From NCBI RefSeq assembly GCF_030811095.1, contig NZ_JAUSQL010000001.1, positions 372,001 to 436,000 on the forward strand: 64,000 nt of DNA, in the 5' to 3' direction. The notes beneath the pieces were generated by a model that had not been told where the DNA came from, made no database searches, and was given only the letters and a program-made list of their open reading frames with translations. This DNA comes from Trueperella abortisuis (lineage in GTDB: Bacteria > Actinomycetota > Actinomycetes > Actinomycetales > Actinomycetaceae). The position numbers and the translations under genes were made by a program. Of this stretch, positions 1 to 64,000 are shown one piece after another (positions within the stretch are counted from its first letter, which is position 1; every line of letters begins with the position of its first letter).

Positions 1-2
1 AA

Positions 3-3000
3 ACGCTACAGTTGCGCGCCGAGTTGGTCTCCGCGCGTCGTCAGCTGGAGACGTTTGTGGGCGACCTGCACCGCGTGGACGAGGATTGGGGTGCGTCGAT
101 CCACGGCTTGCTGGAGAAGCTGGCGGCCCTCATGGCAAGGCCGGACGCGCCCAAGACGCGCGTGCGGCTGGGGCAGACGGCCGTGGCGGCGATGAAGCGC
201 GAGGGCATCGAGGCGATCACGGCAGACCTCGATCGTGCCGCCGAACTGGGCGCGTTCGATCCTGGGATCTCGCGGTCGGCGTGGGCTCATTCGACGATCT
301 CGAACGCGGCAGACGGGCAGAGCGCCCTCGACGCCGTTCGGCGCCTAAATGACATCACGATCCCCGCGGTGATCAGCCAGTCTTCACGTTCGGCGGGCGA
401 AACGTCGATGAAGCAGTCCAAGACGCTTGCCGAGTGGTTCGAGCAGATAGACGTGCTCGACGGCATCGCCGACTCCCTCGACACTTTCCTGCCGCTCGTG
501 TTCGAGACCTCACCGATGAACTTCGTGATCGCAACGGCGCCGAAACAGTGGCGCGAAGCGCACGGGCATTCGATGAAGAGGTCCGACCGTCGGCGCTACC
601 GCAAGCAGGCGCTCGACATGGTTCGGCCCGGGGAGTCCACGGCCAACCTGCACGAGGAGCTGATCAAGGTTCAGCAGCGCCGCGAAGTGTGGCGCCGCTA
701 CAGCCCGGAGGGCGGCTGGCCTACCCTGCCCGACGGCTTGACCCAGATCCGCGCCACCCGTTCTGAAGTTCAGCGCGACCTGGAATCGTTGCAGTCCTTC
801 CTGGGCGGCGAAGCGCTACTCGACATGGATTTTGACGCTCTGCAGGCGCGGCTCGCGGCGCTCGTCGCCGACGCCGGCCACATGGCCACGTTGCCCGAGC
901 GTAACGCCACTCTAGCCTCGCTACGTGAGCGGGGGCTGGGGGAGTTCATCGAGGACATGGTCGATCGGCACGTGGATCCGAAGCGGATCCCGAGCGAGCT
1001 CGATCTGGCATACACAAGCGCCGTCTTTGATCAGATCATCCGCACGACGCCGACCGTGGCCAGCTTCGGCCCGGCCGACCTGAGCCAGCTCCTCGACCGT
1101 TTCCGCAGGCTCGACCGCGCACACACCAGTACCTTGTGGGGGCCGGTGCTACGCGCGGTGGTGAACAACGGGCGCGAGGCGATGCAGTCGCGCCGCCAGG
1201 ACACGCTACGCCTGGATGAGATCCTTGCCGAGCAGGGTTTGGCAGGCCTGCGGGATGCGATCGCGACCTACTCCCGGCTCGTGCAGAGCGCCCGGCCTGT
1301 GTGGGTGGTCCCGCCGAACGTGTTGGCCGAGTTCATCCCCCCGATGCCGTGGGCGGACCTCGTGCTTGTGGAGGCCACCGACGCGGTTGCGCCGTTGATC
1401 TCCCCGATGATGCGCGGACGTCAGGCAGTGCTGGTCGGCGATCTGCACCGGCCCGACGCCGTGGCGGTGCGGGTCTTCGGCGAGGTGCTACCCGTTGCCA
1501 CGCTTCCAACTCTGCGCGCCGAGCACGACGCGCTGTCGGCCCATGCGCTGAAGGAGATCGGCTACGAGCTTGCGACGATCCCGTCGGTGTATGCCAGCCG
1601 CGCATCGCGGCTCATCTACGTCGACGGGCGTGGCGTGCCGGGGATGTCCGGGGACGGCGCGGTGGAGTCCACGCAGGTGGAGGTCGAGGCCGTGGTAGAT
1701 GCGGTGATCGAGCACGCTGTCGCCCGCCCCACAGAGACTCTCGCCGTGGTCGCCCTGTCGGTGGCTCACGCGAACCGCATCCGCGACGCGCTGGTCGCCG
1801 CGGACTCGAGTGACGTCGATAGGCTGAAGAACTTCGTCATCACCGACATCACGCGGGCCGCCGGCCTGCGCTATGACCATGTGATCCTCTCGGTCGGATA
1901 TGGCAAGACCGTTCACGGCCGCGTGTTGCACACCTTCGGCGCGCTCGCGACCCCGGCCGGCCTTGCCGGCCTGATCGACACGATCGCCGCCGCAGGTTCG
2001 GATCTGACGATCATCTCGGCACTAGGCCCAGGCGACATCGACACGCGCCGCGTCTCGACCCCCGGCCCGAAGCTCCTTGCCCACCTCATTGAGGAGTCCG
2101 ACGGGACCGACGTGGCACCCACCTACGACGAGGCGGTCACCCCGCTACTCGCCGACGTCGTCGCGCGCCTCGGCGCTCGCGGTTGGCAGACTCGCGCGGA
2201 CTACGGTTACGTTGGGTCCCCGCGTATCCCGCTGGTGGTGGGCAAGGACGGTCGCTTCACGGTGGCTGTCGTGCTCGACGACGCGCCTTACGTTGCCGAG
2301 CGCTCCCTGCGCCGCCGGGACCGCTTCTGGATCGAGACGCTGCAGGCGCACGGCTGGTCCGTATTCCAGACGTTCTCCAGCTCGCTCTTCATTGATCCTG
2401 CCGGGCAGGCTGATGCCATCGAGGCGTTGTTGCTGACGAGCTTCGGGACGCGGGGCGAGCCCGTGCAGGTCCCGATCGTTGACGACGACGGCGCCGTGGT
2501 CCGCGATCCTGCGACCGAGGAGGGCATGGTTTCCACCGGCATCGTCAGGCAGGCCGTGACGGCTACCGCGGCCGGAGTGATGGGCACGACTGGCGTCTTG
2601 GGTGGGGTCGGTGCCCGCGCCGGGCGTGAGGTGCCGGCGCCCGTGGTGGCACGGCCGCGCGGTGCCCGCCCCGAGGTAACCCCGGGTCTGAGCCTGGCCG
2701 CCTACTCCGACGACCAACTCGACGACATGATCGCTTGGATCGCCTCTGACGGGCTGGTTCGTAGCGAGGACGACTTCGTTCGTGATCTGCGCTCCGAGCT
2801 GGGCATCAGCCGGCGCGGCGAGCAGGTGGACGTGATCCTGCGCAACGTGGCACGGCGTTCCGGACTGGTCGGCGTGGCGCTCGAGGCGCCCGCGGCCGAG
2901 CCGGAGCCGGAGCCCGTGGCAGAGCCGGAGCCGGAGCCGGAGCCCGAGCCGGAGCCGGACCCCGAGCCGGAGCCGGAGCCCGTGGCAGAGCCCGACCGGG

Positions 3001-3227
3001 AAACGCCGGCCCCCGCCGACGTCGCCTCTGTTGACGAGGTGGCAGCCGAAGAGCCGCCGACGGGTGAAGCCGCGCCCGTTGCGGAAGAGCCACCCGTTGC
3101 ACAAGAGCCGCCTGCAGCCCCCGAAGATGCCCTGTTTGCCCCGGTGGACTACGAGATCGTGGAGGAGCGGACGGACGATCTAGATCTCGGTGACGATGCC
3201 CCCTTCCTGGGCGACGATCATGAGTGA
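3..3227 (+). CDS. Large superfamily 1 helicase-like protein, C-terminal part (5' end outside window)
   Basis: The frame is open to the left edge, so the visible ~1,070 residues are the C-terminal part of a larger protein. The arrangement resembles the big actinobacterial SF1 helicase-like proteins that carry DUF4011/DUF3320-type and restriction-endonuclease-like (MTES_1575) regions. A Walker B-like strand near visible residue 449 reads DLVLVEATDA where active relatives have D-x-V-x-F-D-E-A-S-Q. The following motif reads VGDLHRP instead of GDPKQLPP, so ATPase motifs look degenerate. A later region (VGSPRIPLVV, then DRFWIETLQAHGW) is like the nuclease-fold domain. Near residue 962 there is a ~35-residue Glu-Pro repeat, then an acidic tail. 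The family call is from motif spacing only. The stop overlaps the start of the next gene. Confidence 0.6.
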   Translation, partial: TLQLRAELVSARRQLETFVGDLHRVDEDWGASIHGLLEKLAALMARPDAPKTRVRLGQTAVAAMKREGIEAITADLDRAAELGAFDPGISRSAWAHSTISNAADGQSALDAVRRLNDITIPAVISQSSRSAGETSMKQSKTLAEWFEQIDVLDGIADSLDTFLPLVFETSPMNFVIATAPKQWREAHGHSMKRSDRRRYRKQALDMVRPGESTANLHEELIKVQQRREVWRRYSPEGGWPTLPDGLTQIRATRSEVQRDLESLQSFLGGEALLDMDFDALQARLAALVADAGHMATLPERNATLASLRERGLGEFIEDMVDRHVDPKRIPSELDLAYTSAVFDQIIRTTPTVASFGPADLSQLLDRFRRLDRAHTSTLWGPVLRAVVNNGREAMQSRRQDTLRLDEILAEQGLAGLRDAIATYSRLVQSARPVWVVPPNVLAEFIPPMPWADLVLVEATDAVAPLISPMMRGRQAVLVGDLHRPDAVAVRVFGEVLPVATLPTLRAEHDALSAHALKEIGYELATIPSVYASRASRLIYVDGRGVPGMSGDGAVESTQVEVEAVVDAVIEHAVARPTETLAVVALSVAHANRIRDALVAADSSDVDRLKNFVITDITRAAGLRYDHVILSVGYGKTVHGRVLHTFGALATPAGLAGLIDTIAAAGSDLTIISALGPGDIDTRRVSTPGPKLLAHLIEESDGTDVAPTYDEAVTPLLADVVARLGARGWQTRADYGYVGSPRIPLVVGKDGRFTVAVVLDDAPYVAERSLRRRDRFWIETLQAHGWSVFQTFSSSLFIDPAGQADAIEALLLTSFGTRGEPVQVPIVDDDGAVVRDPATEEGMVSTGIVRQAVTATAAGVMGTTGVLGGVGARAGREVPAPVVARPRGARPEVTPGLSLAAYSDDQLDDMIAWIASDGLVRSEDDFVRDLRSELGISRRGEQVDVILRNVARRSGLVGVALEAPAAEPEPEPVAEPEPEPEPEPEPDPEPEPEPVAEPDRETPAPADVASVDEVAAEEPPTGEAAPVAEEPPVAQEPPAAPEDALFAPVDYEIVEERTDDLDLGDDAPFLGDDHE

Positions 3228-3570
3228 GGGTGGCGACCCGGCGAGCCAGGTTGGCAAGCCGGTGCGACGGCGCGGTTCGCGCCGCGTCGTCATGGTCTCG
3301 GAGGTGGATGCCAAGCGGATCGCGGCAGGCGAATTCGCCTCGGCCGAAGAGGCCCTGCACGCCACCGACGCCCGACAGCCCGGCGCGTCTTGCTCGCGGC
3401 CGGCCAAAACCGTGGCGGCTGAGGGAGGCGAACAGTGCGAGCGCAAGACCGGTGAGCGCGCTCCACGCCAGCCCAAGCCTGACCAGCAACGCCGGCAGGC
3501 CACGCCCCGGCTCAGTCTTCATGACCAGGAGATTCTCAACGAGGTGCCCCCACATTTTGGCAAGCTCTAA
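3220..3570 (+). CDS. Small hypothetical protein coupled to the helicase-like gene
   Basis: A 116-residue protein starting MSEGGDPASQVGK. ATG 3220 overlaps the last codons of the upstream gene by 8 bp, suggesting translational coupling. A longer reading from 3190 lies wholly inside the upstream gene and is less likely. It is basic and low in hydrophobic segments, with a short ordered-looking stretch (VVMVSEVDAKRIAAGEF). I do not recognise a family. Its stop overlaps the stop of the convergent SAF-domain gene. Confidence 0.5.
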   Translation: MSEGGDPASQVGKPVRRRGSRRVVMVSEVDAKRIAAGEFASAEEALHATDARQPGASCSRPAKTVAAEGGEQCERKTGERAPRQPKPDQQRRQATPRLSLHDQEILNEVPPHFGKL

Positions 3571-4223
3571 TCGCTGATGGGCCCAGAGAGCACGGCGTGC
3601 AGGGGAGCGCGGGTGGACGCGCCGATGACCTTGTCGATGTCTCGCTCGGGCACGGCTAGGTAGAACACGCGTGTGTCCTCGGTACTACCCAAGAACGTGC
3701 TGGTGCCCTTTTCCTGAGCGATGCCGGCAACGAGGACATCCCGGGCGACCAAGGTGGCGGCGCCGTCTGTGAACTCGTCGGGCGGGCTGTAAAGATTGAC
3801 GGTCACGCCGGGTTGGACGATGCCGAGGCCCCCGGCGTCGGCGACGGGGAGCGCCGCGATTACGGTTCCCTTAGGTGCGCGGCTGAGGAACTCGGAGGAG
3901 AGCAGGTTCGAGGTCAGGACGGGGGCGCCCTCGGCGACGGGTGTGACCACGAATTCGCCTATCACAAGCTCCGCCTCCCGCGCGACGTCGGGGAGGTCCT
4001 CGGCGAGCATGATAACCTGCACGTCGCCGTCCTGGACCCGTTCGCCCCCGGAAAGGGGCCGCGCCGCGACGACCGTGGAAAATGATGCCTCCTGCTTCTC
4101 CGGCACGAGTGCCTGGATTGCGAGCACCGCGAATAGTGCCACGCCGACCCACCTCCAGCGCCACATGAGGGCCCGGATGGGGGAGGTGCGGGACGATGAG
4201 GGTGCGCGCGTTATCTTTGCCAT
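3567..4223 (-). CDS. SAF-domain membrane-anchored protein (CpaB/RcpC-like)
   Basis: About 218 residues. A basic N-terminus is followed by one membrane segment (VGVALFAVLAIQALV, near residues 30-44) and then an extracytoplasmic SAF-type fold: ARPLSGGERVQDGDVQ, then GEFVVTPVAEGAPVLTSNLL. This matches Flp-pilus CpaB/RcpC and the stand-alone SAF proteins found near the 5-formyl-THF cyclo-ligase in many actinobacteria. I chose ATG 4223 (MAKITRAP); an upstream in-frame start at 4274 would add a poor 17-residue leader. No pilus genes are visible nearby, so a pilus role is not supported by context. Confidence 0.7.
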   Translation of the reverse strand: MAKITRAPSSSRTSPIRALMWRWRWVGVALFAVLAIQALVPEKQEASFSTVVAARPLSGGERVQDGDVQVIMLAEDLPDVAREAELVIGEFVVTPVAEGAPVLTSNLLSSEFLSRAPKGTVIAALPVADAGGLGIVQPGVTVNLYSPPDEFTDGAATLVARDVLVAGIAQEKGTSTFLGSTEDTRVFYLAVPERDIDKVIGASTRAPLHAVLSGPISD

Positions 4224-4292
4224 GCACCGATTGTGCCAAGCCGCCCCGCGCGAACCGCCCGCGTCATCGGGCAAATGTGGATGACGGCGTCG

Positions 4293-4940
4293 TTAGCGAA
4301 TCAGTGGAAAAGTCTTTCCGGCGGCGTCGGTGGCAAGAACCTCGGTGGGAAAAATGACGTACGGGACGCGCACGTCCATATCATCTTGGGGAATCGGCAC
4401 GTCCAGGAACTCCTCAGGGAAGATCATCGCGCCCACCGCAGCCTGCTGGTTCGTCTGCTTGAGGGCCCGGTCGTACCAGCCGCCGCCCTGCCCGAGTCGC
4501 TCGCCGCTACGCGAAATCGCCAGTGCCGGAATGATCATCGCATCCACAGCCGACAGGATCGAGTTGTCGAAGGCTTCACCCGCGGGCTCCGGCGGGCGTC
4601 CCGGCGCCATGTTCACCAGCTCCGTGCCCGGTTCGAAGTATCCCCAGGCGCGCGAAAGCCCGGGGCCGAGCTTCGGCAGGAGGATGCGCTTGCCGGCGTC
4701 GTGAAGTGCGCAAAGGATGCGTTCGGTGGAGGGTTCGTTCTTCGTCGACACGTAGCACGCCACCAGCTCGCGCTCTCCCACGAAATCCAAAACGGTGGGT
4801 ACCCAGACTTCCGCGAGCTCGGCCAGCTTGCGTTTGGGGCGCTGCGTGCGGTGCTCGCGGACCGCGGCACGCAGAACCTGCTTGGCTTCCTCGACATCCA
4901 CGTCGGACAGGTCGGGAATGCTCAACGGCGAGATTGACAT
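4293..4940 (-). CDS. 5-formyltetrahydrofolate cyclo-ligase
   Basis: A 215-residue protein that converts 5-formyl-THF to 5,10-methenyl-THF using ATP. The family signature is clear: a basic N-terminal helix with RPKRK, STKNEPSTERIL for the substrate side, and the C-terminal nucleotide loop GERLGQGGGWYDRAL. Length is normal for the family. It is transcribed away from the MoeA-like gene from a shared ~80-bp intergenic region. The order cyclo-ligase, moeA-like, membrane protein is a common actinobacterial arrangement. Confidence 0.92.
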   Translation of the reverse strand: MSISPLSIPDLSDVDVEEAKQVLRAAVREHRTQRPKRKLAELAEVWVPTVLDFVGERELVACYVSTKNEPSTERILCALHDAGKRILLPKLGPGLSRAWGYFEPGTELVNMAPGRPPEPAGEAFDNSILSAVDAMIIPALAISRSGERLGQGGGWYDRALKQTNQQAAVGAMIFPEEFLDVPIPQDDMDVRVPYVIFPTEVLATDAAGKTFPLIR

Positions 4941-5022
4941 ACCTATATTCTTCCACGAAAGGAAGATGTGCCCGGCGAGGCTACGCTCTTGGGTAAACTG
5001 GTCTCAATCTAGAGGAGGCCCG

Positions 5023-6237
5023 ATGAAGTCTGTTGCCGACCACCTTGCAGAATGCCTCGCGGTGGCCCAGCCGTTACCGCCCTTCGCCGTCGCGCTTGGC
5101 GACGCCGTGGGTTGCGTTCTTGCCGAGGACGTGCGTTCGCTTGTGGACGTTCCGCAGGCGGACCTCGCCGCGCGGGATGGGTACGCGGTGCGGGTCGCCG
5201 ACGTCGACGGTGCCAGCCGCGACGATCCCGTCACCTTGCCGATGCTGGAGGAGGTTCGCGCCGATACCGTGGATCCTACGGCGATGGTGGAGCGTACGGC
5301 GGTGCGGATCTCGTCGGGAGCGGTGCTACCCGCAGGCGCGGACGCGGTGATCCCGATCGAGGACACCGACCAGGGCCGGGCCGAGGTGCGCTTCTTCGCC
5401 GGCACACGGACCGGGGAGAATATCCGCCGCCAATCCGAGGATTTCTCTGCCGGCGACGTGCTCCTGCGGGCGGGCGTGCGTATCGGGGCGCGCCAGATCG
5501 CGGTGCTCGCCTCGGCGGGGCACTCGACTGTCATGGTTCACCCCGCACCGCGCGTGGTCGTCATGGCGATCGGCGATGAACTACAAGAACCCGGCATGCC
5601 CGCGCGCCGGGGCAAAATCTACGACGCGAACTCCCACGCCCTTTCGAGCGCGATTCGCGACGCCGGGGCGGAGGTCTTCCGGGTCGGTGGCGTGACGGAC
5701 GACAAGCGGGAGTTGCGTGAACTCCTCGAGGACCAACTGGTCCGCGCCGACATCATCATCACCACCGGTGGCCTGTCCTACGGCGGCGGCGACACGCTGA
5801 AGGAGGTGCTCTCCCCGCTGGGGACGGTTCGCTTCGACAACGTGGCGATGGCCCCCGGGCGCCAGCTCGGTGTGGGGCGCTTGGAAGAGGAGACCACGGT
5901 GTTTTGCCTGCCCGGTTCGCCGGTGGCGGCGATGACGGCCTTCGAGGTCTTCATCCGCCCGGCGCTTCGCCACATGGCCGGTTACACGTCGATTCAGCGG
6001 CGCTCGATCCGCGCCGTCGTGGAGAAGGGCTGGGAGTCGCCGCAGGGGCTGCGGGAGTTTGTCCGGGCGCGCGTCGTCGGCAATCCACACGACGGTTATC
6101 GAGTTGAGCCGCTGGGCGACCCGGGTCGCCCACTGTTGACCGCGCTGGCGACCGCGAATTGTCTGGCGGTTGTGCCGGAGGAGCAACGCGCGGTGCAGGT
6201 GGGCGACACGCTCGAATGCGTCGTGTGGGAGCGTTAG
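5023..6237 (+). CDS. MoeA/gephyrin-like protein (molybdopterin molybdotransferase or Glp division protein)
   Basis: A 404-residue protein with MoeA domains in order: the linker N-terminus with DLAARDGYAVR, the Mog-like domain with GDEL at residues 184-187, and a C-terminal beta-barrel. ATG 5023 has a strong AGAGGAGG just upstream; the longer open frame from 4795 lacks a good start. Catalytic-loop sequences differ from classical MoeA: GGLSYGGGD near residue 249 instead of GGVSxGxxD, and PGSP near 297 instead of PGNP. No other molybdenum-cofactor gene is in the window. Corynebacterial Glp is a MoeA paralogue that works with the membrane receptor GlpR in cell division, and the next gene here is a SepX/GlpR-like membrane protein. 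I favour Glp but cannot exclude MoeA. Confidence 0.8.
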   Translation: MKSVADHLAECLAVAQPLPPFAVALGDAVGCVLAEDVRSLVDVPQADLAARDGYAVRVADVDGASRDDPVTLPMLEEVRADTVDPTAMVERTAVRISSGAVLPAGADAVIPIEDTDQGRAEVRFFAGTRTGENIRRQSEDFSAGDVLLRAGVRIGARQIAVLASAGHSTVMVHPAPRVVVMAIGDELQEPGMPARRGKIYDANSHALSSAIRDAGAEVFRVGGVTDDKRELRELLEDQLVRADIIITTGGLSYGGGDTLKEVLSPLGTVRFDNVAMAPGRQLGVGRLEEETTVFCLPGSPVAAMTAFEVFIRPALRHMAGYTSIQRRSIRAVVEKGWESPQGLREFVRARVVGNPHDGYRVEPLGDPGRPLLTALATANCLAVVPEEQRAVQVGDTLECVVWER

Positions 6238-6303
6238 TCGTAGCGTCGGACGCGCCACGAGCGGCGTGATAAAAGTGGCTGGTGTGGCTGCAGTGAAGGA
6301 TGT

Positions 6304-6333
6304 CTGGAATAGCGTGAATCCGCGCTATTCCAG
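6304..6333. promoter_or_regulatory. 11-bp inverted repeat between moeA-like and sepX-like genes
   Basis: CTGGAATAGCG and CGCTATTCCAG form a perfect stem around an 8-nt loop in the 160-bp gap. There is no T-run after it, so it may be a weak terminator or an operator rather than a standard intrinsic terminator. Confidence 0.4.
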
Positions 6334-6398
6334 GGGTAGGAGCAACACGCCAGTGCCGGTTCGCCGCGCCCTTCCCTCATTCGTCATAGCGTGGGAAT

Positions 6399-7457
6399 AT
6401 GGGTATCGAAGGGGCGGTTCTCGCCGTTGGAACGCTGTTCCTTTTGGTGTATGTCGTCCCTCAGATTACCCGCAGGAGAGCCGTTTTCGCGGACGCACCA
6501 ATCGAGGAACGATACTCAGCTAACCTGAGGCTCATCACCGAGAGGACTCTCACGCAGGAAAGTGGCGATCACGGAAAGATCTTTACGACGGAGCGAACAA
6601 TGAGCACACCGACCCGACCGAGCGGCACCCGCGGTCCCGACGCGGCCAAGATGCGTGCGATCGCCCGCGACCGTTCGCGTGCTCGCGCCCGAATTGCCCG
6701 CCGTGGCGCCTACCAGCAGCGCGCACTCGTGGGTGGTGCCGTCCTCGCAACCGTGGCCCTGGGCTTGTGGATTGCGGCCGGCATGACCTCCCTCGCCCCC
6801 GGCTACGCCATCGCGGCGACGGCGGTAGGCGGGCTCTACCTCCTCGGCGTCGGATACATGGTCTCCACGTGGTCCGTCCTCAACGCGGGCGACGAGGAAC
6901 GCATCACCAAAGCGAACAAGGTGCTCCGGCGGTCGATCCGCACGACGTCGAAATCGCAGCGCGAGACCACGCTGACCGGCGCGGATACGGCGGCCGAAGC
7001 GCCGGCGAAGGTTGAGGCGGAGGTGGGCAGCGCCGCACCCAAGGCTGAAGTTGAGGAAGAAGCGGTGAGCGCTGTCGCGATTGAGGCGGCGACAGAGCCG
7101 ACCGCGCGCCCCGGTGAGGCGGTCAAGCCTGCCCGGAAGCCGGCCCGCCTGACGCGGGCTACACACCCGCGTGCCGACGTCGTGAAGAATACCGAGCCCC
7201 TTGAGGAGCGCCCGGCGGCCGACGTCCCGTCGTACACGCTCAAGGCCATGCGCCGCACGGTCAAGCCGTACGAGGCGCCCGAGGCGCCTACGGCCGACGT
7301 GCCCTTCCGCCCCACGCGGATCGGCGAACGGATCGGGGATGCCCCTCTCGAGGAGGCGAACCCGGCTCGTGCCGTCACCGGTCAGGAGGAGCTCCGCTCC
7401 GACGTGCTCGGTGGCGGATCGACGCTTGATGCGTTGCTTGACCGCCGTCGCGCATGA
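6399..7457 (+). CDS. SepX/GlpR-like divisome membrane protein
   Basis: About 352 residues. The N-terminus is a single membrane segment followed by a basic stop (VLAVGTLFLLVYVVPQITRRR) and then ADAPIEERYSANLRLI, the pattern of Streptomyces SepX and corynebacterial GlpR. Two more hydrophobic stretches lie near residues 109-130 and 135-155. A long, Ala/Glu/Pro-rich, probably disordered cytoplasmic tail ends with short conserved-looking blocks (DVPSYTLKAMRRTVKPY, GERIGDAPLEEANPARA). It sits directly downstream of the MoeA-like gene, the arrangement of glp-glpR. Start ATG 6399 is the only one that keeps the first membrane helix; its ribosome site is weak. Confidence 0.7.
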   Translation: MGIEGAVLAVGTLFLLVYVVPQITRRRAVFADAPIEERYSANLRLITERTLTQESGDHGKIFTTERTMSTPTRPSGTRGPDAAKMRAIARDRSRARARIARRGAYQQRALVGGAVLATVALGLWIAAGMTSLAPGYAIAATAVGGLYLLGVGYMVSTWSVLNAGDEERITKANKVLRRSIRTTSKSQRETTLTGADTAAEAPAKVEAEVGSAAPKAEVEEEAVSAVAIEAATEPTARPGEAVKPARKPARLTRATHPRADVVKNTEPLEERPAADVPSYTLKAMRRTVKPYEAPEAPTADVPFRPTRIGERIGDAPLEEANPARAVTGQEELRSDVLGGGSTLDALLDRRRA

Positions 7458-7464
7458 CACGCGC

Positions 7465-8097
7465 ATGAGCGCCGTCGCCTTTATCCACGGACACGCACAC
7501 ACCCCCGAGGTGTGGCGGGCCGTCGCTGACCACCTGCCTCCCGCCTGGGCAGTCGTGGCGCCGGACCTGTTCAGCGTCGCCCGCGTCGGGTTCGACGCGG
7601 GCGCCCACCGCCACGCCATGGCCGCCCAGATCAACCGCGACCTGGCGCTGATGGGGCTTGAGGAGCCCGTGCTCGTGGTCTCTGAAGGGCTGGGCGCGAT
7701 CCCCGCCATCCACTACGCCCTCGAGCATCCGGGCCGGGTGGCCGGACTCTTCGTCTCCGGGCCGCGGCTGTCCCTGAAGCGTGGGGACTCAATGCGGCTC
7801 CAGGTCAGCGCGGCCCTGCGGCGGAAGAGTCCCACGTCCGCCACCTCCGAGCAGGTGGGGACGTACTTGGCGGGGCTTGTCGGGCTGGACGAGCACGATG
7901 CGGCGACGCAGATGGACGTGCCGCGCGTCGCCATCGCGGGGGAGAAGGACAGTGCCGGGACGCGCGAGGCCGCGGCGCTCAAGGGTGCCGGCTGGGAACA
8001 CGACGTCGTCCTGCAGGCCTCCGAGGACTGGTACGCCTACGCTCCCGGCGCCTTCGCCGCCCGGGTTGCCGAGTTTGCCGCCACGCACGGTCTTTAG
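7465..8097 (+). CDS. Small alpha/beta hydrolase-fold protein
   Basis: A 210-residue protein starting MSAVAFIHGHAHTPEVW. The HGH near residue 9 would be the oxyanion segment. The nucleophile-elbow position reads VVSEGLGAIPAI rather than a clean G-x-S-x-G, so catalytic competence is uncertain. Start ATG 7465 lies 7 bp after the sepX-like stop, implying co-transcription. The substrate cannot be inferred. Confidence 0.65.
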   Translation: MSAVAFIHGHAHTPEVWRAVADHLPPAWAVVAPDLFSVARVGFDAGAHRHAMAAQINRDLALMGLEEPVLVVSEGLGAIPAIHYALEHPGRVAGLFVSGPRLSLKRGDSMRLQVSAALRRKSPTSATSEQVGTYLAGLVGLDEHDAATQMDVPRVAIAGEKDSAGTREAAALKGAGWEHDVVLQASEDWYAYAPGAFAARVAEFAATHGL

Positions 8098-8160
8098 TGA
8101 GCTACTTTACGGTTATGGGCGGGCGAACCGGGCTCAAGTAGTGCTAATATCATCTGGTCA

Positions 8161-8236
8161 GGGGCTATGGCGCAGTTGGTAGCGCGCTTCGTTCGCAATG
8201 AAGAGGTCAGGGGTTCGAATCCCCTTAGCTCCACCA
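8161..8236 (+). tRNA. tRNA-Ala (anticodon CGC)
   Basis: A full cloverleaf is visible: acceptor GGGGCTA with TAGCTCC, D arm GCGC/GCGC, anticodon stem CTTCG/TGAAG around loop TTCGCAA (anticodon CGC, reading GCG Ala), T arm AGGGG-TTCGAAT-CCCCT, discriminator A and an encoded CCA at 8234-8236. A TAATAT -10 element at 8145-8150 is correctly placed for a start a few bases before the mature end. The accessory toxin-antitoxin patch begins just downstream. Confidence 0.97.
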
Positions 8237-8305
8237 TTTGTACTCGACTTTTGATACGAAGTGAGTGTTCTTCTGCTTTGACCTTCGTGAGGTGCTTCTC
8301 ACGAG

Positions 8306-8322
8306 CGTAATTGTGTATTACG
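8306..8322. promoter_or_regulatory. Palindromic operator candidate of the first toxin-antitoxin pair
   Basis: CGTAAT-N5-ATTACG is a perfect 17-bp palindrome ending 8 bp before the antitoxin ATG. Ribbon-helix-helix antitoxins usually bind such palindromes to repress their own operon. A second shorter inverted repeat, CGTGAG-N6-CTCACG, lies at 8286-8303. Confidence 0.55.
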
Positions 8323-8330
8323 ATTTACCC

Positions 8331-8579
8331 ATGGGTGAAAAGATCGACGGTAAAGCGGTTACTGAGGAGCAGATTTCTCAGTGGGTTCGTGAGGCTGAAG
8401 ATGGTTACGACGTCGCACAGCTGAAGAAGCGCGGACGCGGGCGTCCTGGTCGAGGTGCACAGCCGAGCCAGGTTGTGGCGGTTCGCTTCACGCCTGAAGA
8501 GATTGCTGAGTTGGATCGGCGGGCGCAGTTGCGGCAGATGTCGCGGTCGGAGCTGATTCGAGAAGCGGCCTTGTTGTGA
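8331..8579 (+). CDS. Ribbon-helix-helix (CopG-type) antitoxin
   Basis: An 82-residue protein. The C-terminal half has the RHH pattern: QVVAVRFTPEEIAELDRRAQ, then QMSRSELIREAALL, with the strand that would pair in the dimer followed by two helices. The basic segment LKKRGRGRPGRG precedes it. I took ATG 8331 rather than an upstream start at 8265 because the palindromic operator lies between them. Its stop overlaps the toxin GTG as GTGA, the coupled arrangement of a toxin-antitoxin operon. Confidence 0.75.
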   Translation: MGEKIDGKAVTEEQISQWVREAEDGYDVAQLKKRGRGRPGRGAQPSQVVAVRFTPEEIAELDRRAQLRQMSRSELIREAALL

Positions 8580-8887
8580 GTGTGAAGCTCCATGCTTCCG
8601 CACGCAAGCATCAGGTCAATCAGGGTCTGACAGACGACGGGATTATTCTCGCTGCTGAGTTCCCATTATGGGTAGAGCCTCTCGATGACGAGGATCCACA
8701 GCGCGAACTCAGGCTCGGCTTTGATGATGCTGGCAGGTTGTTGGAACCCGACTCCGCAACTTATGTCCAATCAGCTGTCATAGATCTTGTCGCGTCTGCC
8801 GATCGAAAAGATCTCGACGGTAATGACGTCGTCGTGGATAAGCGCAAGGATTCGGTAGGAGCCGACGCGGTAACGCCATTCACCTGA
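8576..8887 (+). pseudogene. Truncated toxin partner of the RHH antitoxin
   Basis: GTG 8576 overlaps the antitoxin stop. Residues 1-58 (VKLHASARKHQVNQGLT, EPLDDEDPQRELRLGF, AGRLLE) resemble the small toxins paired with such antitoxins, which continue with a beta-rich C-terminus after RLLEVV. Here the similarity stops after LLE near position 8745. The remaining ~48 codons are mostly antisense to the convergent relE-like gene (from 8771), so that tail is not a real toxin domain. The toxin is probably inactive while the antitoxin survives. Confidence 0.6.
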
Positions 8888-9058
8888 ACGATTGGCGGTC
8901 AACCCCTTGCCAAAGGCGCGCGGGTTAGCACACCCGTCCAGATTGTTTTTTATCCAGGTGGCAAGAATCTTAGCGTCGAACCTATCCATCTTCTTCAGCT
9001 GCCTGCGCGCACGCGCAGTCAGCTCGACGCGGTAAAAAGTGTCCTCCGGAATCGTCAT
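8771..9058 (-). CDS. RelE/ParE-family toxin
   Basis: A 95-residue RelE-fold toxin, expected to be an mRNA interferase acting at the ribosome. The pattern is typical: RVELTARARRQLKKMDR at the N-terminus, LTANRSGEWRYRVGSYRILA in the central sheet, and EIFSIGRRDKIYDS at the end. The start overlaps the antitoxin stop by 4 bp. It converges on the truncated toxin. Confidence 0.88.
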   Translation of the reverse strand: MTIPEDTFYRVELTARARRQLKKMDRFDAKILATWIKNNLDGCANPRAFGKGLTANRSGEWRYRVGSYRILALIHDDVITVEIFSIGRRDKIYDS

Positions 9059-9267
9059 GCTAGCTCGGATAGGACTTCGTCAATGCTAAATCGTTCGCCG
9101 GAATCTTGCGCGATCGCCGCCCGCAATTCTTGGAGATCGTAGGCATCCTCAATCTTTTCCAAGATTGCATTGCGCGCAAAATCAGAGATAGTGACGCCCT
9201 CAAACTGGGCGAACTTGCGCACGAGCGCAGCATCCTCTTCGCTCATTCGGACGGTCATAGTTGCCAT
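9055..9267 (-). CDS. RelB-type ribbon-helix-helix antitoxin
   Basis: A 70-residue partner of the downstream RelE toxin. The N-terminal RHH reads MATMTVRMSEEDAALVRKFA with VTISDFARNAI as the second helix. The C-terminal tail (DSGERFSIDEVLSELA) would wrap the toxin. A strong AAGGAGG lies before ATG 9267. A perfect palindrome sits immediately upstream. Confidence 0.88.
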   Translation of the reverse strand: MATMTVRMSEEDAALVRKFAQFEGVTISDFARNAILEKIEDAYDLQELRAAIAQDSGERFSIDEVLSELA

Positions 9268-9283
9268 GGCTGCCTCCTTGATC

Positions 9284-9300
9284 TGAATACAGCGTATTCA
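9284..9300. promoter_or_regulatory. relBE operator candidate
   Basis: TGAATAC-AGC-GTATTCA is a perfect 17-bp palindrome about 17 bp upstream of the antitoxin start, where autoregulatory RelB/RelBE binding is expected. Confidence 0.65.
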
Positions 9301-9470
9301 CCAAAGCCGAGCAAGACAAGGACTTGAGCGTTAGCTGTTGGACGCAGGCTCGCGTAAACCCATTCGGGACAGATTGTTCGCGCCCGATCTCGATTTGCTG
9401 TGGGCTGGTTTTGTGCGGCGACGATCTTCGACTTGGCGAATGGCACGGGCCGCAGTTGCTGCACTCAAGG

Positions 9471-9496
9471 TCTTTGGCCCGCCGGCGGGCCAAAGA
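9471..9496. repeat. 26-bp perfect palindrome in a 379-bp gene-poor stretch
   Basis: TCTTTGGCCCGCC followed directly by its reverse complement. No T-run follows on either strand. The surrounding gap 9301-9646 holds no convincing gene; short frames there have neither a good ribosome site nor recognisable sequence. Confidence 0.5.
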
Positions 9497-9646
9497 CAAA
9501 GACAACCCGACCCTGTGTTGGTGGACATGGGCTAGCCCCGGACGGTGCCGCGTATAGGCATAACTGTCGCCTCCTTCATCCCAACCCGCTCCTTACAACG
9601 CTGGCGCATCGTGGATCGCCTAAGATGTATTCGAGGTGTTGACGTC

Positions 9647-9907
9647 ATGAATACAGGGTTTTGGTCGCGAAAGCTGGGTGAGCTCGAAGCGCTGTGGAGT
9701 ACTGAGCGGATCGAGCGCTACGGCGCCATTCTTCCCGTGGTTGAGAGGCTTGCACGGTTGGAAGCTGTGGGCTCAACCGACACCGTTGTGTGGAGGCGGG
9801 ACGTGGATAGGATTACTCAGAAAATCCTTGACGAGTGGCCGTTTGACGACGAGCACGGGCTCGAGATGTTGCGATACGCTCAGGCGCTGCGCAAGGGGAA
9901 GTCCTAG
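9647..9907 (+). CDS. Hypothetical protein
   Basis: An 86-residue, mostly helical-looking protein beginning MNTGFWSRKLGELEALW and ending YAQALRKGKS. I do not recognise a family. ATG 9647 is preferred over the frame opening at 9545. Inverted half-sites TGTATTC (9626-9632) and GAATACA (9649-9655) flank the start; they match the half-site of the neighbouring relBE palindrome, so it may belong to the same accessory patch. Confidence 0.4.
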   Translation: MNTGFWSRKLGELEALWSTERIERYGAILPVVERLARLEAVGSTDTVVWRRDVDRITQKILDEWPFDDEHGLEMLRYAQALRKGKS

Positions 9908-9972
9908 TAGCCGTGGGCGCACAGGCGGATGTTGAAGAGGGGCGAGCAGACCTTGATTGCGCGCCCGTCCTG

Positions 9973-12900
9973 CTACGGCTGAAAGAACTCCACCTCCATG
10001 TAGAAGGCGCGCGGACCCCACGCGTACTCGGGGCGGGTGTCGGGTCCGCAGGAGCGTGACCCGAGTCCGTGCTGGCCGCCGTCGAGATAGAGGAACGTGC
10101 CGCGGGAGGTGGGCAGCTCGTGCGGGTGGGCGGCGGCGGTCAGTTCGAACTCGTCCCACTTGTGCACGCTGAAGGAGGGTAGGTGTTCGGAGTAGGCGGG
10201 AAGCGTGCGATTCGCCGATGTGCGCACACCGAGCCGTGAGCCCGAGTCGAAGTCCACGATGAGCTGGCGAAGTCCGGGCCGGGTCCCGCTTTCTTGTGGG
10301 TGGGAGTACATGAAGCTGACCTCGTCGGCGTCTGCCTCGAACTGGCCGCGGTAGGCGGCCTGTAGCGAGTCGGCGTAGGCCTCGCCCGGCCCGAGCCCGT
10401 CCCAGCACACCCGCCGTGCCGCCGGCAGCTGGAGGCACATGCCTGAGCGTGGCCAGGTCCGCCACCAGGTGGCCGACGGCTGAAGGGCGAACCGTAAGCG
10501 GACGAGGCTTCCTGCTCCCGTCTTCGTGGCAGCGCCGCCCTCTGACTGGTCGGCGGCGTGGGGAACCTCGCCCCACGACCAGCGCCAGTCGACGTAGACG
10601 TAGTCCGAGGCGTCCTCGACGTCGGGGCGCCACAGCTCCCGGCGCGTGAGCGAGCCGCATGCGCTCGAGCCGGCTTCGCATACCGTCACCTGGGCAAGGG
10701 CCATCCGATTAAGGCCAGCCTTTTCCCACATGGCCATCGACGACGGCGCCTTCGCGGTGCCAATCCCGCCGGTGTCGGCCGGGTCGGCAAGCGCGTAGGA
10801 GCCGAAGGTCGTGAGACGATCGTTGTCGGTGGGCGCGCGCCAGAACGCCGGGCGTACCTGCTCCACGTCCAACCCGAAGAGCGCGGCGACCTGCCCCTCG
10901 CGCACGACGACGAGTCCGCTCGGCACCTGAGCCTCGCCCGGCGCGGCATCTTCGCTCAACGCCATCGGCTCGACAAGGCCCTCGCCGCCGCACCGTGCCA
11001 TCGGTTCGGGCAGGCGGCTCTGGGTGCGGGAGATCACGACGTCGCCCCAAGCCGGAGCCTGCGCGAAGCGGGTGCGGATCTCGATCGTGCGCGCGGTCAG
11101 GGCCCCGTCAAGGGGGATCTCGAAAAGGCGCCGCCCGCCGGGTTCCACGTCGTGCTCAAAAGGTTGGGTGGCGCCGTCGACGTCGAGGGTGCTAATCGTG
11201 GCTGACGAGCGCAGGAAGTCGAAGCGGTTGTGCACCTCAACCGAGATTCCACAAGCCGTGCGGGTGATGTGCATCTTGATGGGGGAGTAAGCCGCCGCGA
11301 CTTCGCTCAACCCCGGCGAGGGGGACGAATCGGAGCGGACGAGGCCGTCGATGACGAAGTTGGAGTCGTGGACCGCCTCCCCGAAGTCCCCGCCGTAGGC
11401 GAAGAACTCGCAACCGGCCTCGTCCCATCGGCGCAGGCCATGGTCGCGCCATTCCCACACGAACATGCCGAAGAACTTCGGATAGCGCCCCAGTAGCTCC
11501 TCGTAGTATGTCAGGCCTCCCGGGGAGTTGCCCATGGCGTGGGCGTACTCGCACAGCATGAACGGCAACGATCGTGCCTGGGCGTGCCCCGTGACGCTAC
11601 CGCAGTGGATTGGCCCCGACGCCGAGCAGATCGCCTCCACCTCCTCCTTCGGGCAATACATGCGAGAGTAGACGTCGGCGTAGGTGCAGTCGTAGTCGGA
11701 GGCGTCGTGGATGGGACGGGAGGGGTCGAGGCGGCGGCACACGTCGGCCATGGCCGCGAGGTTCGCTCCGAAGCCGGACTCGTTGCCGAGAGACCACATG
11801 ATAATGGAGGGGTGGTTGAAGTCGCGCACCACCATGCGCTCGGCGCGGTCCTCATAGACGGCCCGCCACGTCGGGTCGTCGGAGGGGTTGGCGCGCCAGC
11901 CTTGCTCCTCGAAGCCGTGGGTCTCGAGGTCGGCCTCGTCGATCACCCAGAAACCCAGCTCGTCGGTGAGGTCGAAGAACCGGGGGTGGGGCGGGTAGTG
12001 GGAGGTGCGGATCGCGTTGATGTTCGCCCGCTTCATGAGGGTGAGGTCGGCGCGCAGGAAGTCCTCGTCGAAGACGCGACCCAGGTCCGGATTAGTTTCG
12101 TGGCGGTTGACCCCGCGTAGCTTCACCCGCCTGCCGTTGATGAGGAAGGCTGGATCGGCGCCCTTGACCACCTCGACGCGGCGGAAACCCACACGTAGCG
12201 CGCGCTTCTCCTCGCCGGTCCATGCCCGCACGTCGTACAGGCGCGGCACCTCGGCGCTCCACGGCTCCACTTCGCCCACCTCCAGGCGGGTCCATTGCCC
12301 CGCGGGCACCTCCGCCGTGACGCCGAGCTCGGCGATGTCGACGGTCACCGGGCTGGCGGCGAGCACGGCGAGCGTGCCGAGCCCCGAGGCCGGGTCGAAG
12401 TCCGCCACGACCCTCAGGTCGCTGATTCGTCCGGCGGGTTCGAAAAGTAGCGTGACGTCGCGGAAGATGCCCGGTAGCCACCACTGGTCCTGGTCCTCCA
12501 CGTATGTCATCGCCGACCACTGCGAGACGAGCACGCGGATGGTGTTCTCGCCCTGGCGAAGCATGCCGCGCAGGTCGAACTCGTTGCGGTTCCGCGACCC
12601 GCGCACGACCCCGACCTCAGCGCCATTGACCTTCACCCGCGCGATTGACTCAACACCGTCGAAGCGCAGAACCGGCCATGGGGCGGCGGCTTGCTCGGCG
12701 CTGAGGGTGAAGGCGCGCTGGTACTCGCCGGTCGGATTGAGTTCGGGCACGTCGGGCGCGGTGATGGGGAAGGGGAAGGCGACGTTCGTGTAGATCGGTG
12801 CGCCGCGCTCGAAGCTGTGGCGTGGATGGTAGCTGGCCGAGCGCGGCTGCTCGTCCTCGGGCGAGGTCAGTACCCAGTGCGAGGGGACGAAAATCGTCTC

Positions 12901-13059
12901 CCAGGTGGTGTCTGGGCCGGTGGCCGGCGCGTCGGCGGTAGCGTGAAGTCGGAAATCCCAACGCCCGTTGAGGGAAAGAGTGGGGACAGAGGACGAGGAA
13001 ACGTATGGGCGCGGCTTCATGATCGCGCCGGTCGAGGGCGCAACCTCGGTCAGATACAC
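9973..13059 (-). CDS. lacZ: Beta-galactosidase, glycoside hydrolase family 2
   Basis: A 1,028-residue cytoplasmic enzyme hydrolysing terminal beta-galactosides. Domain order is that of E. coli LacZ: N-terminal sugar-binding jelly roll (SLNGRWDFRLH, VPSHW), immunoglobulin-like domain, TIM barrel (RGVNRHETNPDLGRV, IRTSHYPPHPRF) and C-terminal small-chain domain. Acid/base Glu427 lies in SLGNESG and nucleophile Glu504 in MLCEYAHAMGN. I chose GTG 13059 because AAGGAG sits 7 bp upstream. No signal peptide is present. It is transcribed in the same direction as the GntR regulator and away from the hydrolase/porter pair, which suggests a beta-galactoside utilisation locus. Confidence 0.93.
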   Translation of the reverse strand: MYLTEVAPSTGAIMKPRPYVSSSSVPTLSLNGRWDFRLHATADAPATGPDTTWETIFVPSHWVLTSPEDEQPRSASYHPRHSFERGAPIYTNVAFPFPITAPDVPELNPTGEYQRAFTLSAEQAAAPWPVLRFDGVESIARVKVNGAEVGVVRGSRNRNEFDLRGMLRQGENTIRVLVSQWSAMTYVEDQDQWWLPGIFRDVTLLFEPAGRISDLRVVADFDPASGLGTLAVLAASPVTVDIAELGVTAEVPAGQWTRLEVGEVEPWSAEVPRLYDVRAWTGEEKRALRVGFRRVEVVKGADPAFLINGRRVKLRGVNRHETNPDLGRVFDEDFLRADLTLMKRANINAIRTSHYPPHPRFFDLTDELGFWVIDEADLETHGFEEQGWRANPSDDPTWRAVYEDRAERMVVRDFNHPSIIMWSLGNESGFGANLAAMADVCRRLDPSRPIHDASDYDCTYADVYSRMYCPKEEVEAICSASGPIHCGSVTGHAQARSLPFMLCEYAHAMGNSPGGLTYYEELLGRYPKFFGMFVWEWRDHGLRRWDEAGCEFFAYGGDFGEAVHDSNFVIDGLVRSDSSPSPGLSEVAAAYSPIKMHITRTACGISVEVHNRFDFLRSSATISTLDVDGATQPFEHDVEPGGRRLFEIPLDGALTARTIEIRTRFAQAPAWGDVVISRTQSRLPEPMARCGGEGLVEPMALSEDAAPGEAQVPSGLVVVREGQVAALFGLDVEQVRPAFWRAPTDNDRLTTFGSYALADPADTGGIGTAKAPSSMAMWEKAGLNRMALAQVTVCEAGSSACGSLTRRELWRPDVEDASDYVYVDWRWSWGEVPHAADQSEGGAATKTGAGSLVRLRFALQPSATWWRTWPRSGMCLQLPAARRVCWDGLGPGEAYADSLQAAYRGQFEADADEVSFMYSHPQESGTRPGLRQLIVDFDSGSRLGVRTSANRTLPAYSEHLPSFSVHKWDEFELTAAAHPHELPTSRGTFLYLDGGQHGLGSRSCGPDTRPEYAWGPRAFYMEVEFFQP

Positions 13060-13103
13060 GATGACTCCTTGGCTTGGGAAGTACCGACTGTGGTGTCTAC
13101 TTC

Positions 13104-13135
13104 CCTATTATCACGTGTGGGCATCACGTGTGGGC
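13104..13135 (-). promoter_or_regulatory. lacZ promoter region with tandem 13-bp repeat
   Basis: ATCACGTGTGGGC occurs twice, head to tail (13110-13122 and 13123-13135), just upstream of lacZ. On the minus strand a GATAAT -10-like element overlaps its end (13107-13112), but no good -35 is found, so the repeats may bind a transcription factor. Confidence 0.4.
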
Positions 13136-13184
13136 CGTCAGGAAAAGGTGTTTCGGGCAATCGTGGTGGCGACGCGCCGAGGAC

Positions 13185-13892
13185 TCAGGCGGTGAACTCG
13201 ACGTCGTCGCCGATGAACTTGCTGACCGTTTCGGCGCACGTGACCCCGTCCGCGTCGACGAACGAGGTCTCAAGGTTGAGGAGTGCGGCGGGCTCGCGCA
13301 GGTGGAGCTGGGCGGCCTCGTCGGCGGTGGCGATGGTGGCCCTGATGGTGCGCGTGGTGACGAGCTGGCGATGGTGGTCCCAGTGATCGCCTGCGAGGAT
13401 ATCAGCGAGGTCGAGGGACAGGTCGAGGCCCAGGATGCCGGGGAAGAGGTCGGCCCGAACGATCCCGACCTCGATGCCGACCAGCTTGGTGTGGGCGTCG
13501 TCGAGGTAGTGGGCGCGTTGGATGCGTGCGACGAATGGTTCGTCAGTGGTGCGCAGGAGCTCGCGCTCGGCGTCGTCGGCAACCTCAAGGGCGGCTGAGA
13601 TGAGCTTGGCGTGGGTGAGGGGTGCGGCCGGAGCGAGGCATGGTTCGTGTGGCGATGGCGTTCGGCGGCTGGCGGGAGGCGTGGAGGCGCGCTCCGTGAC
13701 GAAGGTGCCGCGGCCGGGGATGCCGATCGTTAGGCCGTTTTGGCTGAGGAGCATGAGGGCGCGGCGGACGGTCATGGGCGAGACGTTGAATGACGAGGCG
13801 AGCTTGACCTCGCTCTCCAGGCGCTCCCCGGGGCTCATCTGCGCGATGCGCTCCACGAGGGCGTCGTAGACCTTCGAGTACTTCGGCTCCAT
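13185..13892 (-). CDS. GntR-family (HutC-type) transcriptional regulator
   Basis: A 235-residue regulator. The N-terminal winged helix is canonical GntR: YDALVERIAQMSPGERLESE, then VSPMTVRRALMLLSQNGL and GRGTFV. The C-terminal effector domain is of the UTRA type (FVARIQRAHYLDD, ETVSKFIGDD) and would bind a sugar or sugar phosphate. I chose ATG 13892; a TTG 21 bp upstream is less likely. It lies between lacZ and the hydrolase-porter pair and is the obvious local regulator. Confidence 0.88.
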   Translation of the reverse strand: MEPKYSKVYDALVERIAQMSPGERLESEVKLASSFNVSPMTVRRALMLLSQNGLTIGIPGRGTFVTERASTPPASRRTPSPHEPCLAPAAPLTHAKLISAALEVADDAERELLRTTDEPFVARIQRAHYLDDAHTKLVGIEVGIVRADLFPGILGLDLSLDLADILAGDHWDHHRQLVTTRTIRATIATADEAAQLHLREPAALLNLETSFVDADGVTCAETVSKFIGDDVEFTA

Positions 13893-13917
13893 GAACCCAT
13901 CCTCTGATAACAAGCTA

Positions 13918-13967
13918 TTGACAATCAGTGTACAGCAACCCTAGGGTGGTTTCTATCCACCCTAGGG
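13918..13967 (+). promoter_or_regulatory. Promoter with overlapping inverted-repeat operator
   Basis: A consensus -35 TTGACA (13918-13923) is followed 18 bp later by TAGGGT (13942-13947). A perfect 11-bp inverted repeat, CCCTAGGGTGG-N7-CCACCCTAGGG (13939-13967), covers this -10 and the start site. Placement between the GntR gene and the fused hydrolase implies repression by the GntR protein. Confidence 0.6.
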
Positions 13968-14001
13968 CGGCGCCCTTCCCTTCTTCACTAAGGAAACCTC
14001 A

Positions 14002-15714
14002 ATGACGAGTCATGGAATATCCTATTCGGTTTCGGGCCGCGAAGAGAGGGGTGTGATCGTTGCTTTTCATGGAGTAACCGACAACGCGGCGTCGTTATCC
14101 GACCTCGCTCGCCACTGGAACGGCGAGTGGAAGGTATACCTGGTGGACACCCTAGGGCACGGACTTTCGCGACAGTTCGACGACGCCGAACTCGCGGACC
14201 CCTTTCCCGCGATGGTCGCGGCCGCCCGGTCGATCGTGATCGAAGCGGCGCGCCATTCGGTGAGCCGGAAGGTGGTACTCATGGGCCACTCCCTCGGCGG
14301 AGCCATCGCGGTCACGATCGCGCGGGACGTGCCGGACCTGATTCAGGCACTCGTGCTGGAGGACCCGGCGCTCTTGACCGACGAACAGAGCAAGCTCTAC
14401 CGCGACACGGCCGGCGACCTCGTCAAGCGCCAGGAGCTCGTGACCGAACACGTGGGCGAGGCGATCACCGAGCTCATGAAAGTGTATTCGGCGTGGCCGC
14501 CATCCGAGTACGGTGCCTGGGCGCAGGGCAAGACCCAGGTGGATCGGCGCTTCGTCGCCACCGGAGTGGTGGGTGCCTGCGGGCGGAAGATCCTCGCCGA
14601 TCTGACCGTCCCCACGCTCCTGGTCACGGGCGACCGAGACGACGTGCTGTTCGGCAAGGCCGGACAGGCCCAGCTCGAGGCCCTCGGCAATTCGCACATC
14701 AGCTCGATCCTCATCTCCGATGCCACGCACACGGTCCGCAGGGATCAGTCCGAGGAGTTCTATCGGGTGGTGGGGGCATTCCTGCGCCGATACGGCGGGC
14801 GACCCGCACAGCCGGGCGCCTACATCGCGGACGAGCTCGCCGGCGTCATCGACGCGACGCCGGCGCAGGACACCGAGCACTACCTCCAGATGCGCCGCGA
14901 GGGTGAGCAACTCCTGGCCGACGTCCGCCCGGGTGAGGGGATCCGGGCACAGGACGTCGTCGTCGAAGGCGGGCAGACCGTCCGCTGCCTGAGCGGTGAG
15001 GGCGAACCGAGAGCGGCCGTGTGCTCCATCCACGGCGGCGGGTACGTGGCCGGGGCGGCGCGGTACGACGACGCCCGCAACAGCGAACTCGTCGAGCTCT
15101 TCGGTGGGGCGATCGTGGCCAGTCCGGACTACCGCCTGGCACCGGAGCATCCATGGCCCGCAGGCGCGGCTGACTGCGCCCGCGCGTTGACCTACCTGGC
15201 CCGCACCTACCCCGACCTCCCGCTCTACGTCTACGGCGATTCAGCCGGGGCCGGGTTGGTGCAGCAGGCGATCGAACTCCTAGCCAACGACGGAGAGCAG
15301 ATCCGCATCGAGCGTGTCATCTTGCTGGAGCCGTGCCTGGAGCCGGGGATGGCCACCGGGTCCTTCGCAACTTACGCACACGGTCCGATCTGGACACGCG
15401 AGGCCTCGACGGCGGCGTGGCGCCACTACCTGGGCGACCTGCGCACCACCCCACCCTACGTGCCCTCGCGAAGGGCCGCGGCGCTGATGCCGCCCGCCCT
15501 CGTCGTCGTCAATCCCGCCGATCCCCTCCGCGATGAGGGCATCCGCCTGGCCAAGGACCTCGCCGACGCCGGCGTCCCGGTCGAACTGCACATGTTCGCG
15601 GGCACGTTCCACGGGGCGTTGTCCGTGCCGGAATCACACACGTGGGAGCGAGTGAAAGCCACGATTCGGTCTTTCCTCGCCACGTCAATAAACAACTCAC
15701 ACACAGGTATGTAG
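14002..15714 (+). CDS. Two alpha/beta hydrolases fused in one protein
   Basis: A 570-residue protein with two complete hydrolase domains. The first (about 1-270) has oxyanion VAFHGVTDN, nucleophile elbow GHSLGG with Ser97, and a candidate catalytic His243 (DATHTVRR). The second (about 300-565) is of the hormone-sensitive-lipase/acetyl-esterase class with HGGGY near 344, GDSAGAG with Ser414, the NPADPLRDEG acid region and His537 in TFHGAL. No signal peptide is visible. It precedes a sugar porter by 11 bp and follows the GntR-controlled promoter, so removal of acyl groups from imported glycosides is a reasonable inference. Confidence 0.8.
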   Translation: MTSHGISYSVSGREERGVIVAFHGVTDNAASLSDLARHWNGEWKVYLVDTLGHGLSRQFDDAELADPFPAMVAAARSIVIEAARHSVSRKVVLMGHSLGGAIAVTIARDVPDLIQALVLEDPALLTDEQSKLYRDTAGDLVKRQELVTEHVGEAITELMKVYSAWPPSEYGAWAQGKTQVDRRFVATGVVGACGRKILADLTVPTLLVTGDRDDVLFGKAGQAQLEALGNSHISSILISDATHTVRRDQSEEFYRVVGAFLRRYGGRPAQPGAYIADELAGVIDATPAQDTEHYLQMRREGEQLLADVRPGEGIRAQDVVVEGGQTVRCLSGEGEPRAAVCSIHGGGYVAGAARYDDARNSELVELFGGAIVASPDYRLAPEHPWPAGAADCARALTYLARTYPDLPLYVYGDSAGAGLVQQAIELLANDGEQIRIERVILLEPCLEPGMATGSFATYAHGPIWTREASTAAWRHYLGDLRTTPPYVPSRRAAALMPPALVVVNPADPLRDEGIRLAKDLADAGVPVELHMFAGTFHGALSVPESHTWERVKATIRSFLATSINNSHTGM

Positions 15715-15725
15715 AAGGGTTCCTT

Positions 15726-17141
15726 ATGAGTAGCAACAATAGGCTCCTGCAAATTGCAGGGGCGGCCGCGCTAGGCGGCTTCCTTTTCGGTTTCGACGTG
15801 GCCGTCATCAACGGCGCGATCGGTTCGGTCTCGGGCCCCGAGACCGGGTTCGGGCTGGCCTCTTGGGAGACGGGCGTCATCGTGTCGATCGTGAGCCTCG
15901 GCGCCGCGATCGGCGCGGCCATCGCGGGTGGAATTGCGAACCGCATTGGGCGCGTCAAGGTCATGATCGCCGCGGCGGTTCTCTTCGCGATCTCGGCCCT
16001 GATGAGCGGGCTGTCCTTCAGCTTCCTAGCACTGGTGGTGTGGCGACTCGTGGGTGGCTTCGGCGTCGGCATCTCGGCGGTGATCGCGCCCGCCTACATC
16101 GCCGAGATCGCGCCCGCCGATAAGCGCGGGCGACTCGGAACCCTCCAGCAGTTGGCGATCGCCTTCGGTATCTTCGGTGCGTTCATCACGAACTTCATCC
16201 TGGTCAAGGTCACCGGATCCGCCGACGCCGAGGCGTGGTTCGGCCTTACCACCTGGCGCTGGATGTTCATCAGCGAGCTGCTACCCGCGTTGCTGTACGG
16301 AGGCTTCGTCCTCTTCCTGCCGGAGTCGCCTCGCTACCTCGTGTCGATTGGGGAAGACGCGAAGGCGGAGAGAGTTATCGTGAACGTCGGCTCGGACGGG
16401 GATCCCCAGGGGCGCATCGAGGAGATCCGCGCCTCGCTGTCGGACCACCGGCCACGCTTCGCTGACCTGCGCGACGAAAAATACGGCCTGCGACCCGTGG
16501 TGTGGGTGGCGCTCGCCTTTGCCTTCCTTATCCAGATGGCCGGCATCAACAACGTCCTGCTCTACGCGACGGATCTGTGGACTACGGTCGGGTTCGCCGG
16601 CAATCTCTCCGTCTTTATTCCCGTGCTCACCTCGGTGATCGGCATTGTCATGACGCTGGTCGGCATGGCGGTGATTGACCGGATCGGCCGCCGTCCGCTC
16701 CTGCTGTGGGGCGCGGTTGGCATGTTCGTGGCGATGGTGGTCGCGGCGGTGACCTTCACCCAGGGCACGCTCACCGATGCCGGCACGCTCGACCTGAGCG
16801 GGGCGTGGGCGTTCGTCGCACTGGTGAGCGTGCACCTGGTCTACATCATCTTCTGCGGCACGTGGGGCGTGGTGCTATGGGTGTTCTTGGGCGAGATCTT
16901 CCCCAACCAGATCCGCACCGCGGGCCTCGGGCTGGCAACGGCCGGCAACTGGATCGGCGGAACACTCATCACCTTCCTTTTCCCGGTCACCAAGGAGTAC
17001 ATCGGCCTGTCCGGCACCTACTTCTCCTACGCCGTGGTGGCGGCCATCCTCATCTGGCTGGTCGTTAAGCACATCCCGGAGACCAAGGGTGTAGAGCTGG
17101 AGGAAATGACCTACGACCTCAAGCAAGGCGGCTCGGAGTAA
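15726..17141 (+). CDS. MFS sugar porter (sugar:proton symporter)
   Basis: A 471-residue membrane protein with twelve predicted helices. Sugar-porter signatures are clear: GFLFGFDVAVINGAIG in helix 1, the R-x-G-R-R-type loops (NRIGRVK, DRIGRRP), LPESPRYLVS before the central loop, and PETKGVELEEM at the C-terminus. ATG 15726 has an AGAAGGG ribosome site; the longer frame starts inside the upstream gene. It probably imports the sugar or glycoside processed by the neighbouring hydrolases. Confidence 0.92.
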   Translation: MSSNNRLLQIAGAAALGGFLFGFDVAVINGAIGSVSGPETGFGLASWETGVIVSIVSLGAAIGAAIAGGIANRIGRVKVMIAAAVLFAISALMSGLSFSFLALVVWRLVGGFGVGISAVIAPAYIAEIAPADKRGRLGTLQQLAIAFGIFGAFITNFILVKVTGSADAEAWFGLTTWRWMFISELLPALLYGGFVLFLPESPRYLVSIGEDAKAERVIVNVGSDGDPQGRIEEIRASLSDHRPRFADLRDEKYGLRPVVWVALAFAFLIQMAGINNVLLYATDLWTTVGFAGNLSVFIPVLTSVIGIVMTLVGMAVIDRIGRRPLLLWGAVGMFVAMVVAAVTFTQGTLTDAGTLDLSGAWAFVALVSVHLVYIIFCGTWGVVLWVFLGEIFPNQIRTAGLGLATAGNWIGGTLITFLFPVTKEYIGLSGTYFSYAVVAAILIWLVVKHIPETKGVELEEMTYDLKQGGSE

Positions 17142-17496
17142 GGGCTCACAGCGGATGCCGCATTAGTCGGTGCCAGATAGTAACAAGACAGGGATAAGAC
17201 AGGGCTAAGAGGGGGCTCGGCGGGTGTTGTGCTCGTTGGGCCCCCTCTTGGCCCCCTCTTGGCCCCGGTAATCTGCTCTTCGCAGGTGGTGTGTAGTGTG
17301 GAGTGGAGATCCGCTGGTCTCGAGTTGTGCGCGGGTGACGGCGTGCAAGTTGCGCCCGCCGAGGGTGGCGCCTCGTCGGCGGTGCCCCCGACCGCGCCCC
17401 GACATAACTCAGGAATCTGAGGACCACCGGGCCCGTATAGCGATCGGCAGTCGGTATATTCAAGTGAAGTGTCGGGGGAAGGCTCGCGCCGGCCGG
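17142..17496. other. 355-bp intergenic stretch with short repeats
   Basis: No convincing gene. GCCCCCTCTT occurs twice (17240-17249, 17251-17260) and its reverse complement occurs at 17207-17216, so a 10-bp hairpin with a ~23-nt loop can form downstream of the sugar porter. It may act as a terminator, though no T-run follows. Confidence 0.4.
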
Positions 17497-17724
17497 CTAT
17501 GCCGTCGCTTTCTCCTCCTCGCTTAGTCGACGGTAGCTGAGGGCACCGGAGGGGCAGGCGTTGATCTGGGCCACGAGTTCGTCGGTTGTGGCATTGAGTG
17601 GCTTGATCCAGGGGCGCTCCTTGGGGTTGTAGACCTGGGGCAGCGTGCGCCAGCAGATCGTGGAGTGTTGGCAGAGCTCGGGCTTCCAGATGATAGCGAT
17701 GTCTTTGCCTTTGTATTCTTTCAT
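17497..17724 (-). CDS. YjdI-type divergent (4Fe-4S) mono-cluster protein
   Basis: A 75-residue protein with the family pattern: CQHSTICWRTLPQVYN, then PWIKPLNA and INACPSGALSYRRL, giving cysteines for a single iron-sulfur cluster. GAGAGGA sits upstream of ATG 17724. It is divergent from pyruvate oxidase. The function of the family is not established; electron transfer or a CDGSH-like role is likely. Confidence 0.85.
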   Translation of the reverse strand: MKEYKGKDIAIIWKPELCQHSTICWRTLPQVYNPKERPWIKPLNATTDELVAQINACPSGALSYRRLSEEEKATA

Positions 17725-17793
17725 GAAGATCCTCTCGCAAACTCATTCCCACATTAGTCCTACTGGTCAGGAGATGCGAGGGCGCCGGAGGGC

Positions 17794-17836
17794 TTGACAC
17801 AACCCCCAAAGTAGTTTAGGATTCAACTAAAAGTTG
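17794..17836 (+). promoter_or_regulatory. Pyruvate oxidase promoter with overlapping inverted repeats
   Basis: TTGACA (17794-17799), 17-bp spacer, TAGGAT (17817-17822). Two overlapping symmetric elements cover the -10 and start: TTTAG-N7-CTAAA (17815-17831) and CAACT-AAA-AGTTG (17824-17836). They are plausible operators, possibly for a MarR-like or redox regulator; no regulator gene is adjacent. Confidence 0.6.
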
Positions 17837-17875
17837 CGAGGAAGAGATCCCCGCGCATGATGAGGAGAGAATCTC

Positions 17876-19624
17876 ATGGCAACAATCAACGCCGGCGACG
17901 CAATGATGAAAGTCCTCCACAGCTGGGGCGTTACGCGCATCTACGGTCTTCCGGGCGGATCGCTCGATTCTACGATGAACTCTATCCACAACTACAGGGA
18001 CACGATCCGGTACGTGGGCGTGCGTCACGAGGAGGACGGCTCGCTTGCCGCGGTGGCGGAAGCCAAGCTGACCGGCAGGATCGGCGTCATGCTCGGGTCG
18101 GCCGGCCCGGGCGCGGCACACCTTATCAACGGCCTGTACGACGCCAAGATTGACTCCATCCCCGTGCTTGCCATCGTCGGCCAGGTCCCCACCTCGAACA
18201 TGAACAAGGACTTCTTCCAGGAGATGCCGGAGAACCCCATGTTCGCCGACGTCGCCGTCTACAACCGCACCGTCATGACCCCGGCCCAGCTGCCCATGGT
18301 CATCGATAAGGCCATCGCTGCCGCCTACGAAAAGCGCGGCCCGGCCGTCGTCGTCATCCCGAAGGACTTGGCCTGGGCGGAGGTGGAAGACACCTACGTC
18401 TCGAGTGCGGGCGTCTACCGCGAGGTCGCCTGGGAGCGCCCCGCCGCACACGACGACGTCGTAGCGGCCGCCGACCTCCTCATCGGTGCGCGCCGCCCCT
18501 ACATCTACTTCGGGCAGGGTGCGAAGGGTGCGGCCGACGAGCTACGCGAGCTGTCCGACCTCCTGCAGGTTCCGCTTGGTTCGACCTACCTGGCCAAGCC
18601 CATCCTTGAGGGCGACGAGAAGGCCTGGATGCTCTCCACCGGCCGCGTGGCCACCAAGCCGGGCGTGGACGGTGCGTTCCATGCCGACGCCGTCGTCTTC
18701 ATCGGCACCAACTTCGAGTTCCCGATGTTCAACCCGAAGGCCACGTTCGTCGACGTCAATATCCGCCCCTCCGTGATCGGCGACCGCCACCCCGCCTACC
18801 TCGGCATCCTCGCCGACGCCCCGACCTTCCTGCGCCAACTGCTGGCGGAGGTCAAGGCGCGCAAGGCGGCGGGGGAGGACCTGACCTCCGCGCACCGGGA
18901 CTGGTACGACGCGATGGTTGAGGATCGCGCCGAGTGGGACGCTTGGATCGCCCGGAACGCCGAGCGGGTGGAGGAGTCGCCGGCCCGTTTTGAAGCGATC
19001 TACAAGGTGATCAACGAGGTCGCGGCCGACGACGCCGTGTTCGGTGTCGACGTCGGCAACGTCAACATTGCCACCGGCCGTTTCCTCGACCTGGGCAAGG
19101 GGCGCACATTCGTCACCTCCCCGCTGTACGCGACGATGGGCTTCGGTCTGCCGGCCGGCCTCGCCGCCGGGCTGTCCTATCCGGGGCGTGAGGTGTGGAC
19201 GCTGGCCGGCGACGGCGGCGCCGCCATGACGATCACCGATCTTGTTGCGCAGCGCGAGCAGGGTCTGGGGATTATCAACGTGGTGTTCACGAACAAGTCG
19301 TTGGGCTTCATCGAGGCCGAGCAGGACGATACTCGCCAGCCGCACTCCGGCGTGGCCCTGTCCGACATCGACTTCGCTCAGGTTGCCCGCGGTCTTGGCG
19401 TCAAGGGCTACACCGCCCGCACGGCCGCCGAATTTGCGCGGATCGCGGACGAGGTCAAGGGGACGAAGGAACCGGTGCTCATTGACGTGAAGATCACCAA
19501 CGACCGCCTCCTGCCGGTGGAGAAGCTCGCTTTCGCGCCGCAGGCCGCCCGCGAGCTCCTCGCCCAGTACGACGCCGCCGAGCTAACCCCGGTCGAGGAG
19601 CTGCTGGAGCGCCACGGGGCCTAG
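17876..19624 (+). CDS. Pyruvate oxidase (thiamine diphosphate- and FAD-dependent)
   Basis: A 582-residue enzyme of the ThDP family. The N-terminal domain has YGLPGGSLD and the activating glutamate in VRHEEDGSLAAVA; the middle FAD domain follows. The C-terminal ThDP/Mg site is GDGGAAMTITDLVAQREQ with FTNKSLGFIEAEQDDT, typical of SpxB/Pox5-type oxidases that turn pyruvate, phosphate and O2 into acetyl phosphate, CO2 and H2O2. The quinone-dependent PoxB is the alternative but matches the GFIEAEQ region less well. It has its own promoter. Confidence 0.85.
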   Translation: MATINAGDAMMKVLHSWGVTRIYGLPGGSLDSTMNSIHNYRDTIRYVGVRHEEDGSLAAVAEAKLTGRIGVMLGSAGPGAAHLINGLYDAKIDSIPVLAIVGQVPTSNMNKDFFQEMPENPMFADVAVYNRTVMTPAQLPMVIDKAIAAAYEKRGPAVVVIPKDLAWAEVEDTYVSSAGVYREVAWERPAAHDDVVAAADLLIGARRPYIYFGQGAKGAADELRELSDLLQVPLGSTYLAKPILEGDEKAWMLSTGRVATKPGVDGAFHADAVVFIGTNFEFPMFNPKATFVDVNIRPSVIGDRHPAYLGILADAPTFLRQLLAEVKARKAAGEDLTSAHRDWYDAMVEDRAEWDAWIARNAERVEESPARFEAIYKVINEVAADDAVFGVDVGNVNIATGRFLDLGKGRTFVTSPLYATMGFGLPAGLAAGLSYPGREVWTLAGDGGAAMTITDLVAQREQGLGIINVVFTNKSLGFIEAEQDDTRQPHSGVALSDIDFAQVARGLGVKGYTARTAAEFARIADEVKGTKEPVLIDVKITNDRLLPVEKLAFAPQAARELLAQYDAAELTPVEELLERHGA

Positions 19625-19764
19625 CTGATTCACCTGGCGGCGCTAGCTTGTCAGGATCGCCCGCGTCGCCCGGACGGATTCTCGGCCTTGTCTCGGCTCT
19701 CATCCTGGCCTCGCGCCAGCGCGGGCAGCTGTAACCTCCCAGGCCACCGCGATAGGATGGGGCA

Positions 19765-20025
19765 ATGTACGCAATTGTTACCGTCACCGGCTCGGACCAT
19801 CCGGGCATCGTCGCGGGCGTCACCTCGGCGCTTGCGGAGCACAAGGCCAACATCCTCGACATCTCCCAGACCCTCATGGGCGGGTTTTTCACGATGATCC
19901 TCCGCGTGGAGGTCTCCTCCTCCATCGACGAGCTCCAGGAGGGCCTGGCCGTCGTCGAGCGCGAGCAGGCTACCGTCATCCGGGTCCAGTCGGAGGACCT
20001 GTTCACCGCGATGAACGAACTGTAG
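19765..20025 (+). CDS. ACT-domain protein (UPF0237 family)
   Basis: An 86-residue stand-alone ACT domain: [42 protein letters not shown] domains bind amino acids or other small ligands and act in control. It lies 7 bp upstream of the UPF0210 gene, a conserved pairing across bacteria, so the two probably act together. The ligand is unknown. Confidence 0.9.
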
Positions 20026-20032
20026 GTGCGCC

Positions 20033-21397
20033 GTGACATTCCATTCGAGCCCGCAGTCCATCCTGTCCACGGTGGAGATGATCGAGAAGTACCGCCTGGA
20101 CATCCGCACCGTCACGATGGGGATCTCCCTCCTTTCCTGCCGCCGCTCCACCATGGCAGAAACCTGCGATGCCATCTACGAGCGCATCACCACCCAAGCC
20201 GCCCGCCTCGTCGAGGTCGCCCAGGGCATCGAGCGCGAGCTGGGCATCCCGATCGTCAACAAGCGCGTCTCCGTCACCCCGATCGCCCTGATCGCGGCGG
20301 GCCTGGAGGGCGACGTCGCCGACATCGCCCACGCCCTCGACCGCGCCGGTAAAGCGGTGGGCGTCAACTTCATCGGCGGCTACTCGGCGCTGGTGGACAA
20401 GGGGATGAGCGACGCCGACCGCGCCCTCATCGCATCCCTCCCGCGAGCCCTGACCGACACCGACGTCGTGTGCGGATCGGTCAACGTCGCCTCCTCGCGA
20501 GCCGGGATCAACATGGAGGCCGTCGCCCAACTGGGCGAGGTCATCAAGGAGGCCGCGCGCCGCACCGCCGACCGCTCCGCGATCGCCTGCGCCAAGCTCG
20601 TCGTCTTCGCCAACGCGGTGGGCGACAACCCGTTCATGGCCGGCGCGTTCCACGGCGTCGAGGAGCCGGACACCGTCATCAACGTGGGCGTGTCCGGGCC
20701 CGGCGTCGTCGCCAATGCCATCGAACCCGCGCGCGGCGCCCCGCTCAACGAGATCGCCGAGGAGATCAAGAAGGCCGCCTTCAAGATCACCCGCGCCGGT
20801 CAGCTCGTGGGCGAACTCGCCGCCAAGCGCCTCGGCGTGCCCTTCGGCATCGTCGACCTCTCGCTTGCCCCCACCGCCGAGGTGGGCGATTCCGTGGCCG
20901 CGATCCTTGAGGCAATGGGCCTGGAGCAGGTGGGCGCCCATGGCACCACCGCCGCGCTCACCCTTCTCAACGACGCCGTCAAGAAGGGCGGCATGATGGC
21001 CTGTTCGCGCGTGGGTGGCCTATCCGGCTCCTTCATCCCGGTCTCCGAGGACGCCAACATGATCGACGCCGTCCGCGCCGGCACGCTCTCAATCGAAAAG
21101 CTCGAGGCCATGACGGCGATCTGCTCGGTCGGCCTGGACATGGTGGCCATCCCGGGTGATACCCCCGCCGCCGCGATCGCCGGCATGATCGCCGACGAGG
21201 CCGCGATCGGGGTCATGAACCACAAGACGACGGCGGTGCGTGTCATCCCTGCGCCCGGCACTGTCCCGGGCGACGAGGTCGATTTTGGCGGGCTGCTCGG
21301 TTACGCGCCCGTCATGCCGGTTCGGTCGGTGTCCAGCGCGGACTTCATCTCGCGCGGCGGATTCATCCCCGCGCCCGTGCACGGCATGCGCAACTAA
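20033..21397 (+). CDS. UPF0210/PFL-family protein (DUF711)
   Basis: A 454-residue protein starting GTG 20033 ([16 protein letters not shown]). Conserved blocks include [35 protein letters not shown]-type [22 protein letters not shown] and the C-terminal [18 protein letters not shown]. The family has a pyruvate-formate-lyase-like fold and no settled activity. It is paired with the ACT protein just upstream. Confidence 0.9.
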
Positions 21398-21478
21398 CGC
21401 CGGCGGCGAAGAAGTTTAAAGCTCCCGGTGCGCGGCAGTAGACTGCGAGCGTTAGTCCAGGTCAAAGTGGGAAACGTG

Positions 21479-22303
21479 ATGCGACGCAACAAAGAACCCC
21501 AGGTTGATACCCGCAACGACGACGGCAGCGTGCTTCGCGCAACACGCCTTGCCGCCACGTCGGTGCACGGCCCGATCTTCGGGCCCCTCGACTTGACCCT
21601 CACCCCCGGCACGCTCTGCATCGTGCACGGCACCTCCGGGTCGGGACGCTCAGCCCTCCTGCTCGCCCTCGCCGGCCGGCTTCGCCGCGTGACGGGCGAG
21701 CTGCTCGTTGCCGGGCATGACGCCGCCTTCGACACCCGCGCGGTGCTCTCCCTCGCGAGCGTTGGCCGCATCGGGCAGTACGCCGCCCCCGATGACCGGC
21801 TGACTGTGGGCGAACTCATCGGCGAACGCGCCGTCCAGGACGGCATCAGGCTGAGCCAGGCCGTTGACCGCGCCGAAGAGATCGAGGACTTCCTCGGTTA
21901 CCGCATCGATCGTGGCGCGCTATACGAGGACCTGCCCGCCGCCGAGAAGACGATGCTGTGTGCGGGGCTCGCGATGCTGCGCCCGGCGGCCGTCGTCGTC
22001 GTGGACGAGGCGGACCGTGACGTGCCCGCCCACCAGGTCGCAACGCTGTTCGCCACTTTGCAACGCCTGGCCACCATGGAGAACAACGTCGTCATCGTCA
22101 GCGCATCGAACGCGAACGCGGCGCCCGTCGGCGCGATGCGCGTCCACCTCGCGCCCACCAAGCTCTCGCGAGTCCATAAGATCGAAGACCCTCCCGTCGC
22201 CATCGACGAGGCCACCGAGGCCCCGGAGGAAGTCGAGCCGCTCGACCCGGACCTGGAGGAGACCGTCGTAGCGAAGGTTGGCGAGGAAGGCACGGAGGAA
22301 TAA
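21479..22303 (+). CDS. ABC-type ATPase-like partner of the YhgE/Pip protein
   Basis: About 274 residues. Walker A is GTSGSGRSALLLAL and Walker B VVVVDEADRDV. The ABC signature LSGGQ is absent; its place reads YEDLPAAEKTML. The C-terminus is acidic (EAPEEVEPLDPDLEE). ATG 21479 gives a natural N-terminus; an in-frame start 51 bp upstream is possible. Its stop overlaps the next ATG (TAATG), so it is coupled with the membrane protein. Similar ATPase plus YhgE pairs are widespread in Actinobacteria. Confidence 0.65.
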   Translation: MRRNKEPQVDTRNDDGSVLRATRLAATSVHGPIFGPLDLTLTPGTLCIVHGTSGSGRSALLLALAGRLRRVTGELLVAGHDAAFDTRAVLSLASVGRIGQYAAPDDRLTVGELIGERAVQDGIRLSQAVDRAEEIEDFLGYRIDRGALYEDLPAAEKTMLCAGLAMLRPAAVVVVDEADRDVPAHQVATLFATLQRLATMENNVVIVSASNANAAPVGAMRVHLAPTKLSRVHKIEDPPVAIDEATEAPEEVEPLDPDLEETVVAKVGEEGTEE

Positions 22304-24477
22304 TGATCAAGCCGCTGCGCGCCGCGGGCCTCGAATTCAAGCATTTCCGCGGAATCCCCGTCATAGCCCTCGTCTTCATCCTCATCGTCCCCACCCTCTA
22401 CGGCGGCATCTACCTGCACGCCAACTGGGACCTGTACAACGAGATCGGCAAGGTCAAGGTCGCGATCGTCAACGGCGACAAGGCGGTTGAATACGGCGAA
22501 CAAACCATCGACGCCGGCTCCCTGTTCGTGCAGGCCATCAAGAACCAGGAGGGTTTCGACTGGCAGTTCATGGACGACGAGGCGGAGGCCGAGCGGCTCC
22601 TGCACGAGGGCGAGGTCTACATGATCGTCTCCGTGCCCGAGAACTTCTCGGCGAACCTCGTCGCCGCCGGGCGCTTCCAGCCCGAACGCGCCACCATCAC
22701 CTTCCACCGCGACGACGCCAACGGTTTCATCGCCGGCTCCCTCCTGTCCCAGATGCAGGCGCTCATCCAGGAGCAGGTCAACGCGGCGGTGGGGGAGGCC
22801 TACTTCTCCACTCTGTTCGGGCAACTGTCCGTGATCCGCGACGGCATGAACACCGCCGCCGACGGCGCCCGCCAGCTCTCCGACGGCCTCAGCCAGGCGG
22901 CGGATGGGGTCTCCGCCCTCAACGAGGGGCTCTCCGGCCTCGACGTGCCCGAAATGCAGGACGACATGAAACAGCTCTCGGACGCGATGGCCACCCTCAA
23001 CCGCGGCGCCACGAGCGTGCTGCTCGGCGTCTCCGGGGCAACGGGCTCGGTCTACGGGCTGGAGAACGTCGCGGACGGCGTGAAGGTCGGCAAGGACAAC
23101 GTCAAGGCCGCGCTCGAGCCCCTGCGCAATTACGTCAACAACAACTTGCCCAAGCTCCAGGACGACGCCGTCAACCTCGCCGGGGTCAGCGCCGAGCTAT
23201 CCGGGAGCGCGAACTCGACGATTGGGAGGACGAACTCCGCCCTCGACGCCGTCAACAAGGCCCTCCTCCAGCTCGCCGTCAACCCCGACCTGGCCAACGA
23301 CCCCGACTTCCTCGCCCAGCTCCAAGAGGACATCGCCGCGTCCTCCTCGCTGCTCGGCGACCTGTCCGCCAGCGTCTCCGGCCAGCTCTCCCTGACCTCG
23401 AGCCTGCAGGCGAACATCGACTACAACGCCACCAAATCCGCGGTGGACGCCGCGGACTCGGCGATGGCGGCGATCGACTCCTCCTTTGACAACCTGGACA
23501 CCGCGCTGCGCAACTTCGGCTCTTCGGCGAACGACATCCGCACCGGCGTTGACCAGATCAACGAGGGCAAGAACCAGCTGAACACCCTGCTATCCGGCCT
23601 GAGCGGCAAGCTGCCCGAGGCGATCGCAGGCCTGGAGCAGCTGGTCAGCGGGGTCTCCCAGCTCGACCTTGCGATGCAGCAGCTTGACTCCGGCGCGGCC
23701 ACCCTTGCCGACGGGCTCGAGCAGGGCGTGGCTCAGATCCCGGAACTGACCGACTCGGAGGTCGACCGCCTCGCCGAGATCATGTCCTCCCCGGTCAGCA
23801 TCGACGTCATCATCGACAACAACGCCGAAACGTATGGCCGCGGCCTGGCACCGTTCTTCTTCTCTATCGCGCTGTGGATCTCCTCGGTGACATTCTTCCT
23901 CGTCATGCGGACGCTACCGGGCCGGGCGTTGCTCTCCCGCTCCGGGACCCTGGCCATGACATTGCAGGGATTTGCGCCGTTCGCGGTGATGGGCGTGGCC
24001 TCCTCACTGATCATGGGGCTGGGGGTGTGGGGCCTGCTCGGCCTGCACCCGGTCCACCCGTGGCGTTTCATCCTTCTGCTGATCGTGGCGGTGCTGGCGT
24101 TCATGTCGCTGGGGTACGCGGTGCGGCTGTGGCTGGGCTCACCGCAGAGCGCCGTCTTCCTCGTGGCGCTCATCCTGCAGCTGCCGGCGTCGGGCGGAAC
24201 CTTCCCCACCGAGGTGCTCAACTCCTTCTACCGCGGGCTGTCCTCGATCGCGCCGATGCGCTACTCGGTGGACGCCTTCCGCGTGGCGATCTCCGGCGGC
24301 ACGGACACCCAGTATTGGGGCTCGCTGGCGGTGCTCGTCATGATCACCGTAGTCTCGATGGCGGCCATGTACGTGCTCGTCGGGCGCAGGCGCGTGCTGC
24401 GGATGCGCGACCTGCACCCGACCATGGTCACCGGCGAATCCACCGGCGATTACGCGTTCTCGATCCGCCCCCGCTGA
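22303..24477 (+). CDS. YhgE/Pip-family membrane protein
   Basis: A 724-residue protein. One N-terminal helix (VIALVFILIVPTLYGGIYL) is followed by the signature NWDLYNEIGKVKVAIVN. A ~400-residue extracytoplasmic region follows, rich in heptad-like repeats (GARQLSDGLSQAADGVSAL, INEGKNQLNTLLSGL). The C-terminus has about five membrane helices of the ABC-2 permease type (FFFSIALWISSVTFFLVMR onward). The family includes the lactococcal phage-infection protein and YhgE. With the upstream ATPase it may form an exporter or envelope machine. Confidence 0.85.
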   Translation: MIKPLRAAGLEFKHFRGIPVIALVFILIVPTLYGGIYLHANWDLYNEIGKVKVAIVNGDKAVEYGEQTIDAGSLFVQAIKNQEGFDWQFMDDEAEAERLLHEGEVYMIVSVPENFSANLVAAGRFQPERATITFHRDDANGFIAGSLLSQMQALIQEQVNAAVGEAYFSTLFGQLSVIRDGMNTAADGARQLSDGLSQAADGVSALNEGLSGLDVPEMQDDMKQLSDAMATLNRGATSVLLGVSGATGSVYGLENVADGVKVGKDNVKAALEPLRNYVNNNLPKLQDDAVNLAGVSAELSGSANSTIGRTNSALDAVNKALLQLAVNPDLANDPDFLAQLQEDIAASSSLLGDLSASVSGQLSLTSSLQANIDYNATKSAVDAADSAMAAIDSSFDNLDTALRNFGSSANDIRTGVDQINEGKNQLNTLLSGLSGKLPEAIAGLEQLVSGVSQLDLAMQQLDSGAATLADGLEQGVAQIPELTDSEVDRLAEIMSSPVSIDVIIDNNAETYGRGLAPFFFSIALWISSVTFFLVMRTLPGRALLSRSGTLAMTLQGFAPFAVMGVASSLIMGLGVWGLLGLHPVHPWRFILLLIVAVLAFMSLGYAVRLWLGSPQSAVFLVALILQLPASGGTFPTEVLNSFYRGLSSIAPMRYSVDAFRVAISGGTDTQYWGSLAVLVMITVVSMAAMYVLVGRRRVLRMRDLHPTMVTGESTGDYAFSIRPR

Positions 24478-24514
24478 TTTCCAACCGATCACACACCCGA
24501 GAAAAGGAGTCCAC

Positions 24515-24694
24515 ATGATCGTCGGAGCCTACGCCGCGATGCCCACCAGCCTTCTTACCGAGGACCGCGTGCGCGGCTTCATCGGCGCGGGCGGCGGGCG
24601 CGAGGACTACCGTGGGGTGAAGATCCAGGTGCAAGCCGGCGCCGACGTCGAGACCCGCGCTGCCATGATCAGGCGGCTAGCCGCGATGTGCTAA
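24515..24694 (+). CDS. Small 59-residue ORF, possible DUF4862 remnant
   Basis: MIVGAYAAMPTSLLTEDRV begins a 59-residue frame with an excellent AAAAGGAG 6 bp upstream of the ATG. The first ~17 residues recall the start of DUF4862 proteins (about 300 residues), but the rest does not follow that family as I remember it, so it may be an internally deleted remnant. Alternatively it is a real small protein. It ends shortly before the PTS promoter. Confidence 0.4.
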   Translation: MIVGAYAAMPTSLLTEDRVRGFIGAGGGREDYRGVKIQVQAGADVETRAAMIRRLAAMC

Positions 24695-24739
24695 AAGCAC
24701 ACGCGCCACGGCGGAAAAACCCTAGAATGGCACGGGTGC

Positions 24740-24769
24740 TTGTCACGGATTGATCGGTGTGGTTACTAT
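24740..24769 (+). promoter_or_regulatory. Promoter of the first PTS operon
   Basis: TTGTCA (24740-24745), 18-bp spacer, TACTAT (24764-24769). The predicted start near 24776 leaves the RAT element at the 5' end of the leader RNA. Confidence 0.6.
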
Positions 24770-24790
24770 GGTCTCGAATTCACTCACTTG

Positions 24791-24816
24791 GGGTTGTTAC
24801 TCACTGAGGCAAGACC
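24791..24816 (+). promoter_or_regulatory. RAT site for a LicT/BglG-type antiterminator
   Basis: GGGTTGTTACTC followed by ACTGAGGCAAGACC matches the ribonucleic antiterminator consensus (GGATTGTTACTG...GCAGGCAAAACC). Its 3' end overlaps the 5' arm of the terminator, so the bound antiterminator would block hairpin formation. The cognate protein is encoded in this operon. Confidence 0.85.
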
Positions 24817-24849
24817 TAAGGCGTCGTTGAGAGGCCTTAGGTCTTTTTT
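24811..24849 (+). terminator. Conditional intrinsic terminator ahead of the PTS operon
   Basis: Perfect 12-bp stem AAGACCTAAGGC / GCCTTAGGTCTT with an 11-nt loop and six T residues at its 3' end. It shares AAGACC with the RAT element and lies ~54 bp before the EII start. Confidence 0.92.
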
Positions 24850-24902
24850 GTTCTCGGGCGCCAGTGCCGGCGGTATCAGCCACAAAACGAAAGTAGGAGA
24901 CG

Positions 24903-26966
24903 ATGACGTCGACAGCCACGAGCGCACGCTCAATCATCGACAACGTGGGCGGGGTGGAGAATATTCGCTCGCTGACCCACTGCGCCACCAGACTTCGCTT
25001 CGAGCTCGTTGACGCGGGCAAGGCCGACACCCGGGCGCTGGACGGCGTGGACGGCGTCCTCGGCGTCGTGCCGCAGAGCGGGGACCGCCTGCAGGTCATC
25101 TGCGGAGGCGGTGTGGAGTCCATGTTCTCGGCGATCAACGCCCTGCCGGAGATGGCGAGCAAGGGCCAGCTTACCGACGCCGAGATCAAGGCGCAGGCAC
25201 GCTCGAAGGCCCGCGGCCGCTTCTCCTGGCTGGACAACTTCTTCGAGTACCTCTCGGATTCCTTCCGCCCGATCCTCGGCGTCCTGCTCGGCGCCTCGCT
25301 CATCATCGCCACGACGGCGGTCCTCGACGCCCTGCACATCGTCGACTTCCGCGCCGCCGACAAGTCGGCCACCTGGGTGTTCGTCGATGCGATGTGGCGG
25401 GCGGTGTTCTACTTCCTGCCGATCATGGTCGCCTACAACGCGGCGAAGAAGCTCCGCGTTGACCCCTGGCTCGGCGGCACCATCATGGCCGCCCTCATGA
25501 CGCCGAACTTCATCAGCCTCTCCGACCCCAACGTCGTCTCCGAGACCACGTGTACGACGAACGAAACCCTGGGCACGACGTCGTGCACCTCGAACATCTT
25601 CGGCCTGCCGATGCAGCTCAACGACTACGGAGGGCAGGTCTTCGTGCCGCTCATGATGGTGGCGGTCCTCGCCCTCGTCTTCCACGGCCTGAAGAAGATC
25701 TTCCCGGCGTCGGTCCAGATGGTGTTCGTGCCGTTTTTCTCCATGCTCGTCATGATCCCCGTGACCGCCTTCCTCATTGGCCCGCTCGGCGTGTGGATGG
25801 GCACCGGCATCGGAAGCGGCCTTGCCTGGATGAACACGAATGCGCCGTTTGTCTTCGCCATCCTCATCCCGATGCTCTACCCGTTCCTCGTGCCGCTCGG
25901 GCTGCATTGGCCGCTGAACGCCCTCATGCTCATCAACATCCAGACCCTCGGCTACGACTTCATCCAGGGCCCGATGGGCGTGTGGAACTTCGCCTGCTTC
26001 GGCGCCACCGCCGGGGTCCTCGTCATCTCCCTGCGCGAGCGCGACCTGCGGATGCGCCAGACCGCTTTCGGTGCCCTCGCCGCGGGCCTCTTCGGCGGCA
26101 TTTCAGAGCCCTCGCTCTACGGTATCCACCTACGCTTCAAGCGCATTTACCCGCGCCTGCTGCTGGGCTGCTTCGCCGGCGGCCTGACGATCGCGTTCCT
26201 GTCCGCCCCGTTCAACGGAGTCCAGACCCACGCCTTCGCCTTCACCTCCCTGCTGACCATTTCCGTCTTCAACCCGATGTGGGTCTACGGGGTCTCGATT
26301 GCCGTGGCCTTCGTCGTTGCCATGACCGCGATCATCTTCACCGACTACCGCACGCCTGAGGAGCGCGAGGCCGCCCGCGCCGGCGCCTCGGCGAACGCCG
26401 AGGGCACAGACGCCGCGGTTGGCGTTGGCGCCGGCGGGATCACCCTCGCCACCGAGGAGGAGGCGGCCGGCGAGGTGACCGGCGCCGAGCACGCGGTGGG
26501 CACGACCACCGCGGTGGGCGCACCCGTCGCTGGCGAGGTTGTGACACTGGCCGACGCTGGGGACGCCGTCTTCGCCTCGGGAGCCCTAGGGGAGGGCGTC
26601 GGCATCATCCCGGCCGAGTCCGCGATCGTCGCTCCCGTCTCCGGCACGCTACGGACGGTGGCCAAGTCCGGCCACGCGTTCGGCATCAAGACCGACGACG
26701 GCGTCGAGGTCCTCGTCCACGTCGGCATCGACACCGTGAAAATGGACGGCGCGGGCTTCGACGTAGCCGTAGCCAAAGGCCAGCGGATCGAGGCGGGCGA
26801 CCTGCTCGTCACCGTCGACTTCGACGCCGTCACAGCCGCGGGTTACGCCACCACCGTTTTGATGACGGTGACCAACTCGAAAGCCCTCGGCACCGTGAAG
26901 CCCGGAGCCCCGGCGTCGGTGAACGCGGGTGATCCCGTCATCGCCATCGAAAGCGCGGCGCTCTAA
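24903..26966 (+). CDS. PTS EIIBCA permease, beta-glucoside/sucrose type
   Basis: A 687-residue sugar phosphotransferase permease with domain order B-C-A. EIIB (1-90) has the phosphocysteine in LTHCATRLRF. EIIC (about 115-485) has some ten membrane segments and the GISEPSLYGIHLRFKR motif. A variable Ala/Glu linker leads to a Crr-like EIIA with SGHAFGIKTDDGVEVLVHVGIDTV, its His being the phosphorylation site. B-C-A order is typical of BglF/BglP and trehalose or sucrose permeases; no phosphoglycosidase is adjacent, so the sugar is unknown. Confidence 0.9.
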   Translation: MTSTATSARSIIDNVGGVENIRSLTHCATRLRFELVDAGKADTRALDGVDGVLGVVPQSGDRLQVICGGGVESMFSAINALPEMASKGQLTDAEIKAQARSKARGRFSWLDNFFEYLSDSFRPILGVLLGASLIIATTAVLDALHIVDFRAADKSATWVFVDAMWRAVFYFLPIMVAYNAAKKLRVDPWLGGTIMAALMTPNFISLSDPNVVSETTCTTNETLGTTSCTSNIFGLPMQLNDYGGQVFVPLMMVAVLALVFHGLKKIFPASVQMVFVPFFSMLVMIPVTAFLIGPLGVWMGTGIGSGLAWMNTNAPFVFAILIPMLYPFLVPLGLHWPLNALMLINIQTLGYDFIQGPMGVWNFACFGATAGVLVISLRERDLRMRQTAFGALAAGLFGGISEPSLYGIHLRFKRIYPRLLLGCFAGGLTIAFLSAPFNGVQTHAFAFTSLLTISVFNPMWVYGVSIAVAFVVAMTAIIFTDYRTPEEREAARAGASANAEGTDAAVGVGAGGITLATEEEAAGEVTGAEHAVGTTTAVGAPVAGEVVTLADAGDAVFASGALGEGVGIIPAESAIVAPVSGTLRTVAKSGHAFGIKTDDGVEVLVHVGIDTVKMDGAGFDVAVAKGQRIEAGDLLVTVDFDAVTAAGYATTVLMTVTNSKALGTVKPGAPASVNAGDPVIAIESAAL

Positions 26967-26968
26967 AC

Positions 26969-28144
26969 ATGGAGGTCTTGAGAATCTTCAACAACAACGT
27001 GGTCCTGGCCAAGGACCCGGCTCGCGGGGGCGAAGTCATCGTCACTGGCCGCGGGGTCGGGTTTCAGGTCAAGGCCGGGATGGCCGTGGACCCGGCGAAG
27101 GTGGTGCGCGTGTTCGTCCCGACGGACGGGCGCGACTCCGACCACGTCGCCGAGCTCCTGGCGGACATCCCGTTGGAGAACATCACTCTCATGACCGACG
27201 TGCTGGCACGTGCCGGCCTGCCCGACTCCCTCGCCGGTAGCGCCACGCTCCTCATCGCGCTCGCCGACCACATCGGCTTCGCCATGAAGCGAGCACAGGA
27301 GGGGCTCCACATCGCATACCCGTTCCGAAGCGAGGTCTCCACCCTCTATGCCGAAGAATACGAACAGGCGATCCAGATCCTAGCCCACCTCAACGCGGCA
27401 CTCGGCAAGCAGGGGCGCACGACTCTGCCCGAGGCGGAGGCCACCGCGCTCGCCATGCACCTCGTCAACGCCGGCTTCTCCACCGGCGACCTCTCCTTCA
27501 CCTACCGCATGACGGGCGTGCTCCAGCAGCTCATCGAGGTCATCGAAGAGTTCTACGGGGTCAACCTCAGCGCCGCCACCGTCTCGGTGGGACGCTTCAT
27601 CACCCACCTGCGCTACCTATTCGTGCGCATCCATCAACGCAACCAACTCGAAAACAGGCATTCGGCCATAGGCATCGCCATCCGCGACGCCGATCCGCAG
27701 GCCTACCAGTGCGCCCGCACACTTGCCTCCCTCATCGAGCTCCGGCTCGACCAGCCCCTCACCGGGGACGAGGTGTCCTACCTCGCCCTCCACGTCTCAC
27801 GCATTGCGCACAACGCAAGCCCAACGCCGCCTCCACAGCCGGAGGCCGGCGCGGATACCCACCGAAAGGAAAACACCATGATCACCAAGACCGCGACGAT
27901 CGGCTCCTCCGTCGGCCTACACGCCCGCCCCGCCGCACTCTTCACCTCCGCAGTGCAAGGCACCGACCTCGACATCACCATCTCGCTCGGCGGCGAGGAA
28001 GCTGATGCCAGCTCGCTACTCGAGGTCATGACCCTCGGCGCCCAACACGGCGACGTCGTCACCCTCAAAAGCGAGGACGACTCAGCCGAGGCAGCCCTCG
28101 CTGAGCTCGCAGCCATGCTCGAGCGAGACCTGGACGCTGAGTAA
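26969..28144 (+). CDS. LicT/BglG-type antiterminator joined in frame to HPr
   Basis: One uninterrupted 391-codon frame. Residues 1-55 are the RNA-binding CAT domain (RIFNNNVVLAKD, GRGVGFQVKAG). PRD1 (LADHIGFAM, AMHLVNAGF) and PRD2 (VGRFITHLRYLFVRI, LALHVSRIAHNA) follow to about residue 287. A Pro-rich linker (SPTPPPQPEAGADTHRKENT) then runs, with no stop codon, into a full HPr domain at residue 304 (TIGSSVGLHARPAAL). A good ribosome site precedes the HPr ATG, so both a fusion and free HPr may be made. The gene starts 2 bp after EIIBCA, and its product should act on the RAT at 24791. Confidence 0.8.
   Translation: MEVLRIFNNNVVLAKDPARGGEVIVTGRGVGFQVKAGMAVDPAKVVRVFVPTDGRDSDHVAELLADIPLENITLMTDVLARAGLPDSLAGSATLLIALADHIGFAMKRAQEGLHIAYPFRSEVSTLYAEEYEQAIQILAHLNAALGKQGRTTLPEAEATALAMHLVNAGFSTGDLSFTYRMTGVLQQLIEVIEEFYGVNLSAATVSVGRFITHLRYLFVRIHQRNQLENRHSAIGIAIRDADPQAYQCARTLASLIELRLDQPLTGDEVSYLALHVSRIAHNASPTPPPQPEAGADTHRKENTMITKTATIGSSVGLHARPAALFTSAVQGTDLDITISLGGEEADASSLLEVMTLGAQHGDVVTLKSEDDSAEAALAELAAMLERDLDAE
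27878..28144 (+). CDS. ptsH: HPr phosphocarrier protein (internal start within the fusion frame)
   Basis: An 88-residue HPr starting MITKTATIG. His15 lies in GLHARPAA and the Ser46 region is ADASSLLEVMTLG. GAAAGGA sits about 8 bp upstream of ATG 27878, a better site than needed for an internal methionine. HPr carries phosphate from EI to EIIA. Its stop overlaps the EI start (TAATG). Confidence 0.8.
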   Translation: MITKTATIGSSVGLHARPAALFTSAVQGTDLDITISLGGEEADASSLLEVMTLGAQHGDVVTLKSEDDSAEAALAELAAMLERDLDAE

Positions 28145-29832
28145 TGGCGGGTCGTCGAACACTCTTTGGCATTGGCGTCTCGGCCGGTTTTGCTGCCGCC
28201 CCGGTCGTCAAGGTGATGGAAGCCCCCGGCTTCGACCCTCACGAACCGCCAAGCACGGACCCCGCCGGAGACGGCGTGCGCGTACGCGAGGCGATGGCCG
28301 CGGTGGCGGCGTCGTTGCGCGAACGCGCCGAGACCGCATCGGAGACCGCGCGCCCCATCCTTGAGGCCACAGCCCAGCTCGCCTCGGATCGCGCGCTGGC
28401 CAAGGCCGCGGACAAGAAGCTCAAGGCCGGCTCGGGCCTGACCCGCGCCGTCCACGACGCGGTTGAAGAGTACGCCACGCTGCTGGCCAACCTCGGCGGT
28501 TACATGGCCGAACGCGTCACCGACCTCTACGACGTGCGCGACCGGACAATCTGCATGCTGCGCGGCATGCCCATGCCGGGCGTACCCGACGTCAGCGAAC
28601 CGGCGGTCCTCCTCGCCTGCGACCTCGCCCCAGCCGAAACCGTGGGGCTGAACCCCGAGGTCATCGCCGGGATCATCACCGAGGGAGGCGGGCCGACCAG
28701 CCACACGGCGATCCTCGCCGCCCAGCTTGGCATCCCTGCCGTTGTCAAGGTGCCGGGTGCGATGGAGATCGAGGGAGGCGACGTCGTCGCGATCGATGGT
28801 GGCACCGGCGAAGTGGTCGTCAGCCCCACCGCGGAAGACATCGAGACGTTCGAGGCGCGGGCGAAGATGCGCGAAGCGGTCCTCGCGCAGTCGGTCGGGC
28901 CGGGAATGACGGAGGACGGCTACCCCGTCTCGCTGCTGGCCAACATCGGTACGGCGGCCGACGCCGAACACGCCGCCGCGGGCGACGTGGAGGGAGCCGG
29001 CCTGTTCCGCACCGAATTCCTGTTCCTTGACCGCGATTCGGCGCCCTCCCTTGAGGAGCAGACGGAGACGTATGCACAGGTGCTTCGGGCGTTCGGCACC
29101 CGGCGCGTCGTCGTACGCACGCTTGACGCCGGCGCGGACAAGCCGCTGAGCTTCGCCAATCTCGGCGAGGAGGAGAACCCGGCGCTCGGCCGGCGCGGCC
29201 TGCGACTGTCCATGGCCCGCGAGGACCTCATGCTCACCCAACTCGACGCGCTTGCCGCGGCCTACGAGGCCACCGGCAAGGAGGCCGACCTGCGGGTGAT
29301 GGCGCCGATGGTGGCGACGATGGAGGAGACCACCTGGTTCGCGGAGCGTGCCCGCGAGCGCGGACTGCCCAAGGTTGGCATCATGATCGAGATTCCCGCC
29401 GCGGCGATCCGGGCCAAGGACCTGCTCTCGGTGGCTGACTTCGCCTCGCTGGGCACCAACGACCTCTCGCAGTACACGATGGCTGCGGACCGCATGCAGG
29501 GCGCGCTGTCTGACCTGCTCTCACCGTGGCAGCCCGCCGTGCTGCAGATGATCAAGTTCGCCTGCAAGGGCGGCGACGCCACGGGCAAGCCGATCGGCGT
29601 GTGCGGCGAGGCGGGAGGCGATCCGCTGCTCGCGTTGGTGCTGGTCGGACTGGGTGTGAGCTCGCTGTCGATGGCACCGCCGAAGGTGGCGGCCGTGCGT
29701 GCGGCCCTGCGTCTGCACTCGCGCGCCACCTGCCAACAGATGGCTGCCTATGCGGTGGATGCGCAAACCGCGTCTGACGCGCGTGCTGCTGTCGAGCAGT
29801 TGGCTCACCCCAGGATGAGAGGGCTGTTGTAG
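28144..29832 (+). CDS. ptsI: PTS enzyme I (phosphoenolpyruvate-protein phosphotransferase)
   Basis: A 562-residue general PTS kinase that autophosphorylates from PEP and passes phosphate to HPr. The N-terminal domain carries His187 in GGPTSHTAILAAQLGIP; the PEP-binding barrel has GAGLFRTEFLFLDR, NPALGRRGLRLS, GIMIEIPAA, SLGTNDLSQYTMAADR and the Cys of GVCGEAGGDP. It is the only EI in the window and likely serves both PTS loci. The last ~39 codons are duplicated at 35204, downstream of the ABC/IS21 island. Confidence 0.95.
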   Translation: MAGRRTLFGIGVSAGFAAAPVVKVMEAPGFDPHEPPSTDPAGDGVRVREAMAAVAASLRERAETASETARPILEATAQLASDRALAKAADKKLKAGSGLTRAVHDAVEEYATLLANLGGYMAERVTDLYDVRDRTICMLRGMPMPGVPDVSEPAVLLACDLAPAETVGLNPEVIAGIITEGGGPTSHTAILAAQLGIPAVVKVPGAMEIEGGDVVAIDGGTGEVVVSPTAEDIETFEARAKMREAVLAQSVGPGMTEDGYPVSLLANIGTAADAEHAAAGDVEGAGLFRTEFLFLDRDSAPSLEEQTETYAQVLRAFGTRRVVVRTLDAGADKPLSFANLGEEENPALGRRGLRLSMAREDLMLTQLDALAAAYEATGKEADLRVMAPMVATMEETTWFAERARERGLPKVGIMIEIPAAAIRAKDLLSVADFASLGTNDLSQYTMAADRMQGALSDLLSPWQPAVLQMIKFACKGGDATGKPIGVCGEAGGDPLLALVLVGLGVSSLSMAPPKVAAVRAALRLHSRATCQQMAAYAVDAQTASDARAAVEQLAHPRMRGLL

Positions 29833-29852
29833 CGGCGCTGCGGCGCTCTGGT

Positions 29853-29927
29853 GTTGCTAACTGGTGAGTCTGGTGGTTTTGCTTGGGAATTCCGGCCTTT
29901 TCGGGCTTAGATTCACCAGTTAGCAAC
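29853..29927. repeat. 75-bp palindromic repeat, unit 1
   Basis: Ends GTTGCTAACTGGTGA / TCACCAGTTAGCAAC are perfect 15-bp inverted repeats. The interior contains GGAATTCCGG and TTTTCGGGCTTAGA. First of three tandem units after ptsI. Confidence 0.9.
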
Positions 29928-29968
29928 GGGGAGGATTGGGCCGGGGTTGTCCGCCGGGGGGGGCTGGT

Positions 29969-30043
29969 GTTGCTAACTGGTGAGTCTGGTGGTTTTGGTT
30001 CGGAATTCCGGCCTTTTCTGGCTCAGATTCACCAGTTAGCAAC
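29969..30043. repeat. 75-bp palindromic repeat, unit 2
   Basis: Same 15-bp ends as unit 1. It starts 116 bp after unit 1; the 41-bp spacer (GGGGAGGATTGGGCCGGGGT...) resembles the next spacer. Confidence 0.9.
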
Positions 30044-30082
30044 GGGGAGGATTGGGCCGGGGTTTTCCGCCTGGGGGCTGGT

Positions 30083-30157
30083 GTTGTTAACTGGTGAGTC
30101 TGGTGGTTTTGGTTCGGAATTCCGGCCTTTTCGGGCTCAGATTCACCAGTTAGCCGC
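30083..30157. repeat. 75-bp palindromic repeat, unit 3
   Basis: Starts GTTGTTAACTGGTGA and ends TCACCAGTTAGCCGC, so the outermost bases have decayed. It starts 114 bp after unit 2. Confidence 0.85.
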
Positions 30158-30355
30158 GCCAGGCAGGGATCCGGCGCGACGGAGGAATTACTTCGGAAAG
30201 TATCTGTAATGGGCCGCGGCTTCGCACGGACAATCTCCTAATCGAGCTACTGACGTGGGCTTGGCTGTCTCAGCTGCACCATCGACCAGCCGGCAAGTAC
30301 GGTATAGTGCGTAGGCAACTAATCTTGGAATGCATGAGAGCGATTGAGTTGTCAG

Positions 30356-32119
30356 ATGAACGAGTTTAGGAACTACCCAGATTGGCTGTGGGCCCTGCGC
30401 TACGGTTGGCAGGCGTCGCCGGCTTTTGCCACGGCGTCCACGATTGCTCTTCTCTGTGTCGCTCTCGTTCCAGCTGTTAACGTTTTGTTAATTCGGCAGC
30501 TCTCAAGCTCTCTAGCACATTCAGATGGCGCGGTCGCATTGATCATTTTAACTGGCGTTGTATTTGGCGCCGGAGGAGCCTTTCAACAAGTTGCCAACAC
30601 TCTGTCGCGGGTCAATGCGATGAAGGTAAACACGTTCGCTTCAGACCACTTTGATTCTGTGCTCGCGCGTAGGTCAGCAAACTCTTACGCTTCAGAATCG
30701 TTTATGGAGAAACTCAGGAAAGCGCGTCAATGTACCGTTGAAGGGCACGTTTCATCTCAGTTTCAAGCGACGATCAATATCCTCACCGCGACGATGACGG
30801 CTTCTACTTTGGCTCTGACGTTGTGCGACTTGAGTGAGCGTGCAGCAATGATCAGCGTCTTGGCTCCCATACCTACTGTGGTTGCCTATGCGTGGTACGG
30901 CAGGCAAGAGTCCCGCCTTTGGCCCGATGCCGCGGAGAAGAGCCGACGTTCTGTGTATTTTCAGGATCAGATTTCATATCAGAGCACGGGAAGCGAATTG
31001 GCTAATCTCCGAGCATCATCTTTTATTGCTTCTCGGTCTCAAGAGATGAGGGGTCTTTATCGAAGAATACGGGAGAAGCTTGAAGGGTTGGCTGTCGTAT
31101 CCGACGCTATGTCCGGTCTTGCCACAACGATTCTATTCTGCTTAGCCCTGATCTTTCTTTATAGGGATTCAGCTCAGGATGTTGGAGCGGTGTTTGCGGG
31201 CATCGTAGGTCTCATGAGCGGAATCGGAGCGATGGCAGGGATCGGCTATCAAGTTGGTGAGCTTATTATCTCCGTTCCAGCAAATCGGCATTTCCGGGAT
31301 TTTCTGCGCACGGAAGATGATCACCTGCCCGAGTTAGATATTGAATCCGTCCAGAAATTCTGTGCTAGCGATGTGACGGTGAGATATGGAGATGTTGTAG
31401 CTGTCCAGTTGGCCAATCTTGCCGCTGTCCAGGGCGCCTTAGTGGCAATCGTTGGAGAAAATGGCTCGGGTAAGACTTCCTTGATTCGCGCGATGATGGG
31501 CACACAGCCCGAGGTTTCGGGTCGTTTGAAAATTGGCGAACTGAGCGTCGATCTCTCGTCTGGAGCTTTTCGTTATCCTTACGCCGTTATTCATCAAGAT
31601 TACGGGCATTATGAGCTGACCGTACGAGAGTTTTTGACGATGGGTTTGAATGGGGAGGAAATATCGGAATCTCAGATAGTCGAAGCGTTGCGCTTCGCAG
31701 AGGCATACTCTTTTGTTTCAGAGCTTGCCGAAGGAACGCGGACTCTATTGGGTGCGCAATGGGGTGGCGTTAACCTCTCTGGCGGTCAATGGCAGAGATT
31801 GACTATCGCACGTGCGTTTCTCTCGAATGCACCTGTGTGGTTTCTTGACGAGCCTACGAGTGCAATTGATGCCCCCACAGAAGAGTTGATTTTTGAGAAA
31901 TTCTCAAGAGAGGCTACAAGAAGGATCATCATCCTAACGACGCACCGAGTCTCGACTCTGCGGTCAGCAGGGCGCATCTATGTGATGCAGGACGGGGCGA
32001 TTGTCGAAGAGGGGGCGTTCGGAGAACTCCTGTCGCGTGGGGGCGAGTTTAATCGAATGTTTCACTCCCAGTTGGAGAATGTGGCGGATTTAAACTCGGG
32101 CACGATCTTGAGGGATTAG
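30356..32119 (+). CDS. ABC exporter, fused permease and ATPase (peptide/lantibiotic-exporter type)
   Basis: About 587 residues. The N-terminal half has up to six membrane segments (TASTIALLCVALVPAVNVLL, VALIILTGVVFGAGG, LATTILFCLALIFLY). The ATPase has Walker A VGENGSGKTSL, signature NLSGGQWQRL, Walker B VWFLDEPTSAID and the H-loop TTHR. There is no N-terminal peptidase domain. The overall plan recalls NisT-like bacteriocin exporters. Base composition is clearly lower in GC than the neighbourhood, indicating transfer. ATG 30356 was chosen; a TTG 12 bp upstream is possible. A TATAGT -10 lies at 30303-30308. Confidence 0.85.
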   Translation: MNEFRNYPDWLWALRYGWQASPAFATASTIALLCVALVPAVNVLLIRQLSSSLAHSDGAVALIILTGVVFGAGGAFQQVANTLSRVNAMKVNTFASDHFDSVLARRSANSYASESFMEKLRKARQCTVEGHVSSQFQATINILTATMTASTLALTLCDLSERAAMISVLAPIPTVVAYAWYGRQESRLWPDAAEKSRRSVYFQDQISYQSTGSELANLRASSFIASRSQEMRGLYRRIREKLEGLAVVSDAMSGLATTILFCLALIFLYRDSAQDVGAVFAGIVGLMSGIGAMAGIGYQVGELIISVPANRHFRDFLRTEDDHLPELDIESVQKFCASDVTVRYGDVVAVQLANLAAVQGALVAIVGENGSGKTSLIRAMMGTQPEVSGRLKIGELSVDLSSGAFRYPYAVIHQDYGHYELTVREFLTMGLNGEEISESQIVEALRFAEAYSFVSELAEGTRTLLGAQWGGVNLSGGQWQRLTIARAFLSNAPVWFLDEPTSAIDAPTEELIFEKFSREATRRIIILTTHRVSTLRSAGRIYVMQDGAIVEEGAFGELLSRGGEFNRMFHSQLENVADLNSGTILRD

Positions 32120-32166
32120 TGTCGAAGTTGAATCGGCCAACCTCACTCTCATCTAGGGGGCTGGCC

Positions 32167-32205
32167 ATGAAGTCTGTCATTTGTGCACCGCCAGCTTGCG
32201 TCTAA
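32167..32205 (+). other. 12-codon ORF with two cysteines
   Basis: MKSVICAPPACV, preceded by AGGGGGCTGGCC, in the 182-bp gap between the ABC exporter and the disrupted membrane gene. It is too short for any statistical support; listed because a CAPPAC peptide beside a peptide-type exporter could be a substrate. Confidence 0.15.
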
Positions 32206-32445
32206 TGTGGTGCGAGGCCGCGCGCGTAAAATATGGCAATGGACACTACTGCAAGATCGAAGTCCTCTGCGCAGCTATCGGGCGGTGCTGTCGCCCTCGG
32301 GTGTTAGGAACGTGCTTTTTGAAGCAGGGTGGTGACGATCGTGAAGCGGTGTGGTGACGATCGTGAAGCACTTTCGGTGGGCTGATAACTATTTCTACTA
32401 GCACGTGACAATCCGGTTGCGTGCTTGTTAGAAAGGACGTCAGCC

Positions 32446-34080
32446 GTGACTGATTACCGGTTGATTATCAAGCTCCTGCTTCAGGGGCTCTCGTATCGGC
32501 AGATACAACAACGCTGTGGTGCTGCTCAGGCCACGATTGCCAAAGCGCGCAAAGCCATTGATTCCCATGGCATCACCAGTGAACTTTTAGAGTCGTTAGA
32601 CGATTCGGCGATTACTGATCTCATTGGTGATGGTCGACTCGTAGTCGCTGATGACTTCGTTGGTATCGATTTCGATGTTGTGATCAAAGCTCGTACCGGC
32701 AGGAACAAGACTCCACTGCGAGTGCTGTGGTCGACCTATCTTGACCAACCAGCACCACGTGGTCTGAAGTTCTATAGCTATGAGCGCTTCCGCCAGCTGG
32801 TGGCTGCCCATGTTGCCACCCAAGGCGTGACCGCACTGATTGTGCACCAGCCGGGCCATACCATGCAGGTGGATTGGGCGGGGTCGACCATGGCAGTTGT
32901 TGATCCGATTACGGCTAAACGCAGCAAGATCCATATCTTTGTTGCTTCACTGCCGTATTCAGGAATGGTCTTTGCCCATGGCTTCATTGATGAAAAACAA
33001 CCCTCGTGGCTGGAAGGGCACCGCTTGGCCTTCGAGTATTTCGGTGGCGTTACTGAGGTGGTTGTTCCTGATAATGCGTCTACGGCATCGAATCAGATTG
33101 CCAAAGGTGAACGCGCACGACGAGTCAACGCGAAGTATGAGGAATTTCTCGAGCACTACAACACTGCTGCTCTTCCAACTAATCCTGTTCGCCCACGTGA
33201 AAAAGGCAATGTGGAATCTGGAGTCAAGATTGTAACCAACTGGGTGATTCGCAAACTTGCCGATGTGGTCTTTGCCAGCCTTGACGACCTTAATGACGCG
33301 GTTGCCGGACAGGTTGAGGCGATTAATCATCGCCGCCCGTTTCGCAATCAGCAACGTAGCCGCCAGGATATCTTCGAAGAACTCGAATCTGACGAACTAG
33401 GTAATCTTCCTGCAACAGGGTGGGTAGATACCGTGTGGAAGAAGTCGAAAGTCACTCCTGACTGGCATATCACGATCAATACCGTGAAATACTCGGTGCC
33501 TTACCAGCTGGTGGGACGAAGTGTTGATGTGCGTATCCGTGGGCAGATCCTTGATGTCTTTGCCGATGGCCAAGCTCAGGCTCGTCACCAGGTCAGTGTC
33601 CAACGCGGTGCCTATGTCACCGATGTTGAACACGCTCCGCCGGGGATGGCCCAGGCTAGGAACCTATGGACACCGTCGTACTTTGTGACCCAAGCATCCC
33701 GGATTGGGCCGTATACCCGGCAAGCTGTTGAAGCGTTGTTGGCATCGAAAAAGATTACAGCCCAAGGCTTTCAACCAGCCCGCAACATCATCAAGCTAGG
33801 TAAAGCTACAGAGAATAAACTAATTCTCGAGCAAGCATGCCAGCGCCTTCTAGGAGATGAAGGCCACCGCCAACGAGCTATTAGCTACACCGCGGTCAAG
33901 AACATGATGGCAGTCATCCGCCATGAACAATCCACACGGCCAACCGCCCCGCCCACGCGGGAATCTGCACCAGCAACTCCATCACAGCCAGCACCGTCAT
34001 CGCGTTCCCAATCACGCGGCATGCTCGGCGGGCGTGAGCAATTCTCACTGAGTGCTTTGATGAAAGAAGGAGACAACTAA
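32446..34080 (+). CDS. istA: IS21-family transposase IstA
   Basis: A 544-residue DDE transposase. The N-terminal helix-turn-helix is LLQGLSYRQIQQRCGAAQATI. The catalytic core has QVDWAG, VVPDNAST and REKGNVESG, giving the D, D and E. A Mu-type C-terminal beta-barrel follows (NTVKYSVPYQLVGRSVDVRI). GTG 32446 has GAAAGGA upstream; a TTG at 32425 is less likely. Its TAA overlaps the istB ATG. Confidence 0.93.
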   Translation: MTDYRLIIKLLLQGLSYRQIQQRCGAAQATIAKARKAIDSHGITSELLESLDDSAITDLIGDGRLVVADDFVGIDFDVVIKARTGRNKTPLRVLWSTYLDQPAPRGLKFYSYERFRQLVAAHVATQGVTALIVHQPGHTMQVDWAGSTMAVVDPITAKRSKIHIFVASLPYSGMVFAHGFIDEKQPSWLEGHRLAFEYFGGVTEVVVPDNASTASNQIAKGERARRVNAKYEEFLEHYNTAALPTNPVRPREKGNVESGVKIVTNWVIRKLADVVFASLDDLNDAVAGQVEAINHRRPFRNQQRSRQDIFEELESDELGNLPATGWVDTVWKKSKVTPDWHITINTVKYSVPYQLVGRSVDVRIRGQILDVFADGQAQARHQVSVQRGAYVTDVEHAPPGMAQARNLWTPSYFVTQASRIGPYTRQAVEALLASKKITAQGFQPARNIIKLGKATENKLILEQACQRLLGDEGHRQRAISYTAVKNMMAVIRHEQSTRPTAPPTRESAPATPSQPAPSSRSQSRGMLGGREQFSLSALMKEGDN

Positions 34081-34847
34081 TGACTTTTTCTACCGCACCA
34101 CGTCAGCATCTAGACGACACGTGGATGGAAACCTTCACCAAGCTACGCATGACTGCCTTTGGCCAGACCGTTATCAGTATGGCCAATGACAGTGCCTTTG
34201 ATGAGTGGACGTTTTCAGACAAGATCATCTTCGCTGTAGAAAAAGAGGTTGCAGCTCGAGCAGAGCGACGATTTGCAAAACTGCTCAAGGCATCAATGAC
34301 ACCCCTGCCCGATGCTTGTGCTGCTGATATCCGTCACACACCAAAGCGCAACCTCACCCGTGAGTTAACTAGCCGGCTAGCGCATTGTCAATGGATAGAA
34401 CACGCCAGCAACGTCGTTATCCTGGGCAAATCATCAGTCGGAAAGACCTATCTAGCCTGCGCTCTCTTACACGAAGCATGTAAGCGGGACTATTCAGCCA
34501 AGTTCTTCCGAACCGCAGACCTAGCCGACCAACTGGCCGTACTCGACCGCAGCGATCCCGCACGGTTGAAATTCATCAACCAGATAGTTGGCTGTGACCT
34601 GCTCGTCCTCGATGACTTTCTCACCACTCCAATTAGTGGTGAAACCGCCAACGAGCTGTTCAATCTTCTAGCAGCACGAGAAGGCAGAGGATCGACCATG
34701 GTCACTTCCCAATTCGCCCCAGAAGACTGGTACGAATCAATGCCTGATCGAGTCGTGGCTGAATCCCTACTCAACCGCCTTGTCGGCGGGGCAGAAATCG
34801 TCAACGTCGACGGACCGAACATGAGGCTGGCACCAACAGTGTCCTAG
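34080..34847 (+). CDS. istB: IS21-family transposition helper ATPase IstB
   Basis: A 255-residue DnaC-like AAA+ ATPase that directs IstA to its target. Walker A is GKSSVGKTYLA, Walker B LLVLDDFLT, and the sensor region TMVTSQFAPEDWYE. Length and position are normal for istB. Confidence 0.93.
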   Translation: MTFSTAPRQHLDDTWMETFTKLRMTAFGQTVISMANDSAFDEWTFSDKIIFAVEKEVAARAERRFAKLLKASMTPLPDACAADIRHTPKRNLTRELTSRLAHCQWIEHASNVVILGKSSVGKTYLACALLHEACKRDYSAKFFRTADLADQLAVLDRSDPARLKFINQIVGCDLLVLDDFLTTPISGETANELFNLLAAREGRGSTMVTSQFAPEDWYESMPDRVVAESLLNRLVGGAEIVNVDGPNMRLAPTVS

Positions 34848-35340
34848 TCCTCAGCAATAACTAAGCGCGTGGGTGACAACCGCTTCACAATCGTCACCCA
34901 CGCGCTTCACGATGCTCACCATCGCGCTTCACGATCGTCACCACACCGCTTCATTTTCCACGCTCGCAACACCTCGGGTCGTTCTTCGTCAGCATCGCAT
35001 TCGTCGTCGTTCCCGCCCTTTACATGTGGCTCAACCGGACACAGTTTCCCTCCCCGTTCCCACACATTGGGGCCTGGACTCCAACCCGAATAGCTGGTCC
35101 TCATGTCCCGCCGCCCTCGGAATGGATGTTGGCCTCGTTGCCCTCACGTCTGCCCTGTTCTTAGGAATCGGGTATGCCACGCGCATGTTTGAAGTGTTCG
35201 CTCCACTCGCGCGCCACCTGCCAACGGATGGCTGCCTATGCGGTGGATGCGCAAACCGCGTCTGACGCGCGTGCTGCTGTCGAGCAGTTGGCTCACCCCA
35301 GGATGAGAGGGCTGTTGTAGCGGCGCTGCGGCGCTCTGGT

Positions 35341-35415
35341 GTTGCTAACTGGTGAGTCTGGTGGTTTTGCTTGGGAATTCCGGCCTTTTCGGGCTCAGAT
35401 TCACCAGTTATCAAC
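35341..35415. repeat. 75-bp palindromic repeat, unit 4
   Basis: GTTGCTAACTGGTGA at the left end; right end TCACCAGTTATCAAC with one change. Nearly identical to unit 1. Confidence 0.9.
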
Positions 35416-35454
35416 GGGGAGGATTGGGCCGGGGTTTTCCGTCTGGGGGCTGGT

Positions 35455-35529
35455 GTTGTTAACTGGTGAGTCTGGTGGTTTTGCTTGGGAATTCCGGCCT
35501 TTTCGGGCTCAGATTCACCAGTTAACCGC
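35455..35529. repeat. 75-bp palindromic repeat, unit 5
   Basis: Starts GTTGTTAACTGGTGA, 114 bp after unit 4. Counterpart of unit 3 in the left array. Confidence 0.85.
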
Positions 35530-35630
35530 GCCAGGCAGGGATCCGGCACCTGCAGCCGGGACCCTTGCGCGGCCGCCCGCGCCCTGGCCCGCAACATCCA
35601 GCTCCACACTGCCTGAACTATGCTAGAGCC

Positions 35631-36263
35631 ATGGACGATAAGTGGCTGAGCTGGGCAACCGAGATTCAGGCAATCGCGCAGGCGGGCCTGACATACGGCC
35701 AGGACGCCTTTGACCGCGAGCGCTATTTGCGCCTTCGGCAGATCGCAGCACAAATTATCGCCGAGCACACCGACCTGCCGGTGGAGAAGGTCGTCAACCT
35801 CTTCTGCAACGAGGAGGGTTACCAGACACCGAAACTGGATACCCGCGCGGTCATCATCCGCGACCAGGCCACCGCGGGTGACCAGGCCATTTTGCTCGTG
35901 CGTGAGAACGACGGCCGATGGGCCATGCCCGGTGGGTGGGCCGACATCGGACTGACGCTTCGCCAAAACGTGGAAAAGGAAACGAGGGAGGAGGCGGGCC
36001 TCGACGTCGTCGCCACCCGGGTCCTCGCGATCCATAACCACGCCACCCACAACCGTCCCCCATTGCCGTGGAGCATCTGGAAGATTTTTGTCGCCTGCCA
36101 GGTGCGTGGCGGGGAGTTTGTGGAGAACGTGGAGACGACGGCGTCGGGATACTTTACCCTCGATGAGCTTCCCCCGCTCGCCGAGGGTAAGACTACGCGC
36201 GAGCAGATTGAGCTGTGCCTCGCGCTCGCGGCGGATGACACCCGGCCGGTCGAGTTCGACTAG
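35631..36263 (+). CDS. NUDIX hydrolase with N-terminal NUDIX_N domain
   Basis: A 210-residue protein. Residues 1-65 (WATEIQAIAQAGLTYG, FDRERYLRLRQIAAQI) match the helical NUDIX_N extension. The NUDIX domain has PGGWADIGLTLRQNVEKE followed by TREEAGLDV, the variant box of the YjhB group where the first Glu is replaced. Substrate is probably a nucleoside diphosphate derivative. ATG 35631 is the natural start. Without the island it would follow ptsI and the repeat array directly. Confidence 0.88.
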   Translation: MDDKWLSWATEIQAIAQAGLTYGQDAFDRERYLRLRQIAAQIIAEHTDLPVEKVVNLFCNEEGYQTPKLDTRAVIIRDQATAGDQAILLVRENDGRWAMPGGWADIGLTLRQNVEKETREEAGLDVVATRVLAIHNHATHNRPPLPWSIWKIFVACQVRGGEFVENVETTASGYFTLDELPPLAEGKTTREQIELCLALAADDTRPVEFD

Positions 36264-36315
36264 CCCTGCCCGAACGCCCTGCGCGTACAATTAGCGAAAC
36301 GAACGGAGGTGGCGC

Positions 36316-37119
36316 ATGGGCGGCATCGACATTGAACACCTGACCCGCGACTATGGTTCGGGGCGCGGCGTGTTCGACATTACGTTTTCGGTGGCTCCCG
36401 GGGAGGTTTTCGGGTTCCTCGGCCCCAACGGTGCGGGCAAGACCACCACCATCCGGCATCTGCTCGGCTTTCTTCGCGCTCGCGCCGGATCCGTGGCCAT
36501 CGACGGCAAGAACCCGTGGGCAAATGCGAGCGTGTTGGACGACGTCGGCTACGTCCCGGGCGAACTCGCGCTTCTCGACATGAAAGCTGGGGCCTACCTG
36601 CATTTCCTTGAGCGATACCGGTCCCGAACGGCTGAGCGTAAAGATGAACTCGTGGCGTTGTTCGAGCTTCCCCTCGACCTGCCGATTCGGAAAATGTCCA
36701 AGGGAATGAAGCAGAAGGTGGGGATCGTTGCGGCTTTCATGTTCTCCCCGCGGATCCTCATCCTCGACGAGCCCACTTCCGGCCTCGATCCGCTCATGCA
36801 AAACCGTTTCGTCGACCTCGTCGAGGAAGAAAAGCGGCGCGGATGCGCCATCCTCCTCTCCAGCCACATCTTTGACGAGGTGCAGCGCACGGCCGACCGG
36901 ATCGGCATCATCCGCGCCGGGCACATGGTCGCCGTCGACACCGCGGCCGCCCTGCGCGAGCGGCACATGCGCCACTACACCGTCACGCTCGCCAGCCCGG
37001 AAGAAGCCGCCGCCTTCTCCCGGGATTTTGGCGGAAGCTCCGAGGGATGCACGGCCACCGTCTCGGCGTCGCAAAACCTCGAACGGATCTTCCTGGACTA
37101 CTACAAGGAGCAGCGATGA
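36316..37119 (+). CDS. ABC transporter ATP-binding protein (ABC-2 exporter)
   Basis: A 267-residue ATPase: Walker A GPNGAGKTTTI, signature-equivalent KMSKGMKQKVGIVAAF, Walker B ILILDEPTSGLDP, H-loop SSHIFDEV. The C-terminal extension is typical of drug or lipid exporters. GGAGG precedes ATG 36316. It overlaps the permease start as ATGA. Confidence 0.92.
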   Translation: MGGIDIEHLTRDYGSGRGVFDITFSVAPGEVFGFLGPNGAGKTTTIRHLLGFLRARAGSVAIDGKNPWANASVLDDVGYVPGELALLDMKAGAYLHFLERYRSRTAERKDELVALFELPLDLPIRKMSKGMKQKVGIVAAFMFSPRILILDEPTSGLDPLMQNRFVDLVEEEKRRGCAILLSSHIFDEVQRTADRIGIIRAGHMVAVDTAAALRERHMRHYTVTLASPEEAAAFSRDFGGSSEGCTATVSASQNLERIFLDYYKEQR

Positions 37120-37904
37120 ACCTCGCACTCTTTCGCTGGCAGATGCGCAAGTCGCTGCTGATCGGGATCATCTTCGCGGCGATCTTGACGCTCTACGTCA
37201 CCATGATCACCTCCATGTACGACCCGCAATCCATGGCCGCGCTGGTCAAGTTTCGCGACTCCATGCCGCAGGTGATGGCCGCCGTCGGGATGGATAACGC
37301 GCCAACCACCCTGCCCGAGTTCCTCGTGAACTTCCTCTACGGCTTCCTCTTCCTCGTCTTCCCGATGGCTTTCACCCTCATTCGGGCCCACGGCACCATG
37401 GCCAAGTACATCGATTCGGGGGCGTTGGCCACCCTGCTCGCCTCCCCGGTCTCCCGCCGTTCGCTCGCCCTCACCCAATTCGCCGTGGTCATCACAGGCA
37501 CCACGATGTTGCTGGGCTACGTCACGGCCCTGGAAGCCATCGCCGCAACCCGCGTTGACGGCTCGCTCCCGGCCGCCACCCTCCTGACGCTCAACGGCGG
37601 CCTGCTCGTGTTGCATCTGGCCATCGCCGCCTTCTCCTTCTGGTGCTCTGTGGCGGCCAGCGAGGCGAAAACGTCCCTGGCGCTCGGGGCCGGCATCCCC
37701 TCCGCCATGCTCATCTTTCACCTCCTCGCCCAAGCCGGGGAGAAAACGGCGGGCGCCCGCTTCGCCAGCATCTTCACGCTCTTCGACCCACAGGCACTGA
37801 TTGCCGACGGCGGCGGCTGGGGCATCGCCGCGCTCGCAGCTATCGGGGTTGTGTGCCTGGTCGGGGCGATCGTAACCATGGACAGACGCGACTTTAGCCT
37901 ATGA
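37116..37904 (+). CDS. ABC-2 type permease
   Basis: A 262-residue membrane protein with six helices, including SLLIGIIFAAILTLYVTMI and FLYGFLFLVFPMAFTLI. It has the cytoplasmic GALATLLASPVSRRSLALTQ segment common in ABC-2 permeases. It forms an exporter with the preceding ATPase; the substrate is unknown. ATG 37116 has AAGGAG upstream. Confidence 0.88.
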   Translation: MNLALFRWQMRKSLLIGIIFAAILTLYVTMITSMYDPQSMAALVKFRDSMPQVMAAVGMDNAPTTLPEFLVNFLYGFLFLVFPMAFTLIRAHGTMAKYIDSGALATLLASPVSRRSLALTQFAVVITGTTMLLGYVTALEAIAATRVDGSLPAATLLTLNGGLLVLHLAIAAFSFWCSVAASEAKTSLALGAGIPSAMLIFHLLAQAGEKTAGARFASIFTLFDPQALIADGGGWGIAALAAIGVVCLVGAIVTMDRRDFSL

Positions 37905-38040
37905 AAACACGAGCGATAGGAGGACGCGGGCGACGGCGTCGTGAACGGATGCCCGCCAACTGACGTCCTTGACGGACAAAGTTTCATTTATGCTGGCGTG
38001 GAGGGCACGACCTGGAGTAGAATGGCTGCATCCACATTCT

Positions 38041-38067
38041 GGGTGTTACTGCATGGCAGGCATGACC
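38041..38067 (+). promoter_or_regulatory. RAT site upstream of the second PTS locus
   Basis: GGGTGTTACTGC, then ATGGCAGGCATGACC, fits the RAT consensus well. A TAGAAT -10-like element lies at 38018-38023 with no good -35. No strong terminator hairpin with a T-run is visible between the RAT and the GTG at 38099, so the mechanism may differ from the first operon. Confidence 0.7.
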
Positions 38068-38098
38068 GGGCTATTTTGTCGCTCACTGAGGAGCTTGT

Positions 38099-38926
38099 GT
38101 GTCCCAGCCTGTCGCGCACATTGTGCGAGTTCTCAACAACAACGCCGTGCTCGTCGGGCGCGATGGTATTGAACTCGTGCTCGCCTCGCGCGGAATCGGG
38201 TTTGGCAAGAAGCCTGGCGACGAAGTGGAAGTCGAATCGGATCAACGCAAATACGTCGAAACCTCGACCGACAAGGTGGAATTCCTCAAATCACTGGCAT
38301 CTCTCGATCCCGAACTGGCTGCTGCGGTCAGCCGAGCAGTTGAGATCGCAACAGAGCTCCTTCCCGATCTGCACCCCTCGATATACGTGCTCCTCGCGGA
38401 TCACCTATCCTTCGCAGTTCAGCGAAGCCGAGCCGGGCAAGCCATCGAGAATCGGCTCCTCAACGAAATCAGCGCGACATTCCCCACGGAATTCGCTGCA
38501 GCAGAAATCATCGTGGCATTCGTCAACTCCAAGCTGGACGTTGACCTGGCTACGGACGAAGCCGGCTACGTCGCTTTACACTTGAACGCCGCCCGAACGG
38601 GTTCCAGCGTGAAGAAGCCGCTGTCCAAAGCCAATGAGCTCAACCGGCTCTTGGACCAGATCAAAGCTGACCTGGGACTCGACGTCGTCAGCGATGAACA
38701 GATGCACGAACTGTTCACGCACCTGCAACGCGTGATCGATCGGATTGCCACTGGCCATTTCAGAAACAACCAAGCGACCCTGCCCATCGCCCAAGCGCTG
38801 ACGCTTGAGATGTCGGTAGCTCGCTCAACACTGCGCGCAATTGCCGACAGACACGATTCCCACGCCCCGGATGCCGAAGCTGCACTGCTTGCGGTATTCC
38901 TCCACGGCTGGCGTCAAGGCGTATAG
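38099..38926 (+). CDS. LicT/BglG-type transcription antiterminator
   Basis: A 275-residue protein of normal family length. The RNA-binding domain reads HIVRVLNNNAVLVGRDG and SRGIGFGKKPGD. PRD1 contains LADHLSFAVQRS and ALHLNAAR; PRD2 contains ELFTHLQRVIDRI and AVFLHGW. PTS phosphorylation of PRD histidines should set its activity. GTG 38099 has GAGGAG upstream. Unlike the first locus it is not joined to HPr. It probably acts on the RAT in its own leader. Confidence 0.9.
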   Translation: MSQPVAHIVRVLNNNAVLVGRDGIELVLASRGIGFGKKPGDEVEVESDQRKYVETSTDKVEFLKSLASLDPELAAAVSRAVEIATELLPDLHPSIYVLLADHLSFAVQRSRAGQAIENRLLNEISATFPTEFAAAEIIVAFVNSKLDVDLATDEAGYVALHLNAARTGSSVKKPLSKANELNRLLDQIKADLGLDVVSDEQMHELFTHLQRVIDRIATGHFRNNQATLPIAQALTLEMSVARSTLRAIADRHDSHAPDAEAALLAVFLHGWRQGV

Positions 38927-38946
38927 CGCAAAGAAAGGACATCCTC

Positions 38947-40539
38947 ATGGGAGGAAGAATAATGGAGGCCCTGCAAAAGCTTGGCCGGGCGCTTATGGGC
39001 GCCGTTGCTGTCATGCCTGTGGCGGCAATTCTCATGGGCATCGGCTACTGGATTGATCCCCAAGGGTGGGGGTCCGGTAATCTCCTCGCCGCGATCCTGA
39101 TCAAGGCGGGTGCCGCGGTTCTTGACAACCTCGGCTGGCTCTTCGCCATCGCTATTGCCTTCGGCCTGGCCAAGGACCACCACGGCGCCGCCGCGCTCTC
39201 GGGGTTCCTCGGCTATGCCACGGTCAAGCTCCTGATCTCGGCGGATGCTGTGGCGGGTTACCAGGGCGTCGATGTTGAGGCCCTCGAAGGAGACGCCAAG
39301 CTCGACTGGATCTCCCAGGGCTGGAACGCCATCAACGACAAGAACGTGCTCATCGGCATCCTCATCGGAATCCTGGCCGCGTGGACCTACAACAGGTTCC
39401 ACAATACGAAGCTGCCAGACTTCCTGGCCTTCTTCTCCGGGCGCCGCCTTGTGCCGATCATGATGACCTTCTTCTCCATGATCCTTGCCCTCGTGCTGTA
39501 CTTCGTGTGGCCGCTGCTGTACGGCGCGCTGTTCTCCTTCGGTCAGACAATCGCCGACATGGGCGCCGTCGGGGCCGGCATCTACGGATTCATCAACCGC
39601 CTCCTCATCCCAACCGGCCTGCACCACGCCGTGAACTCCATCTTCTGGTTCGACGTCATCGGTCTGGATGACATCGGCAACTTCTTCCGCGGCGGCGAGA
39701 CGATCGCTACGGCGGCAGCCGCGACTTCGGCAGCCACCTGCCCGGGCGTCGGCATCTGGGATGGTTCGACCTGTACCGTCATCGGTGAAGTCGGACGTTA
39801 CCAGGCGGGCTTCTTCCCCGTCATGATGTTCGGCCTGCCGGGTGCGGCTCTTGCCATGTACCTGCGTGCGGACTCGGCCAAGAAGAAGACCGTCGGCGCT
39901 CTCATGTTCGCCGGCGCTCTTGCATCCTTCTTCACTGGCGTCACCGAACCGCTGGAATTCGCCTTCATGTTCGCCGCACCCTTGCTCTACCTGGTGCACG
40001 CGCTACTGACCGGCCTGTCGCTGTTCCTCGCGGCCACGTTCCATTGGACGGCCGGTTTCGGGTTCTCCGCAGGCTTCGTGGACATGTTCCTCTCCTCGCG
40101 CAACCCGCTGGCTAACGAGTGGTACATGCTCCTCGTGCTGGGCGTAGTCTACTTCGCGCTATACTTCGGGCTGTTCTACCTGCTGATTGGCGTGGCGAAG
40201 TTGAAGACCCCGGGCCGCGGGGACGACGAGCCCACCGACGACGTCGCCGCAGGTCCGCTCAACGATCGGGAACTCGCAAAGCGCATCATCTCGGGGCTTG
40301 GCGAGCCGGCAAATATCGCCACGGTGGACTACTGCGCCACCAGGCTGCGTGTCACGGTCGAGGATCAGAGTCTCGTCGACGAGCGCGCGCTGAAGGCGAC
40401 CGGCGTCGCCGGCGTCGTGCGCGCGTCGGCAAAGAACATTCAGGTGATCGTGGGGCCGAACGTGCAGTTTGTCTACGATGACGTCGCCGCGCTCTTGCGT
40501 GACACGCAGGCCACGCTGAAGGGTGAGCAGGAGGAGTAA
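38947..40539 (+). CDS. PTS EIICB permease, glucose/N-acetylglucosamine type
   Basis: A 530-residue permease with order C-B. EIIC starts MEALQKLGRALMGAVAVMPVAAIL, includes PTGLHHAVNSIFWFD and GVTEPLEFAFMF. EIIB at the C-terminus carries the phosphocysteine in VDYCATRLRV. An alternative start at ATG 38962 uses GGAGGA as ribosome site and matches the usual family N-terminus; both are plausible. EIIA is encoded separately 2 bp downstream. Confidence 0.92.
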   Translation: MGGRIMEALQKLGRALMGAVAVMPVAAILMGIGYWIDPQGWGSGNLLAAILIKAGAAVLDNLGWLFAIAIAFGLAKDHHGAAALSGFLGYATVKLLISADAVAGYQGVDVEALEGDAKLDWISQGWNAINDKNVLIGILIGILAAWTYNRFHNTKLPDFLAFFSGRRLVPIMMTFFSMILALVLYFVWPLLYGALFSFGQTIADMGAVGAGIYGFINRLLIPTGLHHAVNSIFWFDVIGLDDIGNFFRGGETIATAAAATSAATCPGVGIWDGSTCTVIGEVGRYQAGFFPVMMFGLPGAALAMYLRADSAKKKTVGALMFAGALASFFTGVTEPLEFAFMFAAPLLYLVHALLTGLSLFLAATFHWTAGFGFSAGFVDMFLSSRNPLANEWYMLLVLGVVYFALYFGLFYLLIGVAKLKTPGRGDDEPTDDVAAGPLNDRELAKRIISGLGEPANIATVDYCATRLRVTVEDQSLVDERALKATGVAGVVRASAKNIQVIVGPNVQFVYDDVAALLRDTQATLKGEQEE

Positions 40540-40541
40540 AC

Positions 40542-41027
40542 ATGTTTGGACTGGGCAAGAAAAAAGTGAATGTGGGTGCGGTCTTCGCAGGCCGTGCCGT
40601 ACCCGTGGCCGATATTCCGGACCCGGTGTTTTCGGGTGGGATGTTGGGTGAGGGCTTCGCCGTCGTGCCGCCCGCTGAGGAAACGACTCTCGAGGTCGGC
40701 TCGCCGGTAGCTGGCACGGTGACGCGGGTGTTCAAGACGGGCCACGCGTTCGTCGTCACTTCCCGTGAGGGCCTCGATGTCCTGGTGCACATCGGTCTGG
40801 AGACGGTCGAGCTGAAGGGCCAAGGTTTCACGATTCTTGTCCAGCAAGGCGAGGCGGTAGATATGGGAACGCCGATTATTCGCCTGGATCTCGCTACGGT
40901 GAGGCAGGCGGGATTGAACCCGATCACACCGGTCGTCTTTGCAACGAAGGCGCAGGTCTCCAAGGTAGAAACGACACTTGGGACGGTAGCCGCCGGCGAT
41001 GTCGTCGCCACTGTGACGCTCGCGTAA
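40542..41027 (+). CDS. PTS EIIA (Crr-like)
   Basis: A 161-residue glucose-family EIIA. Active-site histidines lie in TGHAFVV and DVLVHIGLETVELKGQGF. It starts 2 bp after the EIICB stop and presumably phosphorylates that permease. Confidence 0.92.
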   Translation: MFGLGKKKVNVGAVFAGRAVPVADIPDPVFSGGMLGEGFAVVPPAEETTLEVGSPVAGTVTRVFKTGHAFVVTSREGLDVLVHIGLETVELKGQGFTILVQQGEAVDMGTPIIRLDLATVRQAGLNPITPVVFATKAQVSKVETTLGTVAAGDVVATVTLA

Positions 41028-41082
41028 GACTGGTCGGGTGCAGATCCGTGAGGGTCTGCACCCGGCCCACGAAAGGAAACAT

Positions 41083-41343
41083 ATGTTCACTCGCACAGCA
41101 ACGGTTGCCTCCCGGGTGGGGCTGCATGCACGCCCGGCGGCGCAGCTGGCTCAAGCGGCAGCAGACGAGAACATCGACATCACGATCTCATTTGACGGTG
41201 AGGAGGCCGATGCCGCATCCATCTTGGAGCTGATGAGCCTAGGGGCCATGCACGGGGACGAGGTGACCCTGTCCACCGACGCTGAGGGCGGAGAGGCCGC
41301 CCTCGATCGTCTCGTGGCGCTGATCGAATCCGACCTCGACTGA
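41083..41343 (+). CDS. HPr phosphocarrier protein
   Basis: An 86-residue HPr with His15 in GLHARPAAQL and the Ser46 region ADAASILELMSLG. GAAAGGA precedes ATG 41083. It is the second HPr of the window, closely similar to the HPr domain of the first locus. No EI follows. Confidence 0.93.
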   Translation: MFTRTATVASRVGLHARPAAQLAQAAADENIDITISFDGEEADAASILELMSLGAMHGDEVTLSTDAEGGEAALDRLVALIESDLD

Positions 41344-41483
41344 GCGCCGGGCGCGGCGAGGACCTCGTCGATGAGACCGGGAATGGATGAGGGCCCCAAT
41401 TCGTTATCGACAAGGACCGCGGAATGCTCGCGGCCGGTAGGATGCGTTCGTCCTCGGACGTGCCAACCCTGACAAGGAGAATA

Positions 41484-41939
41484 ATGACGCGAATCGACAT
41501 CACCAAGACGACCCCGGATGTCTACAAGGCGCTGAACGCGGCCTCGCTCAAGTCGCGCGAGGCGTGGGAAGCGGCCGGTCTCACCGAGGAGGAGGTGGAG
41601 CTTGCGAAAGTGCGGGTCTCGCAGATCAACGGCTGTGTGGCGTGCCTCGGCGTCCACGTCCCCGCCCTGCGGAAGGCCGGCATGGACCAGCGCCTCATTG
41701 ACGTCCTGCCCGCGTGGCGCGACGCCGGTTCCCCTTTCACGGCCAAGCAGCGGGCGATCCTCGAACTGGCAGAGACGCTGACGAAGTTGGACCGGCCCGA
41801 GGCTCGCGAGGCCGTCATTGCCGCGGCGCTCGAGCACTTCACCCCCGAGCAGGTCTCGGCCCTCGAGTGGTCGATCATCCTCATCGGGGCATACAACCGG
41901 GTCTCGATCTCGTCCGGACACCAGTTGCCCCGCGCCTAG
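41484..41939 (+). CDS. Carboxymuconolactone decarboxylase/AhpD-family protein
   Basis: A 151-residue all-helical protein with the redox motif NGCVACLGVHVPALRKAG (C-x-x-C, H) characteristic of AhpD-like peroxidase-type members. ATG 41484 with AAGGAG; the upstream frame is longer but lacks a ribosome site. A peroxide or disulfide role is inferred from the motif. Confidence 0.87.
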   Translation: MTRIDITKTTPDVYKALNAASLKSREAWEAAGLTEEEVELAKVRVSQINGCVACLGVHVPALRKAGMDQRLIDVLPAWRDAGSPFTAKQRAILELAETLTKLDRPEAREAVIAAALEHFTPEQVSALEWSIILIGAYNRVSISSGHQLPRA

Positions 41940-42013
41940 CGGGCCAGGGGCCGGACAAATCGGCCAATTTGGCCGGCCCGCCGGGCCGGCCGCGCCCACC
42001 CCTGTCCCTTCGC

Positions 42014-42067
42014 GGGACGATTTCGGCCGCATCTGCATATATACGCAGATGCGGCCGAAATCGTCCC
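42014..42067. terminator. 23-bp perfect hairpin between convergent genes
   Basis: GGGACGATTTCGGCCGCATCTGC and its exact reverse complement surround an 8-nt loop. It lies midway between the AhpD-like and lutC stops, so a two-way terminator is the simplest reading, but there is no T-run on either side. Just before it, GGCCGGCCC-GCC-GGGCCGGCC forms another symmetric block. Confidence 0.5.
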
Positions 42068-42092
42068 AGTTAGGTCAGCTGCTCGCCGGCGG

Positions 42093-42716
42093 CTACCGCT
42101 CGACGATGATCACCCGCAGGTTGCGCGGGCCGTGCACCCCATCCACGCGCACCAGCTCGATGTCGGAGGTGGCGGACGGGCCGGCGATCCAGGTGGTCGG
42201 GCGGGCGGGATTCTCGCCCAGCACGGCGACGGCCTCGGGCAACGTAGCCTTGATCGCGTCGGCCTCGAGCACCACGACGTGGGTGTCCGGCACCAGCGTG
42301 ATCGCGCGTCGTCCCTGGTCGGGTTCACCGTCGAGCATGATCGTGCCGGAGTTGGCGACGGCCACGCGCGAGGCGGTGAGCACGGCATCGGTGGCATTGA
42401 GCTCGGCTTTTGACAGGGCGGGCGCGTCCACGCGGACCTCACGGCCCCTGCCGGCGGCCTCCTTCCACTCGGAGGGCAGCCCCTCGGGCACGACCACACT
42501 GGAGCAGTCGGCGAGCAGTTCGTCGATGGCGGCGCCGATCCCGTCCGGGCCGACCCGCTTGACCACCGCGGTGTAATCCACGAGGGCCTGCTCCATCTCG
42601 GTGATGACCTCCTCGCGTGGGGCGTCGGTGCCGAAGCGGTACTCGCGCGGGATCTGCGGCGCCGGGATGGGGCCGACGTTACGGATACGGTTCAAAATGA
42701 CGTCCTTGGCGCTCAT
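42093..42716 (-). CDS. lutC: Lactate utilisation protein LutC
   Basis: A 207-residue LUD-domain protein. The C-terminal signature AGPSATSDIELVRVDGVHGPR is diagnostic. With LutA and LutB it forms the iron-sulfur L-lactate oxidation complex. It starts 4 bp before the end of lutB, in a tight minus-strand operon (lctP-lutA-lutB-lutC). Confidence 0.93.
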   Translation of the reverse strand: MSAKDVILNRIRNVGPIPAPQIPREYRFGTDAPREEVITEMEQALVDYTAVVKRVGPDGIGAAIDELLADCSSVVVPEGLPSEWKEAAGRGREVRVDAPALSKAELNATDAVLTASRVAVANSGTIMLDGEPDQGRRAITLVPDTHVVVLEADAIKATLPEAVAVLGENPARPTTWIAGPSATSDIELVRVDGVHGPRNLRVIIVER

Positions 42717-44311
42717 CGCGCACCTCCTTCGTTTTCGCCGCAGCAGTCCTGCGAAGTGCTACCTGATCCGCAGCAGCCCTCCTCCTGCCACCACTGGCGG
42801 AAGGATTGGGCGGGCGGGGCCGGGACGTCGCGGGTGCGGGTCCAGTCCTTGACGACCGGTAGCGGCAGGTAGCCGAGCTTGCGGTCCTTGCCGGCCATGA
42901 GGCGGCCGGAGGATACGGCCTTGCCGGCTGCCTCCATGCCCTTGCCGGAGGACATGATCTTGGACGTGGCCTTCATGGCGATGTCCCAGCGGTCGGGCAT
43001 GCCGCCGCGGTTGGCCTCGGTGTACTTGTGGCGCAGGTGGACCAGGATGTCGGGGATGTTGATCTTGACCGGGCACACGTCGTAGCACGCCCCGCACAGC
43101 GACGAGGCGAACGGGAGCGTGGCGGCGGGATCCTTGTGGTCCGTGGCGCCAAGCAGCTGCGGGGTGAGGATCGCGCCGATCGGGCCGGGGTAGACCGAGT
43201 TGTAGGCGTGCCCGCCCGTCACCCGGTACACGGGGCAGATGTTCATGCAGGCCGCGCAGCGGATGCACTTGAGGGCCTCGCGGCCGACCGGATCCTTCAG
43301 CACGTTGGTGCGCCCGTTGTCCATGAGGATGATGTGGAACTCCTGTGGGCCGTCGCCCTCGGTGACCCCGGTCCAGAACGAGGTGTAGGGGTTCATGCGC
43401 TCGCCGGTGGCGGAGCGGGGCAGGAGCTGGGAGAAGACCTCGAGGTCCTGGAAGCGCGGCACGAGCTTCTCGATTCCCATCACGGTGATGAGGGTTTCGG
43501 GGAGGGTGAGGCACATGCGGCCGTTGCCCTCGGACTCGTAGATTCCCACGGTCCCGGTCTCGGCCACGCCGATGTTGGCCCCGGAGATGGCGACCTTGGC
43601 GGAGAGGAACTTCTTGCGCAGGTGGGCGCGCGCCGCCATGGCGAGCACGCGCGGCTCGTGGGTGAGCTCGCCGGCGTCCTCCATGCGCGCCTCGAAGATT
43701 GCCTTGACCTCGGCGCGATTGCGGTGGATGGCGGGGACGACGACGTGGGAGGGCATGTCGTCCGAGAGCTGGACGATCATCTCGGCCAGGTCGGTCTCCC
43801 ATGCCTGGATGCCGTGTTTGCCCAGGTATTCATTGAGGTTGATCTCCTGGGTGGCCATGGACTTGACTTTGACGACCTCATCTACGCCCTTGGCCTTGAC
43901 GAGGTCGTAGACGATTCGGTTGGCCTCGTCCGCATCCCGCGCCCAGTGTACGACGCCGCCTTTGGCGGTCACGTTCGCCTCGAACTGTTCGAGCAGGTCG
44001 ACCCAGTTCGCCGCCACAGTGCGCTTGATGTTGGACGCCGACTCGCGCAGCGCCTCCCAGTCGGGCATCTCCTCCACGCGGGTGTTGCGCTTAGCCCGGA
44101 TCTTGCCGGTGGCGTAGCCAAGGTTGCGGCGCATCTGGGTGTTGCGCAGCGTCTCCTCGGAGCCTTCCTTGAAGGACTTGCCCCAGCGGAGCGGGTCCTC
44201 GGGGATGGGGTGACCGGGCACCCAACCGAGTTCGGTTTCGGCGATGTCTTGTTGGGCCCAGTCGGCGGGGTCGAGCCCGAGCTTGGAGCCGAGTTCCTTG
44301 ATCTTCAGCAT
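42713..44311 (-). CDS. lutB: Lactate utilisation iron-sulfur protein LutB
   Basis: A 532-residue protein. An N-terminal LUD domain (AISGANIGVAETGTVGIYESEG) is followed by two 4Fe-4S motifs, CIRCAACMNICPVYR and CGACYDVCPVKI. The C-terminus is extended and ends with a Cys-rich tail: EEGCCGSGSTSQDCCGENEG. ATG 44311 overlaps the lutA stop; the open frame extends far upstream only as an out-of-frame shadow of lutA. Confidence 0.93.
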   Translation of the reverse strand: MLKIKELGSKLGLDPADWAQQDIAETELGWVPGHPIPEDPLRWGKSFKEGSEETLRNTQMRRNLGYATGKIRAKRNTRVEEMPDWEALRESASNIKRTVAANWVDLLEQFEANVTAKGGVVHWARDADEANRIVYDLVKAKGVDEVVKVKSMATQEINLNEYLGKHGIQAWETDLAEMIVQLSDDMPSHVVVPAIHRNRAEVKAIFEARMEDAGELTHEPRVLAMAARAHLRKKFLSAKVAISGANIGVAETGTVGIYESEGNGRMCLTLPETLITVMGIEKLVPRFQDLEVFSQLLPRSATGERMNPYTSFWTGVTEGDGPQEFHIILMDNGRTNVLKDPVGREALKCIRCAACMNICPVYRVTGGHAYNSVYPGPIGAILTPQLLGATDHKDPAATLPFASSLCGACYDVCPVKINIPDILVHLRHKYTEANRGGMPDRWDIAMKATSKIMSSGKGMEAAGKAVSSGRLMAGKDRKLGYLPLPVVKDWTRTRDVPAPPAQSFRQWWQEEGCCGSGSTSQDCCGENEGGAR

Positions 44312-45099
44312 TAGGCACCTACCTTCGTGGTTGTGGCCGGGGCAATGAACGGTTCGTCTTCGGTGCCGGCGAGCACCTCGGCTAGGTGCATGGCGCGGAT
44401 CCCGGAGCGGGTGCGGGACAGGCCGCCGGCGATGTTCATCAGGCACGAGTAGTCGCCGGCCACCAGGATTTCGGCGCCGGTGGACTTGATGTTGGCCATC
44501 TTGTCCGCGAGCATGGCCGAGGAGACGTCGGGGTTCTTGACGGAGAACGTGCCGCCGAAGCCGCAGCACACGTCGGAGTCGGGGAGCGGGATGTAGTCGA
44601 TGCCGTCGACCGCCTTGATCAGCTGTAGCGGCTTGTCGCCAACCTTGGCCACGCGCAGCGAGTGGCACGTGGTGTGGTAGGTGACGCGGTGCGGGAAGTA
44701 CGCCCCGACGTCGACCATCCCCAACACGTCGACGATGAGTTCGGGCAGGTCGTAGGTCATCGCGGCGAGCTTGTCCGCCTTCGCCGCGAGGGCGAGGTGT
44801 CCGAGCTCGCGGGCCACCATGGCCTGCTGGGTGCGGATCGATCCGGTGCAGGAACCGGAGGGGGCGACGATCGCGTCCCACTCGCCGTCGAGTGCGGGCT
44901 CGAAGACGCGCACGTGATTCTCGATGAGGGGCAGGGCCTCGGGGAAGTAGCCGGTGTTGACGTGCATTTGCCCGCAGCACGCCTGCTCTTGCGGGAAGAT
45001 GACCTCGTGGCCGAGGCGGCGCAGGAGATGCACCGTCGCTTGCGCGGCCTGCGGGAACATGACGTCGTTCATGCAGGTGGAAAAGAGTGCGATTCTCAT
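44311..45099 (-). CDS. lutA: Lactate utilisation protein LutA (Cys-rich, heterodisulfide-reductase-like)
   Basis: A 262-residue protein with two CCG-type domains: QEQACCGQMHVNTGY and SDVCCGFGGTFSVKNPDVSS. It also has APSGSCTGSI and TYHTTCHSLR. This is the standard LutA/YkgE pattern. ATG 45099 (MRIALFSTCMND) follows lctP by 11 bp. Confidence 0.93.
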   Translation of the reverse strand: MRIALFSTCMNDVMFPQAAQATVHLLRRLGHEVIFPQEQACCGQMHVNTGYFPEALPLIENHVRVFEPALDGEWDAIVAPSGSCTGSIRTQQAMVARELGHLALAAKADKLAAMTYDLPELIVDVLGMVDVGAYFPHRVTYHTTCHSLRVAKVGDKPLQLIKAVDGIDYIPLPDSDVCCGFGGTFSVKNPDVSSAMLADKMANIKSTGAEILVAGDYSCLMNIAGGLSRTRSGIRAMHLAEVLAGTEDEPFIAPATTTKVGA

Positions 45100-45110
45100 G
45101 GTGAACCTTT

Positions 45111-46760
45111 CTATGCAATGAGGAATCCGAAGATCCCATTGGAGGCGAGGACTGTGATCAGGCCCAGCAGGACGATGAGGCCGATGGAGTAGGGGGCGGC
45201 CTTGCGCAGAATCTCCGACTCGGAGCCCTCGGACTTGACGGCCCCCGCCGCGATGGCGAGGTTCTGGGGGCTGACGATCTTGCCGATGCCGCCGCCGATC
45301 TCGTTGACGCCGAGGAGGAGGCGGGTGGGCAGGTCGGCTGCCTGAGCGGCGGTGGCCTGCAGGTTGCCGAAGAGGGCGCCAGCCGAGGTGGCTGAGCCGG
45401 TGACGGCGGTGCCGATCCAGCCCAATACGGGGGAGAGGAAGGCGAAGGCTGCGCCCGTGCCGGCGAGCCAGGCGCCGATCGCGACCGTCTGGCCGGAGAA
45501 GTTCATGACGTAGGCCAAGGCCATGACCAGGCAGATCGTGAGGATCGCGATGCGGAGGTTGACCACCGTGGTGAGGAGGGCGCGCATGCCGGAGGCGAAG
45601 GGAAGCTGGAAGCGTCCGCTCGTGCGCGAGTAGACGATTGCCACCACAACTCCGGTGAGGAAGAGCATCGTTCCGGGTGAGGACAGCCACGGCAGGGTGA
45701 AGGTGACCGAGGAGTTCTGCTGGCCGTTCAACCCCATGACGCCGGCCAGACCCGGCCAGGTGAATGAGATGTCCGTGGAGGACAGCGCGGCCGGCACGTC
45801 GACCCCGACTCGCCACAGCTTGGCCACCGCGAAGACGATGACGACCAGCCAGTAGGGCAGCAGGCCGAGGAGGACCCGGCCGCCCGAGAGTTTCTCGTCG
45901 GCCTCGGGGGAGCGTAGCTCGTCGGGTGTTGTCGGGGACCAGAAGCGCGCCAGCGTGGCGAGGGCCGCGAAAGACAGGAGGGAGCCGACGACGGCGGCGA
46001 GCTCGTAGGACAGGAAGTTAGAGGTGAGGAAGATGCCGGCGGCCATCCCGAGCCAGGCGGCGAGCGCGGCGAACCAGGCGTCCTTGATACCGCGAATCCC
46101 GTCCATGATGAAAAGCATGAGGAAGGGGACGATGATGAGCAGGAACGGGGTGATGCGGCCCATCGTGGCGCCCACCAGGTTCGGGTCTTCGCCTCCGAGC
46201 TTGGCCACGGTGGTGACGGGGATCGCCATCGCGCCGAAGCCGACGTTGAGGGCGTTGCCCACCATCACGGCGATCGCGGCGCGGATCGGGGGAAGGCCGA
46301 GCGCCCACATCATCGTGCAGGCGATCGCCACCGGGGCGCCGAAGCCGGCCAAGCCCTCGAGCAGGCCGCAAAACGCGTAGCCGATGAGGAGGCCCTGGAT
46401 GCGCATATCGCCCTTGCCGACGGCCGAGAAGACGGCCTGGACGTCGGCGGCGCGCCCGGAGCGCTCCGTGAGGTTGTATAGCCATACCGCCATCACCACG
46501 ATGTAGATGATCGGGATGAGGCCGAAAGCGGCGCCCTCCAGCGCGGACATCCCGGCCATGGCGACCGGCATGTCGAAGCCGACCGTGGCCACGATCAGCG
46601 CTACTACGAGGGCACCGAGGGCGCACCAGTGGGTGGGGACGGAGAACACGCCGAGGCTGATGAAAAAGAAGACGAGTGGGAGAAGGCTGATAAGCGCCGT
46701 GATCATCGACGATCCGCCGATGGCCGCGGTGGAGGGCTGAAAAAGAGAAAGTGCAATCAT
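45111..46760 (-). CDS. lctP: L-lactate permease
   Basis: About 549 residues with ~12 or more helices, of the LctP/LldP family. Motifs include GFGAPVAIACTMMWALGLPP, the NALNVGFGAMAIPV loop and the C-terminal GGGIGKIVSPQNLAIAAGAV. I prefer ATG 46760 because AAGGA is 5 bp before it; ATG 46766 is too close to that site. It heads the lut operon and supplies its substrate. Confidence 0.93.
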   Translation of the reverse strand: MIALSLFQPSTAAIGGSSMITALISLLPLVFFFISLGVFSVPTHWCALGALVVALIVATVGFDMPVAMAGMSALEGAAFGLIPIIYIVVMAVWLYNLTERSGRAADVQAVFSAVGKGDMRIQGLLIGYAFCGLLEGLAGFGAPVAIACTMMWALGLPPIRAAIAVMVGNALNVGFGAMAIPVTTVAKLGGEDPNLVGATMGRITPFLLIIVPFLMLFIMDGIRGIKDAWFAALAAWLGMAAGIFLTSNFLSYELAAVVGSLLSFAALATLARFWSPTTPDELRSPEADEKLSGGRVLLGLLPYWLVVIVFAVAKLWRVGVDVPAALSSTDISFTWPGLAGVMGLNGQQNSSVTFTLPWLSSPGTMLFLTGVVVAIVYSRTSGRFQLPFASGMRALLTTVVNLRIAILTICLVMALAYVMNFSGQTVAIGAWLAGTGAAFAFLSPVLGWIGTAVTGSATSAGALFGNLQATAAQAADLPTRLLLGVNEIGGGIGKIVSPQNLAIAAGAVKSEGSESEILRKAAPYSIGLIVLLGLITVLASNGIFGFLIA

Positions 46761-46827
46761 AAACATCCTTGTTGAAGATTTCTTCGTTCAGTGTAATGAA
46801 ACACCGCTCACCGTCCTAGCCGACAGC

Positions 46828-46846
46828 CGGGCAAATGCCCGTTTTT
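46828..46846 (+). terminator. Weak terminator-like hairpin between lctP and lysX
   Basis: CGGGC-AAAT-GCCCG followed by five T residues. The short stem faces lysX in a divergent intergenic region, where a terminator is not expected; leader attenuation is possible but unsupported. Confidence 0.25.
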
Positions 46847-46888
46847 ACGTAAGATTTTACTTGCACAAATAGCCAGGTATGAGGCGGG

Positions 46889-46917
46889 TTTACCTCTGGC
46901 ATCTACCACGGTATGAC
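46889..46917 (+). promoter_or_regulatory. Candidate lysX promoter
   Basis: TTTACC, 17-bp spacer, TATGAC, ending 34 bp before the chosen lysX start. Confidence 0.3.
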
Positions 46918-46951
46918 AAGGGTGTGCTGAAACCGGTTTTACGATCGGGGT

Positions 46952-49900
46952 ATGCATACGTCGATGGATATGGACAGCCCATGTCAGCCCGCGAGCGCCG
47001 GCCAGGAGGCCGTCGCTCGCTTCTTCACTTTCCTTCTTCAGGTGGTGGCCACATGGAATATCGTCGGTCTGCTCGTTGAGCGCGTGGCGCCGGGCGTGGC
47101 GGACGCGATCTCGGAGGTCTTCTGGCTGACGAACATTTCCGCCGATCCGTCCCTCATCTGGGGGCTGGTCAACGGGCTTCTGGCTTCGGGCTTCATGCGC
47201 CGCCAGCGTGCGGCGATGATCAGTTTTGTAGTCATCTTCCAAGCGAGCACCATCGCCCTTGCCGTCCCGCTCATCCCGATGTGGGAGGACTTCGTGGACG
47301 TGGGTGCGGGCGAGGAACAGTTGAGCTTCTACCTCTTCCTCGGCGGTACGGCCTTCGCCCTCGTCTCGGTGATCCTGCTGCTCTGGTCGCTTCCGGCGTT
47401 CCCGGCGCGGCTCGCGCGCGGGGCGTGGCTGCGGGCGCTCGCGGTCGGTATTGGCGGGGCCGCGATCGGCTACATTTATGCCTACCTCAGCGCCGTCATG
47501 GCTCACCACATGCCCTACCTCGCGGCGGCGAAGTGGGCGGCCGCGGCGGTTGTCAACGCGGATCCCACCAGTAGTCCCTACAACGTGGCTTACGACGCCG
47601 GCTGGTTGACCTACCTGATTGCCGAGGTGATCGTGGTGGCCAGCTTGCTCGGCGCGATCTCCACCTTCTTCCGGGCGGATGCCCGCCAGGTTGCCCGCCA
47701 GGTTGATTCCGAGGTCGCCGCTCGCACGATGCTGCTTCACGACGACGACGCGGACTCCCTGTCCTACTTCGCCACCCGGGACGACCGCCGTCTCACCACC
47801 AGCCCTAACGGGCGAGCCGCGATCTCGTGGAAGGTGACCAACGGCGTCGCGCTGGCGGGAGGTGACCCGCTCGGTGACCGGCAGTCTTGGGCGGAGGCGA
47901 TCACTACCTGGAAGCTCGTGGCTCGCCGCCACGGCTGGGTGCCCGCTGTCATTTCCGCCTCCGAGGATGGGGCACGCGCATATCAGGATGCCGGCATGCA
48001 CCTCATCGCGATGGGGGATGAGTCGGTCATCTACCCCGGCGATTTTTCCTTGAGCAAGAACAAGCCCGTCCGTCGCGCGATCGCCGGCCCGCGCAACGCG
48101 GGCTACACCGTGCGTATTCGCCGCCAGGAGGACATTGACGCCGATGAGCTGGCCGAGCTCGCCGCCTGCGCTGATCGTTGGCGCGTTGGCGAGGAGCGCG
48201 GGTTTTCCATGGCGCTCGGCAGGCTGGGGGACCCACGCGACCCCCGAATCCTCGTGGTCACCGCCCACGATGCCGCCGGCGAGGTCCGTTCCCTGCTGAC
48301 GTTCGTGCCGTGGGGCAGGCGCGGGGTTTCCCTTGACTTCATGCGTCGTTCGCCCAACGCCGCCTCCGGGGTCAACGAGCTGATGATGACCGAGCTCATG
48401 CAGAACGCGGAGAACCTGGCCATCGACCGTATCTCGCTGAACTTCGCCATGTTCCGCTCCGCCTTCGAGGTCAGTGAGCGGGTGGGCGCCAGCCCGTTGC
48501 AGCGCCTGAACTACCGCGTCCTCATGATCGCCTCGCGCTGGTGGCAGTTGCACTCGCTGTACGAGTCCAACGCGAAGTACAACCCCGTGTGGAAGCGCCG
48601 CCTCATGTGCTACAGCTCCGCTCAGCAGCTCACCCGCACCCTCATCGCCTGCGGGCGCGCCGAGGGTTTCGTGCCCGACGTCCCCCAGGCGTTCCGGCGT
48701 CGTAACGCCGTTTCGGTGTCGGAGACGTATGTCAACGACGTCGTCGCCCGCATGCAGCCCATTATCGAGGGGATCCTCAACCCGTCGGCGATTGAACCCA
48801 AGCGCAACGAGCAGCAGCGCGTGCGCATTGCCAAGCTCAAGACGCTGGAGGGCGCGGGTATGGACCCCTACCCGCCGGCCGTCCCGCACACCGCCTCGAT
48901 CGCGCAGATCAAGCGTGGAGCGGACGGGGCTGCGGACGCGGGCGAGGCCTCGATCGTGGGACGCATCTTGCGCATCCGCGACCACGGCGGCATCATCTTT
49001 GCCGACCTGCGCGAGGGCACCGACGAGCTACAGATCAGCCTCGAACGTTCCGGCACGGCCGATATGAAGCTGTGGAGGGCGGGCGTGGACCGCGGCGACG
49101 TCGTCTCCGTGACCGGCCGTCTTGGCGCCTCCCGCACCGGTGAGCCCACCTTCGCGGTGGACGCCTGGGTGATGGCGGCTAAGTCGCTGGTGGCTCCGCC
49201 GGACAAGTTCCTCGGCGTGGCCGACCCCGAGGCGCGCCTGCGCAACCGCCACATGTATCTGGCCACCGATGCCGGTGCGTGGAACCGGCTGTACACGCGT
49301 TCGGCGGCGGTTAAGGCGGTGCGTGATTTCCTCGCCGGGCGCGACTATATCGAGGTGGAGACCCCGATCCTTCAGCGCGTCCATGGCGGCGCGAATGCTC
49401 GCCCGTTCGCCACGCACATCAACGCCTACGACCTCAACCTCACCATGCGCATTGCCCCCGAGCTCTTCCTCAAGCGGTTGTGCGTGGCCGGCGTGGAGAG
49501 GGTCTTCGAGCTCGGCCGTAACTTCCGCAACGAGGGCGCCGACGCCACCCACAACCCCGAGTTCACCTCGCTGGAGGCCTACGAGGCCTACGGTGATTAC
49601 CTCTCGATGCGCGAGCTCACCCGCGAACTGATCATCGCCGCCGCCACCGCGGTCCATGGCTCGCCCCGCGTGCCGCGCCCGGGTGGGGGCTGGCTCGACA
49701 TCTCCGGGCCGTGGCGCTCGATCACGGTTCACGACGCCGTCTCCGAGGCCTGCGGCCAGCGCATCACGGCAGAGACGGGCGCGGAGGAGTTGCGCGCGCT
49801 GTGCAAGAAGTTCGACATCGAGGTCGGCGCTCACGCCACTGCCGGCGCGATGGTGACCGAGCTGTACGACGAGCTGGTCGAATCCCAGACCGAGGAGCCG

Positions 49901-50257
49901 ACCTTCTACCTCGACTTCCCCGTCGAGACCTCGCCGCTGACGGCCCCGCACCGGTCCGTGCCAGGCTTGGCCGAGCGCTGGGACCTTGTGGCCTTCGGCA
50001 TGGAGCTCGGAACCGCCTACACGGAGCTGACTGATCCGCTCGACCAGCGCGACCGCCTCACCCGCCAGTCGCTGCTGGCCGCCGCCGGGGATGCGGAGGC
50101 GATGGAGGTCGACGAGGAGTTCCTCAGCGCACTCGAGTTCGGGATGCGCCCCACCGGCGGGCTCGGCATCGGGATCGACCGCCTGACAATGTTCCTGGTC
50201 GACGGCACGATCCGCGACACGCTGGCCTTCCCCTTCGTCAAGCCCGCCGCGCAGTAG
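46952..50257 (+). CDS. lysX: Bifunctional lysylphosphatidylglycerol synthetase/lysine--tRNA ligase LysX
   Basis: A 1,101-residue fusion. The N-terminal membrane part (to about residue 250) has several helices. The MprF-like GNAT domain follows (KVTNGVALAGGDPLGD, SLDFMRRSPNAASGVNELMM). From about residue 630 there is a class II lysyl-tRNA synthetase: an OB-fold anticodon domain, then ETPILQRVHGGANARPF, RIAPELFLKRL, GRNFRNEG and the motif 3 GIGIDRLTMFLV. The product lysinylates phosphatidylglycerol and lowers surface charge. Mycobacterial LysX is ~1,170 residues, so the N-terminus is slightly shorter here. Several in-frame ATGs near the start leave it uncertain by ~10 residues. Confidence 0.92.
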   Translation: MHTSMDMDSPCQPASAGQEAVARFFTFLLQVVATWNIVGLLVERVAPGVADAISEVFWLTNISADPSLIWGLVNGLLASGFMRRQRAAMISFVVIFQASTIALAVPLIPMWEDFVDVGAGEEQLSFYLFLGGTAFALVSVILLLWSLPAFPARLARGAWLRALAVGIGGAAIGYIYAYLSAVMAHHMPYLAAAKWAAAAVVNADPTSSPYNVAYDAGWLTYLIAEVIVVASLLGAISTFFRADARQVARQVDSEVAARTMLLHDDDADSLSYFATRDDRRLTTSPNGRAAISWKVTNGVALAGGDPLGDRQSWAEAITTWKLVARRHGWVPAVISASEDGARAYQDAGMHLIAMGDESVIYPGDFSLSKNKPVRRAIAGPRNAGYTVRIRRQEDIDADELAELAACADRWRVGEERGFSMALGRLGDPRDPRILVVTAHDAAGEVRSLLTFVPWGRRGVSLDFMRRSPNAASGVNELMMTELMQNAENLAIDRISLNFAMFRSAFEVSERVGASPLQRLNYRVLMIASRWWQLHSLYESNAKYNPVWKRRLMCYSSAQQLTRTLIACGRAEGFVPDVPQAFRRRNAVSVSETYVNDVVARMQPIIEGILNPSAIEPKRNEQQRVRIAKLKTLEGAGMDPYPPAVPHTASIAQIKRGADGAADAGEASIVGRILRIRDHGGIIFADLREGTDELQISLERSGTADMKLWRAGVDRGDVVSVTGRLGASRTGEPTFAVDAWVMAAKSLVAPPDKFLGVADPEARLRNRHMYLATDAGAWNRLYTRSAAVKAVRDFLAGRDYIEVETPILQRVHGGANARPFATHINAYDLNLTMRIAPELFLKRLCVAGVERVFELGRNFRNEGADATHNPEFTSLEAYEAYGDYLSMRELTRELIIAAATAVHGSPRVPRPGGGWLDISGPWRSITVHDAVSEACGQRITAETGAEELRALCKKFDIEVGAHATAGAMVTELYDELVESQTEEPTFYLDFPVETSPLTAPHRSVPGLAERWDLVAFGMELGTAYTELTDPLDQRDRLTRQSLLAAAGDAEAMEVDEEFLSALEFGMRPTGGLGIGIDRLTMFLVDGTIRDTLAFPFVKPAAQ

Positions 50258-50270
50258 TCGCGGACGCGAG

Positions 50271-50930
50271 CTAGCGGGAGAGGATCAGCCCCGCGACCTC
50301 CGCCGGGTGGGTGATCGGGAAGAGGTGGTTCCACCCGCGCACCTCGATCAGTTCGCTGCCGATCTGGCGGGCGAACGCGCGCTGCGCGGAGCGGTACGAG
50401 CTGGCCCCGGCGCGGGGAAGCGCGCAGATGTGTAACGTCGGCGGGAGCGGACGCTCCAGCTTGAGCGCCACCCGGTCCTGGAGTTGGGAGAGCTGTGCGA
50501 GCTGGGATGTGATGACCTCCAGCCCGGCGGGAGTGCCGTAGCGGGCGCGGCGTTCGGCCCCCGAGAGCGGATCCGTGCCGGTCATGGCCACCATCGCCAC
50601 CTTGCGTACGGCCGCCCCGAGCGGGGCCGCGAAGTGCGGAACCCGCAGGTGGGAGCTGGCGTCCCCGAGCGTGGTGGGGTCGAGGAGGGTGAGGGAGTCG
50701 GCGCCGTCGAGCGCCCAGGAGAGCGCGGCGAGCCCGCCGAGCGAGTGGCCGATGAGGTCGAGCCGCTCGGAGCCGTCGCGAACATCGGAGAGCCCGAGGA
50801 CGTGGGGTAGGTTCTCGGCGGTCAGCGGCGCGGCCCACTGGTCGACCACGACCACCCGCCCGGGCAGGCGGTCGGCCAGGTCGGCGTAGTCACGCGGAGC
50901 GAGAGCCAGTCCGGGCAGTATCACCCACAT
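50271..50930 (-). CDS. Alpha/beta hydrolase
   Basis: About 219 residues starting MWVILPGLALAPRDYADL. The nucleophile elbow is DLIGHSLGGLAALSWAL and the late His is GWNHLFPITHP. It resembles small esterases or BioH-like carboxylesterases. The start overlaps the DUF998 gene by 41 bp, implying co-transcription with it. Confidence 0.82.
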   Translation of the reverse strand: MWVILPGLALAPRDYADLADRLPGRVVVVDQWAAPLTAENLPHVLGLSDVRDGSERLDLIGHSLGGLAALSWALDGADSLTLLDPTTLGDASSHLRVPHFAAPLGAAVRKVAMVAMTGTDPLSGAERRARYGTPAGLEVITSQLAQLSQLQDRVALKLERPLPPTLHICALPRAGASSYRSAQRAFARQIGSELIEVRGWNHLFPITHPAEVAGLILSR

Positions 50931-51624
50931 GGCTACCTCCCATCCGGCAGGCAAGTTGAAGCATGAGGATCACCGAGGCGGCCACCTGGACGCGCGGCGC
51001 GATCCCCACAGGCAACCCGGTCGCGATGGCCACGAGTTGGACGGCCATCGCCACAATCGCCACCGCCGACACCGCGCGCATCGCCCACCCACCGGCGAGC
51101 AAGGCGCCCGCCGCGACCAGGACGAGCCCGAGCCCGGCCAGCGACGAGGTCAGCGTGTGTGCCAGGTGGCTGAAGGACACGCCGGCCTCGAGCTGGGCGC
51201 GACACGAGGCCTCAGATTCGGCGCAGTCCATGGGGAAACCGGCGTCCAGGACGGTCATCACGCCCGCGAGCGCCATCCCGCCCGGCACCAGCGCCCGCCT
51301 CACACGCTCCGGCACCGCCTCGACCAGCCGCCCCATCGCGCCCTGGAGTCCGCCACCGTCCGCGCCGGGCGGGAGGAAACCGGGCAGGAGGGCGCCGGCC
51401 GCGCCACGGCGTCGTGCCCCCCACAAGTAGAGCCCGACCGCGGCGAAGGCCACCCCCGCCACGGCGTCCATCGAACGCACCAACGTGGAGGAGGCCTGAT
51501 CCACCGCCGACAGCTCGGATAGATAGGACAGGGTCGGGGAGAGTGGGTAGCCCAAAAGGGCCTCCGTCAGCACGCTGGCATACGACAGCGCACCGAGGGT
51601 TAAGACAATCGCGGCAACTAACAC
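50890..51624 (-). CDS. DUF998 membrane protein
   Basis: A 244-residue protein with about six hydrophobic helices (MLVAAIVLTLGALSYASVLTE, LVPGGMALAGVMTVLDAGF, SLAGLGLVLVAAGALLAGGW). The family markers SYLSELSAVDQ and FPMDCAESE with FSHLAHT are present. Function of the family is unknown. Confidence 0.8.
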   Translation of the reverse strand: MLVAAIVLTLGALSYASVLTEALLGYPLSPTLSYLSELSAVDQASSTLVRSMDAVAGVAFAAVGLYLWGARRRGAAGALLPGFLPPGADGGGLQGAMGRLVEAVPERVRRALVPGGMALAGVMTVLDAGFPMDCAESEASCRAQLEAGVSFSHLAHTLTSSLAGLGLVLVAAGALLAGGWAMRAVSAVAIVAMAVQLVAIATGLPVGIAPRVQVAASVILMLQLACRMGGSHVGDTARTGSRSA

Positions 51625-51659
51625 ATGTAGAATCTAGCGCGTCGCGCGGCCCACCTTCG

Positions 51660-52691
51660 TCAGCCTACCGGATGAAGCGAGGGCACGATCAGCGAAAACA
51701 GGTCCTTCGGGTCCTCGGGTTCGGCCACCAGCTCGATGTCGTCGTAGTAGCCGGTGCCGGCCACGGCGTCGCGCGTGTAGCGCAGCGCCGAGAAGTCGCT
51801 CATCGCGAATCCCACGGAGTCGAACACCGTGATCTCCTCGGCCGACGTCCGGCCCGGCGCCGTGCCCGCCAGCACGTCGGCGAATTCGGTGACCGGGAAG
51901 TCGGGAGCCATCTGCTGGATCTCGCCCTCGATGCGGGTCTGCGGGGTGAACTCCACGAACACCGAGGAGCGGGTGAGGATCTTCGCCTCCAGCTCCGTCT
52001 TGCCCGGGCAGTCCCCGCCGATCGCGTTGACGTGAACCCCCGGGCGCACCTGCGCATCCGACAGGATGGTGTTGTTGGCCTTGTCGGCGGTGCAGACGGT
52101 GATGACGTCGGCCCCGGCCACGGCGTCGTCGACGCTGTCGCACACCGTGATCGCGAAGCCGAGCGGGGCGAGGTTGCGGCGGAACTTCTCCATGGCGTGC
52201 GGGTCGATGTCGAAGATGCGCAGTTCCTCAAGGCCGAGCGCGGCGCGCATGCCGAGCGCCTGGAACTCAGACTGGGAGCCGGAGCCGATGAGCGCGTGAA
52301 CCTTCGAGTCCGGGCGGGCCAGCGTGCGGGCGACGAGCGCGGAGCAGGCCGCCGTGCGCAGGGCGGTGAGCAGGGTCATTTCGGCGAGGAAGGTGGGGTA
52401 GCCATTGTCGACGTCGGCGAGCACGCCGAACGCCGTGACCGTCTGGAAGCCGCGCGCCGGGTTGGAGGGGTGCCCGTTGACGTACTTGAAGGAGTACTCC
52501 ACCGAGTTCGAGGTGGGCATCAGCTCGATCACGCCGATCGGGGAGTGGCTGGCCACGCGCGGAATTTTCTCAAACGAGTTCCAGTCGCGAAAGTCGTGGT
52601 CGAGGTAGTCCATCATCCCGGAGATGATGGCTTCCACGCCGGTGTCGAAGATCCAGCGCGACATATTCTTCACGTCAACGAAGGTGGTCAT
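51660..52691 (-). CDS. Ornithine cyclodeaminase/mu-crystallin family enzyme
   Basis: A 343-residue NAD-dependent enzyme. The dinucleotide loop is LIGSGSQSEFQALGM followed by FDIDPHAMEKF; ADVITVCTADKANNTIL and HVNAIGGDCPGKTEL follow the family. ATG 52691 (MTTFVDVKNMSRWIF) is preceded by GAAAGGA. It could convert ornithine to proline or act on another amino acid; siderophore-linked members also exist, and an iron importer lies next door, but no linkage is proved. Confidence 0.85.
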   Translation of the reverse strand: MTTFVDVKNMSRWIFDTGVEAIISGMMDYLDHDFRDWNSFEKIPRVASHSPIGVIELMPTSNSVEYSFKYVNGHPSNPARGFQTVTAFGVLADVDNGYPTFLAEMTLLTALRTAACSALVARTLARPDSKVHALIGSGSQSEFQALGMRAALGLEELRIFDIDPHAMEKFRRNLAPLGFAITVCDSVDDAVAGADVITVCTADKANNTILSDAQVRPGVHVNAIGGDCPGKTELEAKILTRSSVFVEFTPQTRIEGEIQQMAPDFPVTEFADVLAGTAPGRTSAEEITVFDSVGFAMSDFSALRYTRDAVAGTGYYDDIELVAEPEDPKDLFSLIVPSLHPVG

Positions 52692-53012
52692 GGGCGATCC
52701 TTTCGCGTTTTTCATCACATCGTAGCGCACCGCCCGGGCGCGAGCGAGCGGAGGGCGCGGGCGTGTGTGCGCGGGGGTGTGGCCGAGGCGGTCTTGCCTT
52801 GCCGCGCGAGGCCGTGGCGCGGCTTTTCGGGTGTGTCCCACGACGCCGATCGCGGGCATTCCGGGCGGCCGCGGCCGAGGATATCGGGCGGGTTGCGTTA
52901 CCGGATGCCACGTAGATGTCGCTAAGATGTTCGGCTCTGCGGTCGACGCGGCGGCGGCGATTCCTTATGCTTGGAAAGTTGGGAAGACGCGGCCAAATCC
53001 GGGGAGGTGAGG

Positions 53013-54011
53013 ATGAGCAAGCGGAGCTTTCTCGCCGGATGCATTGTCCTGGGTGTCGCTATGGTTTTCGCCGTCGCGATCGGGCCCATCCTGACCCCGC
53101 CAGGGGAGGTCGCCGCCGCCCTCGGCCGCGCGCTGACCGGTGCCTCGGTCCCCGCCTCCGACGCCCTCATCACCCACATCCGCCTCCCGCGCGTGCTCAT
53201 GGCGGCGCTCGTGGGCGGCGCGCTCGCGGTGGCCGGCGCGGCCATGCAGGCCGTGTTCCGCAATCCGCTGGCCGAGCCCGGCATCACCGGGGTGGGGACG
53301 GGAGCGGCCACGGTCGCCGTCATCGTCATCGTATCGGGGGCATTCCTGGCACACCCGATCCTCCTGCCGCTTGGCGCCTTCCTCGGGGCGCTCGCGGCGA
53401 CTGCTCTGGTCCAGGTGGCGGGTGCGCGCGGCCCACGCGCCTCGACGGCCACGATCTTGCTGGTTGGCGTGGCGATGAACTCCTTCCTCGGCGCGATCAT
53501 CGCCGCCGCCATCGCCAACGCTCCCGACGCGGAGAACGCCCGCTCCGCGATCTTCTGGCTCAACGGCGACCTCGCGGGCCGCACCATGTCCGACGTCGCG
53601 CTCGTGGCCGGGCCCGTGGTGATCGGCGCGCTCGGGGTGGGCTTGTACGCACGCGAACTCAACATGCTCTCGCTGGGTGCCTCCACCGCGCAGAGCTCCG
53701 GTGTGGCCGTGCGGCGGGTGTCCCACACGGTGCTCGCCTTCGCGGCGCTGGCCACCGCCGGGGCCGTGGCCACCACCGGGGTGATCTCCTTCGTCGGACT
53801 GGTGGTCCCGCACCTGATCCGGCTGGTGAGGGGAGAGAACTACCGGATGCTCATCCCCGCATCTTTCATCGTCGGCGCGATCTTCCTCATCGTGGCCGAC
53901 ACCGCGGCGCGCATGGTCTTCAAGCCGGTGGTGCTGCAGACCGGCGTCGTGACGGCTCTGGTGGGCGCGCCGATGCTCCTCTTCCTCGTGCTCCGGCAGG
54001 ATCGCCGATGA
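53013..54011 (+). CDS. Iron/siderophore ABC transporter permease (FecCD family)
   Basis: A 332-residue permease with ~10 helices. The signatures [37 protein letters not shown] and [16 protein letters not shown] are typical of BtuC/FecD/HmuU proteins. GGGGAGGTGAGG precedes ATG 53013. It overlaps the ATPase gene by 4 bp. Only one permease gene is present, so a homodimer is expected. Confidence 0.92.
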
Positions 54012-54811
54012 GCGCGGCGGGCACGGTGAGCGCGCTGAGTCTGCGCGGGTTGCGCGTGAGCTACGGCGAGCGGCAGGTGGTGGACATCGATCAGCTCGAG
54101 CTTGACGCCGGGCAGATCGTGGGGCTCATCGGCCCGAACGGGGCGGGCAAGTCCACTCTGGTCAAGGCGATCCTCGGGCTGGTGCCCGCCGCCGGAGAGG
54201 TCGAGGTCGGCGGGCAGAACCTCGCCCGGCTGCCGGTGCGCCAGCGCGCCGCGCGCGTGGCCTACCTCGCCCAAGACTCCCTTCGTGGCTCGGCCTTCAC
54301 CGGGCGCGAGGTCGTGGAAATGGGCCGGTATGCGGCCCTGCCGCGCTTCGGTTCGCTCAGTGCCGACGACGACGCCCGCGTCAGCGCCGCTCTCGCGGCC
54401 ACCGGCGCGGGAGCCTGGGCCGAGCGCCCCACCCGGCAGACCTCCGGCGGGGAACGCCAGCTGACCGGCCTGGCCCGCGCCCTCGCGCAAGACGCCCCGC
54501 TCCTTCTGCTCGACGAGCCCGTCTCCGCCCTCGACCTCTCTCACGCCGTGGCCGTGCTCAAGGTGCTACGCCCGTGGGTGGCGGCTGACCGCCGTCGGAC
54601 CGTCGTCGCCGTGCTACACGATCTGACGCTGTCGGCGCGATTCTGCGACGAGCTCGTCCTCCTCCAGCCTCGGCCAGGCGGGGCGCGGATCCGCGCCCGC
54701 GGCGCACCCGGCGAGGTGCTCAGCCCGGAGGTGATCGAGGAGGTCTACGGCGCGCCCGTCGACGTCCGGCTCTCCGAGGTGACGGGCACGCCCGTCGTAA
54801 CCCCGCTCTAA
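54008..54811 (+). CDS. Iron/siderophore ABC transporter ATPase
   Basis: A 267-residue FecE-like ATPase: Walker [12 protein letters not shown], signature [15 protein letters not shown], Walker [15 protein letters not shown]-loop VLHDLTL. It is translationally coupled to the permease. Confidence 0.92.
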
Positions 54812-54879
54812 CCCCCCTCTCCGCCGCAGCGCACGCAGCTTTTCCATCTGTCATGCAAAACACACAAGAAAGGTTCACC

Positions 54880-55851
54880 ATGATGAAGAAACTCCTGGCC
54901 GCCGCGGCCGTCCTCGCGCTCGCCGCGTGTTCCCAGGCGCCGGCAGGGTCCGGGGCGAGCGAGACCGCGTCGTCGGCAGCCACTCCGAGCGCGTCGGCGA
55001 CCGCCACGCCGAGTGCGACGCCCGCCGACGAGGTCAGCGCCTACCATCACATCGTCGCCACCAGCCCCGAGACCAGCGACATGGCGCTCATGCTCGCCGG
55101 CCCGGAGAACGTGGCCGTCATCTCCGCCTCGTCGCTGAGCCCGATGGGGCAAAACCCGGAGCTTGCGCGGCAGGTCCCCGAGCGGCTCGAGACGGGCATC
55201 AACCCCGACGCCGAACAGATCCTCTCCTACAACCCGGACCTGGTGGTGATGACGACCCGCTTCGATTCGGAGACCGGTGTGGTCCAGCAGCTGCGCGACT
55301 CCGGTGTGGAGGTGCTCGACTTCGACGGCCACGAGTTCGACACCCCCGAACTCTACGCGGAGGCCGTCAAGAAGATGGGCGAGAAGCTGGGTATGCCGGC
55401 CACCGCGGCTGGGCTGACCAACGAGTTCCTCGGGCGGATCGCGCAGGTGGATGCGGACCTGGCGAAGATCGAGAACAAGAAGAGCCCGGCCGTCCTCGAA
55501 CTCATCGCGCGCGGCGGCAAGGTCATGGCCATGGGGGCCAACAACGTGGTGCCCGGGCTGGCGATTCGCGCCGGGGCCACCGACGCCGGCGCGGCGGCGG
55601 GCATCACCCGCACCATGCCGATCGACGCTGAAACGCTCCTGCTGGCCAACCCCGATATCCTCTTCGTGGAGGATTTCCGCGGATCTGGACTCGAGCCTTT
55701 CCAGGATCTTCTCGACAACCCGGCGCTGGCGGACGTGCCGGCGATCAAGAACGGGCGCGTGGTGCTGCTGCCCATGAATGAGGCATCCTCCACGGCCGGC
55801 CTGCAGATGTACAAGGGCTACGCCACGATCGCCGCCGAAGTGCAGAAGTAG
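54880..55851 (+). CDS. Iron/siderophore/heme-binding lipoprotein (periplasmic-binding type)
   Basis: A 323-residue lipoprotein. The signal peptide ends in the lipobox LAAC (MMKKLLAAAAVLALAAC). A Ser/Ala/Thr linker leads to a class III binding protein: VISASSLSPMGQNPEL, ILSYNPDLVVMTTR, SSTAGLQMYKGY. HmuT/IsdE-like heme binding or siderophore binding are both possible. It completes the permease-ATPase-receptor operon. ATG 54880 and 54883 are both near an AAGAAAGG site. Confidence 0.88.
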   Translation: MMKKLLAAAAVLALAACSQAPAGSGASETASSAATPSASATATPSATPADEVSAYHHIVATSPETSDMALMLAGPENVAVISASSLSPMGQNPELARQVPERLETGINPDAEQILSYNPDLVVMTTRFDSETGVVQQLRDSGVEVLDFDGHEFDTPELYAEAVKKMGEKLGMPATAAGLTNEFLGRIAQVDADLAKIENKKSPAVLELIARGGKVMAMGANNVVPGLAIRAGATDAGAAAGITRTMPIDAETLLLANPDILFVEDFRGSGLEPFQDLLDNPALADVPAIKNGRVVLLPMNEASSTAGLQMYKGYATIAAEVQK

Positions 55852-55868
55852 GAAGCAGAAGTAAGGGG

Positions 55869-57125
55869 TCAGTCCTCCTCGGGGAGCACCTTCTCCTCGG
55901 GGATGTTGGGCAGCTCGGTGAGCTCCTCGTCGCCCGTGTGCAGGGTGCGGTAGACCGACCAAGCGATCGCCATGAGCGGGATCGCGATGACGGCGCCCAC
56001 CAGGCCCCCGGCGAATCCTCCAGCCGCCACGCCGATCGCCACCACGATCGGGTGGAGCGCCACCTGGCGTCCCATGATGAGCGGCTGGAGGAGGTGGCCC
56101 TCGATCTGCCCGATGCCGGCGATGCCGATGCCGACGATGATGAACTTGACCAGGCCTCCCGTGGCGAGGGCGACTATCATCGCCACCACCATCGCGGCCG
56201 GCGCGCCCACCAGCGGGATGAAGGTGCCGATCAGCACGAGCACCGCGAGCGGGGCCGACAGCGGCACGCCCACGATCGACAGGAAGATGAAAGCCAGGAT
56301 GCCGTTGATCACCGAGATGATCACGGTTCCGCGGGCGTAGCCGGAGAAGGAGACCCAGCCGGCGGTGGCGCCCAGGTGGGTGCGGTAGCGGTTACGGGCC
56401 GGAAGAAGGTTGAGGAACCACAGCCACATCTGCGGGCCCTGGGCGAGGAAGAAGAAGGTGACGAACACCGACAGCGCCAGGATCGTCATGACCATCGCGA
56501 AGCTGGAGGCGTTGGCCATGACTGTCTGCGCGATCGTGCCGGCGTTTGACCGCACCCAGTCCGTTCCGCTGGACACGGCGTTGGAGATAGCGTCGGAGAG
56601 GTCCTGGCGGGAGAGGTGCCAGGGCAGGTCATCGCGAGTGAAGAAGTCAAGGATGGAGTTGACGCCATCTTGGAACTGGCTGGCGAGCGAGTCCCATTCG
56701 TTGGCCACCGAGTAGACGACGTAGCTGAGCATTCCGCCGAACACGATGAATCCGAAGAGCATGCCGAGGGCGGTGGCGGCCGTGCGGGGCATGAACTTCG
56801 ACAGCCACGTCACGATCGGGTAGAGCACCGCGGTGAGAACGAAGGAGAGGAAGACCCCCAAAAAGACCTCCGTCACCGCGCCCAGGAGCCACGTGATCGC
56901 GACAACGACGATCCCCAGCCCGATCAGCATCCAGGACCCGAGCCCGAATTTGGCTAGCCAGTGCGGGATGCCGAGCGCCGATTGCATGCCCGGTGGGGCC
57001 GCCACCATGCCGCCCCACGTGCCCGCCGACTTCTGCTCGGCGGCCTCGGCGCCCTGCGCGTCTGCTTCGGCGCCCTGCGCGTCCGCCGCCGGCGTGTTTT
57101 CTCGCTTGAAAAGCCAACTCATCAT
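55869..57125 (-). CDS. AI-2E family transporter
   Basis: A 418-residue membrane protein of the PerM/AI-2E-exporter superfamily. Paired N-terminal helices (WMLIGLGIVVVAITWLLGAV, VFLGVFLSFVLTAVLYPIV) precede a soluble loop. The C-terminal helices carry GFAGGLVGAVIAIPLMAI-type motifs. The N-terminus has a short duplicated AQGAEADAQGAEA sequence. Substrate unknown; AI-2 or a Na+/H+ role are reported for relatives. It converges with the binding-protein gene. Confidence 0.88.
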   Translation of the reverse strand: MMSWLFKRENTPAADAQGAEADAQGAEAAEQKSAGTWGGMVAAPPGMQSALGIPHWLAKFGLGSWMLIGLGIVVVAITWLLGAVTEVFLGVFLSFVLTAVLYPIVTWLSKFMPRTAATALGMLFGFIVFGGMLSYVVYSVANEWDSLASQFQDGVNSILDFFTRDDLPWHLSRQDLSDAISNAVSSGTDWVRSNAGTIAQTVMANASSFAMVMTILALSVFVTFFFLAQGPQMWLWFLNLLPARNRYRTHLGATAGWVSFSGYARGTVIISVINGILAFIFLSIVGVPLSAPLAVLVLIGTFIPLVGAPAAMVVAMIVALATGGLVKFIIVGIGIAGIGQIEGHLLQPLIMGRQVALHPIVVAIGVAAGGFAGGLVGAVIAIPLMAIAWSVYRTLHTGDEELTELPNIPEEKVLPEED

Positions 57126-57276
57126 GCTTCGAGCCTACTCGGTTGAGCGAGCGGGAACGAACCCGGCCCAACTGGGCGCTCCCCGGTCCTGCGTCCCGCT
57201 GCGTGTCGTGCCGCCCGTGCGCGGCATCAACACCGCGCTCCCCGCGCCCGCGTTCCACCGTGCCCCGCCCGCCCGC

Positions 57277-57351
57277 GTCGTTAACTGGTGAATCTGAGAG
57301 GTTTCGTTGCCGAAAACGAGGTTTCTAGGCGCAGGCTCACGAGTTAGCTAC
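57277..57351. repeat. 75-bp palindromic repeat, unit 8 (diverged single copy)
   Basis: GTCGTTAACTGGTGA at the left, GCTCACGAGTTAGCTAC at the right, again exactly 75 bp, between the AI-2E transporter and the BCCT gene. The interior differs most from the others, including AGGTTTCGTTGCCGAAAACG. Confidence 0.7.
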
Positions 57352-57436
57352 GTGTCGTGACGCCCTGCGGGAGACATATCGCATAATCTGCGCCCACCAG
57401 TGGCATATATACGGAATATACTCAAACAATGGGAGT

Positions 57437-59254
57437 ATGGACGAGAAGAATAAGGACGTAAAACAGAGCGAACCGCTCGACGCTAACTCATCAGCAACCT
57501 CGGAGCTTGCCGCGCTCCTCTCGGTTGAGCAAGAGATCAACGCGGCCGACATCCAAGAAGAACCCGTCGAACTCGCCGCAGAGACGGCTGACGGTTCGAT
57601 CAGCTGGGCGGTGGTAGCGCCCGCGATGGCACTGGTGGTGGCGGTGGTCGCCTGGGGCCTGGGCGCCCCGGACAACTTCGAAAGCGCCGCCTCCGCCATG
57701 TTCACCTGGGTTTTGGACAACCTGGGCTGGGCGTTCGTCTTGTTCTCGACGGTATTCGTGGCGTTCGTCGTCGTGATCGCCGCCTCGAAGTTCGGCTCGA
57801 TCCGGCTGGGGGCCTCCAACGAGCAACCAGAGTTTTCGAACACGTCCTGGATCGCGATGATGTTCGCGGCCGGCATGGGCATCGGCCTGATGTTCTACGG
57901 CGCCTCGGAGCCGCTGGCCTTCTACCGCGACGGCGTTCCCGCACACCAGGCCCATGAGGTCGGCACCGCGATGGCGAGCGCCATGTTCCACTGGACCCTG
58001 CACCCGTGGGCGATGTACGCCATCGTCGGACTGGCGATCGCGTACTCGACCTACCGCATCGGGCGCCCGCAACTCATCTCGGCCGCCTTCACCCCGCTCA
58101 TCGGTGAGGCTCGCGCCAACGGGGCGCTCGGCAAGATCATCGACTCCCTGTCCATCTTCGCCACCGTGTTCGGCACCGCCTGCTCACTCGGGCTCGGCGC
58201 CCTCCAGATCCGCGCGGGCCTGACCGCGGCCGGAATCGTGGACAACCCCGGCACGGGGCTCATCATCTCGATCGTGTCCGTGCTGACCCTGGCCTTCCTG
58301 CTCTCGGCGATGTCCGGGGTGGGGCGGGGCATCCGATACCTGTCGAACGCGAACATGGTCTTCGCCGCGATCCTCGCGCTCGCCGTGTTCGTGCTCGGCC
58401 CGACGATCGCGCAGCTCAACCTCCTGCCCGGCTCTGTCGGCGCCTATCTGTCACAGTTCTTCGAGATGGCTGGGCGCACCGCCCAATCCGCCAACGGCAC
58501 CGCCGGGCAGTGGCTCTCCGGCTGGACGATCTTCTACTGGGCGTGGTGGATTTCCTGGTCACCGTTCGTGGGCATGTTCATCGCGAGGATTTCGCGCGGA
58601 CGCACCATTCGCGAGTTCTGCATGGGCGTCATGTTCATTCCTGCCGGCCTGTCCACCGTGTGGTTCGCGATCTTTGGCGGCACCGCGATCTCGATGGAGC
58701 TTGCCGGCGATTCGATCTACGGAGACGGCTCGGTCGAGTCCCAGCTGTTCAACCTGCTGCACTCGCTGCCGGGCGGCTTCGCCCTCGGCCTCATTGCGGT
58801 GCTGCTGCTAGCCACCTTCTTTATCACGTCCGCGGATTCCGCCTCCACCGTGATGGCCTCGATCTCCCAGGGCGGGCGGGCCACGCCGTCGCCGTGGCTG
58901 TCGGGAGTGTGGGGCCTGCTGACCGCAGCCATCGGGCTGACGTTGCTGGTTTCTGGCGGCGACGGCGCGCTGGGCAACATCCAGTCCGTGACGATCGTGG
59001 CGGCCACCCCGTTCCTTTTCGTGGTGGTAGCGCTCATGTTTGCGCTGGTCAAGGACCTGCGCAATGATGTCGTCTACCTCGATCAGCGCTCGCAGGAGGC
59101 CTTCCAGCGCCAGCTGGCGGTCGAGCGGCGCCATCGGCGTGAGCGCGAGGAGGAGAAGAGGCTCAACCGGGCCTTCCGCCAGGCGATGGGCAGGCGTGGC
59201 CCCCGGGAGCTCCGGGATCCCTGGGAGCACCGGGACTCCAGCAAAACCGAGTAG
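57437..59254 (+). CDS. BCCT-family betaine/choline/carnitine transporter
   Basis: A 605-residue transporter with twelve helices. The BCCT signature region [19 protein letters not shown] with [10 protein letters not shown] is exact, and [15 protein letters not shown] marks helix 3. An acidic ~50-residue N-terminus and an Arg-rich C-terminal tail ([12 protein letters not shown]) resemble the osmosensing tails of BetP-type carriers. Role: uptake of compatible solutes. ATG 57437 has GGGAG upstream. Confidence 0.92.
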
Positions 59255-59268
59255 CCCGCGCTGATCTT

Positions 59269-59343
59269 GTGGCTAACTGGTGAGTATGGTGGGTTTCGTC
59301 GTGAAATCCGGGGTTTTCGGGCTCAGATTCACCAGTTAGCTAC
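59269..59343. repeat. 75-bp palindromic repeat, unit 6
   Basis: GTGGCTAACTGGTGA and TCACCAGTTAGCTAC, with a GTTTCGTCGTGAAATCCGG interior, between bcct and the methyltransferase. Confidence 0.9.
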
Positions 59344-59383
59344 GGCACCCGCGGAGCCGTGGGTTCTGGCTCCTGACCCCCTT

Positions 59384-59458
59384 GTGGCTAACTGGTGAGT
59401 TTGGTGGGTTTCGTCGTGAAATCCGGGGTTTTCGGGCTCAGATTCACCAGTTAGCCAC
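59384..59458. repeat. 75-bp palindromic repeat, unit 7
   Basis: GTGGCTAACTGGTGA and TCACCAGTTAGCCAC are perfect 15-bp ends. It starts 115 bp after unit 6 and is nearly identical to it. Confidence 0.9.
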
Positions 59459-59512
59459 GGCACCCGCGGGAGCGGGTAAGATGTGCGGGAACCGAACGAA
59501 AACGGAAGTGAC

Positions 59513-60619
59513 ATGATCTCAACCCTTGACCAGCTCATCCTCGACGTGGCGGCGGCCGAGGCGCCGGGCGCGAAGACCGTGGCGATCCTTGACGACCCCG
59601 CCGCGAGCCTGCTGTGCGCCGCGCTCGATTCCGCGGAGCAGGTGTGGGTGGCCTCCCGCACGGTGATGCAGGCGCGGGAAGCGGAACAGGTCGCGCGGGA
59701 ACTCGGCGCCCGCGATCGTGTCCGGATCGCGGGCGTGGATGGCGCGCTGAGACTCGACGAGTTCTTCGCGCAGGGCGTGGATGTGGCCCTTGGCCGCACG
59801 CCCAAGTCCTTGGAGGAGGTTTCCTACCTGGCCGGATCCGTCCCGGCGGGCGCCTTCGTGTTCGGTGCGAACAACAAGCACATGGACCGCGGGCACAACG
59901 CCACCCTTGCCCGCTATTTTGACGATGTCCACGCATCCCACGGGCGCGGGAAGTTCCGGTGCCTCATAGGCGCGGGACGAACCGGGCGGGCCTACGAGCC
60001 CGCCGAGCGTGAGTCGGAGGTCGGGAAGATCGTGGGCGTTGGCGGCGTGTTTGCCGGCGCCGACGTCGACCACGGCGGCCAGATGCTCGCCGACACCGCG
60101 CTGGCCGAGCTTCGCGCTGAGCGCCGGACGGCCAAGCTCGCAGCGAATCCGTGGGATTCCTGGGAGGCACCCAAGCGGGTTGATACCGGCCTTGATGTCG
60201 TTGACCTCGGGTGCGGCAACGGTTCGGTGGCGCGCGCCGTGCTCACCGCCCTACCGGAGGCGGCCGTGCTCGCCACGGACGCCCATGCCGACGCTGTCGT
60301 CTCCTGCACTCTGACCCTCGCCGACTTTGGGGATCGTGCCCGCGTGACCTGGGACGACGCGGCCGGGCAGGAGCCGGTCGGGAGCGCCGACGTCGTGCTC
60401 CTTAACCCGCCCTTCCACGCCGGGACGGCACTGGACGCCACCCTCGTCCAGGATCTGCTGGACGCCGCCGCGCGACTGCTACGCCCAGGCGGGCGGCTTT
60501 ACATGGTGCATAACAATCACCTGCGCTACCGCCCCGAGGTGGAGCGTCGGGTGGGCCGCACGCGGCAGCTGGCCCGGAACGCCAAGTTCACGGTGCTACG
60601 GGCGGATGCTCCGGCCTAG
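59513..60619 (+). CDS. RsmC/RlmG-like class I methyltransferase
   Basis: A 368-residue protein with a degenerate N-terminal methyltransferase domain and an active C-terminal one. The SAM loop DLGCGNGSVAR is near residue 231 and the amino-methylation motif NPPFHAG near 298, as in enzymes making m2G in 16S or 23S rRNA. ATG 59513 is preceded by GGAAG. Which guanosine it modifies cannot be told. It overlaps the convergent DsrE-like stop by 4 bp. Confidence 0.85.
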   Translation: MISTLDQLILDVAAAEAPGAKTVAILDDPAASLLCAALDSAEQVWVASRTVMQAREAEQVARELGARDRVRIAGVDGALRLDEFFAQGVDVALGRTPKSLEEVSYLAGSVPAGAFVFGANNKHMDRGHNATLARYFDDVHASHGRGKFRCLIGAGRTGRAYEPAERESEVGKIVGVGGVFAGADVDHGGQMLADTALAELRAERRTAKLAANPWDSWEAPKRVDTGLDVVDLGCGNGSVARAVLTALPEAAVLATDAHADAVVSCTLTLADFGDRARVTWDDAAGQEPVGSADVVLLNPPFHAGTALDATLVQDLLDAAARLLRPGGRLYMVHNNHLRYRPEVERRVGRTRQLARNAKFTVLRADAPA

Positions 60620-60960
60620 GCCTTGACGTAGCCGTAGCCTTCGGCTTGCAGCTTGGCGATCTCCACGATGCCCGCCGGGACGATCCGGACGTAATCGGGG
60701 ACGAGTTCCTCCTTGACCTGGCGCTCGTCGAGGGCGATGTGGCACACCACGAAGGTCACGCCCTCGCCCTCTAGGCCGCGGATGCGGGCCATGCGGTTGG
60801 GGTCGGTTTCGAGCTGGGAGAAGGAGCGGACGGCGCCTCCATTGGCGACGACGACGGCGCGGTTTCCCTTGTCTGCGCGGACGAAGTTTCGCACGGAGCG
60901 TAGGGTGAACGGCCAGCGGTCGTTCTCGTTGATGTGGAAGACGAGCTTGTAATCGGACAT
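60616..60960 (-). CDS. DsrE-like small protein
   Basis: A 114-residue protein (MSDYKLVFHINENDRWPFTL, VVVANGGAVRSF, VCHIALDERQVKEELVP) with the DsrE/DsrF-like fold pattern. The DsrE cysteine is not in the usual place: a Cys occurs in VVCHIAL. Sulfur-relay function is therefore only possible. Confidence 0.72.
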   Translation of the reverse strand: MSDYKLVFHINENDRWPFTLRSVRNFVRADKGNRAVVVANGGAVRSFSQLETDPNRMARIRGLEGEGVTFVVCHIALDERQVKEELVPDYVRIVPAGIVEIAKLQAEGYGYVKA

Positions 60961-61181
60961 TCTTTTCCCCTTCGAAAATGCCGGTAGGTGTGCCGGTTGT
61001 CACGAACCGGTTCTCTTGGTGCTCACACTACAGGCTTCGCGGGGTATTTTCACGTCAAGATAAAAACTTCTTCATGTAAGGCGCCGGCCCACCCTCACGG
61101 GACGTTGCGGAGGTATCTACTACCATGGCAAGTAGCATGACGGCGGTGGCGCCGCAGTCCAAGTAGAACGTGGGTTGGCAT

Positions 61182-63758
61182 ATGAATAAGCAGGAGCTTG
61201 CCTCTCGGATCTGGCAGTCCGCGAAGAGGATGCGCTCGAACATCGAGGCGAACGAGTACAAGGACTACATTCTCGGCTTCATCTTCTACAAGTTCCTGTC
61301 CGAAGAGCAGGTTGCAAAACTGAGGAATGACGGCTTGGATGACCTGACGCTACTGACGGAAGACGACACCGAGATCGTCGAATACACCCGTGACCTGTGC
61401 GGTTATTTCATTTCCTGCGACAACCTGTTTGAGACGTGGTTGGCGAAGGGAAACGACTTCGGCATCGACGATGTCCGCGACGCGCTATCCGCCTTTAGTC
61501 GCAACATTGATCCCGCTCGCAAGAAGGTGTTCAGCGGGATCTTCGACACTCTCCAGACGGGGTTGTCGAAGCTGGGCACGGACGCCCGAGCCCAGTCGAA
61601 AGCGGCGCGTGACCTGATCTACCTCATCCGGGATATCCCGATGGGTGATAAGCAGGATTATGACGTACTCGGTTTCATCTACGAGTACCTCATCTCGAAA
61701 TTTGCGGCAAACGCGGGCAAGAAGGCGGGCGAATTCTACACGCCGCACGAGGTGTCGCTTCTGATGAGCGAGATCGTCGCCTGGCATCTGAGGGGCCGCG
61801 AGAACATCGAGATTTACGATCCGACTTCGGGCTCGGGCTCGCTGCTGATCAATATCGGTGCGGCCGTAGCGCGCCGGAACGGTAGCAGGGACAACATCAA
61901 GTTCTTTGCGCAGGAGCTGAAGCAGAACACGTACAACCTCACTCGTATGAACTTGGTGATGCGCGGAATCTTGCCGGATAACATCGAGGTCCGTAATGGT
62001 GACACGTTAGCTGCGGACTGGCCCTGGTTCGAGTCGGATGAGACCAGGGAGGAAACATACACCCCGTTGTTCGTGGATGCTGTGGTGTCGAATCCTCCGT
62101 ATTCTCAGCAGTGGGAGCCCGAGGATAAGGATCTGGATCCGCGGTTTGCAAACTATGGTGTGGCGCCGAAGTCGAAGGCGGATTATGCCTTCCTGCTTCA
62201 TGATCTTTTCCACCTAAAGCCTGACGGCATCATGACGATCATCTTGCCGCACGGTGTGCTCTTCCGTGGCGGTGATGAGGGCAAGATCCGTCAGAATTTG
62301 CTGGAGCGCGGCCATATCCAGGCGGTGATCGGTTTGCCGGCGAACATCTTCTACGGCACGGGTATCCCCACGATCATCTTGGTGCTGCGGAAGGTGAGGT
62401 CGGACCGTGACGTCTTGATCGTGGATGCCTCGAAGAACTTCGTGAAGGCTGGCAAGCAGAATATGCTGCGGGCTTCGGATATTCAGCGGATCACGGACGC
62501 GGTGACGGGACGCCTCGAGGTTGAAAGGTTTAGCCGCTTGGTCTCGCTTGAGGAGATCCGTGCCAACGACTACAACTTGAATATTCCCCGCTACGTCGAT
62601 TCCTCTGAGCCGGCAGAGTCGTGGAACCTACACGCTTTGCTTTTCGGTGGAATCCCGGAGGATGAGCTGGATCGGCTTTCAGCTTTCTGGGAGGCGTGGC
62701 CAGGTGTGCGGGAGAAGCTGTTTGCCGTGAAAGAGGGCGGCATTGATGCCCGGGACGTCGACGTCGAGGATGTGCTTGCTCGCGACGACGCCGTCGCGGC
62801 TTTTCGTTCGACATTCGGCCGGGCTGTGGGGTCTTTCCCTGCACGGATTAAGGAGCGGCTTATCGATTGTCGGGCGAGCGTTAACATGCTCGCTGAGCGG
62901 GGCCGGTTCGCGGCTGAGCTTCAGCAGTCCTTGACGGGCATCGGGCTCATCGATTACTACGACGCGTTCCAGGTCCTTGATGATTCTTGGAATGTGATGA
63001 GCCAGGATTTGGAAGTCATCCAAACCGAGGGCGAGTCTAAGATCATGGCTACGGCACCAAACATGGTGATTCGAAAGAAGAACGGCAAGGACGTCGAGGT
63101 CCAGGAAGGGTACGTGGGCAGGATCCTGCCGTTCGAACTGATCCAACGCAAGCTCTTGAGTGCTGAGCTTGACGAGCTGGATACCATGAGGGGTGATGCC
63201 TCGAAGGTCGGCGAAGAATTGGTTGCGCTGGTAGAAGTTCTCCCTGAGGATACGCCCGACGATCTGCTCAACGAGGCCAAGACGGCCTTCGCCCGGAAGG
63301 GCGTGGTCGATTACCTCAAGGCCGTGGGGATCGGGTCGCGTGCGGTGCCGGAGGACTACCCGGAGGAATCGTTAGAGAGAGTCGTGCTGCAGGCAAAGTC
63401 TCTTTTGGAGGAGAAGACCCGCCTCGATAGGAAGATAAAGACCGCGACGCGCGAGCTCGAAGATCAGACAAAGGAGCGATTGGAGAGCCTAAGCATTGAG
63501 GAAGCCCTTGAGCTTCTGCATGAGAAGTGGAGTGTTCCCCTCATGGATGGGCTGGCGGGCTTGGCCGAGGCGAAGGTCGCTGAGTGCGTAACTTCGGTTC
63601 GTGAGCTCGTTAAGAAATACGATTCCACCTTCGCGGACGTCTCGCGGGAGATCGCCGAGACTGAACGCGAGCTTTCCGCTCTGCTGGGGGACCTCACAGG
63701 CGACGACGCCGACATGGAGGCAATCGCCGAGCTCGAGCGTCTCCTCGGGGGTGAATAA
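61182..63758 (+). CDS. hsdM: Type I restriction-modification methyltransferase subunit HsdM
   Basis: An 858-residue N6-adenine methyltransferase subunit. The N-terminal helical domain begins MNKQELASRIWQSAKRMR. The catalytic domain has EFYTPHEVSLLM, SAM motif DPTSGSGSLL near residue 213 and NPPYSQQW near 302. Many HsdM proteins are ~500-550 residues; here a further ~300 residues follow, predicted helical and coiled-coil-like (EEKTRLDRKIKTATRELEDQ), as in the long HsdM group. ATG 61182 lies in a poor ribosome context but begins the conserved sequence. hsdS starts immediately after. Confidence 0.92.
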   Translation: MNKQELASRIWQSAKRMRSNIEANEYKDYILGFIFYKFLSEEQVAKLRNDGLDDLTLLTEDDTEIVEYTRDLCGYFISCDNLFETWLAKGNDFGIDDVRDALSAFSRNIDPARKKVFSGIFDTLQTGLSKLGTDARAQSKAARDLIYLIRDIPMGDKQDYDVLGFIYEYLISKFAANAGKKAGEFYTPHEVSLLMSEIVAWHLRGRENIEIYDPTSGSGSLLINIGAAVARRNGSRDNIKFFAQELKQNTYNLTRMNLVMRGILPDNIEVRNGDTLAADWPWFESDETREETYTPLFVDAVVSNPPYSQQWEPEDKDLDPRFANYGVAPKSKADYAFLLHDLFHLKPDGIMTIILPHGVLFRGGDEGKIRQNLLERGHIQAVIGLPANIFYGTGIPTIILVLRKVRSDRDVLIVDASKNFVKAGKQNMLRASDIQRITDAVTGRLEVERFSRLVSLEEIRANDYNLNIPRYVDSSEPAESWNLHALLFGGIPEDELDRLSAFWEAWPGVREKLFAVKEGGIDARDVDVEDVLARDDAVAAFRSTFGRAVGSFPARIKERLIDCRASVNMLAERGRFAAELQQSLTGIGLIDYYDAFQVLDDSWNVMSQDLEVIQTEGESKIMATAPNMVIRKKNGKDVEVQEGYVGRILPFELIQRKLLSAELDELDTMRGDASKVGEELVALVEVLPEDTPDDLLNEAKTAFARKGVVDYLKAVGIGSRAVPEDYPEESLERVVLQAKSLLEEKTRLDRKIKTATRELEDQTKERLESLSIEEALELLHEKWSVPLMDGLAGLAEAKVAECVTSVRELVKKYDSTFADVSREIAETERELSALLGDLTGDDADMEAIAELERLLGGE

Positions 63759-64000
63759 ATGCTTGAAGAGAGGAACGTCCCGCAGATCCGTTTCAAGGGG
63801 TTCACTGAACCTTGGGAACAGCGTCAGCTAGGAGAGATGGGCTCAACGTATGGGGGGATGACTGGGAAGACTAAGGAAGACTTCGGGCATGGTGGCGCGA
63901 AGTATGTGTCGTACACGAATATCTTCAATAATCCTGTCGCTGATCCGACGGATTTTGGTGTGACGGAAGTTGATCCGCGGCAAAACCGAGTTCACCACGG
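63759..64000 (+). CDS. hsdS: Type I restriction specificity subunit HsdS (3' end outside window)
   Basis: ATG 63759 directly follows the hsdM stop and the frame stays open to the window edge (80 codons). It begins MLEERNVPQIRFKGFTEPWE, the standard HsdS opening, then WEQRQLGEMG, the start of the first target-recognition domain. It sets the DNA recognition sequence. hsdR was not seen and may lie beyond the window. Confidence 0.9.
   Translation, partial: MLEERNVPQIRFKGFTEPWEQRQLGEMGSTYGGMTGKTKEDFGHGGAKYVSYTNIFNNPVADPTDFGVTEVDPRQNRVHH

Follow-up and report, generated by a model that had tools for sequence, protein, structure and literature searches.

A dispersed family of palindromic 81-bp units with helically phased centers in Trueperella abortisuis: candidate curved protein-binding sites

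Palindromic units near ptsI and a putative BCCT gene

The window analyzed here, a 64,000-nucleotide stretch of the Trueperella abortisuis genome, carries eight palindromic units with a 75-bp core, which belong to a family that we designate type A. Three of them form an array at ptsI (29853..29927, 29969..30043 and 30083..30157), in which the model match to the first spans 29850-29930 and a 41-bp spacer (29928..29968) separates the first two. Another two (35341..35415 and 35455..35529) belong to a repeated segment: the ptsI 3' end together with its array (from 29713) is duplicated from 35201 with 242 of 249 bases identical, so that five of the eight cannot be counted as independent copies. A lone unit (57277..57351) lies upstream of a putative BCCT gene (57437-59254), and directly 3' of the stop codon of this gene comes a pair of units (59269..59343 and 59384..59458). 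The 59269 unit illustrates the anatomy: its left arm TAACTGGTGA (59274..59283, + strand), an example of a recognition-like motif, has an inverted copy as its right arm (59329..59338, - strand), and the center between them (59294..59317) holds three A/T tracts (59294-59296, 59304-59307 and 59314-59317) about one helical turn apart.

An earlier note on this DNA had proposed eight 75-bp units, and their starts are exact at all eight positions. The ends it gave them recur as exact TAACTGGTGA...TCACCAGTTA arms in seven copies; the 57277 copy departs from them with the right arm TCACGAGTTA. The tandem period of 114-116 bp agrees with the measured steps (116, 114, 114 and 115 bp, in window order), and the placement outside genes agrees with heuristic gene calls, which flag none of the eight as intragenic; some are overlapped by mechanical open reading frames. 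A single orientation holds for the window, where all eight read on the + strand, but not for the genome, with 24 copies on + and 9 on -.

Copy number, spacing and chromosomal distribution

The exact arm-gap-arm pattern occurs at 15 places in the 2.45-Mb genome (none for the reversed control), and a covariance model recovers 32 copies with E<1e-7. One extra weak place (516087) scores E 0.014 in the first covariance model; its E of 2.6e-13 in the second comes from a model that had it among the training rows. More generally, the training set of model R2 included many of the copies that R2 later counted, and the same is true of R3. In all, 20 sites carry at least 33 copies of the family, 33 being a lower bound because 150 candidates were scored per search. 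With these copies and related families in other genomes, the units are not confined to the sites of the window. The earlier description, in which intergenic palindromes form one dispersed family with local subtypes, is thereby upheld, and we too found no named element that matches the units.

For most of the site pairs listed, homology extends no more than a few bases past the unit, and for this reason an element longer than 81 bp was dropped. Flank homology beyond the unit is seen for the site pairs 401/407, 1457/2364 and 2102/2104, with weaker extensions linking 77 to 306 or 142 and 431 to some other sites. A scan of 30 neighboring genes for a common partner found no family common to the sites. 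At 11 of the 20 sites the 3' end of a predicted gene is no more than 70 bp away, and many units sit right behind stop codons.

All 13 consecutive distances below 1 kb in the T. abortisuis genome are 114-116 bp, i.e. about 11 helical turns. The spacer of about 40 bp noted previously is constant in length (39-41 bp at 13 of 13 tandem steps) but not in sequence, most spacers being unrelated between sites. Those at 1990, 593 and 431 mix left and right flank; such mixing in some spacers does not by itself account for the constant step, and simple duplication was rejected as its source. At the tandem sites single arms alternate + - + - and whole units all point in the same direction. In a second Actinomycetaceae genus the arm order is + + - -, with four arms in 13 of 16 tabulated arrays and three in the remaining 3, and with steps of 52/54-55/52 bp, the inner of which is a non-integer 5.1-5.2 turns. 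This table leaves out two incomplete arrays of genome G155 (1028990 and 1031144) and the place at 575921 in G156, which has a single arm and is also a weak model match. One pair in G001 is 154 bp (14.7 turns) apart; this is a metagenome assembly, which may have collapsed tandem copies and so changed their number.

The sites are biased toward the origin. In T. abortisuis, 14 of 15 merged sites fall in the dnaA half (p=5e-4, computed without a control repeat family), and in T. bernardiae 20 of 46 listed places are on the dnaA contig, which makes up 16% of the genome (p=9e-6). The same direction is seen in G005 (10/13 merged sites), G156 (5/6, leaving out 575921) and G155 (4/5), each weak singly (p=0.05 to 0.19, again without a control family). 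Genomes G003, G004, G022 and G177, in which dnaA was located, were left out of this test on account of few or weak matches or contig breaks; in G004, weak places lie close to dnaA as well as 789 kb away. Enrichment around oriC, by which ram-like origin-domain sites are recognized, is found for this family.

Related families with other arms

The same 81-bp architecture with other arms is found in T. bernardiae, in another Trueperella and in the second genus (types A-E). In their centers, types A, B and E clearly resemble one another, and types C and D do so to a lesser degree; an inner TTTCG...CGAAA hairpin, considered as a conserved feature, is absent from type D. Three arm types occur together in T. 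bernardiae, and G005 has both arms at 13 places and a single arm at one. Orthologous sites differ in occupancy: the 57277 unit (genome site 429274) is absent from the corresponding T. bernardiae site, the 59269/59384 pair faces one unit only, and T. bernardiae has units without a counterpart in T. abortisuis at the compared sites.

An order-level search of 396 genomes with R3, whose stricter filters lose weak matches, gave hits at E<=1e-5 in six, which belong to two genera. Five genomes (G003, G004, G022, G141 and G185) have a few weak matches (E 6e-7 to 9e-5) that may be due to chance; sequences of G003, G004 and G185 are included in alignment A4. The exact pattern occurs collection-wide in 21 stretches. 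Five of these are from Trueperella (four contigs of the MAG SUG403 and one of T. bernardiae) and 16 are not; by eye, and with L047 left out of the inspection, 15 of the latter are GGTGATTGG-type simple repeats or have unrelated centers, and these were set aside. Four viral contigs with exact arms likewise have centers unrelated by eye. No match was found in plasmids searched with types A and E, nor in phages searched with type E only.

Phased centers and paired arms

Across 118 copies, the power of A/T steps at 10.5 bp is 1.45 versus 0.23 in shuffles, with no excess at 7, 8 or 13 bp. Here and below, copies share descent and hence do not give independent tests. When periods of 4-25 bp were scanned, the best period was 10.25-11.0 for six of seven sequences: the consensus of types A, B, D and E and two single sequences, the latter from G185 and G004, genomes with few weak matches. 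For type C the phasing is weak, with p=0.034 and a best period of 23.25. In T. abortisuis itself, phasing in 31 of 32 copies exceeds the 99th percentile of 1072 GC-matched windows. A/T steps phased in this way predict curvature, and the units are probably curved DNA; the score for predicted curvature, computed from wedge values, is modest, with a mean z of 1.96 and values above 1 for 57% of the copies.

Between types both arms change jointly (149 cells versus 57.9 when shuffled and 27-59 when slid). Inverted protein sites and hairpins predict this joint change equally. Within the genome, among 32 type A copies, paired cells (85.0 versus 84.7%) and double-changed cells (18 versus 17.7) do not stand out from shuffles. 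The number of double-change pairs (9 versus 5.5; 1 of 500 shuffles) and that of pair types (23 versus 18.6; 2 of 500) are higher than in shuffles; overall, two of five measures exceed the shuffles and three do not. A good part of the excess comes from a single copy, 124378, with compensated arms. Because the arms change jointly between types and are weakly compensated within the genome, they resemble a recognition motif present in two inverted copies more than they resemble a free hairpin. The two measures above shuffles leave room for some selection on pairing, which slightly lowers the reading as protein sites and raises that as RNA.

A possible family of curved protein-binding sites

Starting from the observed anatomy, copy number, phasing, spacing, distribution and orthologous-site differences, we tentatively favor, with a probability of roughly 0.4, a family of curved protein-binding sites on the chromosome, similar to BIMEs, for which we infer both the binding and the function. 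The units would then be chromosomal DNA sites rather than genes or RNAs, each an 81-bp bipartite site with an asymmetric center between two inverted, lineage-specific recognition motifs. Since the A/T tracts of the center repeat at about 10.5 bp, the DNA should curve in solution and bring the two arms together. The units, however their copies may have spread, would have multiplied at near-whole helical turns (114-116 bp here and the 52-bp outer steps in the second genus), as is expected if bound proteins must align. For sites that appear intergenic, frequently follow a stop codon and for the most part occupy the chromosome half nearest the origin, an architectural role would be most likely, with a dedicated DNA-binding protein or gyrase as putative partner that binds or loads there in the origin domain, in parallel to BIMEs or centromere-like ram sites. 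The coexistence of three arm types in T. bernardiae means that one protein per genome is no simple explanation. A bolder version, in which a subset of the Actinomycetaceae has a new kind of origin-domain centromere-like site, curved, bipartite and 81 bp long, with arms and putative partner rewritten per lineage and the geometry fixed, strikes us as unlikely on the sequences at hand.

The arms could instead be the ends of selfish REP- or MITE-like miniature elements acted on by a trans-acting or lost transposase, with origin bias and phasing as by-products. The unit is discrete, with homology stopping at its edges for most listed site pairs, and its presence varies between species, as at 429274 and at the T. 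bernardiae units missing here. The several arm types per genome recall the REP classes with co-evolving RAYTs (PMC2817692), and type B arms contain CGTC, the mark of REPs reported as lacking a dedicated transposase (PMC3733652). Yet the Y1 tyrosine transposase (Y1_Tnp, Pfam PF01797) is found in none of nine Trueperella genomes (and in 5 of 14 control genomes); the earlier suggestion of a REP-like element holds as an analogy. Moreover, a MITE would need neither a conserved center nor a fixed length, and the plasmid and phage searches stayed empty. No resident IS with these ends was found; outside the units there is no solitary arm with up to one mismatch (three have two mismatches, as chance allows), and no target duplication is visible at 429274 or the compared T. 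bernardiae sites, where the intergenic DNA is too diverged. Because solitary arms and visible target duplications are lacking, an IS-driven form of the non-autonomous mobile repeat that the earlier note had allowed for is not supported. We regard a selfish origin as doubtful.

Strong gyrase sites of the BIME-2 type, which would absorb positive supercoils 3' of genes with a tandem spacing equal to the gyrase wrap length, would fit the phased A/T content, the proximity of 11 of 20 sites to gene 3' ends, the tandem repetition and the bias toward the origin. The known gyrase motif of Escherichia coli likewise has phased 10-bp G/C variation and prefers positions downstream of operons (PMC6379681). 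However, arms that are near-invariant per genome yet different between lineages would not be needed for recognition by gyrase, and at 81 bp the unit falls short of the 130-bp vicinity considered in that study (PMC6379681); we consider this reading improbable. A structured RNA or a terminator hairpin at mRNA 3' ends, the third option of the earlier note, is slightly less probable still. Stable hairpins are predicted, five of six window units folded as DNA having z -5.4 to -7.3, many units immediately follow stop codons, the mean energy is slightly lower on + (-30.5) than on - (-28.1), and the two covariation measures with the compensated arms of 124378 point the same way. Against this, folding of the 57277 unit as DNA barely surpasses that of shuffles (z -0.8), the + strand is more stable in just 19/32, 9/18 and 15/26 copies, and a U-tail is missing (on average 1.1 and 0.7 T per 10 bases). 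There is no terminator call in 59100-59600, the one region scanned, and, tRNAs apart, no Rfam match at the gathering score in the window or in four loci, weak matches being far below the cut-off; nor would helical-turn phasing be expected of an RNA. The TAAC...GTTA ends had also suggested an integron attC. The attC boxes have the form RYYYAAC...GTTRRRY and accompany an integron integrase; the core boxes here do not fit by eye and the copies are dispersed, so that attC was set aside as an unlikely reading.

If the units are indeed protein-binding sites, they would offer a natural series of related bacteria with altered recognition sequences and constant geometry, make the co-evolution of a protein and its chromosomal sites testable, and serve as markers of the origin domain in these bacteria. 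Should they be purely selfish, they would exemplify a REP-like family whose genus has no Y1 transposase.

Comparison with known systems

MITEs are short, intergenic and non-coding with inverted ends. The units share this character and differ in that no parent element was found, no target duplication was seen and the length is near-fixed across two genera. The P1 parS site is about 80 bp long with recognition boxes flanking a bend, but it is a single plasmid site whose bend needs IHF; the units match it in length and in boxes around a predicted bend, with copies dispersed on the chromosome. Compared with the RacA ram sites of Bacillus subtilis, the site here is long and bipartite, with arms that differ among related species.

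The family also resembles the BIMEs of Escherichia coli, which are composed of REP units, bind gyrase, IHF or Pol I and, like this family, are intergenic palindromic repeats in arrays. Their palindromic units are regularly spaced and alternate in orientation; of the units here, only the single arms at tandem sites alternate, and whole units do not. BIME-1 has inverted REP units around an IHF site and BIME-2 has tandem units that bind gyrase (PMC2817692, PMC6379681); gyrase sites with phased 10-bp G/C variation downstream of transcribed operons are overrepresented in BIME-2 (PMC6379681). REP units measure 20-40 bp (PMC3733652), in contrast to 75-81 bp here, which is outside the REP length range, and usually exceed 100 copies (PMC2817692), against at least 33 here. 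REP-type end tags seen by eye (GTAG in some type A copies, CGTC in type B) lie inside the paired arm and are variable. Unlike BIMEs and REPs, the units have phased tracts inside them and an origin bias, with no Y1 transposase in the genus.

The repeat units form a dispersed genomic family

All eight 75-bp palindromic units that the earlier note had placed in the window are present at those positions. The same note had proposed a search of the complete genome and its relatives, and this recovers at least 33 copies at 20 sites in the T. abortisuis genome itself (a single contig of 2,447,956 bp), with further matches in Trueperella and in a second Actinomycetaceae genus (hereinafter g28). The exact arm pattern occurs at 15 places in this genome and the reversed control at 0, while a covariance model built from 21 copies and then run on the genome yields 32 copies at E<1e-7, all of the kind seen in the window (type A), plus a weak place at 516087. 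Judged by its sequence, the latter belongs to type B, and a broader model, which had it among its training sequences, gives it E 2.6e-13. Genome-wide, 24 of these copies lie in the + and 9 in the - orientation, each search having covered 150 scored candidates.

Anatomy, tandem spacing and helical phasing

The invariant columns of type A, 29 among the first 21 copies and 18 among all 32, fall in the cores of the arms and in some of the centre, and for most site pairs listed homology extends no more than a few bases beyond the unit. The 13 distances between consecutive copies less than 1 kb apart in this genome are without exception 114, 115 or 116 bp, which amounts to 10.86-11.05 turns. The intervening spacers of 39-41 bp are unrelated from site to site, save for the ptsI duplicates and the pair at 2102/2104 kb; the spacer pair of the sites at 319 and 2364 kb reaches a z of only 3.6. 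At some sites (e.g. 1990 and 593 kb) the spacers are visibly composed of the right and left flanks, as in the product of a local tandem duplication. The exception to the tandem step is a pair of copies 154 bp apart in a metagenome-assembled genome of the same species (G001), at a locus with one unit in our genome (L122); the joints of this pair share a short GGCGGG match, which suggests a duplication through microhomology.

Across 118 copies, the A/T steps (AA, TT, AT) have a mean power of 1.45 at 10.5 bp versus 0.23 in dinucleotide shuffles, with no excess at 7, 8 or 13 bp. When TA was added to these steps and periods of 4-25 bp were scanned, the best period fell at 10.25-11.0 for six of seven sequences (the consensus of types A, B, D and E and two single sequences), type C being the exception. 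Relative to 1072 GC-matched windows of the genome, 31/32 own copies exceed the 99th percentile and 32/32 the 95th. These phased A/T tracts imply a predicted intrinsic curvature of the units, and a wedge-model curvature score is in modest agreement (mean z 1.96).

The arms as probable DNA sites rather than RNA

A structured RNA was one of the possibilities in the earlier note. Between types, the two arms change jointly, and double-changed arm cells exceed shuffled alignments, with 124 versus 57.0 in a first alignment and 149 versus 57.9 in a second; doubly changed pairs and pair types are not above shuffles in the first (203 and 163 of 500) and modestly above them in the second (27 and 22 of 500). 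Among the 32 type A copies of our genome, there is no excess of paired cells (85.0% versus 84.7%) or double-changed cells (18 versus 17.7). The covariation score there stands at 44 of 500 shuffles, doubly changed pairs number 9 versus 5.5 (1 of 500) and pair types 23 versus 18.6 (2 of 500), several of the double changes coming from the single copy at 124378; in the first 21 copies alone, only pair types are above shuffles (12 of 500). Hence, maintenance of pairing between copies is weak at best, and as 7/20 arm pairs never vary in these copies, the arms are preserved mainly as sequence. Given this, and given that no consistent strand preference of unit folding, U-tail or Rfam match was found for the units, two inverted putative binding sites would fit better than a hairpin RNA.

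Concentration around the origin

With dnaA at 63 kb, 19/20 sites lie within 530 kb of this gene and the remaining one at 1054 kb. After merging sites less than 10 kb apart, 14/15 are in the dnaA half (p=5e-4); the corresponding counts are 10/13 in another Trueperella, G005 (p=0.05), and 5/6 (0.11) and 4/5 (0.19) in the g28 genomes G156 and G155. Pooling our genome with G005 and G156 gives 29/34 (p=2e-5), and the dnaA contig of T. bernardiae (16% of the genome) holds 20/46 distinct places among the strongest matches listed (p=9e-6), all these p values being for this family by itself and counting sites common by descent, which are not independent. By heuristic gene calls, a predicted gene 3' end is found within 70 bp of the start or end of 11/20 sites, and three units (134438, 306278 and 2104371) run into the ends of ORFs. 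No family common to the sites was found among 30 neighbouring proteins.

Arm types across the wider family

T. bernardiae combines type A units with two further kinds of nearly equal length, B (arms CAAA..TCAGGAC) and C (GACAGAA.TCGTGAATAT); the centres of A and B are clearly alike, that of C less so. Type D (GCCAAATCCTGTGA) is found in G005, with both arms at 13 places and a single arm at one (<=2 mismatches), and type E (TTACAAACGTCGTCAATC) in g28. At the family level, 13/213 genomes had a match at E<=1e-4; at the order level, 6/396 did so at E<=1e-5, every one Trueperella or g28. The g28 arrays have arms ordered + + - - with steps of 52, 54-55 and 52 bp, and four arms in 13/16 tabulated arrays and three in 3/16, the table omitting three incomplete or single-arm places; the reversed type E pattern has no match in g28. 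By eye, each array (L166-L176) has an outer arm and spacer that look like one half of its inner unit, an arrangement suggestive of the insertion of one unit into another.

History of the sites and larger copied segments

The sites at 77, 431, 1990 and 2320 kb are common to T. bernardiae, which has one unit there, with one or two in our species. At 319 kb, two type A units stand against one type B unit in T. bernardiae, and at 2364 kb against a degenerate type C-like sequence (by eye). The 429-kb unit is missing from T. bernardiae and some T. bernardiae units are missing from our genome; no target duplication is visible at the sites compared.

Both the 3' end of ptsI and its array occur twice (window 29713-30175 and 35201-35547), on either side of about 5 kb of DNA, mostly of 50-56% GC, that carries an ABC transporter ORF (window 30344-32119) and an IS21-type transposase pair (32425-34847); the inverted ends of the IS21-type element (32300-34973) are repeats with 22-bp spacing. 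In G001, the ptsI-end flank is present with one unit, after which comes the flank that follows the second array in our genome, and this segment may thus have arrived through recombination at the array. The loci at 1457567-1457761 (L111) and 2364243-2364437 (L116) share homology past the units (275 bp, 78%), including a GGACAGAAACCGG motif, which means that a larger segment has been copied between them. At 2102245-2104451 (L113), two unit pairs that have their left flank in common surround an IrrE-like peptidase-domain gene and a DUF4411 gene, as if the unit pair had been duplicated around the two genes.

Comparison with known systems

The REP-associated transposase raised in the earlier note did not materialize, with no Y1 transposase in the 9 Trueperella genomes (0/9). 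Likewise, there were no solitary arms at <=1 mismatch, no matches to types A and E in plasmids or to type E in phages, and none to the exact type E pattern in viral contigs; among the open-licence papers searched for palindromic or extragenic repeats of Trueperella, Actinomyces or Actinomycetaceae, none came up that describes such a family. REPs associate with RAYTs (PMC2817692); the CGTC-tagged REPs are reportedly without a dedicated transposase (PMC3733652). Our family differs from REP/RAYT in unit length and in the missing Y1 transposase in its genus, and on these two grounds it is not counted as a member.

As for gyrase, its E. coli sites are described as having G/C variation phased at 10 bp, as enriched downstream of highly transcribed operons and as overrepresented in BIME-2 (PMC6379681). 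BIMEs are bound by both IHF and gyrase (PMC2817692), and the ram sites of RacA are dense near the origin (PMC6593407). In its likely mode of action, the family of types A-E would come closest to a BIME or to an origin-domain site.
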